Of a stretch of DNA of 64,000 nucleotides, positions 1-64,000 are shown in pieces. How positions within the stretch are numbered: position 1 is the stretch's first letter; each line of letters begins with the position of its first letter. The translations under genes and the position numbers were made by a program. The DNA is from Sphingomonas carotinifaciens (GTDB taxonomy: Bacteria; Pseudomonadota; Alphaproteobacteria; Sphingomonadales; Sphingomonadaceae), in NCBI RefSeq assembly GCF_009789535.1, contig NZ_WSUT01000001.1, positions 124,001 to 188,000 on the forward strand, written 5' to 3'. The notes under the pieces were generated by a model, which was not told the origin of the DNA, did no database searches, and was given only the letters and a program-made list of their open reading frames with translations.

Positions 1-936
1 ACGCTGGGTGCAGCGCTGACGTTCGCCACGTCGTGGGCCGCCTATCAGAGTGTCGTCTGGAACCTGTTGGTCGGTGCGCCTGACCAGGTAGCGGGACTGC
101 TGCTCGGCACGCATGGCTCGGCGACAACGCTGTTCGCCGACCGCCTTGACCGTTTGTTCGGGGCGGTCGCCGAAGCTGCACAGGCAGCGCAGAACGCAGC
201 CGGCGCGGACGCCAAGGGTTGGCAGCCTGCCGACGTCCTGTGGGCGGCGACCATGCTCCTGCTGCTCGGCACTGCGGGTGTGCTCATCACCGCGCGGATC
301 GCGCTCGGGGCGCTGTTGGCGCTCGGCCCGGCGTTTCTGGTGCTCGCGATCTTCCGGGGCACACGTGGGCTGTTCGAGGGATGGCTGAAAGCGGCGATCC
401 TGTTCGCGGTGGTGCCGCTGTTCGCCGTCCTGATCGGCGGGGGTGCGATCGTTATCCTGACTCCCATTGCGGAGAATCTAGGCGCCGAGCCGACCATGCA
501 GCAAGCAGCGACCGTGTTCTTGGGTGCGGCGATTTACTGCACGCTCATGGCAATGGTACTCAAGGTCGCGAGCCAGCTCGTCGCGGGCTGGCGGCCGGGA
601 AGTGGGGCAGGGGAACCCGCTCGGGTCACCCGTGATGCAGGCGCGGGCACGACCGTAGCGTCCAGTCCCACCGTTTTCGTCCCTGCTACGGGCCGTGCGC
701 CGATGGCGACTGGCGATGACCGCATCCGCGCGATTGCCGCTGCGGCCTCGCCCCGGCCGCTCGCGGGGCCGGCTGCGACCGTGCACGAGGAGCATGTGGT
801 GCGCGATCGTCAGCGCCTGGCGGGGTTGCCCACTGCCCAAGCCGGGAACGTCACCCCCTTTCCACTGGCAACCGCGCCGCGGGCCCGCGCCGCGGCGCTC
901 GGAAGAGCAATGGGCGGAGCCTCCCGCGCCCGCTGA
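1..936 (+). CDS. virB6: VirB6/TrbL-like type IV secretion inner-membrane protein (5' end outside window)
   Basis: The reading frame is open from base 1, so this is the C-terminal part of a longer gene; an in-frame TTG at 67 is internal. The visible part has several long hydrophobic segments (about residues 80-105 and 115-150 of the visible part, and near 180-200), then a hydrophilic Ala/Pro/Arg-rich tail. This polytopic core plus soluble tail fits VirB6, the channel-forming inner-membrane subunit of type IV secretion systems. Identity rests partly on context: virB9, virB10 and virB11 homologues follow on the same strand. No gene is seen in the 203 bases before virB9; virB7 is not evident and virB8 is not between them, so it is presumably upstream. 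Confidence 0.75.
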   Translation, partial: TLGAALTFATSWAAYQSVVWNLLVGAPDQVAGLLLGTHGSATTLFADRLDRLFGAVAEAAQAAQNAAGADAKGWQPADVLWAATMLLLLGTAGVLITARIALGALLALGPAFLVLAIFRGTRGLFEGWLKAAILFAVVPLFAVLIGGGAIVILTPIAENLGAEPTMQQAATVFLGAAIYCTLMAMVLKVASQLVAGWRPGSGAGEPARVTRDAGAGTTVASSPTVFVPATGRAPMATGDDRIRAIAAAASPRPLAGPAATVHEEHVVRDRQRLAGLPTAQAGNVTPFPLATAPRARAAALGRAMGGASRAR

Positions 937-1139
937 CCAGCCGCTTCGGCCGGCCGGCGACATGACGCCTCCGCCTTTTCCAAGTGCGGGGGCGCTCACG
1001 CATCGGCCACGCACCGGCATCCTGGCGGGCAACCAGACACAACATTTCCGCCGGCCAGCAATTCCGGGGACAAAGCAGGACAGGAAAAAGCAGCATCAGA
1101 TCACGAGAGGCGCACCCGCCTCGACGAGGGAGCACAGGC

Positions 1140-1895
1140 ATGAAATCGATCCTGTTCGCGCTTGCTGTTAGTACATCGGTCCCGGCACTCGCCTCCGACG
1201 CCCGTATCGTCAACCGCTTCTACGATGACACGCGCGTCGTCCGGTTCGAGGGGCGGACGAACCTTCAATCCACCATCGCTTTCGAGGAAGGCGAGCGGAT
1301 CGAGAATATCGCGATCGGCGACTCGGCACGATGGCAGGTCACGCCCAACAAGCGCGCCAATCTCCTCTTCATCAAGCCGGTCACCGCGCTCGCCCGCACC
1401 AACATGACGGTCGTGACCGATCGGCGCACCTACCTGTTCGAGCTGGTGGCGAGCCCGCGGGCGCCGTCTACCTATCTGCTGCGCTTCCACTATCCGGCGC
1501 CGCCACCGCCCCCGCCCCCGCCCCAACCGGTCGAGGAGAAGCCGGCGCTTACGGCCGCGGTTCTCGAAACCGCAGCCTCCCCCGCGCCGCTGAAGCTCAA
1601 CTTCGCATGGGGTGCCAAGGGCGACAAAACGCTGATGCCGGAACGCAGCTTTGACGACGGCGCCTCGCTCTACCTGTCCTGGCCACGTGAGCGAGCGGTG
1701 CCGGCGGTGCTGACGATCGGCCCCGACGGCAGCGAAGGCCCTACCAACTTCGCGGTGCGCGGCGACTACATCGTTGTCGAGGGTGTGCCGTCCAGCGTCG
1801 TGTTGCGCTCGGGCAGAGCTGCGCTGACCCTTTCGCCATCGCGACCAAAGCCGGCCGCATCGTCCCAGCCCGGCACGCAGATCGCGGAGCGCTGA
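1140..1895 (+). CDS. virB9: VirB9-like type IV secretion outer-membrane-complex protein
   Basis: 251 residues from ATG 1140, chosen because GAGGGAGCAC lies just upstream and the product then starts with a signal peptide (MKSILFALAVSTSVPALASD). The mature protein shows the VirB9 layout: an N-terminal beta domain (R-VV-F near residue 30, IENIAIGDSARW, NLLFIKP, RRTYLFEL), a poly-proline linker of about ten residues (near 120-130), and a C-terminal beta domain with a Y-hand-like segment (FDDGASLYLSWP, VRGDYIVVEGV). VirB9 forms the periplasmic and outer-membrane core complex with VirB7 and VirB10. The next gene starts one base after this stop, so translation is probably coupled. Confidence 0.88.
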   Translation: MKSILFALAVSTSVPALASDARIVNRFYDDTRVVRFEGRTNLQSTIAFEEGERIENIAIGDSARWQVTPNKRANLLFIKPVTALARTNMTVVTDRRTYLFELVASPRAPSTYLLRFHYPAPPPPPPPPQPVEEKPALTAAVLETAASPAPLKLNFAWGAKGDKTLMPERSFDDGASLYLSWPRERAVPAVLTIGPDGSEGPTNFAVRGDYIVVEGVPSSVVLRSGRAALTLSPSRPKPAASSQPGTQIAER

Positions 1896-1896
1896 T

Positions 1897-3015
1897 ATGA
1901 CCACCGATACGCTGACCCGGTCGACCGGGCTGATCCCGTTGAGCCATCAGGACGATCCTCGCCGCTCGCTCGATGACAACGCGCTGGTCGAGGCGAGCCG
2001 CAATGCCTTCCCGATCGTGGCGACCCGTGTCGCCAAACGGGATCGTGCCGGCCTGGCTGCCGGTGCCGCCACGGCATTGCTCTTGGGCGGCATCACCTTC
2101 TGGTCGATGGCAGGACCTGAGCCGCAGGTGAAGGCGCCGCCCGCCCGCACGGTCCCACCAGTCAAGGCTGCGGTGCCGCTAACGCCCGGACCGGCGCCCG
2201 TCGTGCCGCTGACGCCCGCACAGGAAACGGCCATCGCGCAAGCGCCGCAGACGGCAACCGTACCGCACAACGCGGTTGATACCGCACACGCGCCGGTCAT
2301 GGTCTGGGACACGTCAGGCGCACCGGAGATTGCCACGTCCGCTCCGTCCGCCCCGATCGCGGGCGCACCCGCCAAGGTGTCGGCACCGCAGCCTCTGTCG
2401 GAGAACGAGTCCTTCGCCAGTCGCATGGGGGATGCCGGTACCGACGTGGCCAGCGCGACCCGCATTGTGGACCCGGCCAACACGGTGACCCAGGGCACGT
2501 TGATCCCCGCCGTGCTCGAGACGGCGATCGACAGCGATCTTCCGGGATACGCCCGCGCGGTGGTCAGCTCCGACGTCCGCTCGTTCGACGGCAGTCGGGT
2601 TCTGGTGCCGCGATCGTCCAGGCTGATTGGCCAGTACAAGAGCGGCCTCGCCGCGGGGCAGACCCGCGCCTACGTCATGTGGACGCGGCTGATCCGCCCG
2701 GATGGGGTCACGGTCCAGCTCGCCTCGCCGGCGATCGAGTATTCGGGCGCGTCCGGCCTGACCGGCGAGGTCAACAGCCACTTCATGAAGCGCTTCGGAG
2801 CAGCGGGTCTCCTGTCGGTGATCGGCGGGCTCGGTGCACTTGTCACCGGCGGCACCTCGCTGGTGCTATCCGGCGGCAGTAGCGCGGCCTCGGTCGCGGC
2901 GCAGCGTGATGCGCAGATTCCGCCCACGATCCGCATCCGTCAGGGTCAGCCGATCCGTGTGTTCACGGCGCGGGACCTCAACTTCTCAACCATTGCCGGG
3001 AGCATCCAGCCATGA
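1897..3015 (+). CDS. virB10: VirB10/TrbI-like type IV secretion scaffold protein
   Basis: 372 residues. A short cytoplasmic N terminus is followed by one membrane segment (about residues 50-70, AAGAATALLLGGITFWSMAG), a Pro/Ala-rich periplasmic linker (about 70-150) and the conserved VirB10 beta domain (GTLIPAVLETAIDSDLPG, VVSSDVRSFDGSRVLVPRS, LIGQYKSGL near 205-250). It ends with the motif QGQPIRVFTARDLNF typical of the family. VirB10 spans both membranes and links the VirB11/VirB4 energy centre to the outer-membrane ring. It starts one base after virB9 and overlaps virB11 by ATGA (3012-3015), so the three genes form one operon. Confidence 0.93.
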   Translation: MTTDTLTRSTGLIPLSHQDDPRRSLDDNALVEASRNAFPIVATRVAKRDRAGLAAGAATALLLGGITFWSMAGPEPQVKAPPARTVPPVKAAVPLTPGPAPVVPLTPAQETAIAQAPQTATVPHNAVDTAHAPVMVWDTSGAPEIATSAPSAPIAGAPAKVSAPQPLSENESFASRMGDAGTDVASATRIVDPANTVTQGTLIPAVLETAIDSDLPGYARAVVSSDVRSFDGSRVLVPRSSRLIGQYKSGLAAGQTRAYVMWTRLIRPDGVTVQLASPAIEYSGASGLTGEVNSHFMKRFGAAGLLSVIGGLGALVTGGTSLVLSGGSSAASVAAQRDAQIPPTIRIRQGQPIRVFTARDLNFSTIAGSIQP

Positions 3016-4019
3016 ATCAGGCCGCACAGCATCGCATCCACCAGCAGCCGATCGTGGCTGAGGTACTGCCGCTTCGGAGCACGACGGATGTGTATCTATC
3101 GGCGTACCTCGCGCCGTTCGCCGCGTGGCTCGGCGACAAGAGCGTTTCGGAAATCCTCGTCAACGGTCCGGGCGAGGTCTGGGTCGAAGCGGACGGCATC
3201 ATGCGCCGTCAGACCGTGCCGGCGATCGACGACCGGTTGATCCGGCGTCTTGCCGAACAGGTCGCCCGCGTCAGCCATCAGGGCATCAACCGCGAACGGC
3301 CGTTGCTGGCCGCGACACTCCCGGACGGCACGCGTGTCCAGTTCGCGGGGCCGCCGGCGACGCGCGGGCATTGGGCGATGGCGATGCGCCGGCATCGGCT
3401 CATCGAAACCACGCTCGATGCCTATGCGCGCGCCCCGGGCGCATCAGTGCTCGCGATGATCGAGCCCGATCCGCAGACCGATCCGATCGAGTTCCTGCGC
3501 TTCTGCGTCCAAGCGCGTCGCACCGTACTGATCAGCGGCGGCACGTCGTCGGGCAAGACCACCTTCCTGAACGCGCTATTGCGCGAGGTGCCCGTCGGGG
3601 AGCGCGTTGTTGTGGTCGAGGACACGCCCGAAATTCGCTTGGGCGGCGGCAATGCGGTCGGCCTGCTTGGCGTGAAAGGCGAAACCGGCGAAGCCAAGGT
3701 GACCACCGATGATCTCCTCCAGGCGTCCTTGCGGCTTCGGCCGGACCGGATCGTGTTGGGCGAGTTGAGAGGCGGTGAGGCGGTAAGCTTCCTGCGGGCG
3801 ATCAACACCGGTCATCCGGGTTCGTTCTCGACCATCCACGCCAACAGCCCGAGTGGAGCGCTCGACCAACTCGCGCTGATGGTGATGCAGGCGGGCCTCG
3901 GGCTCAGCCGGACGGACACGCTCGCCTACGCCAGGTCCGTGATCGACGTGGTGGTTCAACTCGATCGGCAAGGCGGCCGGCGCGGCATTGCCGCGGTCGC
4001 GCGCGCGCAAGACCTTTGA
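3012..4019 (+). CDS. virB11: VirB11-type secretion ATPase
   Basis: 335 residues, the usual VirB11 length. A Walker A motif GGTSSGKTT lies at about residues 176-184, followed by VVEDTPEIRL (Asp box, about 200), LRPDRIVLGELRGGEA (Walker B-like, about 240) and TGHPGSFSTIHANSP (His box, about 260-275), in the canonical order of the PulE/VirB11 superfamily. The N-terminal domain carries SVSEILVNGPGEVWVE, also typical. The protein forms a hexameric ring at the cytoplasmic face and powers pilus assembly or substrate transfer. The start overlaps the stop of virB10. Confidence 0.96.
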   Translation: MNQAAQHRIHQQPIVAEVLPLRSTTDVYLSAYLAPFAAWLGDKSVSEILVNGPGEVWVEADGIMRRQTVPAIDDRLIRRLAEQVARVSHQGINRERPLLAATLPDGTRVQFAGPPATRGHWAMAMRRHRLIETTLDAYARAPGASVLAMIEPDPQTDPIEFLRFCVQARRTVLISGGTSSGKTTFLNALLREVPVGERVVVVEDTPEIRLGGGNAVGLLGVKGETGEAKVTTDDLLQASLRLRPDRIVLGELRGGEAVSFLRAINTGHPGSFSTIHANSPSGALDQLALMVMQAGLGLSRTDTLAYARSVIDVVVQLDRQGGRRGIAAVARAQDL

Positions 4020-4067
4020 GGAGGCAAGATCCTCTTCGACCATTATTGCAAAAGAAGGAGACGTGAC

Positions 4068-4253
4068 ATGGGTTCGATGAGCATGGTGCATTGGCTGGTG
4101 GTGCTTGCTGCCATGGCGTTGCTGTTCGGTGGTGGTCGGATCGCCAACAGCATGGGTGATCTGGGAAAGGGTCTGAAGGCGTTCCGGCGGGAGATGGCCG
4201 ACGTGGAAAGTTCACCAGCACTTTCACGGCTGGAAGCGCCGGGCGACCGCTGA
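4068..4253 (+). CDS. tatA: TatA/TatE-like translocase subunit, short form
   Basis: 61 residues with a good ribosome site (AAGGAG, 9 bases before ATG 4068). The N terminus is a membrane helix containing HWLVVLAAMALLFGGGRI, followed by the FG-hinge and amphipathic helix MGDLGKGLKAFRREM that define TatA. The acidic tail is short; most TatA proteins are 70-90 residues. TatA polymerises to form the passage of the twin-arginine translocase. Here it stands without tatB or tatC, 48 bases behind virB11 and 13 bases ahead of a sensor kinase. Chromosomal tatABC would be expected elsewhere, so this is likely an accessory plasmid-borne copy. Family assignment is firm; its role beside the secretion genes is unknown. 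Confidence 0.85.
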   Translation: MGSMSMVHWLVVLAAMALLFGGGRIANSMGDLGKGLKAFRREMADVESSPALSRLEAPGDR

Positions 4254-4266
4254 TAGCGTTGGCAGC

Positions 4267-6525
4267 GTGACAATGCGTAGAGGCAAGGATCGGCGAAGAG
4301 CTGAACAAGGACTCGGAAGACTTTCCGGCCCGCCGTTGATCGTCCAATTCATCGGGCTCGTTATCGGTGCGTTGATCGTTGCCCAGCTTGCCACGCTGCT
4401 GCTGACGCTCGTGATCCCGCCGGCTCCGCCGCGGGAGTATGCGCTGGCGGACATAGCGACCGCCTTGCGCAGCGCAGACGCTCACGACGGCCGCTTCGAT
4501 CGGCTCGTTCAGTCGGGGCCTCCGGACCTGTCGGCTCGCGGCTGGTTCGTGTCAGAGACGTCTCGGGCCAAGCTTGCGGGACTGCTGAAGCGCCCGGTCG
4601 CGCAGGTGGCGCTCGGCTTCTACACGCAACTGCCTGTGGGCGGGTCGGTCGATCCGGTCGCCACACCGAAGGAGCTGCCTTCGGATGCCGAACGCGCGCG
4701 CCCGCCACAAACCGGGTCGCGTCGGGACACCACCCGGGACATGTCCTTCACGTCTGCCAACCGGCAGGAACGTGACCTTCAGCCAACTGTGGCGAGCGCC
4801 TATGCCGATGAGAGCATGGCCGCGCCTGCCTTTGCGATGCCGGCAGTCTTTGAGGTGGGGCCTCCCGCAGGGTTCATGCACACGGCAATGCTGCAGCAAA
4901 TGCCCGGCGGTCCTCCCGGAGGCGGCTTTCCGGGTGGCGGACCTCCTGGTGGCGGGTTTCCGGGTGCAGGGCTTCCCGGGGGCGGTTTCCCGCAATCCTT
5001 GCCCCAGCCACCACGCGCGCAGCCGCAGCCCTCCTCGCCTTTGCCCCCAGCGCAGCCGAACGCGCAACCTCAGCCGCAGCTGCCGGTACAGGCACCCACC
5101 CCGTCGGAAGGGGCGCTGTCACAGCCTGGATCCGTCATCAATGCGCAAGGCGGTCCGGGCAGTCCCGTGCCTTCGCTCCCGGCCAACGGCGCGCAGCCAA
5201 CACCGGGCGGCCCGTCAGCGGCACCGGGCGGATTCCCGGGAGCCATTCTACCGCAGCAGCCGCCTGCCGCGGTCCGGCTGCCGCTACCGGCCCTGCCGTT
5301 GCCGGAACGCAGACCGGCGAATGAAGCACCAAGAGGGTCCGTGCCGCCGGCCGAAGTTCAGGCGGCCCGCGATCCAGGCGCGATCGCGCCCGCTATACCG
5401 GCGGAAGCCGTAGCGTCGCCTGTCATGTCGGGTAATCCAACTGACACCGGCGTTGGCGACGCGGCGCCGGCCACGGGCGCGCTCAACGCCGCCCCTTCAC
5501 CCATGGGTCGCCCCGTCCCGATCCAACGACCGAGGACCAGCCTGTTCGGCTTGGCTCCCGCACCTTTCGTGGAAGGTGATTTCATCGCCGGTTTCAGACT
5601 GGCGGATGGGCGCTGGGCGGTGGTCAGCCCGCGCGCGGAAGGTTTCCCGAATGCGTGGCAACGGCGGGTCGCTTTGTGGTTCTTGCTATCGTTGCTGGCG
5701 GTAGCGCCGATCGCGTGGGCGTTCGCGCGCCGTGTCGTCGGCCCACTGAACGACTTTGCCCATGCCGCCGATGTGCTTGGGCGCGATCCGGGCGCGGCCG
5801 TGCTGCCGCTCGACGGCCCGGCGGAGATCGGACGTGCCGCCCATGCCTTCAACCAGATGCAGAGCCGGTTGCGGAGCTTCGTCGACGATCGCACAGCGAT
5901 GATTGGCGCGATCAGCCATGATCTTCGCACACCCCTGACGCGGCTTCGGTTCCGCATCGAGGATGTCCCTGAAGACCAGCAGGACGATCTGCGAGCGGAA
6001 GTGGTGGAGATGGAGGAGATGATAACCTCCGTCATCACCTTCATGCGCGATGCATCGACCCCTGCCGCGCGAGAACGGCGCGATCTGGCCGAGATCGTCG
6101 ATGACGTGATCGAGGACGCGACGTTGCTTGGCGGTGTGGAGGCCGGCCGCGTCGATAGCGCCATCGTCGATGTCGACCCGCTGGGCATACGACGCGTCCT
6201 CAACAACCTCCTGACCAATGCCCTTAAATATGGCGGCGGACATGCCCGAGTTGCGCTGCACGTCGAGAACGCCTGTGCCGTGGCAGAGATCATCGACGAT
6301 GGTCCGGGGGTGCCGGACAGCGAACTCGAACGGATCTTCGAGCCGTTCTATCGCAGCGAGGCTGCACGCCAGTCGGGGCGCGAAGGCAGCGGCCTCGGTT
6401 TGGCCGTATGCCGCTCGATCGCTCGTGCACATGGTGGCGACGTTGCTCTGTTCCGCTCTCCGGAGGGATTTACCGCCCGCGTGACGCTTCCGCTGGCGTT
6501 CAGCGACGATCGCCGCGTCGCGTGA
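4267..6525 (+). CDS. Two-component sensor histidine kinase with long Pro/Gly-rich periplasmic region
   Basis: 752 residues from GTG 4267; ATG 4273 is an equally possible start. Layout: membrane helix at about 25-48; a periplasmic segment of about 410 residues whose middle (about 210-420) is Pro/Gly/Gln low-complexity sequence with GGGFPG-type repeats; second membrane helix at about 465-485 (LWFLLSLLAVAPIAWAFA); HAMP linker (RVVGPLNDFAHAADVLG); HisKA with phospho-acceptor His551 in ISHDLRTPLTRLR; N box NNLLTNALKYGG; G1 DDGPGVPDSELERIFEPFYR; G2 GSGLGLAV. All catalytic boxes are intact. The cytoplasmic half resembles EnvZ/RstB-type kinases; the low-complexity insertion is not usual for them. No response regulator gene adjoins it, so its partner is not visible here. 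It overlaps the next gene by GTGA. Confidence 0.92.
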   Translation: MTMRRGKDRRRAEQGLGRLSGPPLIVQFIGLVIGALIVAQLATLLLTLVIPPAPPREYALADIATALRSADAHDGRFDRLVQSGPPDLSARGWFVSETSRAKLAGLLKRPVAQVALGFYTQLPVGGSVDPVATPKELPSDAERARPPQTGSRRDTTRDMSFTSANRQERDLQPTVASAYADESMAAPAFAMPAVFEVGPPAGFMHTAMLQQMPGGPPGGGFPGGGPPGGGFPGAGLPGGGFPQSLPQPPRAQPQPSSPLPPAQPNAQPQPQLPVQAPTPSEGALSQPGSVINAQGGPGSPVPSLPANGAQPTPGGPSAAPGGFPGAILPQQPPAAVRLPLPALPLPERRPANEAPRGSVPPAEVQAARDPGAIAPAIPAEAVASPVMSGNPTDTGVGDAAPATGALNAAPSPMGRPVPIQRPRTSLFGLAPAPFVEGDFIAGFRLADGRWAVVSPRAEGFPNAWQRRVALWFLLSLLAVAPIAWAFARRVVGPLNDFAHAADVLGRDPGAAVLPLDGPAEIGRAAHAFNQMQSRLRSFVDDRTAMIGAISHDLRTPLTRLRFRIEDVPEDQQDDLRAEVVEMEEMITSVITFMRDASTPAARERRDLAEIVDDVIEDATLLGGVEAGRVDSAIVDVDPLGIRRVLNNLLTNALKYGGGHARVALHVENACAVAEIIDDGPGVPDSELERIFEPFYRSEAARQSGREGSGLGLAVCRSIARAHGGDVALFRSPEGFTARVTLPLAFSDDRRVA

Positions 6526-7445
6526 AGGCATCACTCACCCGACCCGGCCTGTCCGTGATCGTGACTTTCAACGCCCTAATCGGCGTATGGACCATTCCTG
6601 CAACTGCGCAGGATAGCGGCGCGCTGTCGGACGAGACGCCTGGCACGTTCGTGGCGCCAAGCGCGCAGCAGGTGCCATCTGACTGGATCGCGACGCTAAC
6701 GTCAGGCGTCATCACGCGCGATGGGGATACAGCGCAACCCTATGTAGTTGCCGGTCTCAGCCGCAAGATCGGCCGCGGCTATCTGCGGGCAGCGGTGACT
6801 GGCTTTCGCAGCGTGGTACGCCAAGTCGACGCGGTTCTGCCCTCTACCTACGCAATCGCGTCTCTTGGTGCCGGGGGGACATTCGGCAGTTGGTTCGTTG
6901 ATGGATATGTTTCAGGGGGTCGCCAGCGCTACGGTGGCGTGACGACACCGCTTGGCACGAGGGCGAGCCAGATAGGGCAGGGCAGTGGGGTATATGGCGC
7001 CGCCTTGAACGGCGGCCGCTTCGTCGCACTCTCCCCGCGCCTTTACCTGACACCCAGCGCCTCACTCCAATTCAGCACCAACCGGGCACTGCGCTCGTCG
7101 CTGACCTCGCTAGGCCCGGTCGATTATGAGACGAGCGAGCGAGCTTGGACAGGGAGCGCTACAGTGCGCGTCGATCGGTATTTCGGTGGTGCGAACCAGC
7201 ATCTTGCCGGCCTGTCGGTCAGTCGCGTTCAGACGACGAACGGCGCCACCCTACTTGCCGCCGGGGCAATGGGCGGCACCACCACGACGAGCGTCGCCGA
7301 TGGCTGGTTTGTGCTAGGTTCATCGGCCTCCGTACGTGTCGCACCGCGACTTTGGATCGATGGTTCGGCAACACGCACAATAACTACCCGGTCAGGCAAT
7401 TTCGCCGTTCTATCCCTAGGCGTTCGGCTTGGCTTCGGTCCATGA
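6522..7445 (+). CDS. Exported beta-rich protein, probable outer-membrane barrel
   Basis: 307 residues if started at GTG 6522, which overlaps the kinase stop (GTGA) and gives a plausible signal peptide ending ATAQD (about residue 28). The mature part is Gly/Ser/Thr-rich with alternating hydrophobic strands (YLRAAVTGFRSVV, SWFVDGYVSGGRQRY, RLYLTPSASLQF, GSATVRVDRYF, RLWIDGSATRTITT), ending VLSLGVRLGFGP. This alternation resembles autotransporter-type or small outer-membrane barrels, but no named family is recognised and the last residue is not the usual aromatic. Translational coupling to the kinase suggests that the two act together, for example as sensor and cell-surface partner. Confidence 0.6.
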   Translation: MKASLTRPGLSVIVTFNALIGVWTIPATAQDSGALSDETPGTFVAPSAQQVPSDWIATLTSGVITRDGDTAQPYVVAGLSRKIGRGYLRAAVTGFRSVVRQVDAVLPSTYAIASLGAGGTFGSWFVDGYVSGGRQRYGGVTTPLGTRASQIGQGSGVYGAALNGGRFVALSPRLYLTPSASLQFSTNRALRSSLTSLGPVDYETSERAWTGSATVRVDRYFGGANQHLAGLSVSRVQTTNGATLLAAGAMGGTTTTSVADGWFVLGSSASVRVAPRLWIDGSATRTITTRSGNFAVLSLGVRLGFGP

Positions 7446-7519
7446 CGCGCCGACCATACGCCAGCTTCACCACACAGGCAGCGTGAGATCGTTTACCAAA
7501 CGAGCATCATGGTACCGGC

Positions 7520-7740
7520 TCAGGTGATCAGGAGGCCGAAGCATAATCCGAACACAGCCATGGTCAGCACAATTACGATCCAATATTCGATCGGGGTTGA
7601 GGATCGGAGGGTACGTCACGCCATTCACGTTAATATGGTGTGTGCCGACGCCGACGTAGAGTCGGTTGACCGTGAAAGCGGAGAAGCCAAATCCCGCCAA
7701 CGCAAGAACAGAGTTCCAACCATCCTTGCCTCATTCCTTG
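7520..7740 (-). pseudogene. Possible decayed small membrane-protein gene
   Basis: On the minus strand one frame encodes a hydrophobic stretch LALAGFGFSAFTVNRLYVGVG, and the frame one base later encodes STPIEYWIVIVLTMAVF continuing to a stop at 7520-7522. Together they look like a two-helix small membrane protein broken by a frameshift near 7590; no clean start codon joins the first part. No family is recognised. It may also be chance hydrophobic sequence. Confidence 0.3.
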
Positions 7741-7813
7741 ATAATCTGACGCAGCACAGATTGATTGACTCAACGCTGCCTTTCAGAGGCAGGCGGTCTC
7801 ACCGCGCGGAGTG

Positions 7814-7957
7814 GTGCACCCTAAAGGACTGGCCGAGATCATGGCAGACAGCGGCCACTACAGCATCGACGGCATTACCGCTCGCGCCTATGTCTGGTCA
7901 GCAGGCGGGGCAGGGGAGCTCATCGACGCACTGCTGGCCGCGCGCAGAGCGGGTTGA
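7814..7957 (+). CDS. Short ORF ending at the IS5 remnant, possible truncated gene
   Basis: A 47-residue frame from GTG 7814 (or GTG 7811) includes GLAEIMADSGHYSIDGITAR and ends LIDALLAARRAG. It stops just where transposase-like sequence begins in another frame, as expected if an insertion removed the 3' part of a gene. No family was recognised and codon evidence is thin. Confidence 0.3.
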   Translation: MHPKGLAEIMADSGHYSIDGITARAYVWSAGGAGELIDALLAARRAG

Positions 7958-8310
7958 CCGGTAAGCTTCACTGCATGACTGATGCCTTCGGACGACCGTC
8001 TGCCTTTCACCTACGGCCGGAGAGGCGGCCGATTGTGAAGCATACGATGCCCTGATCGTCCTGCCAGCAGCTCTGCTTGTCGACGAAGCCAACGACGCCA
8101 ACGGCAAACCGTGCCGACTTCGCGAAATGGAAAATCAAACCCGTTATACATGGTTGTTCAAAACGTCGGGTTGAGATCAAGCGTGATCGCGCGCTCCATA
8201 AGCAGCGCAACCGGATCAAGCGCATGTTCGACGACCTGAATAGAAACCGTGCCGCCGCCACGCGCTACAACCAGCTCGCCAGCAGCTTCCCCGGCATGAT
8301 CATTCCGCCA
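7938..8310 (+). pseudogene. IS5-family transposase remnant with frameshifts
   Basis: Pieces of an IS5-type DDE transposase occur in consecutive frames: SGLTGKLHCMTDAFGRPSAF from about 7950, then EAADCEAYDALIVLP from about 8022, then WKIKPVI and KQRNRIKRMFDDLNRNRAAA ending near 8300. These match in order the catalytic C-terminal half of this transposase type (LTTKLH...DAFGRP, then KQRN-IERMF-LK-FR-IATRYD). At least two frameshifts and the missing N terminus make it non-functional. It differs clearly from the intact IS5-type copies at 50936 and 63119. Confidence 0.75.
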
Positions 8311-8450
8311 CCACCAGATCCTGACTCAATTCCGCCCGCGCGCCCAAAAAAGTCATTGGAGGTTCATGCAAATGAACTACATCGAATAATAGTCGTTTTG
8401 AGATGCCCACATTAACCCGGCAAATGTGGCCGGTGAAACGAGGAAGCTAG

Positions 8451-8777
8451 ATGCGAACTATAATGCTTTCGATGCTTGTTCCAATCCTCGCCGTCACGAC
8501 AAGTGGTGCTAACGCGCAGGAATTTAAGTACAATTGTCAGAATGAGCCAATCGCCATCGCCATCCCTGGCGACCGACTTGACAGGTCGATCGAGAAGCTG
8601 CGCCTAGCGACCCGCTGTCCGATATCGGGCACCAAGCTTGCGCGCGGCAAGCGTTCAAAACCGGTTGTCGGGACGATGGTGCCAGAAGAGGCCCTCCAAG
8701 CGATGCTGAATGGAACCGGCCTCGAATCACGCCCCATCAAGGGCGGCTTTGAGATTGTGCGTACGCGCGTCCGCTGA
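8451..8777 (+). CDS. Exported stand-alone STN-domain protein
   Basis: 108 residues, GAGGAAG upstream of ATG 8451. A signal peptide (about 1-22, ending GANA) is followed by one domain: IPGDRLDRSIEKLRLATRCP, then GTMVPEEALQAMLNGTGLES and GGFEIVRT. This is the secretin/TonB short N-terminal (STN) fold, normally found at the N terminus of FecA-type receptors or secretins, where it passes a signal to an anti-sigma factor. Here it is a separate periplasmic protein. It faces a TonB receptor gene (convergent, 8826-10976) and lies upstream of another one. No sigma or anti-sigma gene adjoins. Confidence 0.75.
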   Translation: MRTIMLSMLVPILAVTTSGANAQEFKYNCQNEPIAIAIPGDRLDRSIEKLRLATRCPISGTKLARGKRSKPVVGTMVPEEALQAMLNGTGLESRPIKGGFEIVRTRVR

Positions 8778-8786
8778 TTATTGCCG

Positions 8787-8814
8787 GGGAGGATCACAGC
8801 GTTGTGATCCTCCC
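8787..8814. terminator. Bidirectional hairpin between convergent genes
   Basis: A perfect 12-bp inverted repeat (GGGAGGATCACA / TGTGATCCTCCC) with a 4-base loop lies 10 bases after the STN gene stop and 11 bases beyond the end of the convergent receptor gene. A shared terminator is the simplest reading. There is no long T-run on either side. Confidence 0.7.
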
Positions 8815-8825
8815 TGACTGATAGG

Positions 8826-10976
8826 CTACAACTGGAACCGGGCGGTCAGCCGGATGTCTCGCCCTGCGAGTGGAGCGAAATCCTTGATAACACTCGGATG
8901 TCGACGCGCCGTGACATCGAATATATTGTTTGCGGACAGGATGAGGCTGGTGGCGTTGCCGCTGAACGGCATCCAGGCGAGAGACGTATTGACCATCGTG
9001 TAGCCGTCAGTCGGCGTCTCATAGCCAGAAATGCGATCCTGCCCGAATACGCGTTCTACCTCTACCCGTCCGTTGACCTGCACTGCCTGGGCTTCGACAC
9101 CGCCGAGCAATCGCAGTGGAGGAATGCGGGGCGCCGGACCAGATCCCTTGATGGTTGCACGGACATAGTCGCCGAGCACGTCACCTCGAATTTCCAAATT
9201 GCCGATTGTAGCCAAGCGCGCGGACAACTCCCCCTCAAAGCCATAATAGCGAGCATCCGCCTGAGCATATTGATAAACCGGCAGTCCGTCGATCTCAGTG
9301 CCCGTCAGGTAATCGTAGATATAGTTGCTGAACCAATTGTGGTAAGCAGACACTGCAAACCGGTAACCCTCTCCACGGCCTTTCAGCGTCGCTTCGAGAC
9401 CCCAGCTGGCTTCCTTGGTGAAAGCAGGATTTCCGATTTCGAACGCCTGCGTGCCGAGATGCGGCCCATTGGCGAACATCTCCTCAGCCGAGGGTGCACG
9501 TTCAGTGCGCGATGCGTTCAAGCCGATGCGTACACCGTTAGTTAGCGGATAGCTTGCACCTGCCGAAAATGAGAAGGCATCGAAGCTGCGGGCGATGTTA
9601 CCGTTGCCCAAGTCCGCGTCGGCATCGGCGCTGATGCTGCTATGCTCAACGCGCGCGCCTGCTTCCGCTCGAAGTACGCCGAAGTCGAACGACTGCAGTG
9701 TGAATAAGCCATATTGCTGGGTATTGCTTTTGGGCAGGAACTTCTCCTCGCCTTCCACACGGAAATTGCGAACAAAAAACTGCCCACCGATTGCCCCGCT
9801 CCAGCGGTCGCGCCTAGTCTGTACGGCCTCCACGCGGCCTTCATATCCTCGGTTGAAGAAGCTGGTACCGACTACGCCGGGGCTTTCGAGTTCGTCATGC
9901 CGATAGTCGGCGCCGGCCGCTCGCACGCGGATCCGGTCAATGAAGCCCTCCAGTTGATATTCCCCGCGTACGTCGATGCGGGTCTGCCGCAGGTCGAGAC
10001 GTACGCCGCTGTGATCATGAGCGTGGCCGTCAACAGCGTCCTCCACCTCTTCATCGTGGTGGCCATGCCCGTCGAAACGGGCAGGCACCCCGTAGAGGCT
10101 ATCATAGCGGCTGACCGAGAACCCAAGGGATCCGCGCTCGCCGATATAGGTAAGGCCGCCGCCAAAGTCGGACGTTTCAGCTGCAGTATTGGCAAGCCGT
10201 CCTCTCGCATTTGCCTCCACTAGTAGTTCAGGTTCGTTCTGCTCGGCGGCATGCTCGGCCGCTTCTTCCCGCACGTTGCGGGAGTAAAGATAGCCGCCGG
10301 TGCGAAGGTCGCCAGTCTTCACATAGCTGCCATCCAGGTGAAGCACGATCCGATCGTTGATCGGCACGTCAAGCACTCCGCTGAGTGTCGTCTCATCAGC
10401 TGCGGATCCGTAACCCGCGATCGCGTCGAAATGGGCCGGCTTCTCGGGCATTCGGCGTGGGATGCGATTGTCGATCACGTTGACGACGCCGCCAATCGCA
10501 GACGAACCGAACAATAAAGCTGCCGGGCCGCGCAGCACCTCGATCCGTTCCGCCGTCAGCGGATTGACCGCCGGGGCATGGTCGACTGACGTGTTTGAAA
10601 CATCGATGCTGCCAATACCATCGGTCAACACGCGTATTCGCTCACCCTGAAAGCCTCGTAGCACCGGGCGCGATGCGTTCGGCCCAAAGCTCGTTGCCGA
10701 CACGCCAGGCTGCCGGGCGAGGGTCTCAGCGATCGTTGGGCGGAGTTGACGGGTAAGCTCCTGCCCAGAAAGCACCGACGTTCCAGACAGCACATCAAGC
10801 TGGTTCTGCGGATATGGCGCGGTAACTAGGATTTCCTCCGAAGCCTCATCATGCGGACGTAGGCGCTCGCTACGGCTACTCGTCGCCTCGCGGCTTTCCA
10901 CCTCGTTTTGAGCATAGGCGGGAGCGCTGATCGTCAGAGCGGAAATGGCGGAACTCATCAATAGGCGGCGGATCAT
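8826..10976 (-). CDS. ZnuD-like TonB-dependent receptor with His-rich loop
   Basis: 716 residues from ATG 10976, chosen because GGGGAAGACAG precedes it and a signal peptide follows (MIRRLLMSSAISALTISAPA). Plug domain: EEILVTAPYP, LAGQELTRQLRPTIAETLAR region, GERIRVLTDGIG, NPLTAERIEVLRGPAALLFG. The barrel ends RLTARFQL with a hydrophobic terminal residue. An extracellular-loop segment at about 290-320 is rich in His and acidic residues (HGHHDEEVEDAVDGHAHDH), and another Ala/Glu/His stretch lies near 245. Such loops are typical of the zinc receptor ZnuD. Zinc or a similar divalent metal is therefore the likely cargo. The promoter region is shared with the divergent receptor at 11121. Confidence 0.82.
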   Translation of the reverse strand: MIRRLLMSSAISALTISAPAYAQNEVESREATSSRSERLRPHDEASEEILVTAPYPQNQLDVLSGTSVLSGQELTRQLRPTIAETLARQPGVSATSFGPNASRPVLRGFQGERIRVLTDGIGSIDVSNTSVDHAPAVNPLTAERIEVLRGPAALLFGSSAIGGVVNVIDNRIPRRMPEKPAHFDAIAGYGSAADETTLSGVLDVPINDRIVLHLDGSYVKTGDLRTGGYLYSRNVREEAAEHAAEQNEPELLVEANARGRLANTAAETSDFGGGLTYIGERGSLGFSVSRYDSLYGVPARFDGHGHHDEEVEDAVDGHAHDHSGVRLDLRQTRIDVRGEYQLEGFIDRIRVRAAGADYRHDELESPGVVGTSFFNRGYEGRVEAVQTRRDRWSGAIGGQFFVRNFRVEGEEKFLPKSNTQQYGLFTLQSFDFGVLRAEAGARVEHSSISADADADLGNGNIARSFDAFSFSAGASYPLTNGVRIGLNASRTERAPSAEEMFANGPHLGTQAFEIGNPAFTKEASWGLEATLKGRGEGYRFAVSAYHNWFSNYIYDYLTGTEIDGLPVYQYAQADARYYGFEGELSARLATIGNLEIRGDVLGDYVRATIKGSGPAPRIPPLRLLGGVEAQAVQVNGRVEVERVFGQDRISGYETPTDGYTMVNTSLAWMPFSGNATSLILSANNIFDVTARRHPSVIKDFAPLAGRDIRLTARFQL

Positions 10977-11017
10977 CTGTCTTCCCCGGGGGCTTGCACG
11001 ATGCTGCCTAGACGTTA

Positions 11018-11032
11018 TGAGATACTGTCTCA
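11018..11032. promoter_or_regulatory. Inverted repeat in divergent receptor promoter region
   Basis: TGAGA-tactg-TCTCA forms a dyad between the divergent receptor genes at 10976 and 11121. It is a candidate operator, possibly for a metal-responsive repressor such as Zur or Fur. It does not match a Fur or Zur consensus that I can state with certainty. Confidence 0.35.
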
Positions 11033-11120
11033 AGATGTTACGTTATCCTATCACATCGCCGCGTAGGCAATTCGGTATGCGCGAACGATCGCGCGCAAGA
11101 AAACATCGAGGAAAGCTATT

Positions 11121-13502
11121 ATGAATGCGGTCTTGCGGGCGAAGACGTTTGCTCGCTCCCAATGCCTGAGCACGTCCGTCGCAGTGCTTTCGGCGGTTCT
11201 GGCCTCAGCGGCATCAGCCCAGAATGTCTCCCCGGAGCAGGGATTGGACGTTGCCAGTGGCCTGCACGGCCGCGACCTGTCGCAGTATGCGCAGGCCGAT
11301 ACGACAGGGCAGATTACCGGTTATGTGACGATTGAGACGATGGCGGGCGAGCTGAGCGGCACCACAATCAATCTGGAGGGCACGCGCTTTTCCGCCACCA
11401 CGGACGGCGCTGGCCGCTTTCAGTTAAGCGGAGTGCCAGCGGGCGATTACATCCTCGTCGCCAAACACGCCGCCATGCGCGAGCAAAGGCGCGCAATTAC
11501 GCTCTCGGCGGCAAAACCGCTCGTGATTGACATCAGCCTGGCGCCTATCTCCGGGGCGGAAGCCGATGTGGTCACCGTGACCGGCACGCGGATTGGCGCA
11601 GTCCGCAGCAGTTCAAGCCCGGTTTCCGTCATCACCGCGGCTGACATCGAGCGTAAGCAGGTCACCAACATGACCGATCTCCTTCGCGGAGAAATCCCCG
11701 GGCTGTTCGTCATCAATCCCGGCGTGAACGATTGGACCACGCAGGTCTTTTCGCGCGGGAGCACCTCATGGAATTATGGCTTCAGCGACCTGAACAACGA
11801 TTATGCCAAGATTTTCATCGACGGTGTTGAACTCTCCCGTCCGACCCTTCTGTCGATGATCGATCCGCGTACCATCGAGCGCATCGAAACGGTACGCGGC
11901 CCGCAGGCAGGAACCATTTACGGCACCGACGGCTCAAACGGCCTGATGAAAATCGTCACGAAGAAGGGCGCGACCGGCCGCCCACAGTTGATCGCGCAAG
12001 CCTCTGTCGGGATCATGGAAAGCCGTTACAAGCCCGATAGTGCCACGCCGATCGTTCAGGATCACAGCCTGCAGTTGCTCGGAGGCGACGACGATTTTGG
12101 CTACCGCTTGGGGGGAGTGTACCAGTCAACGGGGGAATGGGCACGAAGGTACAATTCTGAGTCTTACGGGCTTTCGGGCGGACTGCGGGCCCGTCGAGGC
12201 GATTTCACCTTGAGCTTGAGCGCGTTCCACAACCATCGCGAACTGGCGCTGTCCACCTATCCTAACGACCCCGTGCCCGGTCAGGGCTCCGACTATCCTA
12301 TGACGCAGACGCTGCTCGCCTTCTCGCTCGGCTATCAGGCCACACCCAACTGGCAGCATACGCTGACGATCGGACAGGACAGGAACTCATTTGGTTATGA
12401 CGGCGTGTTCCTCGGTCGCAACAACAAGCAGCATACCGACTACAGCCGCCGCACGTTGCGTTATTTCACGAGCTATAACGCCACCATCAATTCTGATCTG
12501 TCCGCGGTTCTAACCGCAGGCGGAGACGCTACCTTCTATGATGCCAATGGCTTCGAGGCGCTCGGCTACCCAATCGTGAACGGCAGACCAGATTATGCCA
12601 ACGCGCGCGATTACCATCCGGTCGAGGAAAATTGGCGCAACTTCGGTTATTACGCCATGGCTGAACTGGGATTTCGTAAGCAGCTTTACCTGACCCTGGC
12701 CGCGCGGATTGAGGAGGGACTGCGCTACGTCGTACCGTCCGAGAAAAGACAGGTTCAGCCGCGCGTCGGTCTTTCCTATGTGTTGGATCGCGGTCCTGCG
12801 ACGGTAAAGCTACGCAGCCAGTGGGGCCGCAGCGTTCGCGCCCCGATCACCGACGTTCGCGCCGCCAGCGTATCCAGCGGCATCTCCTACCGCGCTAATC
12901 CGAACCTCGGCCCGGAAGTGAAAGAAGGCTGGGACGCGGGTGCCGATTTCACCTGGCGAGGTATAGGCACCTTCTCGGTCACGTACTTCGATGAGGAAGG
13001 CCGCGATCTCATCATGCCGCTCAGTGTCGATGAAACCGCCCGTCCCCGCATCCGGGAGTACCAGAACTACGGTATCATCACGAACAAGGGCTGGGAGTTT
13101 GAAGGCAATGCCACGCTCGGGCCCGTTTTGCTGCGCGGCAATTTCACACTCATCGACAATCGAATCAGAAAAATAAGCCCTTTGGTTGGAACAGGACAGA
13201 ACGCCCCGGGAAGCCGCCGGATCAGCGTTCCGGACTATACCGGCGGAATCACCACCACCCTGCGGGTTCTGAGCGGAACCGTTAGTGCGAATGCCTTTGT
13301 TCTTGGTCCGCGCATTCTACAATTTGCTGGTGAAGCACCGGCTCTATGGCGCCTGAACTTACGCGCCGAGCAGCAGGTCTCCCCTGGCCTGCTACTGTTC
13401 GGCCGAATTGATAACGTCCTTCATGATCAAACATCCGAACGATTTGATTTCTCGATTGCTCCGGGGCGGACAACGGTGATTGGGGTACGTTGCACCTTCT
13501 AG
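11121..13502 (+). CDS. TonB-dependent receptor with N-terminal carboxypeptidase-regulatory-like domain
   Basis: 793 residues, GAGGAAAGC upstream of ATG 11121. After a signal peptide (about 1-34) comes a beta-sandwich domain at about 70-150 (ITGYVTIETMAGELSG, TTDGAGRFQLSGVPAGDY) of the CarboxypepD_reg type. The plug then follows (VVTVTGTRIGAVRSSSSPVS, VITAADIERKQVTNMTDLLR, RIETVRGPQAGTIYG), then the barrel, ending RTTVIGVRCTF with the terminal Phe of outer-membrane barrels. The ligand is not evident. Its co-directional neighbour 18 bases downstream is a methyltransferase, which may modify a small-molecule ligand. It is divergent from the ZnuD-like receptor. Confidence 0.88.
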   Translation: MNAVLRAKTFARSQCLSTSVAVLSAVLASAASAQNVSPEQGLDVASGLHGRDLSQYAQADTTGQITGYVTIETMAGELSGTTINLEGTRFSATTDGAGRFQLSGVPAGDYILVAKHAAMREQRRAITLSAAKPLVIDISLAPISGAEADVVTVTGTRIGAVRSSSSPVSVITAADIERKQVTNMTDLLRGEIPGLFVINPGVNDWTTQVFSRGSTSWNYGFSDLNNDYAKIFIDGVELSRPTLLSMIDPRTIERIETVRGPQAGTIYGTDGSNGLMKIVTKKGATGRPQLIAQASVGIMESRYKPDSATPIVQDHSLQLLGGDDDFGYRLGGVYQSTGEWARRYNSESYGLSGGLRARRGDFTLSLSAFHNHRELALSTYPNDPVPGQGSDYPMTQTLLAFSLGYQATPNWQHTLTIGQDRNSFGYDGVFLGRNNKQHTDYSRRTLRYFTSYNATINSDLSAVLTAGGDATFYDANGFEALGYPIVNGRPDYANARDYHPVEENWRNFGYYAMAELGFRKQLYLTLAARIEEGLRYVVPSEKRQVQPRVGLSYVLDRGPATVKLRSQWGRSVRAPITDVRAASVSSGISYRANPNLGPEVKEGWDAGADFTWRGIGTFSVTYFDEEGRDLIMPLSVDETARPRIREYQNYGIITNKGWEFEGNATLGPVLLRGNFTLIDNRIRKISPLVGTGQNAPGSRRISVPDYTGGITTTLRVLSGTVSANAFVLGPRILQFAGEAPALWRLNLRAEQQVSPGLLLFGRIDNVLHDQTSERFDFSIAPGRTTVIGVRCTF

Positions 13503-13520
13503 ACCTCGCCTTTTTTCATA

Positions 13521-14315
13521 GTGGATGACGTTATGTCGCTTCAAACGCCGGCGCCAGCTAATCCCGCCAATGTTCCAAGCGCTCGCTTCTTTCCTCACAT
13601 CGGAATTACCGCGGATATGCGCGTGCTTGATGTGGGATGCGGCAATGGTGATCTTAGCCGTGCCATGGCCACGTTGGTCGGCCCTGCAGGTGAAGTTATC
13701 GGTATCGACAGGAGCGAGGAAGCGCTGGCGTCTGCACAGGCTGCACCACTCCATCTTGAGATGGCTCCAATCTGCTACCAGACCGCAGATCTGAGTGCAG
13801 AGTTGCCTGACCTAGGCCAGTTCGATGCAATCGTTGGCCGACGGGTGCTGATGTACCTTCCTGACGCCGCCGCAACGCTGATCCGGCTTGCACGACTGGC
13901 CAAGCCAGGTGCGATCCTTGCTTTTCAGGAACATGCGCGTGCCGATCTGCCAACCGGCGTGGGCGAGCTTCCGGCGCATCGGCAGTGCTATAGAATGGCG
14001 TGGGACACCGTCGCTGCGGAAGGAGGCGACGTAGCGCTCGGCTACCGCCTGGCGAGCCTGATCCGCGCAGCCGGTTTCGCGATCGAGCATGCGCGCAGCG
14101 AAGGCGTCCTCATACAACCATGGGAGGAATCGTTTTTGCCGACACTTATGCAGGTCATGCTGCCGCGCATGATCGAGAAGGGTGTCGTTCGCAAGGGGGA
14201 GTTGGATCTGGACACGCTTGCCCACCGCATTGATGAGGAGCACCGGGCAGCGGACGGTACGATTTTTTGGGATTTGGCCTTCCTCGTCTCCGGACGCCAC
14301 AAAAGCGACAGATAG
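13521..14315 (+). CDS. Class I SAM-dependent methyltransferase
   Basis: 264 residues from GTG 13521; ATG 13533 would give 260. Motif I is VLDVGCGNGDLSRAM (about 34-48), followed by GEVIGIDRSEEALASA (acidic motif II), then FDAIVGRRVLMYLPDAAATL and GAILAFQEH. This is the Rossmann core of a Methyltransf_11/25-type enzyme. The C-terminal third could select the substrate, which cannot be told from sequence. It begins 18 bases after the receptor gene and is probably co-transcribed with it. Confidence 0.85.
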   Translation: MDDVMSLQTPAPANPANVPSARFFPHIGITADMRVLDVGCGNGDLSRAMATLVGPAGEVIGIDRSEEALASAQAAPLHLEMAPICYQTADLSAELPDLGQFDAIVGRRVLMYLPDAAATLIRLARLAKPGAILAFQEHARADLPTGVGELPAHRQCYRMAWDTVAAEGGDVALGYRLASLIRAAGFAIEHARSEGVLIQPWEESFLPTLMQVMLPRMIEKGVVRKGELDLDTLAHRIDEEHRAADGTIFWDLAFLVSGRHKSDR

Positions 14316-14399
14316 CTTTCGCTCCCGCCAGCGGTTGCCTGCCGGCCGATTGCACTTCAAAGCGGGTGATTGGGCACCGAATGTCTTGGAAGGTACCGC

Positions 14400-14850
14400 T
14401 CCGGTCTCGCGCTGGCGGACGTGAGATACGTCGCAAGCCGCTTGTGGTTGACCGCCCGTTCATCGGCTTCAGTCATGTGCCGTCTACTGCCAGCAATCCG
14501 CGCCCGAACAGGTCCAACTTGCGGCATAGCGCCATAAACTCACGGCACACCGTCTTAAACGCGGCCCGGTTTTTCGCAGCGGAAGTCAGCAATGATCCGG
14601 AAGTCCGGCAGCAGCCAGATCAGCTCGAGATTGCGGGTTGCGTCCGCTGCCAGGCGCCGCTCGACCGTGCCTCGTTGAAATAGCTGTAGTGGTACAGCTT
14701 GAGCATGTCGGCCGGATCATAGCCGGGCTGCCCCATTGCCCTTGGCCATGATCGCATGAAGCCGAACCCGCAAATATCCGGGTCGTTGACAAAGGCGTCG
14801 ATGGACCGGACCGGATTGTCTGTCACGACATAGTCCTCGACCGATGCCGG
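14400..14850 (-). pseudogene. IS1182-family transposase N-terminal remnant
   Basis: The minus strand encodes EDYVVTDNPVRSIDAFVND followed by GQPGYDPADMLKLYHYSYFN, which is the N-terminal signature of IS1182-type transposases. Downstream frames give RNLELIWLLPDFRIIADFR, AAFKTVCREFMALCRKLDLF and LLAVDGT, each in a shifted frame. The C-terminal catalytic part is absent. The fragment is dead, inserted between the methyltransferase and the oxidoreductase. Confidence 0.75.
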
Positions 14851-15164
14851 TGATAGCGGCGCCTGATCCCGAGCATGATCTTAAATGTATGCCATGCCCG
14901 CAGGCTACACCGTTCCGGCACAACGTGGAATCCGAACCGCCGATTCCGAATGAATTGGATCGTGAAGCGGTAAAGCCCATAGCTTCTTGAAGTTGACGTT
15001 CAGCGTTTTCTAATGACGATCGCTGTCCGGGTTTAGTGCTACAACCGGTGCCATACGAGACGGCTCTTGCCGTTTCTAACGTTGGTGGGTGCTGATCCCG
15101 TAATTTTCAATACGGCGTACCGTCACCTTGCTGCCAGGGTGACGGTACATCCCTTGCTTACGGA
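14851..15164. other. Non-coding stretch between IS remnant and oxidoreductase gene
   Basis: No reading frame with recognisable content was found. Around 15092-15150 an approximate inverted repeat (GTACCGTCACC ... GGTGACGGTAC, about 15118-15149) could form a hairpin just past the stop of the minus-strand oxidoreductase gene and act as its terminator. Confidence 0.4.
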
Positions 15165-16082
15165 TCAGTGCTGCTTGGGCGGCGCGATCCGGAAGTTGTC
15201 TCGGGCCCAATCTGCAAAGCATGTCGGCGTTCGACCCGCTACCGCGTTGGCGAGAGCAATTGCATCTTCCTGCGGGTCCGGGCCGAGGTACGTGCAATCC
15301 TCGTAGTAGGCCATGTTCTCGACCAGCGCGTCCGCGCCTGGGAAGAACCCGGCGAACACGTCGCGGGGAACCTGATTGAACGAAAATTCGTGCCCCTGCT
15401 GCCGCAGCGTTTCGAGCATGTCGTTGAAGCTGAGGAAATCCCCGACCAGCGGGAGGTAAGCACCGTCGCCGGCCTTTTCAGGATGCGCGAACGCGCCTGC
15501 GACAATGTCACCGAGTTCGCCGATGTCGCCCAGGTGGAAGCAGCGAACCGTTGGATCGAGCGGCAGCGTCCAGCCCAGGCTACCATCCTGCTGAGGCTGC
15601 GGTCCAAATTGACCGGAAAAATTTTGGTAATAGGCTGGCGGCACGACGAAGCTGTGATGCTTGAAACCGGCTTTCCCCACGATCGGATCGATCTTCGCCT
15701 TCCCGCTGAACTGCGGCAGCTTGTACTTGCCGTCGCTGATCGCCTCAGCGTTCGGTAAGGTCGACCAGACGAAGTGCTCGACACCCGCGGCCTTGGCCGC
15801 GTCAATCGCTGCGGTCGCCTGCTGAAGTTCGTCAACACCCTCCTGCCAGTAATTGGTCACGAGGAACACGCCGTAAGCGTCGGTCAGCGCTTCAGCGAGC
15901 GTCTCCGGCCGATCGAGGTCCGCCTCGGCGACCTCATCGGCTGGTCCGTCATATTTGCCCGGGTTCCGGGTCAGGGCACGGACGATGAAGTCACCGCGAG
16001 CCGTGAGGGCGCGCACTACGCCGCCACCCTGCTGGCCCGTTGCGCCGAACACGGCGATCACTTTCTTTGCGTCAGATGACAT
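15165..16082 (-). CDS. NmrA-like NAD(P)-binding oxidoreductase
   Basis: 305 residues from ATG 16082 (GAGAG ten bases upstream); an earlier TTG at 16109 and ATG at 16106 are in frame but lack a site. The Rossmann motif VIAVFGATGQQGGGVVRAL is at about residues 7-25, followed by VRALTRNPGKYDGPADEVAE and DAYGVFLVTNYW. This is the NmrA/HSCARG type of atypical short-chain dehydrogenase, often a redox sensor or NADPH-dependent reductase. The family's catalytic Tyr-Lys pair is not obvious. It is divergent from a LysR regulator gene, 145 bases away, which probably controls it. Confidence 0.85.
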   Translation of the reverse strand: MSSDAKKVIAVFGATGQQGGGVVRALTARGDFIVRALTRNPGKYDGPADEVAEADLDRPETLAEALTDAYGVFLVTNYWQEGVDELQQATAAIDAAKAAGVEHFVWSTLPNAEAISDGKYKLPQFSGKAKIDPIVGKAGFKHHSFVVPPAYYQNFSGQFGPQPQQDGSLGWTLPLDPTVRCFHLGDIGELGDIVAGAFAHPEKAGDGAYLPLVGDFLSFNDMLETLRQQGHEFSFNQVPRDVFAGFFPGADALVENMAYYEDCTYLGPDPQEDAIALANAVAGRTPTCFADWARDNFRIAPPKQH

Positions 16083-16227
16083 GGGATTATTTCTCTCACT
16101 TGGCATCAAGCCCCTTCAGGCAACTGTGTCACAGCGCCTCCGGACATGATCACGAGTGTATTTGCGTTCGATCGAAAACCGGAACAATGCATCAATTGCT
16201 GGCATCATCTGCTAGGATTTGATTCAA

Positions 16228-17136
16228 ATGAGAGAGCTTGTCGAAACCGCCGAACTCGTTGCCTTCACCAAGGTGGTGGAAGCCAGGTCCTTGTCGCGGG
16301 CTGCAGCGGAGTTGCGTATCCCACGCGCCACCTTAAGCCGACGCCTTGCCCGGTTGGAAGAGCGGCTTGCTACGCGTCTGCTACGCCGCAGCACGCGGAG
16401 CCTGACACTCACCGACGAAGGCGGGGTATTCTACCGACAGGCATCCATGGCGCTTGAGGCCGTGCTTTCGGCCGAGCGGAGCGTTCGAGGATCAGACGAC
16501 CTGATGCGCGGCGATTTGCGCGTCTCGGTACCACCGATGATGAGCACGAGCTTCAACGCGATGCTCTGTGCCTTCGCCGCGCGCCATCCGGATTTACGTG
16601 TTCACGTGCATACGACGAGCCTGATCGTGGACGTCCTTCACGGCGGGTATGACGTCGCGCTTCGGGCAAGTAGCGAAATTCAACCCGGTCTGATCGCACG
16701 CACGCTTTTTCGTGATCCTATGATCGCCGTCGCATCGAGAGGCTATCTCGAGAAAAGGGGTGTTCCACGCACACAGCGTGACATCCGCCATCATCGCTGT
16801 CTTCTCGGGTTCGCCCGCGGCGAACTGTCGACCTTGCATTGGCCACTTATCGCTGGAGGGCAGCTTCAGATAGAAGGTACCTTCTTCTCGAATGAGATCG
16901 CCCTGCTCCGCGACGCGGCGGTCGACGGACTAGGCATAGCGCTCCTGCCACGGACCTTTGTCCTACCTCTGCTGACAAGTGGTGTCCTCGAGCACGTTCT
17001 CGAAGGCGTCATTGGATCGGAGATGCAGGTGGCGCTCGTTTACGCCGATCGAGCGTTCCAGTCGCCGCAGGTGCGAGCGTTTGTTGAGGCAGTTGCCGCG
17101 TGGGCGACGGCCGAACTGGCTGAGAGAGCAACGTAA
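16228..17136 (+). CDS. LysR-family transcriptional regulator (CrgA/AaeR type)
   Basis: 302 residues from ATG 16228. The winged helix is at about 8-65 (AFTKVVEARSLSRAAAELRI, PRATLSRRLARLEERLATRL). The substrate-binding domain follows (GDLRVSVPPMMSTSF, DVALRASSEIQPGLIARTLF, AAVDGLGIALLPRTFV). The sequence style matches the large LysR subgroup whose members control adjacent quinone or oxidoreductase genes. Its divergent position next to the NmrA-like gene supports local control. The spacer 16083-16227 should contain its operator; no clear T-N11-A site was singled out. Confidence 0.9.
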   Translation: MRELVETAELVAFTKVVEARSLSRAAAELRIPRATLSRRLARLEERLATRLLRRSTRSLTLTDEGGVFYRQASMALEAVLSAERSVRGSDDLMRGDLRVSVPPMMSTSFNAMLCAFAARHPDLRVHVHTTSLIVDVLHGGYDVALRASSEIQPGLIARTLFRDPMIAVASRGYLEKRGVPRTQRDIRHHRCLLGFARGELSTLHWPLIAGGQLQIEGTFFSNEIALLRDAAVDGLGIALLPRTFVLPLLTSGVLEHVLEGVIGSEMQVALVYADRAFQSPQVRAFVEAVAAWATAELAERAT

Positions 17137-17473
17137 GAAACTAGAATTAGACGCAAATATATGAAACAAACGATAAATCAAGCTTGCAGTTGGGTGAGGG
17201 ACTTTTATCCCGGTCTGCAGATCCTCGACAGTCCCCCACTTGCGCAACTTCGTCATCGCTTTTGATTTGGTGCACAAATCTTAGCTCAGCGTCGCATGCG
17301 ATGCTGGTGATCGCTGTATTGCTGCTCGAACAGCGTATGTGGCCGTGGTGCGCCCGTGACGAAATTGTAACACACGGCCTCCTTGCATTTCAACTAAAGG
17401 GCCGCACCATCAAACACCTAAATACTTAATTGCGGGTGATAAAGAGATAGTGCCGCCCAAATATTCCAGAGCC
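17137..17473. other. Intergenic stretch with no recognisable gene
   Basis: AT-richer than its surroundings. Short frames exist on both strands (for example minus-strand KLRKWGTVEDLQTGIKVPHP near 17190-17260), but none has a ribosome site or a recognisable family. It may be decayed DNA at the end of two convergent genes. Confidence 0.4.
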
Positions 17474-19687
17474 TCATTCCAGGATAAGCGCCTCACCACG
17501 GAAGTCGCCGCGAAGTGAGATCGTAACACCTTGCGACATCCACCACGAACCCAGCGCGCTGGCCGGCACGCCTTCCGGCAGCTTGCCGCCGCCCGCGAGG
17601 CGGGCAGTGTAACGGCGGTCGGGATCAAGACCGCGCAGCTTGATCGCGGGCACGTCGTCGCCACCCTGATAATTTTGGAGCATGTGGAACAGTACTGCCT
17701 GGCGCCTATCGTTCGACACGTACAGCGTGTCCACCGTCGGGCCGCTGCCGTCCGGCCGCGCGAGGCGATAAAGTGCGCCGGTCTGGACCGTCTCGCGAAT
17801 CGTTTTGTAGTCGGCGATCATCCGGGTAGCGACGCCGAAATCGTCCGCGGTCCATTTGTTGAGGTTGTTCCCGACGCCCAGTCCTCCCTGCATCGCGGAC
17901 AGGAACCGGTAAGAGAGGTCAACATTACGTCCCGTCGCCCAATTGGGTACATCGGTCGTCCACGCCATCATGATCGCCGGCGTAAAGGCATGGGTGAAGC
18001 CGTCCTGGATCGTCAGGCGATCGAACGCATCGGTGTTGTCGGACGTCCAGACCTGATTGGTGTAGCGCATGATGCCCAGGTCGACACGTCCGCCGCCACT
18101 GGAGCAGCTTTCGATCTCGACCTTGGGATGCCGCTTTTTTAGCTCGGCGAGAATGTAGTAGAGGTTGCGTGTATACTCGACATAGATGCGCTGCTGGTCT
18201 TCGACCTTCTGCTCCGGCCATCCCGGCTCGCTAAAGCTGCGGTTGTAGTCCCATTTCAGATACTGGATGTCGTTCTTGGTCAATAGGTCGTCAAGCACGA
18301 TCAGAACGTGATCGCGCACGTCGGTGCGGGCCAGGTTGAGCGTCAGCTGGTTACGCGCTTCCGTCCTCGGACGACCCGTGAAGTTGATGACCCAGTCGGG
18401 ATGCGCTCGGTAAAGGTCACTGTCAGGATTGACCATCTCCGGCTCGACCCAAAGTCCAAACTCCATGCCCAGCTTGTGAACGCGATCTATCAACGGCCCC
18501 AGGCCATTGGGGAACTTCGTGGGGCTGGGCGTCCAGTCGCCTAATCCGGCGCGGTCGCTGTCGCGCTTGCCGAACCAGCCGTCGTCCATCACGAAGCGCT
18601 CGACGCCGATCCGCGCCGCCTTCTCGGCCAGCGCGATCTGGCCCGCCTCGTCGATGTGGAATTCGGTCGCTTCCCAACTGTTGTAGAGGACGGGGCGAAC
18701 CTTGGGCCGGCCGTTGCCGGGCAGGATGCTGGCGATCTGGAAACGGTGCTGAAGCCGCGACGCGCCGCCCATGCCGTCGTCGGAATAACCGACGTAGAAG
18801 ACTGGCGTCTCCAGCGTCTCGCCAGGGCGCAGACTCCATGAGAAGTCATAAGGATTGTAGCCGCCTGCGATCCTTACGCGGCCGATCAGGTCGGTGCCGA
18901 CGCTGATCCGCCACGATCCGCTCCATGCCAGCGTGCCGAACCATACGGGGCCATGCTCCTCGTCGGTCACCCCCTTCTGGTCGATCGCGAACCAAGGTGA
19001 CATGTGGTTACTGGTCCCGCCCCGCCGACTTTCCAGCACGGTCAGCGCGCGGCCGATCGGCTGCTGGTCGAACCCGAACTCGGCAAGCTGCCGGCCAGCG
19101 AGGTAGGATAGACGGTAGTTCGGCTGGTAAGGCAGCGTCAGGGTTGCTGCGGCGATCTGATCGATGCGGACCGGTGCGTTACCGCCATTGCGCGCGACCG
19201 CGGATCGCCCGACGACCCCCGTGGCCGGATCGACCGTGTAGCGCAGGGTGACGGTGAACGGTCGCGAAATGTCGGCCAGCTCGATCGTTAGGCCGTTGCC
19301 GACGATCCGGTGCGAACGATATTTAAGGACGAGGTCGCGGTTACCGTCGGGAAAGGCGACCTTGATGCCCGGATCAGTGACGATACCTCCCCCCTGTCCA
19401 GCATATTCCTGCGCGGTGACTGAGCTGGGCGGATCCATCGCACCGATGACCGGGGGCGGCGGCAGCAGTGGCAGCTTGATGGGCGCAGCGGCATCAAGCA
19501 TCTTTCCCCAATAGGCCGGGCGGAGATACCCCTGCTCGTCGATGGCGATGTCGTATTCGGCTTCACCACCCGTGAGCCTGAAGATCCTAGTGCTGGCATC
19601 ATACTTGATTTCCGCGGAGGCGATCGGGCTGACGGCGATGCTGAAACAGGCCGTGCCTGCGAGTGCGATGGTCTTGTGAACAGTCAT
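17474..19687 (-). CDS. GH36 alpha-galactosidase, exported
   Basis: 737 residues from ATG 19687, which gives a signal peptide (MTVHKTIALAGTACFSIAVS, cut near ASA). N-terminal beta-sandwich at about 25-300, then the (beta/alpha)8 barrel. Catalytic signatures of GH36 are intact: nucleophile Asp in YLKWDYNRSFSEPGWPE, acid/base Asp in TSDNTDAFDR, and the preceding ESCSSGGGRVDLGIMRY. WTTDVPNWATGRNVDLSYRF and a C-terminal beta domain complete it. It hydrolyses alpha-1,6-galactosides such as melibiose, raffinose or galactomannan side chains. It follows a TonB receptor gene on the same strand, so uptake of the oligosaccharide and periplasmic cleavage are likely linked. Confidence 0.93.
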   Translation of the reverse strand: MTVHKTIALAGTACFSIAVSPIASAEIKYDASTRIFRLTGGEAEYDIAIDEQGYLRPAYWGKMLDAAAPIKLPLLPPPPVIGAMDPPSSVTAQEYAGQGGGIVTDPGIKVAFPDGNRDLVLKYRSHRIVGNGLTIELADISRPFTVTLRYTVDPATGVVGRSAVARNGGNAPVRIDQIAAATLTLPYQPNYRLSYLAGRQLAEFGFDQQPIGRALTVLESRRGGTSNHMSPWFAIDQKGVTDEEHGPVWFGTLAWSGSWRISVGTDLIGRVRIAGGYNPYDFSWSLRPGETLETPVFYVGYSDDGMGGASRLQHRFQIASILPGNGRPKVRPVLYNSWEATEFHIDEAGQIALAEKAARIGVERFVMDDGWFGKRDSDRAGLGDWTPSPTKFPNGLGPLIDRVHKLGMEFGLWVEPEMVNPDSDLYRAHPDWVINFTGRPRTEARNQLTLNLARTDVRDHVLIVLDDLLTKNDIQYLKWDYNRSFSEPGWPEQKVEDQQRIYVEYTRNLYYILAELKKRHPKVEIESCSSGGGRVDLGIMRYTNQVWTSDNTDAFDRLTIQDGFTHAFTPAIMMAWTTDVPNWATGRNVDLSYRFLSAMQGGLGVGNNLNKWTADDFGVATRMIADYKTIRETVQTGALYRLARPDGSGPTVDTLYVSNDRRQAVLFHMLQNYQGGDDVPAIKLRGLDPDRRYTARLAGGGKLPEGVPASALGSWWMSQGVTISLRGDFRGEALILE

Positions 19688-19728
19688 TCCGATAGCCTCT
19701 CGCGCTACGCGCTTCTGGACAAAAGGGC

Positions 19729-19752
19729 CCTTCCCGACTGACGCCGGGAAGG
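19729..19752 (-). terminator. Hairpin with T4 tail between receptor and alpha-galactosidase genes
   Basis: On the minus strand an 8-bp stem (CCTTCCCG / CGGGAAGG) with an 8-base loop is followed after four bases by TTTT. It lies after the receptor stop and before the alpha-galactosidase start. It could act as a partial terminator that lowers expression of the downstream gene, or as a stabilising 3' end for the receptor mRNA. Confidence 0.45.
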
Positions 19753-19775
19753 CAGGGGGGAGCAAGGACGAAGGA

Positions 19776-22640
19776 TCAGAAGCGCGCACGTACGCCAAAC
19801 AGATAGCGGCTGCCGGTGTTCTGAAGCAGCAGGAACCGATCCTCAAGGACTGAATAGTCGTTCACGTATGCGCTCGTGAGATTTACGCCCTGTACATAAA
19901 CTTGCAACTGCGGTGTGACATCATAGGCGATGCTGGCATCAAACTGCCCGTACGAGTCTCTATTCTCCGGACGTGACGCGGCGCCGAAGCATGCGCGCAA
20001 GAAGGAGGACCGCCAGTTATACGACGCGCGGGCCTGGATGCCGAACTTCTCATAGAAGACGCTGCCATTCGCAGAGTGAGGGGACAGGCCGTTGTAGCCG
20101 CAGCCTGCGTTGCTGGCGGTGCCGCTGCCGCGGTCAACGTTGCTCGAGACGTACGTATAATTGCCCGCCACGCCGAGGCCGGACAAGATACCCGGCAAGC
20201 TGTCGAGCGTATACTGGCCACCGACCTCCACGCCGGCGATCGACCCGGATTGACCGTTGCGGGTACGCGTATCCTGGAAGTTGTACCCGAACAGCGGCAC
20301 GCTCAGAGTTTGAGTTTCGAGGAAATCTTTGAAGGATTTGTAGAACCCGCTGAGACTGACATAGCTAACGGCGTTAAAATAATGCTCTAGAGACAAATCG
20401 TAGTTCGTCGAGCGAAACGGACGCAAGGTGGCATTGCCGCCACTGGAAACCGCATTCGTCACGCGCCCGCCATAGCTGTTGTCTACGCCCAGCGACGTCA
20501 GCGTAGGACGGGTAACGGTCTGAGACACGGCACCGCGCAAAATGGTCTGCGCATCAATGTCGTACTTGATGTTCGCCGACGGGAGGAAGTTGGTGTAGCT
20601 GTTGCGGACCTGGACCGGCTGGGCTGCGCCGAGCGTGATGAGCAGATTGTCATCGCCCGGGTTTCGCGTGATCCCGAGCACGAATTGACCGAAGCCACGC
20701 GAGACGAGCTTGGTGTCGACCAGTCGGCCGCCGACGTTCGCCGACCAATTATCGCTCCCGAACATCGCATTGATGTAAATCGCTGCAACCTTTTCGGTCA
20801 CGTTGAGCGTCTGGCCAGGTTGATCGCGCAGACCATAGGGGCCGCCGGCGATCGCCAGCAGCCTGGCTGCTTCCGCTGCCTGCTCGGCAGCCGTCCGCCC
20901 CTGTCGTGGGATCGCCAGGACCGAGGGCTGGGAAATGTAGGCGAAAACGTCTGCCGGGTTGAAGGTGAAGAAGCTGCTCGGAACGTTCTTGCTGCCCGAG
21001 GCCTTGTTCAGGAAACCATCGAGCGTGAATGCCTGCACCAGGCTGCTGGGGATCGGGACGTCGTAGCCGCAATAGGTGCAGTCGGTGCCGGTGTTGCTCG
21101 CGACCGTCCGGACCTTCTGTCGCTTGTTGTACGACAGGCCGAACAGCAGCTTTTGGAAGATGCCATCGTCCGCCTTCCATTCGCCGTCGATGTGGAACTC
21201 GCTGCCTTCGTCCTTCACGCGGACGAACTCGTTCAATCCGTAATGCGCGCGCAGCAGGCTGGCATCGGTGATCGGGCCAAGATTGGACGCGGTCGGAAGA
21301 TCGTTCTCCGGCGTCAGGTCGAAGCGTGGCGCGGTCTGGGCAAGCGACCCGACAACTAGGAACTGGCGTGGCTGGTTGCGCGTGGCCTTCGTCGTCGACG
21401 CGTCGAACTTCATCGTCAGACTGTCGGTGAGATCGACCGCCACGTTGGCGCCAAACTGATAGCTTTCGGTTCTACGGTCGACAGACGTCACGACGTTGTC
21501 GTTCTGCGACGCCGTCACACGGTTGTCGCCCAGTGAGGCGGCGTTCAGTGCCGGATTGGCGTTCACGAATTGCGTGCCCGGCCTGTTGAAGCCGGTGACG
21601 GTGCCGTTGGCATCAGTGGTCAGACCGATAAACGGTTCGGTATAGAAGACGCCGAAGAACCGGTTGACAGATTTGACGTTGAACTTCGAGTACAGGCCGT
21701 CGATGGTCAGCAGTGCCGCATCGTTCAGCTGTGCCTGGATCGCCCCGGACAAGTTAAGCCGCTCGCGCTGCTGCGATTCTCGATTGAAGTTCAGGTTGCG
21801 CGGCGTGTGGATTTGTCCGCTTTGGGTTAGAACCGTGCCGATCGTAGGCTGCAGGCCCGTGGCAGTAGTAGCTGCGTTCACCTGGCGCTGCGAACCCAGG
21901 ATCCAGCCATTGAGATCGACGAAATCGCGCTGGCTTCTGCGATCCGTATACGAGGCGGCGAACACTGCACCGAACGTCTTGGCGGAATTGGTCCAACTGA
22001 CCACACCCGACACATCCGGACTAAGCTTGTCGGCGAGACCGTCGTATATCCCGCCGGCGGCGGCCGCTAGGTTCAGCCCCGCCTTGCCGTCCAGAGGCCG
22101 AGCGGTGACGACATTCACCGTCGCGCCGATGCCACCCTCCTGCAGCTGCGGGAGAGTGGATTTATAGACGTCCGTCCTTTGGATCATGTTCGAGGACAAT
22201 ACGTCGAACGAGAATTCGCGACCATCGTTGTCGGTCGCCATGATGCGACCGTTGACGAGCACGGTGTTGAATTCGGGCCCGAGACCGCGAACCGTGATGA
22301 ACTGCCCTTCGCCTCCGGACCGGTCGATCGCGACACCAGTGATGCGCTGCAGGGATTCGGCAACGTTGTTGTCGGGGAACTTGCCAGTATCCTCGGCCGA
22401 GATCGAGTCTACGATGTTGTCCGCGTTGCGCTTGGTGGCGACCGAGCTGCGAAGGCTCGCGCGTATGCCCGTGACGACGATGTCCTCGTCTGCCGCCTCC
22501 TCCGAAGGGCCACGAGGTTGCTCAGGCCTATCAGCTTGCGGTGTTCCGGTATCGGCAACGGAGTTCGCGTTGGACTGCGCACCTGCCGGCAACGCGCCAC
22601 AGGCAAGCAATGCTGCACCGCAAAGCAGTAAAGCCTTCAT
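19776..22640 (-). CDS. TonB-dependent receptor of the Caulobacter/Xanthomonas carbohydrate type
   Basis: 954 residues. Signal peptide at about 1-22 (ending PAGAQ), then an acidic linker, TonB-box-like DEDIVVTGIRASLRSSVATK, and a plug with RNADNIVDSISAEDTGKFPD, NVAESLQRITGVAIDR, GEGQFITVRGLGPEFNTVLV. The barrel ends YLFGVRARF. The IVDSISAEDIGKFPD-type plug marks the large receptors of sphingomonads, caulobacters and xanthomonads that import glycans. Its neighbour alpha-galactosidase suggests an alpha-galactoside ligand. The promoter is expected in 22641-22800, where AT-rich sequence occurs. Confidence 0.92.
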   Translation of the reverse strand: MKALLLCGAALLACGALPAGAQSNANSVADTGTPQADRPEQPRGPSEEAADEDIVVTGIRASLRSSVATKRNADNIVDSISAEDTGKFPDNNVAESLQRITGVAIDRSGGEGQFITVRGLGPEFNTVLVNGRIMATDNDGREFSFDVLSSNMIQRTDVYKSTLPQLQEGGIGATVNVVTARPLDGKAGLNLAAAAGGIYDGLADKLSPDVSGVVSWTNSAKTFGAVFAASYTDRRSQRDFVDLNGWILGSQRQVNAATTATGLQPTIGTVLTQSGQIHTPRNLNFNRESQQRERLNLSGAIQAQLNDAALLTIDGLYSKFNVKSVNRFFGVFYTEPFIGLTTDANGTVTGFNRPGTQFVNANPALNAASLGDNRVTASQNDNVVTSVDRRTESYQFGANVAVDLTDSLTMKFDASTTKATRNQPRQFLVVGSLAQTAPRFDLTPENDLPTASNLGPITDASLLRAHYGLNEFVRVKDEGSEFHIDGEWKADDGIFQKLLFGLSYNKRQKVRTVASNTGTDCTYCGYDVPIPSSLVQAFTLDGFLNKASGSKNVPSSFFTFNPADVFAYISQPSVLAIPRQGRTAAEQAAEAARLLAIAGGPYGLRDQPGQTLNVTEKVAAIYINAMFGSDNWSANVGGRLVDTKLVSRGFGQFVLGITRNPGDDNLLITLGAAQPVQVRNSYTNFLPSANIKYDIDAQTILRGAVSQTVTRPTLTSLGVDNSYGGRVTNAVSSGGNATLRPFRSTNYDLSLEHYFNAVSYVSLSGFYKSFKDFLETQTLSVPLFGYNFQDTRTRNGQSGSIAGVEVGGQYTLDSLPGILSGLGVAGNYTYVSSNVDRGSGTASNAGCGYNGLSPHSANGSVFYEKFGIQARASYNWRSSFLRACFGAASRPENRDSYGQFDASIAYDVTPQLQVYVQGVNLTSAYVNDYSVLEDRFLLLQNTGSRYLFGVRARF

Positions 22641-23044
22641 TGACTATCCCCTCTTTACGCGACCAATATATGTCTGGTTCGCGACCCACCGTTTATATAT
22701 CGGACAAATGAAATGCAATTAGTATTTTGGATGTAATGGAACTCGGAAATATGTCTTTAAATCAGCAGTTTAGATGTAATAGCGCAACGGTGATCATAAA
22801 TTCATTTATCTGAGAATTGATGAACGTTCCAGTATGGGGTTGCAGATTGATTCTTTCGCACAAGCCCAACGGGTCTATGATCATGGCATCTTGTCAATAC
22901 CGATGGACGCTCCGCCCCCCGTTGCACCGTATTCAGGTCGGTCGATGAACGTTGATTTGCGATGGTGGCGAGCAGCGCCCGCAATGATCGATAGTTTCTG
23001 ATGCCTATCCCCTCCGACGACATGTCTTTGTGTACCTGATCTAC
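22641..23044. other. Receptor promoter region and spacer
   Basis: AT-rich for about 170 bases upstream of the receptor start, then mixed composition up to the IS3 remnant. It should hold the receptor promoter. No gene, strong dyad or recognisable operator was identified. Confidence 0.4.
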
Positions 23045-23097
23045 CCCCTGTTTGACGGGGACCGATGATAGGCTCTGCGGAGCCAAGAGGTGTTTTG

Positions 23098-24256
23098 ATG
23101 GCAAGTACGCCGAAGGGTCGTTTCACGGACGTGTTCAAGCGCGAGGCGGTGGCGCTGTGGGAAACGAGCGGCCGCCCGCAGGCCGAGATAGCGGCTGGGT
23201 TAGGTATTGTTCCCACGCTGCTGCGTCGCTGGCAGCGCAAGCAGCAGGAGAGCAGTGCCCCGGCAGCCGGCCCGGCGGCGAAGCCGCCAGTATCGACAAT
23301 GGCGTCGCCAGCGGATCAGGCGTCCGAGATCGCGCGGTTGCGCTTGCAAGTTGGACCGGGCGCGGATGGAGCGCGACATATTGAAAAAAGCCGTCGTCAT
23401 CTTTGCGGAGATGCCGCGGTCAAGTTCGCTTTCATCGAGCAGCATGCGTCTACCTGGCCCAGTGAACGTCATGTGCCGCATGTTCGGCGTGTTGCGCAGC
23501 GGCTATTACGACTGTCATGGCCGGGCACAGAGTGCGCGAACGACGGCGAACTTGGCGCTGCTCGGCGGCATGCGCCGGCTCCAGGCGCGCCATCAGGGGT
23601 GCTACGATCTCCGCGGATGCATGCCGCCCTGCGGGCGGAGAGCCGGCCGTGCAGCCGTGGCCACGTCAAGCGCCTGATGCGCCGGCATCGCTTCTACGCG
23701 CTTGCCGGGCGCCGGTTCCGGCCATACACGACCGACCGCCGTCACTATTTGCCGATTGTCCCGAACCTTTTGGCGCAGAACTTCGTGGCGACCGCGCCGA
23801 ACCTGATGTGGCTTGCCGACATCAGGTAGATCGCGACCGGAGAAGGCTGGCTGTATCTGGCGGCCGTGCTCGACCTGGCAACCTGCGAGATCGTCGGTGG
23901 GCGATGCGGGACCATATGCGACCGAACTGCCACTGGCTGCCATAATAATGGCCGCTCAGCGGCAGCGTTCAGCGCCTGGCCTCATCTGCCACTCGAATCG
24001 CGAGTTGCTATATGACGTCGGGACCGATGTCGATTACCTGTCGGTGATCCGCGCCGGACCCTCGATGAGCCGCACCGCCAATTGCTACGACAATGCCCCG
24101 ATCGAGAGTTTCTTTCACACCCTGAAGGTCGAGCTGATCCATCAATACCGATAGGCGACCCAGTCAGAAGCCTGACAGGCGCTGTTCGGATACATCCAAG
24201 GCTACCACAACCGGCATCGGATGCACCCGGCATTCGGGTATCTACTCCCGAGCTAG
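23098..24256 (+). pseudogene. IS3-family element, orfA/orfB degenerate
   Basis: An orfA-type frame starts at ATG 23098 with KGRFTDVFKREAVALWETSG, GIVPTLLRRWQRKQ and EIARLRLQ. The frame then shifts to KLDRARMERDILKKAVVIFA, which begins orfB. OrfB pieces follow in several frames: RLMRRHRFYALAGRRFRPYT, APNLMWLADI with an internal TAG at 23827, GEGWLYLAAVLDLATCEIVG, then SRTANCYDNAPIESFFHTLK and FGYIQGYHNRHRMHPAFGYL. Several frameshifts and stops rule out activity. Order and motifs are those of IS3-type transposases. It lies at the left margin of the catabolic cluster. Confidence 0.85.
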
Positions 24257-24329
24257 CCGAGTAGCGCATGACCAGCTAGCCCTGCGTGTCCGGCAAGCCG
24301 AGGAAAGATCAGACCTCCTGCTCGTGTAC

Positions 24330-24630
24330 GTTCCGATGATCTGCTCGTCCGAAAACCTGCTCCGCTTCATCTGTCCGTCTCCTCTTAAGGCGGACCCTAC
24401 CTCGGCGTGGTCACATTCCAGGGGGGACACGTCATCAGCGAAAACCCCGACGCGGGAAATCATGGAGTCGCCCGACATCGGTTGTGAGCTCGAACCTTTA
24501 GGATCCACAACCGACCGTAAGAAGGAGTATCAAGGGTGGCCCATTTCCGATCCTGTCACTCTAAACCTGATCGATGACCGGCTTCCCCTCACTGCTGCTT
24601 CAGAGAGGAAGTGACTGTATAGCGATAGCC
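24330..24630 (-). mobile_element. Second IS3-type remnant: orfA start and upstream end
   Basis: On the minus strand a start region reads MKRSRFSDEQIIGTY, the N terminus of an IS3-type orfA, and then breaks off. Bases about 24455-24630 resemble 55245-55421 over about 170 bases (shared GAGTCGCCCGACATCG, CCCATTTCCGATCC, AACCTGATCGATG, TAGCGATAGCC). Relative to that second copy, about 95 extra bases lie between two GAAAAC sequences, which suggests recombination between two related IS ends. It fills the gap between the IS3 remnant and rhaT. Confidence 0.6.
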
Positions 24631-24685
24631 CCGCCAAAATGCAGCCGCCGCGACCCACCATCTTATGAGTCTTGTGGGAACTTCG

Positions 24686-25741
24686 TCATCCGATCATATT
24701 GCCGTAGCCGATCACGATCGTGGCAAGGATCAGCAGCGCGACCCCGCCCCAGACCATAAAACGGGTGCGGGGCGCGGCATCCTTCCACTCCTTCAGCGCG
24801 AAGCCCCATAGCGTACCGAAGATGATGATCGAGGCCATGTGGAGCGTCCAGCTCGAGAAGCCATACTGCCCCATCTGGCTTTCGCCCATGGTGTAGAAGA
24901 AGAACTGGAAATACCATGTGGTGCCGGCGAGCGCGCAAAGGGCGAAGTTTAGTGCGATCGGCGCGCCTTTCGCCTCGCCCAGCCCCAGCCATTGACCCGC
25001 GCTGCGATTACGACGAATCAGGTGGATGCACCATACCGCATTAGTCAGCAGCCCGCCGAACATGACGAGGCACAGTACGGGAAGCCCGGTCCAGAGCGGC
25101 CCAGTGCCCGCCGCCGCCGATAGCGCCTTTATCGGTTCGCCGGCGGCAAGGCCGAAGGCAAAGCAGGCGGACATGATGCCTGCGAAGATTGCGACAACGA
25201 TACCCTTCCTGAAATCGAATTCCGTGACCGCGGCGACTTTCTGTTCGGGCGAGAGCGCCTGATCCTTTTTTGCCCCCGCAAGCGCCACAACGACGATGCC
25301 GGCGATGGTAAGACCAAGGCCGAGCAGGATGATGTTGCCCGAAGTGGTATCGAGCAGCTTGGCGGCGAACTCGCCGGTGAACAGCGGCGGGATTAGCGTG
25401 CCGAACACCGTGCACAGCCCCAACACCACGGCCATGCCGAGTGACAGCCCAAGGTATCGCATGACGAGGCCGTAGCCCAAGCCACCAAAACCCCAAAGAA
25501 TGCCAAAAAAGATCGGCCAAAGCAGCGTCGGCATCGGCATCGCGGCGAACACGCTTATTAGGTCGTTGGTTTGCAGCAAGGCAAAGAACCACGGCGCCAG
25601 CACCCACGAAAAGATGCCGCCGGTCAGCCAGTAAATTTCCCAAGACCAGCGTTTCACCCCGCGATAGGGGACATAAAAGCTGGCGGAGGCGAAACCGCCA
25701 AGCCAGTGATAAAGGACGCCGGTTAGGGGATTAGGGGTCAT
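24686..25741 (-). CDS. rhaT: L-rhamnose/proton symporter RhaT
   Basis: 351 residues with about ten hydrophobic segments. Characteristic stretches include WLGGFASASFYVPYRGVKRW, GGIFSWVLAPWFFA, GLGYGLVMRYLGLSLGMAVV, AVWCIHLI, YFQFFFYTMGESQMGQYGFS and the C-terminal IIFGTLWGFALKEWKD, all matching RhaT. It imports L-rhamnose across the inner membrane with a proton. It is the last gene of the minus-strand operon starting at 27696, 18 bases beyond the dioxygenase. No rhamnose catabolic enzymes are in the window, so these must lie elsewhere. Its presence beside a rhamnosidase gene supports a rhamnoside substrate for the cluster. Confidence 0.93.
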   Translation of the reverse strand: MTPNPLTGVLYHWLGGFASASFYVPYRGVKRWSWEIYWLTGGIFSWVLAPWFFALLQTNDLISVFAAMPMPTLLWPIFFGILWGFGGLGYGLVMRYLGLSLGMAVVLGLCTVFGTLIPPLFTGEFAAKLLDTTSGNIILLGLGLTIAGIVVVALAGAKKDQALSPEQKVAAVTEFDFRKGIVVAIFAGIMSACFAFGLAAGEPIKALSAAAGTGPLWTGLPVLCLVMFGGLLTNAVWCIHLIRRNRSAGQWLGLGEAKGAPIALNFALCALAGTTWYFQFFFYTMGESQMGQYGFSSWTLHMASIIIFGTLWGFALKEWKDAAPRTRFMVWGGVALLILATIVIGYGNMIG

Positions 25742-25759
25742 GGCAAAGGACCAGGCTGT

Positions 25760-26785
25760 TCAGGAGAAGCGCGCGGGATTAGTGCGTGAGGACGCCGCGG
25801 CGTCCATCGTCACGTCGAGACCGGCGGCTGGCGACAACGATCCGCCGAACGCGTCAACATGGGCGAAGCCGTCGGTGATTGTGTCGGCGCTGTCCCAGAA
25901 CGTGCCGCCATTGCCGCCCGAACTGGTCGCCAGCCAGCGCGCCGTCCCGCCGACGATGCGCGTCGCATAGGCGGTGCCCGCCGGCAGATTGACCGCATCG
26001 CCGCCGGTGACGATGTGCGCCTCGCCATCGATCGTCACCTCCAGCGTACCGTCGAGGAGGTAGAGGAACAGGTGCGTCGTCGCATGCCGGATCGTCGGCA
26101 GCGTGGCGCCGCGCCCGCCCTCGATCACCCGCATATCGAACAGGTCGTTGCTTTCCGCGCTCCCCAACAGCCGAGTTGAGAGATGCCCGTGCAGCCGATG
26201 CCGCGCGCCGTAGCCCGCATCGAGGAAATAGGATCGGTGATCGTCCGGTAGTGCCCGGTCCGCGTCACCCATCGGCGCGGCATTGGCATAAGTGGGCGCT
26301 TCGACGCGCATGATGCGATGCTTGCCCATCGCCGGCCCCATGCGGGAGAAGTCGAACGGCCGCCCGTCCTCGGGCAGACCGGTCATGCCCCAGACTTCAC
26401 CGGCGTCGACGAAGAATTCCTCCCATCCACCCGGAGCGACGATGCCGAAGAAGCGGGTGCGCGGCGCGACGCTGCGATAGCTATGGGTGTCGCCAGGGCG
26501 GACATAGGCAAAGTCGCCCGGCGTCAGCACCCGCGACGTGTCGCCGCACCACACCTGCAACCGGCCACGCGTGCAATACCAGGTATCGTGTTCGCGTTCG
26601 TGCCAATGCATAGGGATCGGCCCGCGATCGAGTGGCGCGTCACATATCACCGCGCCGAACCCGCCCGCCGTTTCCTCCACCCCGGCCAGCGTGCGGATGA
26701 CTTGCCCGGCGACCAGATGAGCGGGGCCGGTTCCGTCGCGCAGGACATAGGGTGTGTTGCCGGGCAAGCGGGGGGCATCGGTCAT
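25760..26785 (-). CDS. Quercetin 2,3-dioxygenase-like bicupin
   Basis: 341 residues from ATG 26785 (AGGAGAG upstream). Two cupin domains. The N-terminal one has MHWHEREHDTWYCTRG (His60, His62, position 67) and PGDTHSYRSV (His101). The metal set is thus His60, His62 and His101; the residue where quercetinases carry Glu is Asp67. The C-terminal cupin (about 220-320: RHATTHLFLYLLDGTLEVTI, GGDAVNLPAGTAYATRI) lacks the HxH metal motif. Quercetinases open the C ring of flavonols with release of CO to give a depside. The fit to a bicupin dioxygenase is strong; flavonol as substrate is inferred from family and neighbours (rhamnosidase, RhaT, protocatechuate genes). Confidence 0.78.
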   Translation of the reverse strand: MTDAPRLPGNTPYVLRDGTGPAHLVAGQVIRTLAGVEETAGGFGAVICDAPLDRGPIPMHWHEREHDTWYCTRGRLQVWCGDTSRVLTPGDFAYVRPGDTHSYRSVAPRTRFFGIVAPGGWEEFFVDAGEVWGMTGLPEDGRPFDFSRMGPAMGKHRIMRVEAPTYANAAPMGDADRALPDDHRSYFLDAGYGARHRLHGHLSTRLLGSAESNDLFDMRVIEGGRGATLPTIRHATTHLFLYLLDGTLEVTIDGEAHIVTGGDAVNLPAGTAYATRIVGGTARWLATSSGGNGGTFWDSADTITDGFAHVDAFGGSLSPAAGLDVTMDAAASSRTNPARFS

Positions 26786-26802
26786 CGAACTCTCCTGTGC
26801 GA

Positions 26803-27696
26803 TTATCGGACGAACGGGATGGCGAGCTGTGCCGCCTTGCATTCCGCCGTCTTGGGCGGGGCGATGCCCCAGTGATCGGTGCGTCCGGGGGGCCAGGTCC
26901 AGTCGTCGGGCGTGCCGACGCGGTAGCTGTCGTCGACCTGCAGCACCTCTGCGGTATATTCGATGACAAAGCCCGCTGGATCGACAAAATAGGTAAAGAC
27001 ATTGTCGCCCGGTCCGTGCCGGCCGGGGCCCCATCCGATCGGGAAACGGTGATCGACCATGCGGCCGGCGGCACGCATCACGCCTTCCCATGTTGGTAGC
27101 TGAAAGGCGACGTGATTGAGCGTGTTGACCGGTGCGTCGGCGATCACCACCGAATGATGGTCGTCATTGGTCCGCACGAACGCCATCATCCTCGACCGGT
27201 CGGTCAGCGCGAAGCCCAGCGCATCGACGAAGAAGGCAGTGTCACGCGCCACATCGTCACTGTTGATGTTGATGTGCGCCAGACGTTCGGGCCGATCGGC
27301 GGCGGGGGCGAGCGGCGCGACCACATCGTCATGCTGCACCAGACGCATCGTCCGGTCGCAACCGTCGGCAATGATCGCCATCGTCCCGCCGCCATGATCG
27401 TCGGCAGGCGCGAACGGGCGGATCAGCCGCGCACCGGCCGCCAGCGCCCGGGCAAGTAGCGCGTCGCGGTCGGCGGCCGGATCGATCCGCAAGGTCATCG
27501 ACCGGATCGCGGAAGCGGTACCGGCATGGAGCGCCACGACATGCGGATCGTCGCCGGTTGCACGCAGCCATGCCGAAGCGGCGCTGCGGTCGGCCAGCGT
27601 CAGGCCCCAGATTCGGGTATGGAAATCGACCGCCGCATCAAGGTCGGCAACGACGAGGTCGACGCTGCGCAACGCGGTCACCGGGAAACGGGCCAT
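26803..27696 (-). CDS. Extradiol ring-cleavage dioxygenase of the VOC superfamily
   Basis: 297 residues from the second of two adjacent ATGs (27696; the first is at 27699), behind GGAGAGGA. Two VOC modules: residues about 8-120 (SVDLVVADLDAAVDFHTRIW) and about 138-260. The catalytic module has His141 (LAHININ), His195 (LNHVAFQ) and Glu246 (FVIEYT), the 2-His-1-carboxylate iron set of type I extradiol dioxygenases, plus GRHGPGDNVFTYFVDPAG. Such enzymes cleave catechol-like rings with O2. Its likely substrate is a hydroxylated A ring or phloroglucinol-derived ring made by the FAD hydroxylase encoded divergently. It is the first gene of the operon with the quercetinase and rhaT. Confidence 0.83.
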   Translation of the reverse strand: MARFPVTALRSVDLVVADLDAAVDFHTRIWGLTLADRSAASAWLRATGDDPHVVALHAGTASAIRSMTLRIDPAADRDALLARALAAGARLIRPFAPADDHGGGTMAIIADGCDRTMRLVQHDDVVAPLAPAADRPERLAHININSDDVARDTAFFVDALGFALTDRSRMMAFVRTNDDHHSVVIADAPVNTLNHVAFQLPTWEGVMRAAGRMVDHRFPIGWGPGRHGPGDNVFTYFVDPAGFVIEYTAEVLQVDDSYRVGTPDDWTWPPGRTDHWGIAPPKTAECKAAQLAIPFVR

Positions 27697-27757
27697 CATT
27701 CCTCTCCGACGCCGCGTCGTCGCGGTCAAACATCCTTTATTGCACCCGAGTTTCAGA

Positions 27758-27766
27758 TGTAAAATA
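27758..27766 (-). promoter_or_regulatory. Candidate LysR half-site, left
   Basis: TGTAAAATA lies 62 bases upstream of the dioxygenase start. The same 9-mer occurs on the opposite strand at 28721-28729, ahead of the hydroxylase operon. Two promoters flanking one lysR gene with the same AT-rich word suggest a shared binding site. Confidence 0.35.
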
Positions 27767-27774
27767 ATAGATAA

Positions 27775-27788
27775 CTAGACATGTATAG
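27775..27788. promoter_or_regulatory. Imperfect palindrome upstream of lysR
   Basis: CTAGACATGTATAG reads nearly the same on both strands (12 of 14 bases) and sits 10 bases before the LysR gene start. It may be an autoregulatory site in the divergent promoter. Confidence 0.35.
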
Positions 27789-27797
27789 GAATGGTCT

Positions 27798-28691
27798 ATG
27801 ATTGATCCACGCCTGCTTCGAACGTTTCTCGCGGTCTGTCGCGAAGGATCGATCAGCGGTGCGGCGCGCCGGCTGAACATTTCGCAGCCGTCGGTGTCCG
27901 TGGCGATCGGCCAACTCGAACATGCGCTGGGCGGCAGCCTGTTCGATCGCGGACGGCGCGGCATCGTGCTGACCGCCGCCGGCATTGCCCTGTTCGAGCG
28001 GTCGGAACGCATGGATGCGCTGCTGTGCGAAGCCGAGGAGGCGGTGAAGCTGGCGCGGCGGGGCGTGGCCGGGCCGTTGCGAATCGGCGGCACGCCTGGC
28101 GCGCTGGTCAGCCTGGTACCGGCAGCGCTGGGGCGGATGGAGCAGGGCGGCCATGTCGCAGTGCAAGTGCTCGAAGGATCGGACGCGCACCTTGCCGACC
28201 TGTTGCGACGCGGCGAGATCGAAGTGGCGGTGGTAACAACCGGAATCGAACCGCCGCCCGAGGATATCGTCGAACGCAGCATCGCGCGCGATCCATTCGC
28301 CCTGATCGTCGGGCGCGCACATGATACGCTGGGACCGAGCGTCGCGCTGCACGAGATCGCCGGGATGCCATGGGTATTGCCCCATGCCGGCGGCGCTTTC
28401 CGCCGCCAGATTGAGGCGCTGTTCCTGTCGGCCGAGGTGCCGTTGCCGTTGAACGTCATTCGGTGCGATTCGCTGCTGACATCCAAGGAGATCGTTCGGC
28501 GCAGCCAGCGGGTTACGGTGCTGCCGCGCGGGGTAGTCGCGGCCGAACTGTCGATGGGATTGTTGCGCGCACTCCCCATCGAAGGCGCTGCGATCACGCG
28601 CAATATCGGCATCCGCATGCTGGCCGAGCGGTCGCTGTCCGACATCGGCAGGGTGTTTGTCGAAGCGATACTGAAAGCGACCGAAGCATAG
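27798..28691 (+). CDS. LysR-family regulator of the flavonoid/aromatic cluster
   Basis: 297 residues. Winged helix at about 1-62 (IDPRLLRTFLAVCREGSISG, AARRLNISQPSVSVAIGQLE, RGRRGIVLTAAG) and a substrate-binding domain (GPLRIGGTPGALVSLVPAAL, LADLLRRGEIEVAVVTTGIE). The N-terminal type with LLRTFLAV is common among activators of aromatic catabolism. It sits between the minus-strand dioxygenase operon and the plus-strand hydroxylase operon, and candidate operators lie on both sides, so it probably controls both. The effector is likely a pathway intermediate. Confidence 0.9.
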   Translation: MIDPRLLRTFLAVCREGSISGAARRLNISQPSVSVAIGQLEHALGGSLFDRGRRGIVLTAAGIALFERSERMDALLCEAEEAVKLARRGVAGPLRIGGTPGALVSLVPAALGRMEQGGHVAVQVLEGSDAHLADLLRRGEIEVAVVTTGIEPPPEDIVERSIARDPFALIVGRAHDTLGPSVALHEIAGMPWVLPHAGGAFRRQIEALFLSAEVPLPLNVIRCDSLLTSKEIVRRSQRVTVLPRGVVAAELSMGLLRALPIEGAAITRNIGIRMLAERSLSDIGRVFVEAILKATEA

Positions 28692-28716
28692 ATGTTTCCT
28701 ATGGCAATCGCAAAAT

Positions 28717-28736
28717 CCAGTATTTTACAATATTGG
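28717..28736. promoter_or_regulatory. Imperfect 20-bp palindrome ahead of hydroxylase operon
   Basis: CCAGTATTTTACAATATTGG matches its reverse complement at 16 of 20 positions. It lies 26 bases after lysR and about 106 bases before the hydroxylase start, the distance expected for a LysR recognition site. It contains the TATTTTACA word shared with the divergent promoter at 27758. Confidence 0.45.
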
Positions 28737-28841
28737 TGATCGCCCGGAATAAGGACCCGACCGCCAAAACAGGCGGCGTGAGAGGACCTGACCGATGGCG
28801 TGCCAACCCCGCCCATGCCCTGATTGCGCGACGTTGCCGCG

Positions 28842-30398
28842 ATGAGCAGCGTGTCGTACGACATCGGGATAATCGGATGCGGTCCGGTTGGCGCGCTTGC
28901 CGCCAACCTCGCCGCCGCGGCGGGCCTGAGCGTGTTGGTGATCGACCGGGCCGAGGGACCCCATCCGCTGCCGCGCGCGGTCCATCTGGACCATGAGATG
29001 ATGCGGTTGTTCCAGTCGGTCGGGCTGGACACGGTGCTGGCACCAGCGATGCGTGAGACCGAGGGGCATCTGCATATAGGTGCCGATCACGGCGTGATCC
29101 GGTACATGGGTACGGCGGGGCGGCCCAAGCCGTTCGGATGGGCCAACGACTATTTTTTCTACCAACCCGAACTCGAGGCGCTGCTGCGCGACGGGCTGAC
29201 CCGGTTCGACGCAGTGACGCTATGTGCCGCGACCGAACTGACCGGGTTTGAACAGGATGGTGCGGGCGTCACGCTGCACCTCGACCGTGACGGCGTGACC
29301 GACACTGCCCGGGTCCGCTGGGTCATTGCCTGCGATGGCGCGCGCAGCATGGTGCGCAAGACGCTGGGCATCGCGCTTGACGATCTGCATTTCGAGGAAC
29401 CCTGGCTGGTGGTCGATGCCGAGGTCGCGGCACCGGTGCGCTTTCCGGCGCTGACCGGTGTGCCGGCGGGGGCGGATCTGCAACAGCTGTCTGTGATGAT
29501 GTGCGATCCGGCGCGTCCGGCGACGATCGTGCCGGGGCGCGGCGACATACGTCGCTGGGAATTCATGCTGCTGCCGGGTGAGGACGAGGCGACGATGACC
29601 CGGCCGGAGGTCGTCGCCGATCTCCTCTCCCCTTATCTCGACGGGGTGCCACACCGGTTGTTGCGGGCCGCGACCTATCAGTTTCACGGCCTGATCGCCG
29701 AACGGTGGCGCGACGGCCGCGTGTTCCTGGCCGGTGATGCCGCCCACCAGACCCCGCCCTTTTTCGGGCAGGGCATGTGCCACGGAATGCGCGACGTCGC
29801 CAATTTGGTGTGGAAGCTGGCGCTGGTGATCGGCGGACGGGCTGAGCCGGACCTGCTGGACAGCTATCAGGTCGAACGCGATCCGCATGTCCGCGCCGTC
29901 GTGACGGCGGCGGTGGAGGCTGGGCGCTATATTTGCGAACTCGATCCCACCCGCGCCGCCGAGCGCGATGCGGCGATGCGCGAACGGGCGCGCAGCGGTC
30001 AGACCGGGACCGCTGCCGACCTGATTCCGGCCTATCGCGCCGGGGTGGTGGCGAACGACACGGCGGGGGCGGGCGAACGCTTCGTCCAACCGCGGCTCGG
30101 CGACGGAGAACTTCTCGACAGCGCGACCGGATCGGGGTGGCGGCTGATCGCGATCGACCGCGCTGCGGCAGACGCTGCACGGTCGGCGGTCGCTGCCGCT
30201 GCGGTGTCGGTGACGTTGGTCGATGCCACGACGATCGGCGATGACGGCACGCTTCGCCACTGGTTGCAGGCGCGTGGGAGCCGGTTCGTGCTGATCCGCC
30301 CCGACGCCTATGTCTTCGGCACGGCCGATGCCGAGCCTGCCGCGTTGCTGGAACGGCTCCACCGCGCGCTGCACCTGTGCCCGGCGGTGGCGGCATGA
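28842..30398 (+). CDS. FAD-dependent aromatic hydroxylase (MhpA/PheA-type group A monooxygenase)
   Basis: 518 residues from ATG 28842; a TTG at 28824 is in frame but lacks support. FAD motif GIIGCGPVGALAANLAAAAG at about 8-27, DG motif VIACDGARSMVRKTLGI at about 165-180, and FAD-ribityl motif [20 protein letters not shown] at about 298-317. A C-terminal thioredoxin-like region without catalytic Cys ends the protein, as in 3-(3-hydroxyphenyl)propionate hydroxylases. It would hydroxylate a phenolic ring with NAD(P)H and O2, creating a substrate for the extradiol dioxygenase at 26803. In flavanone catabolism of Herbaspirillum a FAD monooxygenase plays this part on the A ring. It overlaps the next gene by ATGA. 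Confidence 0.88.
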   Translation: MSSVSYDIGIIGCGPVGALAANLAAAAGLSVLVIDRAEGPHPLPRAVHLDHEMMRLFQSVGLDTVLAPAMRETEGHLHIGADHGVIRYMGTAGRPKPFGWANDYFFYQPELEALLRDGLTRFDAVTLCAATELTGFEQDGAGVTLHLDRDGVTDTARVRWVIACDGARSMVRKTLGIALDDLHFEEPWLVVDAEVAAPVRFPALTGVPAGADLQQLSVMMCDPARPATIVPGRGDIRRWEFMLLPGEDEATMTRPEVVADLLSPYLDGVPHRLLRAATYQFHGLIAERWRDGRVFLAGDAAHQTPPFFGQGMCHGMRDVANLVWKLALVIGGRAEPDLLDSYQVERDPHVRAVVTAAVEAGRYICELDPTRAAERDAAMRERARSGQTGTAADLIPAYRAGVVANDTAGAGERFVQPRLGDGELLDSATGSGWRLIAIDRAAADAARSAVAAAAVSVTLVDATTIGDDGTLRHWLQARGSRFVLIRPDAYVFGTADAEPAALLERLHRALHLCPAVAA

Positions 30399-30802
30399 TG
30401 CCGCTCGCCGCCGCGCGGGCCGCTCTGGACGCGACGCTTGCCGCCGCCCGGGCCGCGCCGATCGCCGCCATCGTCCTCGACGCCGGTGGCCATCCGGTCG
30501 CCTTTGCCCGGCAGGACGGTGCCAGCCTGTTCCGGCACGACATCGCCCGTGCCAAGGCGCTGGGCGCGATCGGCATGGGGCAGGACAGCGCCGAGATCGC
30601 CGATCGCGCCGCGCGCAACCCGGCCTTTTTCACCAGCGTCGCGGTGGCGACCGGCGGCGCGCTGGCGCTGTCGGCGGGCGGCGTGCTGATACGGAGTGCG
30701 GGCGGTCAAATCCTGGGTGCGATCGGCGTCAGCGGCGATACCCCTGACATCGATGCGACCTGCGCCCAAGCGGGCGTCGCCGCTTTTCACGGAGATCGAT
30801 AA
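30395..30802 (+). CDS. GlcG/HbpS-family protein (DUF336)
   Basis: 135 residues from ATG 30395, overlapping the hydroxylase stop. The whole protein is one domain: AARAALDATLAAARAAPIAA, IVLDAGGHPVAFARQDGASL, AFFTSVAVATGGALALSAGG and a C-terminal GAIGVSGDTPDIDATCAQAG. These are hallmarks of the GlcG/HbpS fold, found as accessory proteins in catabolic operons and as a haem-binding sensor in Streptomyces. The catalytic role, if any, is unknown. Its tight coupling to the hydroxylase and hydrolase suggests a step in ring-cleavage product handling. Confidence 0.82.
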   Translation: MMPLAAARAALDATLAAARAAPIAAIVLDAGGHPVAFARQDGASLFRHDIARAKALGAIGMGQDSAEIADRAARNPAFFTSVAVATGGALALSAGGVLIRSAGGQILGAIGVSGDTPDIDATCAQAGVAAFHGDR

Positions 30803-31647
30803 TGGCATTCGTCAGCTTCCGCCGCGCGGACGGCACCACCGGCTATGGCCGGCTTCATGGCGACCGGATCGCGGATTGCAGCGCGGTGCCGGGGGCGCCC
30901 GCGACGTTGAAAGGCGCGATCACGGCCGGTGCGCTCGATATGATCGAGGACGGTCCGGTCCTTGCGGCATGCGACGTTCTATTGCTGCCGGTTATTCCCG
31001 ACCCGGGCAAGATCCTGTGCGTTGGGCATAATTATGAAAGCCACCGGCAGGAGACCGGCCGGGCTAAGGTCGATCATCCGTCGATCTTCCTGCGCTTCGC
31101 CGACACGCTGATCGCCGATCGGCAGCCGATCCTGCGGCCGCGCGTGTCGACCAACCTCGATTTCGAGGGCGAACTGGCGGTGGTGATCGGACGTGGCGGG
31201 CGGGCAATCGCCGAGGATGAGGCGATGGCGCATGTCGCGGGCTATGCCTGTTTCAATGACGCATCCGTGCGCGACTGGCAATGGCATACGACCCAGTTCG
31301 CGCCGGGCAAGAATTTCCCTGGCACCGGCGCGTTCGGTCCGAAGCTGGTGACGCCGGCGGAGGCAGGCGACCTGAGTGACGTGCACGTCGTCACCCGGCT
31401 AAACGACGTGGTCGTGCAGGATCAGCCGATCCGCGACATGATTTTCCCGATCGCGCGGATCATCGCCTATGTTTCGACCTTCACGGCCCTGTCACCTGGT
31501 GATGTTATCGCCACGGGCACCCCGGGCGGGGTCGGCGCGAAACGAACCCCGCCGCTGTGGATGAAATCCGGGGACCGGGTCGAGGTGTCGATCGGACCGG
31601 TGGGTACGCTGACGAACCATGTCGTGGACGAGGCCGACGCCGCCTGA
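30802..31647 (+). CDS. Fumarylacetoacetate hydrolase family protein
   Basis: 281 residues; start overlaps the previous stop (TAATG). The catalytic FAH domain spans about 70-280: ILCVGHNYESHRQETGR, PSIFLRFADTLI, metal-binding LDFEGELAVVIG, AGYACFNDASVRDWQWHTTQ, GKNFPGTGAFGPKLVTP, and SPGDVIATGTPGGVGAKRTP. These enzymes hydrolyse C-C bonds of acyl-pyruvates or isomerise and decarboxylate ring-cleavage products. Here it would act after the extradiol dioxygenase. Its exact substrate cannot be read from sequence. Confidence 0.9.
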   Translation: MAFVSFRRADGTTGYGRLHGDRIADCSAVPGAPATLKGAITAGALDMIEDGPVLAACDVLLLPVIPDPGKILCVGHNYESHRQETGRAKVDHPSIFLRFADTLIADRQPILRPRVSTNLDFEGELAVVIGRGGRAIAEDEAMAHVAGYACFNDASVRDWQWHTTQFAPGKNFPGTGAFGPKLVTPAEAGDLSDVHVVTRLNDVVVQDQPIRDMIFPIARIIAYVSTFTALSPGDVIATGTPGGVGAKRTPPLWMKSGDRVEVSIGPVGTLTNHVVDEADAA

Positions 31648-31692
31648 CGCGCCCGACCCCCACAGGAACAACGAGATACAGGAGAGGTAGTG

Positions 31693-34065
31693 ATGAAGAA
31701 GATGCTGGTTGCAGCGTTCGGGACCGTCAGCGCGCTGTCATTGGCCACCCCCGCCTCTGCCCAGGCGGGTGCCACCGCCGATCCGGCGGCGCAGAACGAC
31801 CCGGCCGCCACGGCGCCGGGCGTGGTCGATAATGGCGAGATCATTGTCACCGCCACCCGCCGTGCCGAACGGCTGCAGGACGTGCCGCTGGCGGTTAACG
31901 CATTGACCGGCGAACAGCTGGCGCAGAGCGGCTTTCAGAACCTGCAGGACATCCAGTATCAAATCCCGGGCGTCCAGTTCGGCAGTTCGCCCAATGACTC
32001 CGGCTTCCGTCTGCGCGGCGTCGGCTCGGCGGGCGGCTTCAGCAGCTCGTCGGAACAGAACGTCGGCACGGTCGTCGACAATGTTGTCATCCCGTTCGGC
32101 AATCCGATGCAGAGCTTGGGCGATCTTGAACGGGTCGAGGCGCTCAAAGGACCGCAGGGCACGCAGTTCGGCAAGAATGCGTCGTCAGGCGTGGTCAACA
32201 TCACCACACGGAAGCCGGAGCTGGGCCGGTTCGGCGGCAGCGCCTTTGCCAGCTATGGCGAGCTGAACGACTACAACTTCAACGCATCGCTCAATGTGCC
32301 GGTCGGGCAGACCGCGGCGCTGGCCGTCTATGGTTTCGCGCGCGGCAATGACGGGTTTGTCGAGAATGTCGTCAACAACCAGGATTGGGGCGCGACCGAT
32401 GTGTGGGGAACGCGCGCCAAGCTGCTGTGGAAGCCCAGCGATACGTTCAGCGCCTATCTCATCGGTGACTATGCCAAGGGCACGCAGGTTGGGCCAGGCG
32501 CGCTGTGGACGTTCAACCGCTTCCCGACCGGCAATGCGCTGGCCGCCGCGCGCAACGCGACGGTCACCGCGCTCGGCATCACGCCCGGTTTCCGCAACGA
32601 CAAGTCGGCGGAAAATACCGCGACGACGATGCGCGACGAGAATTACGGCGGATCGCTCGAACTCAACCTGGCGGTTGGCGACTATAACCTGACCTCGATC
32701 AGCGCGTATCGCGTTTATGATACCGGGCAGATCACCTTCGGCATCGATTCCTATCCGCTGCCGATCTTCACCGGCAACAACAACACCGCCGCCGCCGGCG
32801 ATGGCGACCGTACCTTCGTGTCGCAGGAGTTTCGTGTAACGTCGCCGACCGGCGCGCCGGTCGAATATGTCGCCGGCATCTACCTGTCGCGGCTCAAGAC
32901 GGGCCTCGATGGCTATAACAGCGCGCAGCTGCGTCCCGCATTGCCGTTTTCGGCGCAGCCGCAGCTGTCGATCACCTCGGGCCGATCGACCACCCGTACC
33001 CAGACCGACAGCGCGGCACTGTTCGTCGACGGGTCGGTCCGGGTGACCGACCAGTTCAAGATCCTGGCCGGTGGCCGCTACAATTACGATTGGGTCGATG
33101 CGCAGAGCTTCTCGGTCGCCGATCCCGATTATCCATCGGGCACGGTCGGCGCGAACGGGTTTACCGTCCCCTATACCCCGCGCCCGCTGTCGACCGGATC
33201 GACCAAGCGTGGCGACTGGTCAGGCCGGATCGGATTCGAGGTAAAGCCGGCGCGCGACATCATGTTCTATGGCACGGTCGCGCGTGGCTATCTAGGGCCG
33301 ACGGTCACCTTCTCGGGGCTGACCGGGGCACAGGTCACTGTCGATCCGCAAACAGTGGTCGACATCACCCTGGGTGCCAAGACGCAGCTGTTCGATCGCA
33401 AGCTGACGCTGAACGGCAATATCTTTTATGACCGGTACAAGGATCTGCAGACCTCGGTCTTCAACGGGCTGGAGTTCCTGACCGAAAATGCCGGCGGGTT
33501 CGAGGCGGCGGGGTTCGAGGTGGAGGCGACGTGGCGCTTCAACCGTAACCTGTCGATCAACGCGGCCTATACTTATTCGGATACCTATTTCACCGATTAT
33601 GTCACCGCATGCCCGGACTCGACCGTTGCCGCAGGGGCAGCAGCAGTGGCGGCACAGTGCAACGCACCGGGATCGACCGCGACGACGCCACTGTTCCAGG
33701 CGCGCGGCGAACCGCTGTCGGGAGCGCCCAAGCACAGCGTCACCGCCGGCGTCAATTACGAACAGCCGATTACCAACCGCCTGACCCTCGATGCGTCGGC
33801 CAGCTATTATTACCGCAGCGAGACGCAATATGATCCCGGCGAACTCTATGCACGGCAGCCGGGCTACGACCTGGTCGGGCTGAACATCGGGATCGGCGCT
33901 CCCGATGGCGCATGGCGCGTCGGCGCATTCGCCCGCAACCTGTTCGACACCCGCTTCCACGCCGCGGTCATCGGCCTGCCGTTCACGACCGGGGCAGGCG
34001 CGGTGAACTGGAACACGCGCGATGGGCGACGTACCATCGGTGGTCAGGTGGCGATCCGGTTCTGA
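31693..34065 (+). CDS. TonB-dependent receptor, probable flavonoid/aromatic glycoside uptake
   Basis: 790 residues from ATG 31693 (AGGAGAGG upstream; GTG 31690 also in frame). Signal peptide at about 1-24 (ending ASAQ), TonB box region GEIIVTATRRAERLQDVPLA, plug VNALTGEQLAQSGFQNLQD and LERVEALKGPQGTQFGKNAS, and a barrel ending RRTIGGQVAIRF with terminal Phe. The VTATRR-ERLQDVP start places it with the large receptor group found next to aromatic and xenobiotic catabolic genes in sphingomonads. In this operon it probably imports the glycoside or the aglycone through the outer membrane. Confidence 0.9.
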   Translation: MKKMLVAAFGTVSALSLATPASAQAGATADPAAQNDPAATAPGVVDNGEIIVTATRRAERLQDVPLAVNALTGEQLAQSGFQNLQDIQYQIPGVQFGSSPNDSGFRLRGVGSAGGFSSSSEQNVGTVVDNVVIPFGNPMQSLGDLERVEALKGPQGTQFGKNASSGVVNITTRKPELGRFGGSAFASYGELNDYNFNASLNVPVGQTAALAVYGFARGNDGFVENVVNNQDWGATDVWGTRAKLLWKPSDTFSAYLIGDYAKGTQVGPGALWTFNRFPTGNALAAARNATVTALGITPGFRNDKSAENTATTMRDENYGGSLELNLAVGDYNLTSISAYRVYDTGQITFGIDSYPLPIFTGNNNTAAAGDGDRTFVSQEFRVTSPTGAPVEYVAGIYLSRLKTGLDGYNSAQLRPALPFSAQPQLSITSGRSTTRTQTDSAALFVDGSVRVTDQFKILAGGRYNYDWVDAQSFSVADPDYPSGTVGANGFTVPYTPRPLSTGSTKRGDWSGRIGFEVKPARDIMFYGTVARGYLGPTVTFSGLTGAQVTVDPQTVVDITLGAKTQLFDRKLTLNGNIFYDRYKDLQTSVFNGLEFLTENAGGFEAAGFEVEATWRFNRNLSINAAYTYSDTYFTDYVTACPDSTVAAGAAAVAAQCNAPGSTATTPLFQARGEPLSGAPKHSVTAGVNYEQPITNRLTLDASASYYYRSETQYDPGELYARQPGYDLVGLNIGIGAPDGAWRVGAFARNLFDTRFHAAVIGLPFTTGAGAVNWNTRDGRRTIGGQVAIRF

Positions 34066-34079
34066 TCGGGGAGGGGGCG

Positions 34080-34967
34080 GTGACGGGGACGGGCATGTCG
34101 ATGGACCGGGCGACGATCGCCGCGATGGGCAATGCGATCGGGCCGGACGTGCTTGCCGCCGTGCAGGCACTGTACGGCGACGATCAGGCACGCATCGCTC
34201 GCGACCTGCCCGTTGCCGCCGCCGATCTGTCCTATGGCGACGATCCCCGCCACCAGATCGACCTGTACCGGCCGGTGGAGGAAGGCGGGCATGTGCCGGT
34301 CCTGCTGTTCGTCCATGGCGGTGGGTTCGTGCGCGGTGAGAAGCGGAGCGCGGACCACCCATTCAACGCGCATGTCGGGCGCTGGGCGGCACGGCACGGC
34401 ATGGTCGGAGCGGTGATGAACTATCGCCGTGCACCCGAACATGGCTGGCCGGCAGGCGGCGAGGACGTGGCCGCTGCCATAGACTGGCTGCGCGACCATG
34501 TCGCCGGCCATGGCGGCGATCCGGCGCGGATCGTCGTCATGGGTACGTCGGCGGGCGCGGTGCATGTTGCCACCGCGCTGATGCTGCGCGCAGCAACGCT
34601 CGACGTGGCCGCGGCAGTGCTGTTGTCGGGACTGTACGGCCATACCCCGATCGACGCTCGCGACGCACTCTATTACGGCGATCCGACTGGCTATCCGGCA
34701 CGAATGCCGCGCGAGGCGGTGACGGCTACTACCCTGCCGCTGTTCCTCGCCTGTGCGCAATATGACCCGCCCCGGTTCCAGCGTGAGACGATCGCCCTGC
34801 TCGCCGAGCGTCTGGAACGCCACGGCACCCTGACCCCGGCCGCAATCCTGTCGGGTCACAACCACTACAGCCTCGCCGCGCATCTCGGCACCGCCGACAC
34901 GCGGCTGAGCGACGACATCCTCGGCTTTCTGGCCGACAATGATATCATCGGGAGAGAGACATGCTGA
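34080..34967 (+). CDS. Alpha/beta hydrolase of the hormone-sensitive lipase type
   Basis: 295 residues from GTG 34080, preferred because GGGAGG lies about 7 bases upstream; ATG 34095 gives 290. Oxyanion-hole motif FVHGGGFVRGEK, nucleophile in VVMGTSAGAVHVA (GTSAG), Asp in CAQYDPPRF and His in LSGHNHYSLAAH. This is the HGGG-type carboxylesterase family. In the cluster it could hydrolyse the depside released by the quercetinase-like enzyme, or acyl groups on flavonoid glycosides. There is no obvious signal peptide. It overlaps the GH1 gene by 7 bases. Confidence 0.85.
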   Translation: MTGTGMSMDRATIAAMGNAIGPDVLAAVQALYGDDQARIARDLPVAAADLSYGDDPRHQIDLYRPVEEGGHVPVLLFVHGGGFVRGEKRSADHPFNAHVGRWAARHGMVGAVMNYRRAPEHGWPAGGEDVAAAIDWLRDHVAGHGGDPARIVVMGTSAGAVHVATALMLRAATLDVAAAVLLSGLYGHTPIDARDALYYGDPTGYPARMPREAVTATTLPLFLACAQYDPPRFQRETIALLAERLERHGTLTPAAILSGHNHYSLAAHLGTADTRLSDDILGFLADNDIIGRETC

Positions 34968-36271
34968 TCGACCGCCGCGTCATCCTGGCCGCCGGTGCTG
35001 CGCTTGCCGCATCGCCCGCGCTCGGCCAGCCGCGCCGGGCCACGGGGTTTCCCAAAGGGTTCCTGTGGGGCGCATCGACCGCCGGCCATCAGGTCGAAGG
35101 CAATAACGTCGCCAGCGATACGTGGCTGATGGAAAACGTCACGCCCAGCGTCTTTGCCGACAAATCGGGCGATGCCTGCAACAGTTTCGAACTATGGGCG
35201 CAGGACCTCGATCTGGTGAAGGCGCTGGGCCTGAACAGCTATCGCTTCTCGATCGAATGGGCGCGGATCGAACCGGAACCGGGCATGTTCTCGGTCGCGA
35301 TGCTCGATCATTACAAGCGGATGATCGAGGGCGCACGGGCACGTGGACTGACGCCGGTCGTGACCTATAGTCATTTTACTGCACCCCGATGGTTTTCGGC
35401 GGCCGGTGGTTGGACCAACCGGCAGGCGCCGCAACTGTTCGCGCGCTTCTGCGACCGGGCGACGCGGCATCTGGGCGCGGGCATCGGTCATGCGGTAACG
35501 CTGAACGAACCGAACCTGCTGCGGTTGTTGAAGACGATCGGCCTGCCGCCGCAATTGCTGGATGCGCAGCGCGCGATGCTGGCGGCGGCGGCGAAGGCGG
35601 CGGGGACGCCCAAATTCGTCGCCGGCAACGTCGCCAATGCCGAAGACCTCGACACGATGCAGACCATCATGGTCGCCGCGCACAAGGCAGGGCGCGACGC
35701 GATCAAGGCGGTGCGCAGCGACCTGCCGGTCGGCGTCAGCCTGGCCATGTTCGACGATCAGGCGTTGCCCGGTGGCGAGGCCAAACGCGATGCCGCCCGC
35801 GCCGATCTGTATGGCGCATGGACCGATGCGGTGCGCGGCGACGATTTCTTCGGAGTGCAGAATTATGAACGTGCCCGCTGGGACAAGAACGGCAAGGTCG
35901 CCGCACCGGCCGATGCCGTCCGCAACTGGAGCGGAAACGAGGTGTGGGCCCCGTCGCTGGCCGGGGCGGTGCGCTATGCGCATCAGGCGACCGGCCTGCC
36001 GATCCTCGTCACCGAACATGGCGTCGGCACCGACGATGATGCAATCCGCGCCCGCTTCATTCCGGCCGCGCTCGCCGATCTGAAGAAGGCGATTGACGAT
36101 GGCGTGCCGGTGCAGGGATATATTCATTGGTCGCTGCTCGACAATTTCGAGTGGATCTTCGGCTACAAGCCCAAATACGGACTGGTTGCGGTCGATCGTA
36201 CGACCTTCCGCCGCACCCCCAAGCCGAGCGCTGGGGTACTGGGCCGCATCGCCGCGGGGAACGCGCTGTGA
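34961..36271 (+). CDS. GH1 beta-glucosidase-like enzyme, exported
   Basis: 436 residues. The N terminus is an export signal with twin Arg (LIDRRVILAAGAALAASPAL), possibly Tat-dependent. GH1 features follow: FPKGFLWGASTAGHQVEG, LGLNSYRFSIEWARIEPEPG, acid/base Glu in HAVTLNEPN, nucleophile Glu in LVTEHGVGTDDD (TEHG where most members have TENG), and GYIHWSLLDNFEWIFGYKPK near the C terminus. It would remove beta-glucosyl residues, for example from flavonoid glucosides after the rhamnose is cut off. The start overlaps the hydrolase, and the stop overlaps the rhamnosidase start (GTGA). Confidence 0.9.
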   Translation: MLIDRRVILAAGAALAASPALGQPRRATGFPKGFLWGASTAGHQVEGNNVASDTWLMENVTPSVFADKSGDACNSFELWAQDLDLVKALGLNSYRFSIEWARIEPEPGMFSVAMLDHYKRMIEGARARGLTPVVTYSHFTAPRWFSAAGGWTNRQAPQLFARFCDRATRHLGAGIGHAVTLNEPNLLRLLKTIGLPPQLLDAQRAMLAAAAKAAGTPKFVAGNVANAEDLDTMQTIMVAAHKAGRDAIKAVRSDLPVGVSLAMFDDQALPGGEAKRDAARADLYGAWTDAVRGDDFFGVQNYERARWDKNGKVAAPADAVRNWSGNEVWAPSLAGAVRYAHQATGLPILVTEHGVGTDDDAIRARFIPAALADLKKAIDDGVPVQGYIHWSLLDNFEWIFGYKPKYGLVAVDRTTFRRTPKPSAGVLGRIAAGNAL

Positions 36272-39200
36272 AGCGGATCGCGCTGTTCACTGCCGCGCTG
36301 TTGGCGACCACCACTGCGTTCGCGCAAGCCGCGCCCGACCCGCTGGCGGCAGGGTTCGATAACCCGCCGGCTGAGGCGCGGCCGCGGACGTGGTGGCACT
36401 GGCTGAACGGGAACATCAGCGAGGACGGGATCGTCAAGGATCTCGAATGGATGCACCGCATCGGGCTGGGCGGGGTCCAGAATTTCGACGCGCAACTGAT
36501 GACGCCGCAGGTGGTCAAGGACCGTGTCGTCTACATGGACCCGGCGTGGAAACGCGCCTTCCGCCTCGCCGCGACCACCGCCGATCGATTGAACCTCGAA
36601 TTGGCCATCGCCGCGTCGCCGGGGTGGAGCGAGACGGGTGGCCCCTGGGTGCCCGCCGCCGATGGCATGAAGAAGCTGGTTTGGAGCCAGACCGACGTGA
36701 CCGGGGGGCGCCGCTTCACGGCGGCGTTGCCGGCACCGCCGGGCAATACAGGTCCGTTCCAGTCGCTGCCGTTCGACGATCCGCTCGCGGCGTTCGGCGG
36801 GCCGTCCTACAAGCCGCCGGTCGCGTATCACGATGTCGCCGTGCTGGCGTTCCCGGTCGCGCCGCACGCGACCCCGCTGCCGACCGCGACCGTCGGCGGC
36901 AAGCCGGTCAATGCCGCAGCGCTTGCCGATGACGATGCGAAGTCGGTCGTCCTGTTGCCGAAGGGCGCGGCCAGCCGCCCCGCGACGATCGACTTCGCCT
37001 ATGCCAGGCCGACCACGATCGCCAGCGCGACGCTGTTCATCCCCGGCGCGCTGCCGCCGTTCGGCGATCCCGATTATCTGCCGGTGCTGGAGGTGCACGA
37101 AGGCGGCGGCTGGCGTCCCCTGGCGCAACTGCCGCTCGGCATCGTCCCGACAACGGTGTCGTTCGCCCCAGTCACCGCGCGCGCGTTCCGCATCGTCATG
37201 GGGCCGAATACCGGTCCCAAGCGCGTCGGGCTGAACGCACCGGTACCGGGCGTGGTGATGGAGGGGCTGTTCCCCAACCGGCCCGATACCGGCATCTCGG
37301 TCGCGCAACTGCGCCTGTCAGGTGAGGCGAGGATCGATCGGTTCGAGGCGAAGGCCGGATTCGCGACCGTGCTCGACTATCACGCGCTGTCGGCCGGGGT
37401 GCCCGACATGGCGGGCGTCGATCCGGCGCGCGTCGTCGACCTGACCGCCCGGATGCGCAGCGACGGGACCCTCGACTGGACCCCGCCTGCCGGTCGATGG
37501 CGGATTCTGCGCATCGGCAGTTCGCTGCTCGGCACGACCAATCATCCGGCGACCGCGGAGTCCACCGGACTGGAGGTCGACAAATATGACGGTGCGGCGG
37601 TGTCGCGCTATCTCGACCAATATTTGCGCATGTACCGGGAGGCCGCGGGCAGCGACCTGATCGGTGCGAAGGGCGTACGCGCGCTGCTGACCGACAGTTT
37701 CGAGGCAGGCGACGCCAACTGGACGCCGCGGATGGTCGAACAGTTCAAGCGGCTGCGCGGCTATGATCCGACGCCATGGCTGCCGACGTTGACCGGCATC
37801 GTCATCGGCAGCCGGGCGCGCAGCGATGCCTTCCTGTACGACTATCGCCGCACGCTGGCCGATCTGATGGCCAGCGAACATTATGGGACGATCGCAAAGG
37901 TCGCCCATGCCAATGGCCTGAAAGTCTATGGTGAGGCGCTGGAGGATAGCCGCCCGGCATTGGGGGACGACATCGCGCTTCGCGCCCATGCCGATATTCC
38001 GATGGCGGCGATGTGGACCTTCGGCCCGGACGAGGCACCACGTCCGACATTGGTCGGCGACATTCGCGGCGCGGCATCGGTTGCGCACCTGTACGGGCAG
38101 AATTTGGTTGCGGCGGAATCAATGACGTCGGGCTTCTCCCCCTGGGCGTTCGCGCCCGCCGATTTGCGACGGGTGATCGATTTCGAATTCGTCCATGGCG
38201 TCAATCGCCCGGTCATCCATACATCGGTCCATCAACCGGTCGACGACAAGGTGCCGGGACTCAGCCTCGCCATCTTCGGCCAGTATTTCAACCGGCACGA
38301 AAGCTGGTCGGGCATGGCGCGGCCGTGGATCGATTACATCGCGCGGTCGAGCTATATGCTGCAACAGGGACGCAACGTCGCCGATGTCGCGTATTTCCAT
38401 GGCGAGGAAGCGCCGCTGACCGCGCTCTACGCGCAGGCGCCGCTCAAGGACGTACCGGTTCGCTACGGCTATGACTTCGTCAACGCCGATGCGCTGGCGA
38501 ACATCCTGTCGGTGGAGCAGGGGCAGATCGTCGCGAAGGGCGGGGCGCGTTACCGCGCACTGTATCTGGGCGGATCGAGCGCGCGGATGACGCTGGCGAC
38601 GCTGCAACGGATCGCGGCGCTGGTGCAGGCGGGCGCGACAGTGATCGGCGATGCGCCGGTGGGTACGCCGTCGCTCGGCGACGATCCGGCCGCCTTCGCC
38701 ACGCTGGTCCGGCAATTGTGGAGTGGGCAGGCGGTGACCCCGGTCGGTGCGGGCCGGGTGATCGCCGGACGCGACGTTGAGCGGGCGTTGAGCAGCATCC
38801 CGATCCTGCCCGACTTCGACTATGCAAGGGCGGCACCCGACAGCGAGTTGCTGTTCGCGCACCGGACGCTGGGGGATGGCGAAATCTATTATGTCGTCAA
38901 CCGCCGTAACCGTGCCGAACGCACCGAAGCCCGCTTTCGCGTGACCGGGCGGGTGCTCGCATTATGGCATGCCGATACCGGCCGCGTGAAGCCGGTGTCC
39001 TACCGGATCGAAGGGGGGCAGACGATCGTGCCTCTTGATCTGGCGGCGGAGGAGTCGGTGTTCGTGGTGTTCCGCGGCCCGACCAGCACGACCACCGCGA
39101 CGGTCGCGCCATCAGCGGTCACGCCGGTGGTCAAACTTGATGGGCCGTGGATCGTCTCGTTTCAGCCGGGGCGAGGCGCGCCGGCCGGTGCGACGCTGCC

Positions 39201-39597
39201 GACGCTCACCCCGCTCAATGCGAGTGCCGTACTCGGCATCCGCTATTTCTCCGGCCTTGCGACTTATACGACCGATTTCAACCTCCCGCGGACGACGGCC
39301 AAGTCGCTGACGCTTGATCTGGGTCGGGTGGGCGATCTGGCGGAAGTGCTGGTCAACGGGCGGAGCGTGGGCACGGTGTGGCATGCGCCGTATCGCATCG
39401 ATATTGGCGCGGCGGCGAAGCCGGGGCGTAACCGGATTGAAGTGCGCGTCGCCAATCGCTGGATCAACCGCTTGATCGGCGATGCGCAGCCCGGTGCGAC
39501 CAAGGTCACTTGGACGTCGATGCCGACCTATCGCCCGGATGCGCCGCTGCGTCCCGCCGGGCTGATCGGGCCGGTCGTCGTCAGCGAACCGCGATGA
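36268..39597 (+). CDS. GH106 alpha-L-rhamnosidase, exported
   Basis: 1109 residues from GTG 36268, which overlaps the GH1 stop and starts a signal peptide (about 1-22, ending AFAQA). Early signature PRTWWHWLNGNISEDGIVKD, GLGGVQNFDAQLM, LAIAASPGWSETGGPWVPAA are typical of GH106, as are GLEVDKYD and the C-terminal jelly-roll (VNGRSVGTVWHAPYRIDI, NRIEVRVANRWINR). The first characterised GH106 enzyme came from Sphingomonas and has a similar length. It releases L-rhamnose from rhamnosides such as rutin or naringin. RhaT in the divergent operon would take up the sugar. Confidence 0.9.
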   Translation: MKRIALFTAALLATTTAFAQAAPDPLAAGFDNPPAEARPRTWWHWLNGNISEDGIVKDLEWMHRIGLGGVQNFDAQLMTPQVVKDRVVYMDPAWKRAFRLAATTADRLNLELAIAASPGWSETGGPWVPAADGMKKLVWSQTDVTGGRRFTAALPAPPGNTGPFQSLPFDDPLAAFGGPSYKPPVAYHDVAVLAFPVAPHATPLPTATVGGKPVNAAALADDDAKSVVLLPKGAASRPATIDFAYARPTTIASATLFIPGALPPFGDPDYLPVLEVHEGGGWRPLAQLPLGIVPTTVSFAPVTARAFRIVMGPNTGPKRVGLNAPVPGVVMEGLFPNRPDTGISVAQLRLSGEARIDRFEAKAGFATVLDYHALSAGVPDMAGVDPARVVDLTARMRSDGTLDWTPPAGRWRILRIGSSLLGTTNHPATAESTGLEVDKYDGAAVSRYLDQYLRMYREAAGSDLIGAKGVRALLTDSFEAGDANWTPRMVEQFKRLRGYDPTPWLPTLTGIVIGSRARSDAFLYDYRRTLADLMASEHYGTIAKVAHANGLKVYGEALEDSRPALGDDIALRAHADIPMAAMWTFGPDEAPRPTLVGDIRGAASVAHLYGQNLVAAESMTSGFSPWAFAPADLRRVIDFEFVHGVNRPVIHTSVHQPVDDKVPGLSLAIFGQYFNRHESWSGMARPWIDYIARSSYMLQQGRNVADVAYFHGEEAPLTALYAQAPLKDVPVRYGYDFVNADALANILSVEQGQIVAKGGARYRALYLGGSSARMTLATLQRIAALVQAGATVIGDAPVGTPSLGDDPAAFATLVRQLWSGQAVTPVGAGRVIAGRDVERALSSIPILPDFDYARAAPDSELLFAHRTLGDGEIYYVVNRRNRAERTEARFRVTGRVLALWHADTGRVKPVSYRIEGGQTIVPLDLAAEESVFVVFRGPTSTTTATVAPSAVTPVVKLDGPWIVSFQPGRGAPAGATLPTLTPLNASAVLGIRYFSGLATYTTDFNLPRTTAKSLTLDLGRVGDLAEVLVNGRSVGTVWHAPYRIDIGAAAKPGRNRIEVRVANRWINRLIGDAQPGATKVTWTSMPTYRPDAPLRPAGLIGPVVVSEPR

Positions 39598-40058
39598 CCG
39601 CGGCGCAGCGCCGCTACCGCCGGATCGAGATGGCGGTCGCCGCCGCGATCAGCGCGGTGTTGAGCGGGGTGTTTGTCGCGCTGCTGTTCGGCGGACAGGC
39701 CGAGGTGGCGGTTGCCGGCTGGAACGGGCTGATCGTCGATGCGCTGCCACAAACGGCGATGATCGCGCTGATGAGCAGCCTCGTGCCGACGCTGCTGACC
39801 CGTCGGCGCACCCGTCACGGCGCTATCGCCCCGATGCTGACGGAAAGCCGTTGGCCGGCGGCGGTCGTGCTCAGGATCGGGGCGTTCGTCCTCCTCGCCA
39901 CGGTGCTGGCGGGCGGTCTGCACGCCGCGCTGTTGCCGCTGGGGCCGTCGGCATGGCCGCTGTCCGCCGTGTTCGCCGGCAAGATCCTGTACGGCGGAGT
40001 GTTGGGCATGGCCGTCGCGGGGCTCGCGGTAACGGCGGCGCTTCGCGATCCGGTATGA
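39594..40058 (+). CDS. Small four-helix membrane protein, function unknown
   Basis: 154 residues from ATG 39594, overlapping the rhamnosidase stop (ATGA). Four hydrophobic segments: about 12-34 (EMAVAAAISAVLSGVFVALL), 42-65, 88-112 (VVLRIGAFVLLATVLAGGLH) and 120-150. No named family is recognised. Its tight coupling to the rhamnosidase gene suggests a membrane role in the same pathway, but transport capacity cannot be claimed. Confidence 0.7.
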   Translation: MTAAQRRYRRIEMAVAAAISAVLSGVFVALLFGGQAEVAVAGWNGLIVDALPQTAMIALMSSLVPTLLTRRRTRHGAIAPMLTESRWPAAVVLRIGAFVLLATVLAGGLHAALLPLGPSAWPLSAVFAGKILYGGVLGMAVAGLAVTAALRDPV

Positions 40059-40084
40059 TGACCATGAGAGAGGGGAGAGGACCG

Positions 40085-40210
40085 ATGCAGATGAACGACA
40101 GGTCGAACCGTCGCGCCGCCATCCTGGCCGACGTGCGGTGCACCGCGATGGCACTGACCGCGCTTACGGCGTTCGTCGGTTCGTTCTGGATGGCGGGGCT
40201 GTTGTTCTGA
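40085..40210 (+). CDS. 41-residue single-span membrane protein
   Basis: ATG 40085 is preceded by a strong site (GAGAGGGGAGAGGACC). The product begins MQMNDRSNRRAAILADVRCT and ends with one hydrophobic segment AMALTALTAFVGSFWMAGLL. It lies between the four-helix protein and the hydrolase with short gaps. No family is recognised. The ribosome site, position and clear membrane segment support a real small gene. Confidence 0.55.
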   Translation: MQMNDRSNRRAAILADVRCTAMALTALTAFVGSFWMAGLLF

Positions 40211-40233
40211 GGCCGCTTGTCGGAGACGGGCGG

Positions 40234-41256
40234 ATGGCATTCGATCGCCGCCGCTTCCTGGGTGCCGCGACTGCGTCGCTGGGTGTCACGCTGGCCGCGC
40301 CGCTGTTGGCGGACCGGCGGCATCCGCCGATCGCACGGGTGATCGTCGACAATGATTTCGCCGGCGATCCCGACGGGCTGTTCCAGCTCGCCCATCATCT
40401 GCTGTGCCGGTCGGTCGAGATTCCGCTCCTCATCGGGTCGCATCTACCGCCGCAGTTCGGCGGCGCTACCTCGGCAACGGCGGCGGTGGCGAAGGTCCGG
40501 GCGCTGCTGGAGGTGATGGGCCGGACCGGCCAGCACCGCGTGGTCGAAGGTTCGCAGACGGCGATCGTGTCGCCGGACCGCCGCCAGCCCAGTCCGGCGA
40601 CCGCCGCGATCATTGCAGAGGCGATGCGGACCGATGTGTCGACGCCGCTATTCTATGCCGCCGGCGGCGGGCTGACCGACCTGGCGCTGGCATGGCTCGC
40701 CGAGCCGCGTATCGCACGGCGGCTTCGATTGGTGTGGATCGGTGGTCCAGAACATCCCGGCATCGCCGTTCCCCCGCCCGGCGCGGACAAGATCGAGTTC
40801 AACCTGTCGCTCGATCCGGTGGCGGCGGAACTGGTCTTCAACCGGGCGGACATCGAGATCTGGCAGGTACCTCGCGATGCCTATCGTGCGATGCTGTTCC
40901 CGCGCGATGCCCTGAGCGAATTGGTCGATAGTCCGATCGGCCGGTTCCTCGCCGGCGAAGTCGACGCGATGGAGGCGAAGCTGGCGACGATCCCCGGCTT
41001 CCCGCCATTGCCCGCGTCGGATGTCATGATCCTCGGCGACAGTCCGCTTGTTACGCTGACCGGGCTATTGCCACCGCTGCAACCCGATCCCAGTTCGAGC
41101 CGGTATGTGACGATACCCACACCGATGCTGACCAAAGAAGGCGGTTATCGCGCACGCCCGCAGGGACGCGCGATGCGCGTTTATACCGCGATCGATACAG
41201 AACTGACCTTCCGCGACATGACTGCCAAATTTCGCCGTTTCGGCAACAATGCCTGA
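40234..41256 (+). CDS. Nucleoside hydrolase-like protein with twin-arginine signal
   Basis: 340 residues from ATG 40234. A Tat-type signal (MAFDRRRFLGAATASLGVTL) is followed by RVIVDNDFAGDPDGLFQLAH, the counterpart of the Asp-rich calcium site of inosine-uridine nucleoside hydrolases. FYAAGGGLTDLALAW and IEFNLSLDPVAAELVFNRAD also fit this fold. Exported members hydrolyse N-ribosides; as an N- or O-glycosidase in a flavonoid cluster its substrate is open. It is the last gene of the plus-strand operon and converges with the AraC gene, 8 bases away. Confidence 0.8.
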   Translation: MAFDRRRFLGAATASLGVTLAAPLLADRRHPPIARVIVDNDFAGDPDGLFQLAHHLLCRSVEIPLLIGSHLPPQFGGATSATAAVAKVRALLEVMGRTGQHRVVEGSQTAIVSPDRRQPSPATAAIIAEAMRTDVSTPLFYAAGGGLTDLALAWLAEPRIARRLRLVWIGGPEHPGIAVPPPGADKIEFNLSLDPVAAELVFNRADIEIWQVPRDAYRAMLFPRDALSELVDSPIGRFLAGEVDAMEAKLATIPGFPPLPASDVMILGDSPLVTLTGLLPPLQPDPSSSRYVTIPTPMLTKEGGYRARPQGRAMRVYTAIDTELTFRDMTAKFRRFGNNA

Positions 41257-41264
41257 CCCGGGGC

Positions 41265-42146
41265 TCATGCACCATCACTGCCCGTCGAACGGAAGGTACG
41301 CGGTGATACACCAGAATGCCGGGTGAAGAAGCGGGTGAAGTAGGCAGGGTCGGCAAAGCCAGCATTATAGCCGACCTCCGCCACCGACAAATTGGTGTAG
41401 AGCAAGGCACGCTTGGCATCGAGCATCGCGCGCTCATCGAGTATTGCCGCGGGTGACATCCCGGCGATGCGGGTACAGGCAACGCGCAGCCGGCTCTCGC
41501 TGGTGCCGAGTGCCGCCGCATGGACTGCGATCGGCTCGCGGAGGCGGAAGCGCTCGTCGATCCGCGCCCGGTACCGCGCGACCAATGCGCCATGCTGGCC
41601 GGGCGGCGGCTGCGCCTTACCGGGATCGGGACCGGCGGCGCGACCAGCTTCGATCAGGAAGGTCAGCAGCGCGGCATCCACCGCGGCGCGGTGCCCCGGC
41701 GCCGACCACCCCAGTTCGCGCATCAGCGTTACGGTCACACCGTGCAGCACGGTTAGTGCCTCGCTGCTCAGCGCAACGACCTGCGCCCGCGCGAACACTC
41801 CGGCCAGCCCCGGATAACGACCGTCGAGCAGCGCGAGATGGCGGACCGACAGCGTCACCACCGATCCGACCGACGCCGGGTCCCATGAAAAGCCATGAAC
41901 GATCCCGGCTGGGATCAGCAGCAGCGCCGGTGCCACGACGTCGAACCGGGCATCCTCCGCCCGCATCGTACCGCCTCCCCGGTCGAGCACGAACGCCTGT
42001 ACCAGATCTGCATGGGCATGGGGCAGGATCGTCCATTCGCTGGGCCGCGATCGGTCGTCTAGTCGCTCGGCATGGACGAAGCTCGCCTCGACGGATCGAT
42101 GCGGTTCACCGTACAGGTAGAAGCGCGGGATCGAAGCGGCGACCAT
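41265..42146 (-). CDS. pobR: AraC-family regulator, PobR-like
   Basis: 293 residues. N-terminal cupin-like sensing domain (PRFYLYGEPHRSVEASFVHA, LPHAHADLVQAFVLDRGGGT, LLLIPAGIVHGFSWDP). C-terminal AraC DNA-binding domain at about 195-285 (AALGTSESRLRVACTRIAGM, LLYTNLSVAEVGYNAGFADP, AYFTRFFTRHSGVSPRTFR). It is divergent from pobA with a 122-base spacer, as for AraC-type PobR regulators that activate pobA with 4-hydroxybenzoate. The symbol rests on family and position. Confidence 0.82.
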   Translation of the reverse strand: MVAASIPRFYLYGEPHRSVEASFVHAERLDDRSRPSEWTILPHAHADLVQAFVLDRGGGTMRAEDARFDVVAPALLLIPAGIVHGFSWDPASVGSVVTLSVRHLALLDGRYPGLAGVFARAQVVALSSEALTVLHGVTVTLMRELGWSAPGHRAAVDAALLTFLIEAGRAAGPDPGKAQPPPGQHGALVARYRARIDERFRLREPIAVHAAALGTSESRLRVACTRIAGMSPAAILDERAMLDAKRALLYTNLSVAEVGYNAGFADPAYFTRFFTRHSGVSPRTFRSTGSDGA

Positions 42147-42154
42147 CGCCTTAG

Positions 42155-44159
<2,005 letters not shown>

Positions 44160-44163
<4 letters not shown>

Positions 44164-44792
44164 TGGGCTGGACCCGCGACGAAATGGCGGTGCGTGCCGC
44201 GCAGGAATTGCAGGACGGTTTCTACGTCAATCTGGGCATCGGCATCCCGACGCTGGTCGCCAACCATGTACCCGACGGTATCGAGGTAACGTTGCAATCG
44301 GAAAACGGGATGCTGGGCATCGGCCCGTTCCCCTATGAGGGCGAAGCCGACCCTGACCTCATCAACGCGGGCAAGCAGACGATCACCGCGCTGCCGACAT
44401 CCAGCTTCTTTTCCAGCGCCGACAGTTTCGCGATGATCCGGGGTGGCCATATCGACATGGCGATCCTTGGCGCGATGGAGGTGAGCCAGGCCGGCGACCT
44501 CGCCAACTGGACGATTCCGGGCAAGATGGTGAAGGGCATGGGCGGGGCGATGGACCTCGTTGCCGGGGTCCGCCGCGTCGTCGTCGTGATGGACCATGTG
44601 TCGAAACATGGCGATCCCAAGATTCTGCCCGACTGCACGCTGCCGTTGACCGGTAAGGCCTGCGTCGACCTGATCATCACCGACCTTGCCGTCATCGCCT
44701 GCGACAAGCCGGGCCTGCGCCTGATCGAATGCGCACCGGGCGTGTCGGTCGAGGAGGTGCGGGCCAAGACCGGCACGGAGGTCGCCGCATGA
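44160..44792 (+). CDS. pcaJ: 3-oxoadipate CoA-transferase subunit B
   Basis: 210 residues. The catalytic Glu lies in [20 protein letters not shown] (about 42-60). [38 protein letters not shown] and [20 protein letters not shown] are typical of the beta subunit. Two adjacent ATGs at 44160 and 44163; the first overlaps the pcaI stop. It completes the enzyme with the preceding gene. Confidence 0.93.
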
Positions 44793-45490
44793 GCTATCAT
44801 CGCGAAGACGCCGGCGCGCCGCCATCGCTGTTCCCCGACTACGGGGCGACCCGCACCCGCGCACCGCTGCATCCACCGCTCCGTGTGCCGCAGACGCGAA
44901 CCGAGACGACCGGGCCTGCCGGCTGGGACCGGTTGATGGGATCGGCACTGGCCGATCTGACCACACAGCATGCCGCCATGCCGCAGGGGCAGCGGATCAT
45001 CGTCACCGGGCGTGTGCTCGACGAGGATGGCCGTGCGGTGCCCGATACGGTCCTGGAAATCTGGCAGGCCAACGCCGCCGGTCGCTATATCCATGGCAAG
45101 GACCAGTGGGACGCGCCGCACGACCCGAACTTCACCGGAGCTGGGCGGGTCGTCACCGATGCGGAGGGACGCTATCGCTTCGTCACCATCCGGCCGGGGG
45201 CGTATCCATGGGGCAACCACCGCAATGCGTGGCGGCCGGCGCATATCCATCTGTCGCTGCTTGGCCCCGCCTTCGCGACGCGGCTGGTGACGCAGCTTTA
45301 TTTCCCCGACGACCCGCTGATCGAGATTGACCCGATCGCGAACGCGGTGCCGATGCCGTATCGCCAGCGGCTGGTCGCGCGGTTCGACATGGATGTGACC
45401 GAGCCGAACTGGGCGCTCGGCTATCGCTTCGATGTGGTGCTCAAAGGCCGCGAGCAGACGCCGTTCGAGGAGGACGACCATGACCATTGA
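44789..45490 (+). CDS. pcaH: Protocatechuate 3,4-dioxygenase beta subunit
   Basis: 233 residues. The intradiol dioxygenase core contains [40 protein letters not shown] and [20 protein letters not shown]. The four iron ligands of the beta subunit are visible as Tyr in GRYIHG, Tyr in GAYPWG and the two His of AHIH. It opens protocatechuate between the hydroxyls to 3-carboxy-cis,cis-muconate. It overlaps pcaJ by 4 and pcaG by 11 bases. Confidence 0.96.
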
Positions 45491-46139
45491 CGTCGCCGAC
45501 CGTCGCCCCGGCCCTCGGCAGGACAATCAGGATCCGGCATTGTTCGGCCAGACGCCCAGCCAGACGGTTGGCCCCTTCTTCCACTATGGCCTTCCTTGGA
45601 AGGGGGGCGCGGATCTTGTCGGGCAATCGGACATGGGCGCGCGGCCCGAATTGTTTCCCGAGGCGCATTATGTGCTGAACCTGTCCGCCCCCACCGGAAC
45701 TCCACAAGGGCGGGTGATCGAGATCGTCGGTCGCGTGCTCGATGGCGACGGGACCCCGGTTCCCGATGCGATGCTTGAAATCTGGCAGGCGGACGTTGCC
45801 GGCCGCTATCATGGCGAAACGGGCAGCGACCCGCATTTCGTGGGCTTTGGCCGGGCCGCGACTGCCGAGGATGGCGGCTATCGGTTCCGCACCATCCTGC
45901 CGGGATCGATCGGAACGGACCATGCGCCGCATATCGCGGTGTCGATCTTCGCGCGCGGCGTCATCAAGCGGCTGGCGACGCGGCTGTATTTTGCCGGTCT
46001 GGAGGCAGGTGACGCGACGCTGTCACGGGTTCCTGCGGAACGGCGGGCAACGTTGGTCGCGACCGCCGCGAGAGACGACATCTGGTCGCTCGATTTCGTG
46101 TTGCAGGGCGAGCGCGAAACGGTGTTCTTCGACCTGTGA
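45480..46139 (+). CDS. pcaG: Protocatechuate 3,4-dioxygenase alpha subunit
   Basis: 219 residues from ATG 45480 inside the end of pcaH. FGQTPSQTVGPFFHYGLPWK, GRVLDGDGTPVPDAMLEIWQ and FRTILPGSIGTDHAPHIAVS are the alpha-subunit signatures; the second His and Tyr iron ligands of the beta subunit are not all kept, as expected. It forms the heteromeric dioxygenase with PcaH. Confidence 0.95.
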   Translation: MTIDVADRRPGPRQDNQDPALFGQTPSQTVGPFFHYGLPWKGGADLVGQSDMGARPELFPEAHYVLNLSAPTGTPQGRVIEIVGRVLDGDGTPVPDAMLEIWQADVAGRYHGETGSDPHFVGFGRAATAEDGGYRFRTILPGSIGTDHAPHIAVSIFARGVIKRLATRLYFAGLEAGDATLSRVPAERRATLVATAARDDIWSLDFVLQGERETVFFDL

Positions 46140-47281
46140 GCGACCTGCTGCGCCTGCGCCCCGTCGCGACGGCGGACATGATCGCGGTGTTCGACGATGC
46201 CGCGACGATCGCCCACGCCTGCGCCTTCGAAATCGCACTGGCCCGCGCGCAGGCGGCGCACGGCGTCCTCGCGCCGGAGCTGGCGGAGGCGATCGTCGCG
46301 GGCGTCGATCCGGCACGGATCGATACGGCCGAACTGGCGGAGGCGGCGGCGCTGGCCGGTACGCTCGCCATTCCGCTGGTCGCGCGGCTGCGGGCTATGG
46401 TGGTGGATGGGGAGGCGGCAAAGGCGCTGCATCGTGGCGCCACCAGTCAGGACGTTGCCGATACCGTGCTGATGCGACAGGTCCGTGCCGCGCATCGGCT
46501 GTTGGCAGACGATGGCCGCCGAGTGCGCGATGGGCTGGCGGCACTGGCCCGGGGCCATGCCGAACGCCCGGCGATCGGGCGGACGCTGTTGCAGAATGCG
46601 ATGCCGGTGGCGTTCGGACTGCGGCTGGCGCAGGCGGCACGCGGGATCGACGATGCTCTGGTGATGCTGGACGTCGCGGTCGAACGCCATGCGGGCTTGC
46701 AACTGGGTGGCGCCGCCGGAACCCGTGCCGATCTGGATGGCAGGGGGGCGGTCGTCGCGGTGCATATGGCCAAGGCGCTCGGACTGGGTCCGACCGCGCC
46801 GTGGCACGCGCGGCGGACTGGCGTGGCGGCGATCGGCGCCGCGGTCGGCCTGTTGATCGGCGCGCTCGGCAAGGTGGCGCGCGACGTGGCATTGCTGGCG
46901 CAGAATGGCATTGGTGAAGTGCGCGAACCGCAGGTCGCCGGACGCGGCGGATCGTCGGCGATGGCGCACAAGCGCAACCCGACCGGTTGCCAGGTCGCCC
47001 TATCGGCGGCGACGCGCGCGCCGGGGCTGGTCGCGTCGCTGCTGGGCGGCATGGCGCAGGAACAGGAGCGGGGGCTGGGCGGCTGGCAGGCCGAGGGGCC
47101 GGTGCTGGCCGATCTGTTCCTGCTCGCATCGGGCAGCGCCGCCGCGCTGGCGGTGGTGGCCGAGGGGCTGGAGATCGACACCGCCGCCATCGCCCGCAAC
47201 CTCGGCGCTGCGGCAGTCGGCGACGATATCGGCGAAAGCGCGGCGATCATTGCCGAATTGCTGGGCGGGATGGGGGAGTGA
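46136..47281 (+). CDS. pcaB: 3-carboxy-cis,cis-muconate cycloisomerase
   Basis: 381 residues from GTG 46136, overlapping the pcaG stop. Fumarase/aspartase superfamily: HRGATSQDVADTVLMRQVR (about 100), GAAGTRADLDGRG, and the signature GGSSAMAHKRNPTGCQVAL (about 278-296). It lactonises 3-carboxymuconate to 4-carboxymuconolactone. It is shorter than the roughly 450-residue Pseudomonas enzyme; the C-terminal extension seems reduced. Neighbouring pca genes exclude adenylosuccinate lyase. Confidence 0.92.
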   Translation: MSDLLRLRPVATADMIAVFDDAATIAHACAFEIALARAQAAHGVLAPELAEAIVAGVDPARIDTAELAEAAALAGTLAIPLVARLRAMVVDGEAAKALHRGATSQDVADTVLMRQVRAAHRLLADDGRRVRDGLAALARGHAERPAIGRTLLQNAMPVAFGLRLAQAARGIDDALVMLDVAVERHAGLQLGGAAGTRADLDGRGAVVAVHMAKALGLGPTAPWHARRTGVAAIGAAVGLLIGALGKVARDVALLAQNGIGEVREPQVAGRGGSSAMAHKRNPTGCQVALSAATRAPGLVASLLGGMAQEQERGLGGWQAEGPVLADLFLLASGSAAALAVVAEGLEIDTAAIARNLGAAAVGDDIGESAAIIAELLGGMGE

Positions 47282-47285
47282 CGCC

Positions 47286-48464
47286 ATGGCCATGACGATG
47301 CGCGACGGCATACGGCTGCACTGGCGGCTGGAGGGGGCGGCCGATCGTCCGGTGCTGGTCCTGCTCAATTCGATCGGCACCGACATGTCGCTGTGGGACC
47401 GCACGGTTCCGCTGCTCCTTTCCGCCTTCCGACTGCTCAGGATCGATACGCGCGGAGCGGGCGGGTCGGATGCGCCGGAGGGTGACTACAGCCTGTCAAT
47501 GCTGGCCGACGATGTCGTCGCGATCCTGGACGATGTCGGCGTTGAACGGGCGGCGGTGGCGGGCGTGTCGCTGGGCGGCATGGTCGCGATGCAATTGGCG
47601 CTCGACCATCCGGCGCGGGTGTCGGCACTGGCGCTGATCTGCACGTCGGCCACCATGGACCCGGCGGCGTGGCAGAGCCGGATCGACACCGTGCGCGCGC
47701 AGGGCACCGCCGCCATCGCCGACATGGCAGTCGGACGTTTCCTTTCCCCGGGCTTTGTGAAGCACCACCCGGAGGTCGCGGCGAGCCTGCGCGACGGCAT
47801 CGTGCGACAGGCCGATGCCGGCTATGCCGGGGCGGGGGCGGCGATCCGCGACATGGCTCTGGCCCATCGGATCGCGACCATCACCCAGCCGACGCTGGTG
47901 GTGACCGCGACACTCGACATTTCGACCCCCTATGCCGGACATGGCGAGCATCTGCTATCCATTGCCGGCGCACGGCACGTCGGCGTCGATGGCGCGCATC
48001 TGCCGCCGATCGAGGCGCCGGGCGCGTTGGCGGCGGCGCTGCGCACCTTCCTGTGCGGCGACGCTGCGGCGAATACGGCCGCCGACACACTGTTCGAAGC
48101 GGGACTTCGCAATCGCCGCCGGGTGCTGGGCGATGCGTGGGTCGATACCAGCCTGGCCAAGCGAACCCCGTTCACTGCCGATTTTCAGGCGATGATAACG
48201 CGCATTGCCTGGGCAGAGATCTGGGGCCGGCCCGGCCTTGACGACCGGACCCGTCGTCTGCTCGTCCTCGCCATCACCTGCGCGCTCGGGCGATGGGAGG
48301 AATTCGCACTGCACGTCCGTGCCGGGCTTCGCGAAGGCGGGTTCACCACCGATGAACTGAAGGAAGTGTTGATGCAGACCGCCATCTACGCGGGGGTACC
48401 GGCCGCGAATACCGGCTTCGCCGAAGCGCAGAAGATCATCGCCATGCTGGAACAGGACGCCTGA
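47286..48464 (+). CDS. pcaL: PcaL: fused 3-oxoadipate enol-lactonase and 4-carboxymuconolactone decarboxylase
   Basis: 392 residues from ATG 47286. Residues about 1-258 are an alpha/beta hydrolase: VLVLLNSIGTDMSLWDRTVP, RIDTRGAGGSDAPEGDYSLS, nucleophile Ser in VAGVSLGGMVAMQ, and catalytic His in GAHLPPIEAPG (PcaD). Residues about 265-392 are a carboxymuconolactone decarboxylase (PcaC): DFQAMITRIAWAEIWGRPGL, LVLAITCALGRWEEFALHVR, EVLMQTAIYAGVPAANTGFA. Such PcaL fusions are known in actinobacteria and some proteobacteria. The enzyme catalyses two successive steps, giving 3-oxoadipate. Confidence 0.95.
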   Translation: MAMTMRDGIRLHWRLEGAADRPVLVLLNSIGTDMSLWDRTVPLLLSAFRLLRIDTRGAGGSDAPEGDYSLSMLADDVVAILDDVGVERAAVAGVSLGGMVAMQLALDHPARVSALALICTSATMDPAAWQSRIDTVRAQGTAAIADMAVGRFLSPGFVKHHPEVAASLRDGIVRQADAGYAGAGAAIRDMALAHRIATITQPTLVVTATLDISTPYAGHGEHLLSIAGARHVGVDGAHLPPIEAPGALAAALRTFLCGDAAANTAADTLFEAGLRNRRRVLGDAWVDTSLAKRTPFTADFQAMITRIAWAEIWGRPGLDDRTRRLLVLAITCALGRWEEFALHVRAGLREGGFTTDELKEVLMQTAIYAGVPAANTGFAEAQKIIAMLEQDA

Positions 48465-49666
48465 TGCCCGACGCCTATCTCTGCGACGCGATCCGCACGC
48501 CCATCGGACGGTTGAACGGTGCGCTGTCCACCGTCCGCGCCGACGACCTTGCCGCGATCCCGTTAAGTGCGTTGGTCCAGCGCAACCCCGGTGTCGATTG
48601 GGAAGCCGTCGACGACGTGCTGCTCGGCTGCGCCAATCAGGCGGGCGAGGACAATCGCAACGTCGCACGCATGGCGGTGCTGCTCGCCGGATTGCCGGAA
48701 GCGGTACCCGGCGGCACGATCAACCGGCTGTGCGGATCGGGCCTGAACGCGGTCGGCAGCGCCGCACAGGCGATCCGCAGCGGCGACGCGGCGTTGGTCA
48801 TTGCCGGCGGTGTCGAAAGCATGACCCGCGCGCCCTATGTGATGGGGAAGGCCACTGCCGCCTTCGACCGCGCCCAGCAGATCGAGGACACGACGCTCGG
48901 CTGGCGCTTCGTCAACCCGGCAATGCAAGCGGCGTACGGCGTCGACACCATGCCGCAGACGGCGGAGAATGTCGCCGATCAATGGCAGGTCAGCCGCGCG
49001 GATCAGGACGCGTTTGCGCTCGCCAGCCAGCAAAAGGCCGCTGCTGCCATCGCCAGTGGTCGCATGGCCGCCGAAATCGTGCCGGTCACCATTCCGCAGC
49101 GCAAGGGTGAGGCCGTCGTCTTCACGCAGGACGAACACCCACGCGCGACCAGCCTCGAGGCGCTGGCGAAACTCAAGCCCGTCGTCCGCGCAGATGGCAC
49201 GATCACGGCGGGCAATGCCTCAGGGCTCAACGACGGTGCCGCAGCAATGCTGATCGCGTCCGAGGCCGCGGCGGTATCCAATGGCCTTACCCCACGCGCT
49301 CGCATTGTCGGGCTAGCTTCGGCGGGCATCGCGCCACGCATCATGGGCGTCGGACCGATCGAAGCCGCACGCAAGCTATGCCGGATCACAGGTGTCACCC
49401 TCGACCAGCTCGACGTGATCGAACTCAACGAAGCCTTTGCCGCGCAGGCGATCGCAACGCTGCGTGACCTGGACATCGCCACCGACGACCCGCGCGTGAA
49501 CCGCAACGGCGGCGCCATTGCGCTTGGCCATCCGCTTGGCATGTCCGGCGCACGCATCGCGATGACGGCGGTCGAAGAATTGCACCTCACCGGCGGCCGG
49601 TATGCCATGGCGTTCATGTGCATAGGTGTCGGACAGGGTATCGCGCTAATGTTGGAGCGCTGCTGA
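48464..49666 (+). CDS. pcaF: 3-oxoadipyl-CoA thiolase
   Basis: 400 residues; start overlaps the pcaL stop (TGATG). Thiolase signatures: acyl-accepting Cys in GGTINRLCGSGLNAVGSAAQ (about 90), GGVESMTRAPYVMGKATAAF, LNEAFAAQAIATLRDL, His in NGGAIALGHPLGMSGARIAM and the second Cys in FMCIGVGQGIALMLE. PcaF cleaves 3-oxoadipyl-CoA to succinyl-CoA and acetyl-CoA, completing the path. It is the last gene of the pob-pca operon. No PcaK transporter or PcaQ/PcaR regulator gene adjoins it. Confidence 0.94.
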   Translation: MPDAYLCDAIRTPIGRLNGALSTVRADDLAAIPLSALVQRNPGVDWEAVDDVLLGCANQAGEDNRNVARMAVLLAGLPEAVPGGTINRLCGSGLNAVGSAAQAIRSGDAALVIAGGVESMTRAPYVMGKATAAFDRAQQIEDTTLGWRFVNPAMQAAYGVDTMPQTAENVADQWQVSRADQDAFALASQQKAAAAIASGRMAAEIVPVTIPQRKGEAVVFTQDEHPRATSLEALAKLKPVVRADGTITAGNASGLNDGAAAMLIASEAAAVSNGLTPRARIVGLASAGIAPRIMGVGPIEAARKLCRITGVTLDQLDVIELNEAFAAQAIATLRDLDIATDDPRVNRNGGAIALGHPLGMSGARIAMTAVEELHLTGGRYAMAFMCIGVGQGIALMLERC

Positions 49667-49804
49667 ATAATTTTTGCGGTTTGTGGCTCATTGTGCCTCC
49701 ACGTGCTTTCAGGGACTACACGGTAATGCGATAACGGTTGGCATGGCGCTGATCGAACCCGGGAGTGCCAAGAAGGAAGGGGAGGGCGGATCAAGGTCGT
49801 TCCG

Positions 49805-50930
49805 CGGGAACTGACCGTCGGGTGAGCAGCGCCCAGCGGATGGTCCGGGCAGATAGTTCGTGTGTTGTCGTCTCCGCCGCTTTTGGTGCAGGTGGGTGGT
49901 AGCTTAGGCGGCTATGCGGCCAGATGGTGTTGTAGTGGCGCCGCCACGCCTAGATCGGCACTATGGCCTCGGCGAGGCTGTAGAAGATCTCTTTGCCCGG
50001 CAGCTCGTCATGCAGCGAGCCGTTGAAGCTCTCGTTGCAGCGGCTTTCCCATGGCGAGCCTGGCATGATGCAGAGCGTTTCCACGCCGATCCGCCCAAGC
50101 CATTTCTGGACTGCGGTAGCGATAAGCTCGCTGCCGTTATCCGATCCGATATGTGCGGGCGGCCCCGGTCGATGATCAGCTTGGCCAGGGCCGCCAGCAT
50201 CTTCGTGGCGGAGCCGGCGTGCGACCACCCGCGCCAGGCATTCCCTGCTCGCCTCGTCGATGATCGTTCAGGATGCGGAAATTGCGTCCGTCGTGCGTCG
50301 TCGCCCGGACAAAGACGTACCCTTCCGCCTGCCTTCCAACGGTGCTGCGCATCGCCGGAGCCTTGTAGGCGGCTTCGCCCAGATATGCTTGGGATACTCC
50401 GGTCGCAGGCGGATGCACGAGCCATCGTTCAACCACAGCCGACCGCATTTCGGCTGACGCTGCGGCACCTTCAGCCCCTCACGTCGTCGGATCCGCTCCA
50501 CCCGTTTGTGGTTCACAGACCAGTCGGCTGCATGCAGCAGTGCGGTCACCCGGCGATAGCCGTAGCGCCCGTACTGCCTGGCCAGCGCGACGATGTCGTC
50601 GGTCAGCGCCTCCTCGTCATCTGCCCCACCCGGCACCTTATGCTGCATCGACGATGCTGCCCAAGGATGCGGAACACCCGTCGCTTGGACACATCCAACC
50701 CCTCTCGCACCTGGCCGATGCACCGCCGACGCCGTGCAGGGCTCGGAAGTTTCCCCGCGTCGCCTCCTGCAGAATCAGCTTGTCCGATGTCAGGTCCGAG
50801 ATCGCGCGGCACAGCCGGAGGTTCGCCTCCTCCAGATCCTTTATCCGCCAACCTCACGCAGCTTGCCGATGACCTCCTCAAGCTTGTGCTTCTTGGCAGG
50901 CATTCGTCGTCCCTTCCTCGATCCAGACCG
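49805..50930 (-). pseudogene. IS3-family element remnant, orfA/orfB broken
   Basis: Minus strand: orfA starts at 50903 (MPAKKHKLEEVIGKLREV), then the middle of orfA is lost and EEANLRLCRAISDLTSDKLI follows in another frame. OrfB pieces: ALARQYGRYGYRRVTALLHA, RRREGLKVPQRQPKCGRLWL, GRPHIGSDNGSELIATA region, MPGSPWESRCNESFNGSLHD, then a TAG and WRRHYNTIWPHSRLSYHPPA. Frameshifts and stops make it inactive. It lies right after the pca operon, and the intact IS5-type element begins 33 bases upstream of its orfA. The 138 bases between pcaF and this remnant (49667-49804) hold nothing recognisable. Confidence 0.85.
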
Positions 50931-50935
50931 TCCTA

Positions 50936-51785
50936 GGCCGGATCGACATTCATCGTAGCCAGATCATGGCGGCGGCGAGATGAACGAAGCCGGTGAAATG
51001 GGTGGTTCGGCGGTCGTAGCGAGTGGCGAAGCGGCGGAAATGTTTGAGGCGGCTGAAGCATCGTTCGATCTGGTTGCGATGCCTGTAGATTTCCGCATCG
51101 TGCGGGATGGCGACCTTGCGGTTGCGCTTGGACGGGATCACCGCCTCGGCGTGCATCGCGGCGATCTGGTCACGTAAGTCGTTGCCATCATACGCCTTGT
51201 CGGCAAGCACCGCTTTTCCGCGCTGACCTTCGAGTAAGCCGGATGCCGAGGCGATGTCGCTGGCTTGGCCGGGCGTGATGCGAAACCGCAAGGGGCGGCC
51301 GAACGTGTCGGCGAGCATGTGTATCTTGGTGGTCAGTCCGCCTCGGGAACGCCCCAGCGCCTGATCCTTGGCCCCCCTTTTCCGGTCGCCGCCTGTTGGT
51401 GCGCGCGAACGATGGTGCTGTCGATCATCAGATACTGGTTGTCGCGGTCAGCCGTCAGCGCCTCGAACACCCGCTCCCAGACGCCAGCGTGGCACCAGCG
51501 GCTGAAGCGTCGATGGACTGTCTTCCACTTGCCGTAGCGTTCCGGAAGGTCGCACCAGTGTGCGCCCGAGCGCAGTACCCAAAGACATCCGTTCACGAAC
51601 AAGCGGTTGTCCGCACCCGTCCGGCCAGGATCAGCGCTCTTGCCGGGAACCAGCAACGCAATCCGCGACCATTGCGCCTTGCTCAACTCGTACCGCTTAA
51701 TCCCCATCATCCACTCCGCGCCACAACACGGATGCCTATGAATCAGCCTTTACGCCATTTGGGAATCCTGAATGTCGATCCGGCC
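50936..51785 (-). mobile_element. IS5-family (IS427-like) insertion sequence, copy 1
   Basis: 850 bases bounded by inverted ends (GGCCGGATCGACATTCA at the left; its complement TGAATGTCGATCCGGCC at the right) and flanked by TA on both sides (50934-50935, 51786-51787), the target duplication expected for this group. One transposase in two frames. Copy 2 at 63119-63968 has the same length and ends and lies in the opposite orientation. Confidence 0.92.
50950..51710 (-). CDS. IS5-type transposase, two frames joined by -1 frameshift (copy 1)
   Basis: The first frame (51710-51333) encodes IKRYELSKAQWSRIALLVPG, RTGADNRLFVNGCLWVLRSG and YLMIDSTIVRAHQQAATGKG. The second (ending at 50950) encodes the rest of the DDE domain, LTTKIHMLADTFGRPLRFRI, LADKAYDGNDLRDQIAAM and RNQIERCFSRLKHFRRFATR. 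The frames meet at AAAAGGGGGG on the coding strand (complement of 51372-51381), a likely -1 slippery site giving KGGAKDQALGRSRGG. The DDE residues (DST, DKAYD, E of IERCF) are present, so the element may be active. Confidence 0.88.
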
Positions 51786-51971
51786 TAGTCGATGGACCAC
51801 TCACAAGGGGCAGCTCGTTAACAGGTGCAGGGGCGATCCACCCTATGTCACAGCTTTCGCCTGGCAGCCGAGCAGCTCGCACTCCTCATCATCGTCAGCT
51901 GCTTTGCGCTGCCATAATCGTGTGGTGACGGACGACATATTTGCGCGCTCGGTGCTGGGGAGGGTCGCACG

Positions 51972-52451
51972 TCAGGTGGCGCGGGTTAGCGGAACCCGGA
52001 TCCTGTATTCCTCCTCGCCAATCTCATCCAATTGCACGGAGCCATTCTGCGGATGCCCCTGCGCCGCCACGAAACGCTCGAGTGCACCCAGAAGCATTGT
52101 CTCTCGATCGTCTTGCTCGCGTTCCGTCCTCGGTGGCGGAAGCAAAGCGCTAAGCTGGCAATCCTGCCCGTGGCACTCGACCACCGCGTCCCGCAGTATA
52201 GGGAAGCGGGCCGCGATCGCCTCTTCGAGGGCCTGCGCCGGCGGCACGATCATCACCGGCGCCACGTTTCGAGAAGGAGGCGCGACCGGCGGAAATTCGT
52301 GCACCGCGGCCACTACCCGAATCGTCTCCGCATCCACCGATGCGGGCTTGTCGTCCACGGAGGACCCGTAGGCGACGGCGAGCAGCGCGAGTATCAAGGC
52401 CCCTACGGCGATACCCTTGCTTTGCGACAGTGAGTAGAACGATGACCTCAT
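51972..52451 (-). CDS. Membrane-anchored periplasmic protein of unknown function
   Basis: 159 residues; start overlaps the peptidyl-prolyl isomerase stop (ATGA at 52448-52451). One membrane segment near the N terminus (GIAVGALILALLAVAYGSSV, about 13-32), then a soluble part with a conserved-looking ECHGQDCQLSALLPPP containing two Cys (about 93-97) that could form a disulphide, and a C-terminal QLDEIGEEEYRIRVPL. No family is recognised. Coupling to an exported foldase suggests a joint periplasmic role. Confidence 0.65.
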   Translation of the reverse strand: MRSSFYSLSQSKGIAVGALILALLAVAYGSSVDDKPASVDAETIRVVAAVHEFPPVAPPSRNVAPVMIVPPAQALEEAIAARFPILRDAVVECHGQDCQLSALLPPPRTEREQDDRETMLLGALERFVAAQGHPQNGSVQLDEIGEEEYRIRVPLTRAT

Positions 52452-53284
52452 GGCTTTGCCTCCCGGATGGCTGCGGCGATGCGGTCGGGCATCCGTTCCT
52501 CGCGGATATCCTGCGTGATCAGAAAGCGAGCCGTTTCGGCCGTCGCTGGTATGCGCTGCTCCAACCGGATCAGATGGTAGCCCAGTTTGCCGCGGATCGG
52601 CTGGCTTACCTCGTCCTGTTTCAACATACGCGCGAACGGGAAAAACTCGTCCGCCATGTAACGGCCGAACATCGACGACAATTCGCCTGCCGCCTCAGCC
52701 GTCGCGGCATCATCGGACTCGGTCCGGGCGACGTTAGCGAAATCTTCCCCCGTTGCGATGCGCCGCCGCAACTCCAACACTTTGCGCTTTGCTTCCTCCT
52801 CGGTCCGGGTGATGCCGCCGCGCCCCTCCCCAACGGCCACGAATATGTGACTGAGCAGAAATTCATCGTAACGGCCGGGTTTTGCCGCAAGGCGGGCGCG
52901 GACGTCGTCATCGCTCACCGTTATCCCAGCGGCGAGGTCACGTCGTGCAGCCTCGGCGAGCACCGCCAATTCGAGCAGACGGAGCGCGGCGCGCATGTCT
53001 GGTTTGCGGTCGAGATGACGGGCGCGAGCAACGTCGGCCAGTCCGATTACCGAGCGGGCTTCGGCCTCGACTATTGGGTCATGGGGGGGCGGCGTTACCA
53101 AAGCGGGGGGCAATAGCCACGCCAAGTCGGCGCGGCTCCGCAACATGCGTGAAAGTCCTTCGACGTCCTGTTGATCGGACGTGGCCGCAGTCGCGATCGC
53201 GGTTGGTGCAACCTGTGCGGAAACGGACGCTGACCAACCGCTTACGAGCGCCCAAAGGGTGGCATGAGCAAGATAATTTTTCAT
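52448..53284 (-). CDS. Exported parvulin-type peptidyl-prolyl cis-trans isomerase
   Basis: 278 residues with a signal peptide (about 1-23, MKNYLAHATLWALVSGWSAS). An N-terminal alpha-helical chaperone-like part (about 40-140, RAALRLLELAVLAEAARRDL, VSDDDVRARLAAKPGRYDEF) is followed by a PpiC domain (about 145-245: LLSHIFVAVGEGRGG, ATGEDFANVARTESDD, GELSSMFGRYMADEFFPFAR, PIRGKLGYHLIRLEQRIP). It is the SurA/PrsA type that helps exported proteins fold. It is shorter than SurA and located on an accessory segment, so it may serve specific clients encoded nearby. Confidence 0.87.
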   Translation of the reverse strand: MKNYLAHATLWALVSGWSASVSAQVAPTAIATAATSDQQDVEGLSRMLRSRADLAWLLPPALVTPPPHDPIVEAEARSVIGLADVARARHLDRKPDMRAALRLLELAVLAEAARRDLAAGITVSDDDVRARLAAKPGRYDEFLLSHIFVAVGEGRGGITRTEEEAKRKVLELRRRIATGEDFANVARTESDDAATAEAAGELSSMFGRYMADEFFPFARMLKQDEVSQPIRGKLGYHLIRLEQRIPATAETARFLITQDIREERMPDRIAAAIREAKP

Positions 53285-53310
53285 AAGTTAGGGTGATCCG
53301 TTAACGGTGC

Positions 53311-53339
53311 GCCCGAAGGATGGTTAACATCCTTCGGGC
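53311..53339 (-). terminator. Strong hairpin between GDPD and isomerase genes
   Basis: Perfect 12-bp stem (GCCCGAAGGATG / CATCCTTCGGGC) with loop GTTAA. It lies 17 bases after the GDPD stop and 27 bases before the isomerase start on the minus strand. No T-run follows, so it could be a weak terminator or an mRNA-stabilising structure. Confidence 0.55.
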
Positions 53340-53355
53340 AACGTGGGGCCGTCAA

Positions 53356-54486
53356 TCAGTAATCCTGATAGTGGTTGCGGCGCTTGCCAGCGCGTGCGAG
53401 GAACCGGACCGTACCCTTGGGATCGTCGCTAGTAATCAGCCCATAATTTTGCGACAGTAGGAAATTGAGGTCGCCGCGATGGTCTTCGGTGTCTCGGCCT
53501 GCCGGCTGGCCCATGACTTTATGATGGTAGAATACATCAGACAATTTGTAACAGCATATGCCGGTATTCTTGTAGAACCCGCCAGATATGGGGCCGTCCG
53601 GGATGGCGTGAAAGACCCCAACCCGCTTTCCTGCCTGCTCTGAAATTTGCTTTTGGAAGTACAGTAACCCTCCCTTTTGCTTGACGTTGATCTCGATGGT
53701 TTGAACGGCGCGCGACCACTTGATCAAACTGTCAGCAACGCTGATGATCCCCAGCATATTCGTTGTGTAGACCGGAATGACGTTGATGTTCTTGGCATCC
53801 GCGTAAAACCCGGCTGGATCTGGATATAGCGTCGCATTGACCTTAACCGCCATAGTATTGGCGCCGCCAATATCCTTCACGCGTACGAGGATGTCGATCG
53901 CGCGAATGGCGTCCGCAGTTTTTGTGTCGAAGATGAGCGGCGTCTTCATCTTGAGCCGCTTCCACTCGTCGAGGACCTGCGAAACGCGGGGAACGATGTA
54001 CCCGGTCGTGTTCCGCCGATCGGGGGTCAGCAGACGCAGTGTATCGATGTCACGAGCGAGTACGTCATGCACCTTGGGGTTCGCACCATGATTCGTCATG
54101 GGATCGAACTTTTGCTGCCGGTGCAGGTTATAGATCGTCGTAGTTCGACCCAAATTGAAGTCGTGCATGAGTAAGGGTACGCCGTCCTTGCTCATTTTCA
54201 CATCGAGCTCGATGCCGTCCATACATGCATGATTGGCGGCGGAAATCGATCCGAGCGAGTTCTCGGGTACGCCTGGAGAGGCGGAATGACGCCCCCAGTA
54301 TCCCCGGTGCGCAAGAACCAAGACATCTGGCGTCTTCGAGACGTTGACGATCTCGGCCATCCGCCTCTCCGCAGACGGACACTCCGCCCGCGTGACCGAC
54401 GGCAGCGCGAGGATCAATGCGCCCAAGCTGGCCATCAGCGGCAACCTATTAAATGATCTTAAACGTTTCACGTCAAATCCTTCCAT
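53356..54486 (-). CDS. Exported glycerophosphodiester phosphodiesterase
   Basis: 376 residues with an N-terminal signal segment (about 10-35, PLMASLGALILALPSVTRAE). GDPD motifs are complete: LAHRGYWGRH and GVPENSLGSI (His-Arg ... Glu-Asn), GIELDVKMSKDGVPLLMHDF (Glu, Asp and the second catalytic His), and TPLIFDTKT. A C-terminal part with LSQNYGLITSDDPKGTV closes the barrel. It hydrolyses glycerophosphodiesters to an alcohol and glycerol 3-phosphate in the periplasm. A decayed TonB receptor fragment lies just upstream on the same strand, mirroring the intact receptor-phosphodiesterase pair at 58870-63083. Confidence 0.9.
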   Translation of the reverse strand: MEGFDVKRLRSFNRLPLMASLGALILALPSVTRAECPSAERRMAEIVNVSKTPDVLVLAHRGYWGRHSASPGVPENSLGSISAANHACMDGIELDVKMSKDGVPLLMHDFNLGRTTTIYNLHRQQKFDPMTNHGANPKVHDVLARDIDTLRLLTPDRRNTTGYIVPRVSQVLDEWKRLKMKTPLIFDTKTADAIRAIDILVRVKDIGGANTMAVKVNATLYPDPAGFYADAKNINVIPVYTTNMLGIISVADSLIKWSRAVQTIEINVKQKGGLLYFQKQISEQAGKRVGVFHAIPDGPISGGFYKNTGICCYKLSDVFYHHKVMGQPAGRDTEDHRGDLNFLLSQNYGLITSDDPKGTVRFLARAGKRRNHYQDY

Positions 54487-54574
54487 GGATTGGGAGCACG
54501 CACATCAAAGAAGTTACTTACGCGATCGGGAGCGTATGCTTGCGGCTCCAGCATTCGAGCCGATCGCCGTCTTG

Positions 54575-54765
54575 CCGCAGGCCAGTTCGCGGATCGAAAA
54601 GAATTGACCATCTCCGCGGGATTTATTTTGGATGGCCGACACGCCGGCTACGCGCGTGACCGCTTCGCCAAGCTCGAATGGGGCAGCGTAACAATCTCGT
54701 CCGAACTGATGCTGTCGAGATGACGGGATATTGCGTCTCGCTACGATCTCGCGCATCGGCCCGAA
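54575..54765 (-). pseudogene. Fragment of a TonB-dependent receptor plug domain
   Basis: The minus strand contains LGEAVTRVAGVSAIQNKSRG and DGQFFSIREL, and in another frame LDSISSDEIVTLP. These line up with LGEALTRVPGVSTIQNNARG, EAQFLSIRGL and SDSISSDEIGTLP of the intact receptor at 58870; DNA identity is visible (GACAGCATCAGTTCGGACGA shared). Only the plug part remains, with frameshifts. It is a dead paralogue placed directly before the GDPD gene. Confidence 0.75.
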
Positions 54766-55099
54766 GCCGCACACTGGTGGCGAGGTTATCCGTGCCGGCA
54801 CTCTTCTGCCTGGCTGCCGCGGTCTGCCCAACACTCGGGGGGATGATCGACTTGGATGGCTGCGGGGCCCGTCAATGCCGTGCGCATCGATCGCGTTGCA
54901 CGTTCCGTGGCGAGCCTCTTCATCGTCAAACCCCGTTCCTGTAGCCTTCAATTAGCCTATTAATCACTATAAGTTACATAACGATGACGAACCGTTGGAG
55001 AGCGTTATTGAGAGAGGCGGGGACTGGAAGATGCGGATCTTGCTTGGATTGGGTGTTGGCGGCGACGATGAGTTGCGCCGGATCCGCAGCCGCGGGACA
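54766..55099. other. Decayed spacer without recognisable genes
   Basis: No frame with a family match or ribosome site was found on either strand. The stretch separates the receptor fragment from an IS3-type remnant and is probably scrambled DNA left by deletions. Confidence 0.4.
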
Positions 55100-55421
55100 G
55101 CTATATGCGCACGGCGGCGGCCGAACCCGAATATGCTTCGCGTAAACGACCGGCGGCGTACATGTGGCGGCGGCACATGTCGGCCGCTCTCGTGCCGGCT
55201 TTCTGCTCCTTCACGATCGCGATGATCTGCTCGTCCGAAAACCTTGACGCGGAAATCATAGAGTCGCCCGACATCGCTCGCGGGTTTAAACCTTTGGCAT
55301 CCACCAACGGCAAGAAGGCGTATAAAGGGTGCCCATTTCCGATCCCGCTACCCTTAACCTGATCGATGGCCGGCTTCGCCGACACCTGCTTCAGAGAAAA
55401 AGTGACCGGTTAGCGATAGCC
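55100..55421 (-). mobile_element. IS3-type remnant: orfA start and upstream end
   Basis: Minus strand frame with SASRFSDEQIIAIVKEQKAG followed by TRAADMCRRHMYAAGR, the N terminus of IS3-type orfA, which then degenerates. Bases 55245-55421 are a diverged copy of 24455-24630. There is no orfB. The remaining 122 bases up to the ROK gene hold nothing recognisable. Confidence 0.65.
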
Positions 55422-55543
55422 TTGTGGAGAGCGCATCCGGCGGCGGTACAGCGAGCCCAAGATTTGACGAGGGTCAGGTATTCTCACCGGGATTGAGTCG
55501 AGAACGGGTCTGCATTCTCATTTCACCATTCTGGAAGGAGTCT

Positions 55544-56713
55544 TCATTCGCCACCGACGTCGCGGTCGAAGAAAGCGGCGCGCAGAGGCAGGGTTGCGGC
55601 ACCGATGGCTGTTGCGTCCCCATGGATGGTGGACACCACAATCCGAGGCGCAGGACGGTGGAAGCCGCGGCGTTCTGGGTTGGTGAAGGCGATGCGTTCG
55701 ATGATGCGTTGCGCAAGCGCGGGAGGGATACGGCCACCCAGTACGATCATACCCGGATCGAGCGTTGCGGAGATGGCGGACGCCACGAGGTTCAAAGACG
55801 GCGTCATCGTATCCAGCCAGCGGTCGACGGCGGGATGGTGCAGATCGAAACCGTCGAGCATCGCCTGGATGTCCTCAAATGTCGATCCTGTGTTGACGAA
55901 GCTGGATCGCAGGGTTTCAAGATTGGGTTGCGGCCAGTCCAGGGGGAGGATCGAGGCGAACTCACCTGCATTCCCGTGGCAGCCCCGCAGTGGTCGGCCC
56001 GCCGCGACGACTCCGCCTCCTAAACCGGCGGAGAAATACAGGTAGGCGAAATCGCCCATGCTACGGCCATGCCCCAATGTGGCTTCGCCGACCGCGGCGA
56101 CATTGCCATCGTTGTCGACCCACACCTTTGCCCCGAAAGCTTCCGCTAAAATCGTGTCCAGCGGCATAAGAGCCCACGAATCGAGCAGCCTCGGCGGGTT
56201 CAACCGGGCGCCGTCACCGATGAAATAGCCGGTAACGCCAACCCCGATCCCGACCAGCGCGGCACGATCCCACCCTGCCTCCGCCACGGCGGTGTCGATG
56301 AGCCCCCCGATCTGGCGGCAGGCCGGCAAGATCGCGGTGTCCTTCAGACGCTCGGTATGCATGGCGGCCACCGTGCCGGCGAGGTCGAGAAGCACCAGCG
56401 ATACGGCATCCGTCATGATCGACAGGCCGATGGAAAAGGCGGCGCTCCCGACCAGGTGCAGCGCGGTGCTCGGTTTCCCCCGGCCCTGCGCAACCGGCGC
56501 GCCTTCCGCGATCAGCCCGCGGGAGAGCAGCGGCTCGACGAGCCGGGTGATCGAATGCGGTGCAAGCCCGGTCACCCGGGCAAGATCGGCACGGCTCGCT
56601 GGACCGTGACGGGAGAGCAGGTCGAGCAGCACGCGTTCGTTCACAGTCGCGGTGCGCCTGCCGTCATCGCGTAGAAATTGTGGGGGAAAATCGCCTGCGC
56701 TGATGCCGTTCAT
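55544..56713 (-). CDS. ROK-family transcriptional regulator
   Basis: 389 residues. N-terminal winged helix at about 22-80 (NERVLLDLLSRHGPASRADL, ARVTGLAPHSITRLVEPLLS) and a ROK domain (LVGIGVGVTGYFIGDGARLN, KVWVDNDGNVAAVGEATLGH, DFAYLYFSAGLGGGVVAAGR, GCHGNAGEFASILPLDWP). The GHxxx...CxCGxxGCxE zinc motif of many ROK proteins is missing. Such regulators usually repress sugar uptake or hydrolysis genes until a sugar or sugar phosphate binds. It is the last gene of the minus-strand operon and overlaps the MFS stop by 4 bases. Confidence 0.9.
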   Translation of the reverse strand: MNGISAGDFPPQFLRDDGRRTATVNERVLLDLLSRHGPASRADLARVTGLAPHSITRLVEPLLSRGLIAEGAPVAQGRGKPSTALHLVGSAAFSIGLSIMTDAVSLVLLDLAGTVAAMHTERLKDTAILPACRQIGGLIDTAVAEAGWDRAALVGIGVGVTGYFIGDGARLNPPRLLDSWALMPLDTILAEAFGAKVWVDNDGNVAAVGEATLGHGRSMGDFAYLYFSAGLGGGVVAAGRPLRGCHGNAGEFASILPLDWPQPNLETLRSSFVNTGSTFEDIQAMLDGFDLHHPAVDRWLDTMTPSLNLVASAISATLDPGMIVLGGRIPPALAQRIIERIAFTNPERRGFHRPAPRIVVSTIHGDATAIGAATLPLRAAFFDRDVGGE

Positions 56714-57861
56714 GACGCATGAAGGTCGTAGCGGCGACTACATGTCAAGCATAGCAGGGCGGCAATCGTGCAGGCCGAAGCGATGGCGATGGCGAAGAAC
56801 GCAAAGCCGGTGGTGGTGAACACAGGTGATCGGCCAAGTCCGCCTGCGAGCGTCAGCCCTGCTGCCCCAAGGGCAAGTTTGGACGTCATGGTATAAAGGC
56901 CGTAATCGCGGGCCTCACGGGCCAGCAGTGCCAGCAGCGCCCACCCGATCAGATTGGACAGTCCCATCACCAGACCGAGCAGGAGTGGTGCAGCCGATCG
57001 AAGGTCTGTCCCGATGAAGAGGAGCGGTGCGACGGCCGATACGGCATAGATCGCCGCGAGAAGGGTCAGCCCCTGCCGTGCCGAGGAGATGGAAAGGGGA
57101 AGACATGCCGATGCGGTCCGCCCCGCGATCAGCAGCATCAGCATCGACATACCTTTGGTCGGTGCCGGCATGCCGGAAAGGTGCAGCATGGCCTTGCCGA
57201 GCGCGCCCAGCGCGACAATACCGGTCACGCTCGCGAACAGGAACGTCCATGGCAGGCGATAGGACGTGAGTTCACTTCGGCCTCCTGCACCGGCAAGTGG
57301 GGAGATCACCAGAAGCGGCACCATTGCGAGGCCCAGCACCGTCGCGCCTGCGCCGATCCCCCACAGCATCGGTACGATGCCGATGCCACTGTCGCCAAGG
57401 CTGCCCGCCGCCGCGACGGACGCGATACCGGTGCCAAGGGTTCGGCCACGCGACAGCGACGTGGCACGGGCGGGATCATCCGCCAACCGGCCCATCAACG
57501 CATTATGCGGAACGTCGCAGCCGGCATAGGCGACCCGGAAGAGCAGGGTGGCGGCGAGAACCGCCCCAGGCCCCAGCGGCGCCGACAGCATCGTCAGCGG
57601 GAAGGTGACACCGGCAATGCACAATCCCGCCACTGCCATACGGGTCGCATCGCCGGGACGACGGCCGAGCCAGGCGCCGACGCCGAGATCGGCCACCGCA
57701 CTCGCCGTCAGGCCGGCAAGGAACAGCGCACCCGCGACGGCCGGCGTCACGCCATAGCGGTTGACGAGGACGTACAGCGTCAGCAGATCGCTCGCCGCCC
57801 ATAACAGGCTCTTGCCGGTATGAGCGATGCAATAGGCCGCCCACACACGCCGCCACGTCAT
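56710..57861 (-). CDS. MFS transporter
   Basis: 383 residues from ATG 57861, overlapping the upstream gene by 4 bases. About 11-12 hydrophobic segments. Early part TWRRVWAAYCIAHTGKSLLW, then LGVGAWLGRRPGDATRMAVA, which resembles the loop 2-3 motif of MFS proteins, and RVAYAGCDVPHNALMGRLAD, reminiscent of the PH-AL motif of glycoside-cation symporters. It probably imports the product of the exported enzymes in this region, such as a polyol, glycerol derivative or sugar. Substrate is not readable from sequence. Confidence 0.85.
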   Translation of the reverse strand: MTWRRVWAAYCIAHTGKSLLWAASDLLTLYVLVNRYGVTPAVAGALFLAGLTASAVADLGVGAWLGRRPGDATRMAVAGLCIAGVTFPLTMLSAPLGPGAVLAATLLFRVAYAGCDVPHNALMGRLADDPARATSLSRGRTLGTGIASVAAAGSLGDSGIGIVPMLWGIGAGATVLGLAMVPLLVISPLAGAGGRSELTSYRLPWTFLFASVTGIVALGALGKAMLHLSGMPAPTKGMSMLMLLIAGRTASACLPLSISSARQGLTLLAAIYAVSAVAPLLFIGTDLRSAAPLLLGLVMGLSNLIGWALLALLAREARDYGLYTMTSKLALGAAGLTLAGGLGRSPVFTTTGFAFFAIAIASACTIAALLCLTCSRRYDLHAS

Positions 57862-58757
57862 CCGATCCAGCGAACCTTGTAGAGATGCATCCCTTCCACA
57901 GGCACCCGTACCGGATCGCTGCCGTCGGCGCGCGCGATCGTGAACCCCTTTGCCCACCAGCTTTCCTCCGCCTGCACCCAGGCGAGACGACCGTCGTCGC
58001 CATCGCCTGCCATGCTGACCGCCTTGACGCGCAGCTTGGGGTTGAGCGCGGGAAGAGCAGCAAAGGCGCCCTTGCCCGGATCAAAGGTCCATACGCCGTC
58101 GTCTGTGGTCACCAAATAGCGACCATCGGGCCGATGTGACAGATCATGGCCGTCCCGGCGACCTGGGAGCGTCCACCGTGCCGCTTCCGCCAGCTTCGGC
58201 GCAGCAGCGGTGCCGGCGATGCGATACGCCTGGATCAGGTCATGGGACAGGACGAACAAGCGACGCCGCTTCGCGTCCCACACGGCACCGTGCCCCGATG
58301 GCAGCGGCAGGTGCAGGAGCGGAGTTTCGCTTCGCCGCCGGTCGTAGAGTTCGAGCCTGTCGCCGTTCTGGTGAATCGAGAGCGCGACCGCGATCAGGCC
58401 GTTCGGCAACGGGTCGGCCGAATGCGCCATCGGCGCGATCGCCCGGAACGAGACATTCCCGGTCGCACGGTCGATCAGCGCAACACCGCCGGTCGAAGCG
58501 GTGACGAGGATCGACCGCCCGCCGTCGACAGGCTTGCAGTCGTCGATCCTGGACAGCAGCGTGCGGCGATACGGCTCGGGCAGGTCCGCCGCCCCCGCCG
58601 CGCTCCACCGCCAAACCTCCCTCGCGCTGCCCGTGTCGGAAACCCGGTACTCACGAACCTGATCGTCACCGCAGGCATACAACCGTTCCGCAGCCCGTGC
58701 CGGGTTTGACCCCGCAACCGCGACAGCAACTCCCAATCCCAACTGCCAACCCGGCAT
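57858..58757 (-). CDS. Exported beta-propeller-like protein (possibly DUF6528)
   Basis: 299 residues with a signal peptide (about 1-23, ending ARAAE). The rest has repeated beta blades: LYACGDDQVREYRVSDTGSA, VWRWSAAGAADLP, SILVTASTGGVALIDRATGN, GLIAVALSIHQNGDRLELYD, GAVWDAKRRRLFVLSHDLIQ, GHDLSHRPDGRYLVTTDDGV. It is similar in style to DUF6528 proteins found next to carbohydrate genes; I hold this name at moderate confidence. It may bind a periplasmic ligand. It is the first gene of the operon with the MFS and ROK genes and is divergent from the receptor gene. Confidence 0.72.
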   Translation of the reverse strand: MPGWQLGLGVAVAVAGSNPARAAERLYACGDDQVREYRVSDTGSAREVWRWSAAGAADLPEPYRRTLLSRIDDCKPVDGGRSILVTASTGGVALIDRATGNVSFRAIAPMAHSADPLPNGLIAVALSIHQNGDRLELYDRRRSETPLLHLPLPSGHGAVWDAKRRRLFVLSHDLIQAYRIAGTAAAPKLAEAARWTLPGRRDGHDLSHRPDGRYLVTTDDGVWTFDPGKGAFAALPALNPKLRVKAVSMAGDGDDGRLAWVQAEESWWAKGFTIARADGSDPVRVPVEGMHLYKVRWIG

Positions 58758-58797
58758 CCGTTCCTCCAGCCTTCGTCACGGCAATCTTTCTACTCGA

Positions 58798-58815
58798 CCG
58801 TCACGGATATGTCAC
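58798..58815 (+). promoter_or_regulatory. Pho-box-like direct repeat upstream of receptor-phosphodiesterase operon
   Basis: CCGTCAC-GGAT-ATGTCAC is two 7-mers separated by 4 bases, the layout of the PhoB site (consensus CTGTCAT-AWAW-CTGTCAY). The repeats match at 5-6 of 7 positions. It is 55 bases before ATG 58870, with AT-rich TATAGTTATTAA next to it as a possible -10 region. The function of the downstream genes (phosphoester hydrolysis) makes phosphate control plausible. Confidence 0.5.
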
Positions 58816-58869
58816 CTATAGTTATTAAACAGGCGGCACCTCGATGCTGTCCAAATAGGGGGGACTGTC

Positions 58870-61536
58870 ATGAAGCTGTTTACGATTCGCCGCGGCCTGT
58901 TGCTGCTCTCCACCGCCTTGTCGCCTGCTGCCTATGCACAGGAGGTATCACCCGTTCCTGCCGAGTCTGAAGAGGAGATCGTCGTGACGGGCGCGCGCCT
59001 CCAGGCGGTGCGCGAGATCGAGGCAAAGCGGGCGATTTCTGTTATCTCCGACAGCATCAGTTCGGACGAAATCGGCACGCTGCCCGACTTCGGCCTCGGC
59101 GAAGCGCTGACGCGCGTTCCCGGCGTTTCCACAATCCAGAACAACGCGCGCGGCGAGGCACAATTCCTGTCGATCCGCGGTCTGAACGCCGATTACAACC
59201 TCGTCCAGATCGATGGCGTCACCTTGCCCGCCAACGAAATCGGACGGCGCAACGTGTCGATGGACGTTATCCCGTCCTCGCTCGCCAGCCGCGTCGAGGT
59301 CTACAAGTCGGTGACCGCCGCGATGAACGGTAATGCGATCGGCGGCACCGCCAACCTGCGCACGCGTAGTGCCTTCGACGGCAAGGGACGCAGCTTCCTC
59401 GGCGGGCGCTTCGATATCGGCGAGTGGGATTTCAAGCGTACCCGCGGCAATCGTGGGCCATCGGGCCAAGCGGAGCTGATTGCATCGACCACCTTCGGCC
59501 CCGACCGCAAGTTCGGCGTGGTGGTGTCGGGCAGTTATTTCCGCCGCGACTCCGCTTCGCTCAACTCGGCCACCGACAATTACCTCTATTTCGATCCGAC
59601 CACGGGTGTGCGCCTGACCTCCCCGGCCAACGACGTGTCGAACGCACTGGTCGCCCCCGACCGTCGGCGCTGGCTCCATTACGACAATGTCCGCGAGCGG
59701 TACGGCGTGTTCGGCAAGCTGGAGTTCGACGATCACCGGATGTTCAAGGCGGCGCTGACCCTGGCCGATTTTCGCCATACCAATGACGAGGAGCGCCAGT
59801 CCAACCTCGTCACCGCCAACACCGGCGTCACGACCGCGACCAACCGCTACACCAACTTCACCAATGTGACGGCGGGCGGTGGCAATGTCGGCAATGCGGC
59901 CGCTCAGGTCGATCTGGCCGAATATGACCAGACCCGGCGGATGCGCTACGCCGATTTCCACGGGGAGCTTGCACCGACCGACCGCATCCGCGCCGATTTC
60001 GGCGTCAACTACGCCATCGCCACCTACCGGCAGGATGCGACCTTCGCGACCTATCGCATCACGAATACGCCGAATCTCGCCTATCGTTACGAGATCACGC
60101 CGGGGAAATTCACCTATTTCGACTTCGCCAATCCGGCGATCGTCAGCGGCGCGGCGAACTACAAGCAGTTCGAATATGGCACGAACAGCGATGACAACCG
60201 CGAGAATGCGCTGACCGCGCGCGCCAATATCGGTGTCAACATGGGCAGCGACGATCGCGGGTTCGGCTTGGCGGCGGGTGCCTATGGCCGCTTTCTCGAC
60301 CGGCGTTATGATTTCGCCGTGGACAATTTCCGCAACACCGCCGCCTCGACGTTGCTGCTGACGCCGGCACTCGCGTCCGAGAGCTATGCGCCGTACAACG
60401 GCCGCGGCTACCGGATGCTGTTCGTCGATCCCGATGCAGCGCGGCAGGCGTTCGACGCCAATCGCGGCAGCTTCGCGGCCAACCCGGCCAATGCCGGCGG
60501 AAATCTGCAAGAGGATTACCGGCTGACCGAAGACATCGCCGCCGCCTATCTGATGGCGCGCTATGCCACCGATACGGTGCGGCTGACCGCCGGCCTGCGC
60601 TATGAAGGGACGAGGCTCACCACCACGTCGAACAGTCTGCGGGCTGGCGTATACACTCCCAGTCAGCAGGGTCAGAGCTACCGCGACTGGCTGCCTTCCG
60701 CACAGGCGGACTGGGACGTTTCCGATCGCCTGCGTCTTCGCGCTGCGTTCAGTCGCACGCTTGGTCGCCCCAATTACGACGACCTGGCGGCGCGCGAAGT
60801 GGTGAACGTCAACAGCTCCACCGGCGCGGTCAGCGTGACCTCGGGCAATCCGTCGCTGAACCCCCGGCGATCGGACAATTACGACATCAGCATCGAATAT
60901 TACGTCAACAACGACGTGCTGTTCTCCGCGGCCGCGTTTGCCAAGCGGATCGATGACGAGATCGTGACCGTCCGCAACCAGGCGACCGAATTGTTCGACG
61001 GCCAGCAGCAGCTCGTCACGCGTATCCAGCCGGTGAACGCTGGCCGCGCCACGGTGAAGGGGGTGGAGTTGAACGCAGTGGTCGCGCGGATGCGGTTCCT
61101 GCCCGGACCGCTCGACGGGTTCGGCTTCTCCGCCAATCTGACGTTGCTGGACCCGACCCCGCCAGAAGTGACACTGGCCGACAATGTCACGCGCCGGCGC
61201 CTGTCGGGCCTGTTCGAGAGCGCTAATACAGTTGCCAACGTCAAGTTGTTCTATAACACCGGCCCGTTGATGGTGCAGGGTGCGTGGAACCGGCTGTCGC
61301 CGATCCTCTACTCGGTATCGACCACCGATCCGTTGCAGGATCGTCGTTATGCCACCAGCGACCTGTTCGATGCGCAGATCCGTTTGAAGCTCGACCGGCA
61401 CTGGACGATCGTGGCGCAGGGCCGCAACCTCACCAACTTCCGTCCGCAGCGCATGTTCGGTCCCGGTTTCGGCCTGCTCCGCGAGGAGATCGACAACGGC
61501 CGCGCCTTCTACATTGGCGCGCTGGTCCGCTACTGA
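58870..61536 (+). CDS. TonB-dependent receptor paired with a phosphodiesterase
   Basis: 888 residues. Signal peptide at about 1-24 (ending AYAQE), TonB box EEEIVVTGARLQAVREIEAK, plug SVISDSISSDEIGTLPDFGL, GEALTRVPGVSTIQNNARGE, LSIRGLNADYNLVQIDGVTL, and a barrel ending NGRAFYIGALVRY with a terminal Tyr. It belongs to the Caulobacter/Xanthomonas-type receptors. Its stop overlaps the start of the PAP2-GDPD gene (TGATG), so it probably imports the phosphorylated or glycerophospho substrate. A decayed paralogous fragment lies at 54575-54765. Confidence 0.92.
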   Translation: MKLFTIRRGLLLLSTALSPAAYAQEVSPVPAESEEEIVVTGARLQAVREIEAKRAISVISDSISSDEIGTLPDFGLGEALTRVPGVSTIQNNARGEAQFLSIRGLNADYNLVQIDGVTLPANEIGRRNVSMDVIPSSLASRVEVYKSVTAAMNGNAIGGTANLRTRSAFDGKGRSFLGGRFDIGEWDFKRTRGNRGPSGQAELIASTTFGPDRKFGVVVSGSYFRRDSASLNSATDNYLYFDPTTGVRLTSPANDVSNALVAPDRRRWLHYDNVRERYGVFGKLEFDDHRMFKAALTLADFRHTNDEERQSNLVTANTGVTTATNRYTNFTNVTAGGGNVGNAAAQVDLAEYDQTRRMRYADFHGELAPTDRIRADFGVNYAIATYRQDATFATYRITNTPNLAYRYEITPGKFTYFDFANPAIVSGAANYKQFEYGTNSDDNRENALTARANIGVNMGSDDRGFGLAAGAYGRFLDRRYDFAVDNFRNTAASTLLLTPALASESYAPYNGRGYRMLFVDPDAARQAFDANRGSFAANPANAGGNLQEDYRLTEDIAAAYLMARYATDTVRLTAGLRYEGTRLTTTSNSLRAGVYTPSQQGQSYRDWLPSAQADWDVSDRLRLRAAFSRTLGRPNYDDLAAREVVNVNSSTGAVSVTSGNPSLNPRRSDNYDISIEYYVNNDVLFSAAAFAKRIDDEIVTVRNQATELFDGQQQLVTRIQPVNAGRATVKGVELNAVVARMRFLPGPLDGFGFSANLTLLDPTPPEVTLADNVTRRRLSGLFESANTVANVKLFYNTGPLMVQGAWNRLSPILYSVSTTDPLQDRRYATSDLFDAQIRLKLDRHWTIVAQGRNLTNFRPQRMFGPGFGLLREEIDNGRAFYIGALVRY

Positions 61537-63083
61537 TGCGTCTGATAGGAGTCATCGCGCTGGCGCTGGCATCGACGAGCGCCAGTTCGTCGGCGGCCGA
61601 GCAACGCTATTTGTCGGGACCGGGCGTTGCGCTCACCGGCGTGTTGCCGCCCCCGCCTGCCACCGGGTCGATCGAGGACGAGGCAGACCGTGCCGCCTTT
61701 CGCGCGACACGGGTGCAGGAAGGATCGCCACGCTGGCGGCAGGCGATTGCGGACGTCGACGAGACGATACCGGCGATACTTACCGACTTCTCGCCTGCGG
61801 CGGGGCGCCCCCTGTCGGCACGAACAACACCGGCGCTGGCCCGGTTGTTAACGCGGATGCGTGGCGACGTGGCGGCCGCCGTCAACGCGGTGAAGCCGCT
61901 CTACGCCCGCAAGCGACCTTTCCTGATCGACGCCGGGTCGGTCTGCCAGCCGCGCGCCGCGCTGGAGCGCAGCTTCGACTATCCGTCCGGCCATACCAGT
62001 TGGGGAACCAGCGTTGCGCTTGTCCTGGCCGAACTCATACCCGCCCGGGCCGGCCATATCCTCGAACGCGGCCGAGACTATGGCGACAGTCGTATCATCT
62101 GCGGGGCGCACAATGCCAGCGCCGTCACAGCAGGCCGCCAGGCGGCTGCCGCAGTCGTCGCACGGCTTCACGGGGATGCCGACTTCCGCGCCGACCTCGA
62201 TGCCGCCCGTGTGGAACTGGACCCGTCCGCAGCTACCATGCGCCGAATTGCCGATCCGGATGCCGGCCCCATCGTCGTCGCGCACCGTGGCTGCCATGCC
62301 GCGGCCGCACGGCTTGGTCTCGGCAGCGTGCCCGAGAACTCGCTGGCCGCGCTGGAACACTGCGTCGCGATCGGCGCGGATGTGATGGAATCCGACGTTC
62401 GCATGACCCGCGACGGACATCTGGTGATGATCCACGATGCTACGGTGGATCGTACCACGAACGGGCATGGCCGGGTGAGCGACCTGACCCTGGCGGAGCT
62501 CAGGGAATTGCGCTTGCGGGACGATCTGGGTGGCGCGGATGCGCCGTTGACCGGCGATCGCATTGCCACGCTGGACGAGATGCTGCGTGCTGCGGCGGGG
62601 CGGATCGTCCTGAACCTCGATATCAAGGATGCTGTGCATGCGGAGACAATTGAGACTGTCGCGAGAGCCGGTGGGCTGAGGCGCGTGTTGGTCAAGGCGA
62701 ACGCCGGTATCGCCAGCCCGCCGATGGCCAGCCTTCCCCCGTTCGAGCGGGTGCCGTTCATGCCGATGCTGAGCGGAGGTGCAGAATTACCCTCGGTGAT
62801 CGAGCGTCAATCGACTGGGGCAATCCGGCCGGTTGGTTATGAAGTTCCACCCATGCCTATGGCCGGGCTGCCACGGCTGGTTGCCGCTGCACGTTCCGCA
62901 AGGGGCCGCGTATGGGCGAACACGCTATGGAACGGGTATGTTGCCGATGTCGGCGGGGACGATGATGCCCTGCGTGATCCCGGTCGCGTCTGGGGGCGGC
63001 TCATCGACGCTGGGGTATCGATGATCCAGACGGATCATCCAGCCGAACTTCGGCAATTTGTAGATAACAGGCCATCAAGATAG
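61536..63083 (+). CDS. Exported fusion of PAP2-type acid phosphatase and glycerophosphodiester phosphodiesterase
   Basis: 515 residues with a signal peptide (about 1-20). Residues about 25-230 are a class A acid phosphatase (PAP2) domain: Lys120-x6-Arg127-Pro128 (KPLYARKRP), PSGH at 150-153 and SR-x5-His at 185-192 (DSRIICGAHNASAV). The residue four places after the nucleophilic His192 is Ala196, where active enzymes carry Asp. Residues about 246-510 are a GDPD domain: VAHRGCH (His250, Arg251), VPENSLAALE, DVMESDVRMTRDGHLVMIHD, RTTNGHGRVSDLTLAELREL and IVLNLDIKD, with all catalytic residues. Together they could convert a glycerophosphodiester to glycerol, phosphate and the free alcohol in the periplasm. 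Translationally coupled to the receptor. Confidence 0.9.
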   Translation: MRLIGVIALALASTSASSSAAEQRYLSGPGVALTGVLPPPPATGSIEDEADRAAFRATRVQEGSPRWRQAIADVDETIPAILTDFSPAAGRPLSARTTPALARLLTRMRGDVAAAVNAVKPLYARKRPFLIDAGSVCQPRAALERSFDYPSGHTSWGTSVALVLAELIPARAGHILERGRDYGDSRIICGAHNASAVTAGRQAAAAVVARLHGDADFRADLDAARVELDPSAATMRRIADPDAGPIVVAHRGCHAAAARLGLGSVPENSLAALEHCVAIGADVMESDVRMTRDGHLVMIHDATVDRTTNGHGRVSDLTLAELRELRLRDDLGGADAPLTGDRIATLDEMLRAAAGRIVLNLDIKDAVHAETIETVARAGGLRRVLVKANAGIASPPMASLPPFERVPFMPMLSGGAELPSVIERQSTGAIRPVGYEVPPMPMAGLPRLVAAARSARGRVWANTLWNGYVADVGGDDDALRDPGRVWGRLIDAGVSMIQTDHPAELRQFVDNRPSR

Positions 63084-63118
63084 AGCTTACATGTTTCGCG
63101 TCGCACAACAGGGGCTTA

Positions 63119-63968
63119 GGCCGGATCGACATTCAGGATTCCCAAATGGCGTAAAGGCTGATTCATAGGCATCCGTGTTGTGGCGCGGAGCGGATGATGG
63201 GGATTAAGCGGTACGAGTTGAGCGAGGCGCAATGGTCGCGGATTGCGTTGCTGGTTCCCGGCAAGAGCGCTGATCCTGGCCGGACGGGTGCGGGCAACCG
63301 CTTGTTCGTGAACGGATGTCTTTGGGTACTGCGCTCGGGCGCACACTGGTGCGACCTTCCGGAACGCTACGGCAAGTGGAAGACAGTCCATCGACGCTTC
63401 AGCCGCTGGTGCCACGCTGGCGTCTGGGAGCGGGTGTTCGAGGCGCTGACGGCTGACCGCGACAACCAGTATCTGATGATCGACAGCACCATCGTTCGCG
63501 CGCACCAACAGGCGGCGACCGGAAAAGGGGGGCCAAGGATCAGGCGCTGGGGCGTTCCCGAGGCGGACTGACCACCAAGATACACATGCTCGCCGACACG
63601 TTCGGCCGCCCCTTGCGGTTTCGCATCACGCCCGGCCAAGCCAGCGACATCGCCTCGGCATCCGGCTTACTCGAAGGTCAGCGCGGAAAAGCGGTGCTTG
63701 CCGACAAGGCGTATGATGGCAACGACTTACGTGACCAGATCGCCGCGATGCACGCCGAGGCGGTGATCCCGTCCAAGCGCAACCGCAAGGTCGCCATCCC
63801 GCACGATGCGGAAATCTACAGGCATCGCAACCAGATCGAACGATGCTTCAGCCGCCTCAAACATTTCCGCCGCTTCGCCACTCGCTACGACCGCCGAACC
63901 ACCCATTTCACCGGCTTCGTTCATCTCGCCGCCGCCATGATCTGGCTACGATGAATGTCGATCCGGCC
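63119..63968 (+). mobile_element. IS5-family (IS427-like) insertion sequence, copy 2
   Basis: 850 bases with the same inverted ends as copy 1 (GGCCGGATCGACATTCA ... TGAATGTCGATCCGGCC), flanked by TA (63117-63118, 63969-63970). The orientation is opposite to copy 1. The proteins differ at only two positions (Lys/Glu in ELSKAQ/ELSEAQ; Asp/Gly in TGADN/TGAGN), so duplication is recent. Confidence 0.92.
63194..63954 (+). CDS. IS5-type transposase, two frames joined by -1 frameshift (copy 2)
   Basis: First frame 63194-63571 (IKRYELSEAQWSRIALLVPG ... YLMIDSTIVRAHQQAATGKG), second frame ending at 63954. The slippery sequence AAAAGGGGGG lies at 63523-63532; a -1 shift there gives KGGAKDQALGRSRGGLTTKI and a full DDE transposase of about 253 residues. 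Without a shift a 125-residue product ends at 63571. Catalytic residues are intact. Confidence 0.88.
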
Positions 63969-64000
63969 TAGCTGATCCGCCGCTTGTGGGCTGCGATCCT

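Follow-up and report, generated by a model that had tools for sequence, protein, structure and literature searches.

The question raised by this locus is whether the genes between positions 24686 and 49666 of the window, the whole 64,000-nucleotide stretch of Sphingomonas carotinifaciens DNA that we analysed, serve the breakdown of one class of plant compound. Profile searches confirmed every family that an initial annotation had named there, from RhaT through PcaF, although its gene list omitted an HbpS-like and a nucleoside-hydrolase-like gene. We consider it very probable that the cluster serves flavonoid-glycoside catabolism in the broad sense.

Among the sugar-related genes, the GH106 alpha-L-rhamnosidase (36268..39597, + strand) matched PF17132 at full length and over cut-off (positions 2-743 of 743, 1035 bits) and scored 1310 bits against 6q2f, the GH106 enzyme of Novosphingobium sp. 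PP1Y. The GH1 beta-glucosidase (34961..36271, +) reached 193 bits with PF00232 and 214 bits, below cut-off, with TIGR03356; by eye, both glycosidases carry an N-terminal signal. RhaT, an L-rhamnose/H+ symporter (24686..25741, −), scored 518 bits against NF010024 (cut-off 468). A TonB-dependent receptor (31693..34065, +; PF00593, PF07715) precedes an HGGG alpha/beta-hydrolase esterase (34095..34967, +, start near 34095; BD-FAE, Abhydrolase_3), in which no signal peptide was seen by eye and which is apparently cytoplasmic. Its closest solved structure is 4zrs, a feruloyl esterase, and we regard it as a candidate depside or phenolic-ester esterase. Past GH106 lie a small membrane-like protein without a Pfam family (39594..40058, +) and the nucleoside-hydrolase-like protein (40138..41256, +; PF01156, 48 bits). 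The latter shows a twin-arginine-like signal by eye, has its true start later than the ORF start and has a 34% homologue in L009/L023.

Further downstream, a full 3,4-cleavage path is encoded on the + strand, comprising PobA, 4-hydroxybenzoate 3-monooxygenase (42230..43456; TIGR02360, 650 bits, cut-off 539); the 3-oxoadipate CoA-transferase PcaI and PcaJ (43456..44792, over curated cut-offs); protocatechuate 3,4-dioxygenase PcaH and PcaG (44729..46139; TIGR02422 312 and TIGR02423 180 bits, both over cut-off); 3-carboxy-cis,cis-muconate cycloisomerase PcaB (46136..47281; clear but sub-threshold, 312 against 355.75); a PcaDC fusion (46905..48464, true start inside the ORF; NF051488, 432 bits, cut-off 390); and the 3-oxoadipyl-CoA thiolase PcaF (48464..49666; TIGR02430, 667 bits, over cut-off). 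An AraC regulator (41265..42146, −; HpaA-like, 126 bits, below cut-off) takes the place of PobR, and an AraC gene also lies beside pobA in S. montana (63%) and PP1Y (28%). A second pcaHG is found elsewhere in the genome (C7:194158-195466).

Comparison across Sphingomonadales genomes established the 24.7-41.3 kb part as a real conserved cluster. The search for the same gene set in other sphingomonads, which the initial annotation had proposed, returned a core common to all nine genomes examined. These eight genes (bicupin and extradiol dioxygenase; then LysR, FAD hydroxylase, FAH, TonB receptor, esterase and GH1) stood together in 10/10 loci from these genomes, all Sphingomonadales other than the window's own; one locus, L013, has an additional GH1 gene between TonB receptor and esterase. 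GH106 adjoins the core in eight of the nine, and the TonB receptor is a variable part, 68-74% or 27-29% identical in relatives. The rhaT and pob-pca genes are less conserved neighbours than the core and GH106. No rhaT match was found around the bicupin in L007-L016, and the eight flanks fetched past GH106 hold araC-pobA-pcaI once (S. montana) and rhaT twice (L064, L065). Among the stretches fetched for three glycosidase-bearing sister clusters, araC-pobA occurs in one (PP1Y) and rhaT in two (PP1Y and N. resinovorum; L057 and L058). If the route proposed below is right, the cluster would offer a testable gene signature for sphingomonads that feed on rutin-like compounds.

We then considered the properties of the bicupin (25760..26785, −), whose length we corrected from the 443 aa first given to about 341 aa, with a start near 26785. 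Quercetinases carry a 3-His-1-Glu metal/base set, and the Glu at this site is held to be the catalytic base. The window's protein shares the whole bicupin fold of B. subtilis YxaG and Aspergillus quercetin 2,3-dioxygenase, but differs from YxaG in its swapped cupin order and from bicupin quercetinases in having one intact metal set with Asp for Glu: the N-terminal cupin reads His-His-Asp-His, the three His being kept, and the C-terminal cupin has lost its metal/base set. The Asp recurs in 120/120 homologues among the matches listed and in 24/24 of those aligned, which would define a quercetinase-like subfamily carrying Asp where Glu is regarded as necessary. By its fold, the protein is a candidate C-ring opener with flavonol 2,4-dioxygenase chemistry.

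Adjoining the bicupin in all ten loci is a type I (VOC) extradiol dioxygenase (26803..27699, −; PF00903; TIGR03211, 102 bits, below cut-off), with 3b59 as its best PDB relative. A LysR regulator gene (27798..28691, +, by profile match) diverges from the bicupin operon and is followed by an MhpA-like FAD aromatic hydroxylase, FAD_binding_3 (28842..30398, +; PF01494; NF004829, 484 bits, cut-off 390), the HbpS/GlcG-like protein (30395..30802, +; PF03928, 93 bits) and an FAH-family hydrolase (30802..31647, +; PF01557, 217 bits), a candidate acylpyruvase for the ring-cleavage product. HbpS-like homologues recur in related modules of L007/L014, L008, L010, L011 (there outside the interval between hydroxylase and FAH), L017, L020, L022, L052-L054, L057 and L058. 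The FAH protein was ruled out as the rhamnose-pathway 2,4-didehydro-3-deoxy-L-rhamnonate hydrolase because it scores far below cut-off (155.7 bits against 500) and the genome's over-cut-off match (539.5 bits) lies elsewhere (C5:2201363-2202196).

Hydroxylase, extradiol dioxygenase and FAH form a separable module that occurs without the bicupin in other bacteria. Several bicupin-less modules adjoin TRAP/TTT organic-acid carriers, suggesting a small acid as the module's substrate, but in R. leguminosarum and R. brockwellii the module's neighbours are a beta-glucosidase and an ABC carrier for sugars instead. An ACMSD-type amidohydrolase lies near 8/9 bicupin-less modules; a search of the window's genome for this type, run without a positive control, gave no match. 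For the weaker VOC relatives L040-L042, the 4.4-18 kb fetched contained neither a hydroxylase nor an FAH match. In Alloyangia the same module is accompanied by a YxaG-order bicupin with the canonical Glu. Alloyangia and Falsirhodobacter branch within the Sphingomonadales carriers with weak support (76), so it is equally possible that Falsirhodobacter lost a bicupin or that Alloyangia gained one. The sister clusters keep a hydroxylase 61-65% identical to the window's beside a dioxygenase only 36-40% identical, a split not expected if the ring-cleavage substrate were shared. Esterase homologues (48-58% identical) are present in the sister clusters L052, L054, L057 and L058, which lack a bicupin, so the enzyme is not tied to the bicupin.

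The modular evidence favours a single route in which the trio handles the A-ring piece after C-ring opening. The initial annotation had set C-ring and A-ring cleavage against each other as alternative models; we keep both ring steps and merge them. The fate of the A-ring piece had gone unnamed in its C-ring model. Here we infer every substrate, the aglycone class and the order of steps. The glycoside would enter through the TonB receptor and lose rhamnose and glucose in the periplasm to GH106 and GH1, both of which bear a signal; RhaT would import the rhamnose for degradation by genes located elsewhere. The cytoplasmic steps would begin with the bicupin, opening the C ring at its one metal site by flavonol 2,4-dioxygenase chemistry, after which the feruloyl-esterase-like enzyme would split the depside. 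The acid from the B ring (4-hydroxybenzoate or protocatechuate) would enter PobA and the pca path. On the acid from ring A (2,4,6-trihydroxybenzoate, or phloroglucinol formed from it), the FAD enzyme would carry out a hydroxylation, the extradiol dioxygenase would cleave the ring and FAH would hydrolyse the product. The cluster contains no decarboxylase for the A-ring acid, and we identified no carrier that would take the aglycone across the inner membrane.

We give about an even chance to this whole route acting on flavonoid glycosides, most likely those of flavonols (rutin or kaempferol glycosides, for example). Sugar removal, uptake of rhamnose, opening of the rings and an exit via 4-hydroxybenzoate/protocatechuate, as first proposed, are backed by the sister locus of the rhamnosidase RHA-P and by rhamnose/pob linkage in some relatives, though not most. 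Counting against the whole route are the Asp for Glu in the bicupin homologues (120/120 among the matches listed), the esterase of bicupin-less sister clusters, the lack of an A-ring decarboxylase in the cluster and of an ACMSD-type match in the genome, the dioxygenase divergence in sister clusters, the sugar-side neighbours in R. leguminosarum and R. brockwellii, the weak placement of Alloyangia and Falsirhodobacter and the lack of an identified aglycone carrier. Should the merged route be true, one gene cluster performs C-ring and A-ring cleavage in series and supplies candidates for the genes that deal with the A-ring half once a quercetinase has acted. A bolder reading, which we put forward tentatively, is that the trio is an aerobic meta-cleavage pathway, so far undescribed, for ring A of flavonoids (2,4,6-trihydroxybenzoate/phloroglucinol), a portable module that may have acquired different openers on independent occasions: a quercetinase with swapped cupin order and Asp ligand in Sphingomonas and R. 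rhizoryzae, one of YxaG order in Alloyangia, and an amidohydrolase in Sphingobium and Novosphingobium. Combined with glycosidases and with pob/pca or lig genes, it would amount to a full island for the mineralisation of flavonol glycosides. Titles and abstract starts in the open-licence literature yielded no description of an aerobic trihydroxybenzoate/phloroglucinol gene set or of such a combined cluster.

The order of steps could also be the reverse, as in the ifc cluster of Variovorax (isoflavones) and the fde cluster of Herbaspirillum (naringenin): the FAD enzyme would hydroxylate C8 of the still intact aglycone, ring A would be cleaved by the extradiol dioxygenase, FAH would trim the product and the bicupin would act late on a pyranone-like remnant. 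As far as the available text goes, IfcA is an FAD monooxygenase, IfcB is a dioxygenase of the glyoxalase type and the cupins IfcD1/2 act on 2-hydroxy-5-(4-hydroxyphenyl)-4H-pyran-4-one (PMC11069340), and C8 is the position at which FdeE hydroxylates flavonols, quercetin among them (PMC11303751). The amidohydrolase-type sister clusters, which keep the hydroxylase as VOC and next enzyme differ, fit this order too. Against it stand the organic-acid carriers beside bicupin-less modules, the bicupin fold, which is closest to quercetinases, and the canonical-Glu partner in Alloyangia, and we think it unlikely. Slightly less probable still is that the substrate is another rhamnosylated or acylated plant phenolic (e.g. 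a dihydrochalcone, stilbenoid, phenylpropanoid ester or saponin) and the bicupin reaction a different one. The Asp, invariant among the matches listed, and the feruloyl-esterase-like esterase would suit it, and GH106 enzymes can act on saponins too, but RHA-P is reported to be active on flavonoid glycosides (both PMC10653915, from the part available) and the pobA linkage recurs in S. montana and PP1Y. Chance adjacency of an ordinary pob-pca operon to an unrelated cluster for glycosidases and aromatics, as the separate pcaH contigs of S. lacusdianchii and Sphingomonas sp. BT553, the 7/8 flanks beyond GH106 without pobA and the second pcaHG might suggest, is very improbable given that GH106 and araC-pobA-pcaI are direct neighbours in S. 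montana (L063), as are GH1 and the araC-pobA that follows it in PP1Y.

Finally, we compared the cluster with known systems; the literature yielded no experiment on this locus itself. By gene families only, it encodes FAD hydroxylase, VOC dioxygenase and cupin together, as ifc/fde-type clusters do. The ifc cluster of Variovorax sp. V35, which performs oxidative flavonoid catabolism, shares the FAD hydroxylase, glyoxalase-type extradiol dioxygenase and cupin, compared by gene family; unlike in our merged route its cupins act once ring A is lost, and the available text names no GH106, GH1, TonB receptor or FAH enzyme (PMC11069340). The fde cluster of H. seropedicae SmR1, compared by description, likewise has an FAD C8-hydroxylase (FdeE) and a dioxygenase (FdeC) and exits via protocatechuate, as in the window, but a quercetinase-type bicupin is not mentioned in the available text (PMC11303751, PMC11069340). 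The Discussion of the ifc paper describes bacterial oxidative flavonoid breakdown as either C-ring or A-ring cleaving (PMC11069340, in the part available). A further close likeness is the sister cluster on plasmid Mpl of Novosphingobium sp. PP1Y (L057), where rhaT, GH106, LysR, FAD hydroxylase, HbpS, VOC dioxygenase, FAH, TonB receptor, esterase, GH1, AraC and PobA share one stretch with rhamnose-catabolism-type genes and a LigB, the GH106, which is RHA-P, lying between the rhamnose-type genes and araC-pobA. The earlier statement that no described single cluster holds all the parts needs care, since this stretch holds nearly all of them; it differs from the window in an amidohydrolase that replaces the bicupin, a VOC enzyme only 36% identical, and LigB after pobA where the window has its pca genes.

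Family scans bore out every gene that the initial annotation had named in this region and added an HbpS-like gene (30395-30802) and a nucleoside-hydrolase-like gene (40138-41256). The genes fall into two units. In the first (24686-41256), two runs of genes diverge: rhaT, the bicupin and the VOC extradiol dioxygenase lie on the minus strand, and LysR, FAD hydroxylase, HbpS, FAH hydrolase, TonB receptor, esterase, GH1 and GH106 on the plus strand. GH106 is followed by a gene for a small membrane-like protein and then by the nucleoside-hydrolase-like one. The second (41265-49666) carries araC-pobA-pcaIJHGB-pcaDC-pcaF. The assignment of the cluster to flavonoid-glycoside catabolism is well supported. 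No role in flavonoid breakdown is evident for the nucleoside-hydrolase-like protein; a 34% identical homolog lies near GH106 in a distant locus (L023:17002-17937), and a short match follows GH106 in L060, a flank of a related cluster.

A compact IS5/IS4-like element (50933-51788) lies directly right of the pca operon, with transposase ORFs at 50950-51318 and 51333-51710 (DDE_Tnp_1 and DUF4096); inverted repeats of 20 bp, matching perfectly, bound it at 50933-50952 and 51769-51788. Directly left of rhaT is a transposase-like ORF (HTH_Tnp_1, weak HTH_21; 23065-23829), so the 24.7-49.7 kb region is flanked on both sides by insertion-sequence traces. A separate sugar-use locus (17474-22640) beside the cluster holds a GH36 alpha-galactosidase (17474-19846) and a large TonB receptor (19776-22640).

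Next, we looked at conservation. Few genomes carry the bicupin: at E 1e-10 a match occurs in 5 of the 298 genomes of the family, the 4.09 Mb genome studied here included, and four of these matches are near full length. A scan of the species-genome collection, which with a single-protein query reaches close relatives only, gave seven loci, all in Sphingomonas. The ten loci fetched around the bicupin represent nine genomes, because one S. montana contig is represented twice (L007 and L014). The initial annotation had proposed looking for its gene set in other sphingomonads, and a core of eight genes (bicupin, VOC dioxygenase, LysR, FAD hydroxylase, FAH, TonB receptor, esterase and GH1) kept the same arrangement in all ten loci; in one (L013) a further GH1 separates the receptor from the esterase, and the GH1 that runs off the end of L010 is whole in L060. 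By whole-genome positions, GH106 and the bicupin share a contig, 2 to 11.4 kb apart, in eight of the nine genomes, the exception being S. glacialis E6.1, with only a 37% match elsewhere. Sphingomonas lacusdianchii is the nearest named relative found (bicupin 87%, GH106 91% identical), and the variable part is the TonB receptor, which is 68-74% identical in some of the loci and 27-29% identical in others. For 36 of 72 bicupin protein clusters (contigs of at least 5 kb, among the best 120 of each protein listed) a VOC protein lies on a contig of equal size, and thus probably on the same one. Relatives of the bicupin (66%, P0063) and of the VOC dioxygenase (70%, P0168), both named for Gemmatimonadetes bacterium T265, are each listed with a 1397887-base contig, a pair that suggests spread far beyond Alphaproteobacteria.

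Linkage of rhaT and pobA to the cluster is less conserved than that of GH106. No rhaT was found around the bicupin in the ten loci. Among eight flanks fetched beyond GH106 (L060-L067), two (L064, L065) contain rhaT with FAH- and dehydrogenase-like genes; in one, the 3 kb flank of S. montana (L063), araC, pobA and pcaI directly adjoin GH106, an arrangement that matches the window and runs to the end of the contig; five have neither. The cluster and pcaH occupy separate contigs in both S. lacusdianchii and Sphingomonas sp. BT553. Each of the ten Sphingomonadales carrier genomes, including the one studied here, encodes one route, and only one, for cleaving the protocatechuate ring: four have PcaH (this genome, G678, G680 and G682) and six have LigA (G217, G045, G679, G681, G683 and G684). 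Among 99 control genomes of the family, 28 have LigA above 100 bits and five have PcaH over the cut-off, weaker PcaH-like matches being left out, with no overlap; after removal of three carriers, 30 of 96 have either, against 10 of 10 carriers (Fisher P = 2.7e-5, uncorrected for phylogeny). The genome studied here has a second PcaHG pair away from the window (contig C7, 194158-195466).

The hydroxylase, VOC dioxygenase and FAH hydrolase form a module that also occurs without the bicupin, in the stretches fetched from Rhizobium leguminosarum, R. brockwellii, R. binae, Agrobacterium larrymoorei, Falsirhodobacter, Massilia and three further genomes; the plasmids of the six named are absent from the 18 plasmids with any bicupin match. 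A decarboxylase-type amidohydrolase lies near eight of these nine modules and not near the ninth (L037); among solved structures, the R. leguminosarum enzyme finds its best relatives in ACMSD. The module has TRAP or TTT genes nearby in L020, L021, L051 and L056 and, among bicupin carriers, in L017 and L018; its neighbours in R. leguminosarum and R. brockwellii are instead a beta-glucosidase and a carrier of the sugar ABC type. The HbpS/GlcG-like gene recurs beside the hydroxylase-dioxygenase module in several lineages.

In a tree of 25 taxa built from the three module proteins, R. rhizoryzae, whose bicupin is order-swapped, nests within bicupin-less Rhizobiaceae (UFBoot 100), and Alloyangia, whose bicupin has the YxaG order and the canonical Glu, is sister to bicupin-less Falsirhodobacter (UFBoot 100). 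This pair is placed among Sphingomonadales carriers at a weak support of 76, so Falsirhodobacter may have lost its bicupin. Inspection of this tree indicates three or more changes in bicupin presence. Read most simply, the bicupin supplies the module's own substrate, which would be the A-ring acid if the bicupin makes a flavonol depside. The best single explanation, which we hold at about even odds, would be a merged route in which the bicupin opens the C ring, the esterase splits the depside, the B-ring acid enters the pob/pca path and the module degrades the A-ring acid. A route in which the hydroxylase acts first on the intact aglycone, as in the ifc and fde systems (PMC11069340, PMC11303751), is a less likely alternative.

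Finally, the FAD hydroxylase led to clusters on Sphingobium and Novosphingobium plasmids. RAC03 and N. aromaticivorans have the module together with the amidohydrolase of the three clusters described next, with no GH1 or GH106 within the stretch fetched. TomTYG65, Novosphingobium sp. PP1Y and N. resinovorum SA1 share with the window the chassis of LysR, hydroxylase (61-64%), HbpS, FAH, TonB receptor, esterase, GH1 and GH106. On one side of its GH106 locus PP1Y has rhaT together with genes for an FGGY kinase, an aldolase-dehydrogenase fusion and a protein resembling sugar isomerases, and on the other araC, pobA and a LigB; within the stretches fetched, SA1 has the rhamnose-type genes and no pobA, and TomTYG65 neither. 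The match of the PP1Y GH106 to PDB 6q2f, which we take to be RHA-P, spans residues 1-1146 of 1151, with identity throughout the alignment rows listed. RHA-P of PP1Y is tabulated as a characterised GH106 (PMC6828813), and the PP1Y enzyme reportedly has activity on flavonoid glycosides (PMC10653915). Unlike the window, these three clusters have a 411-residue amidohydrolase in the bicupin's place and a VOC enzyme only 36-39% identical to that of the window.
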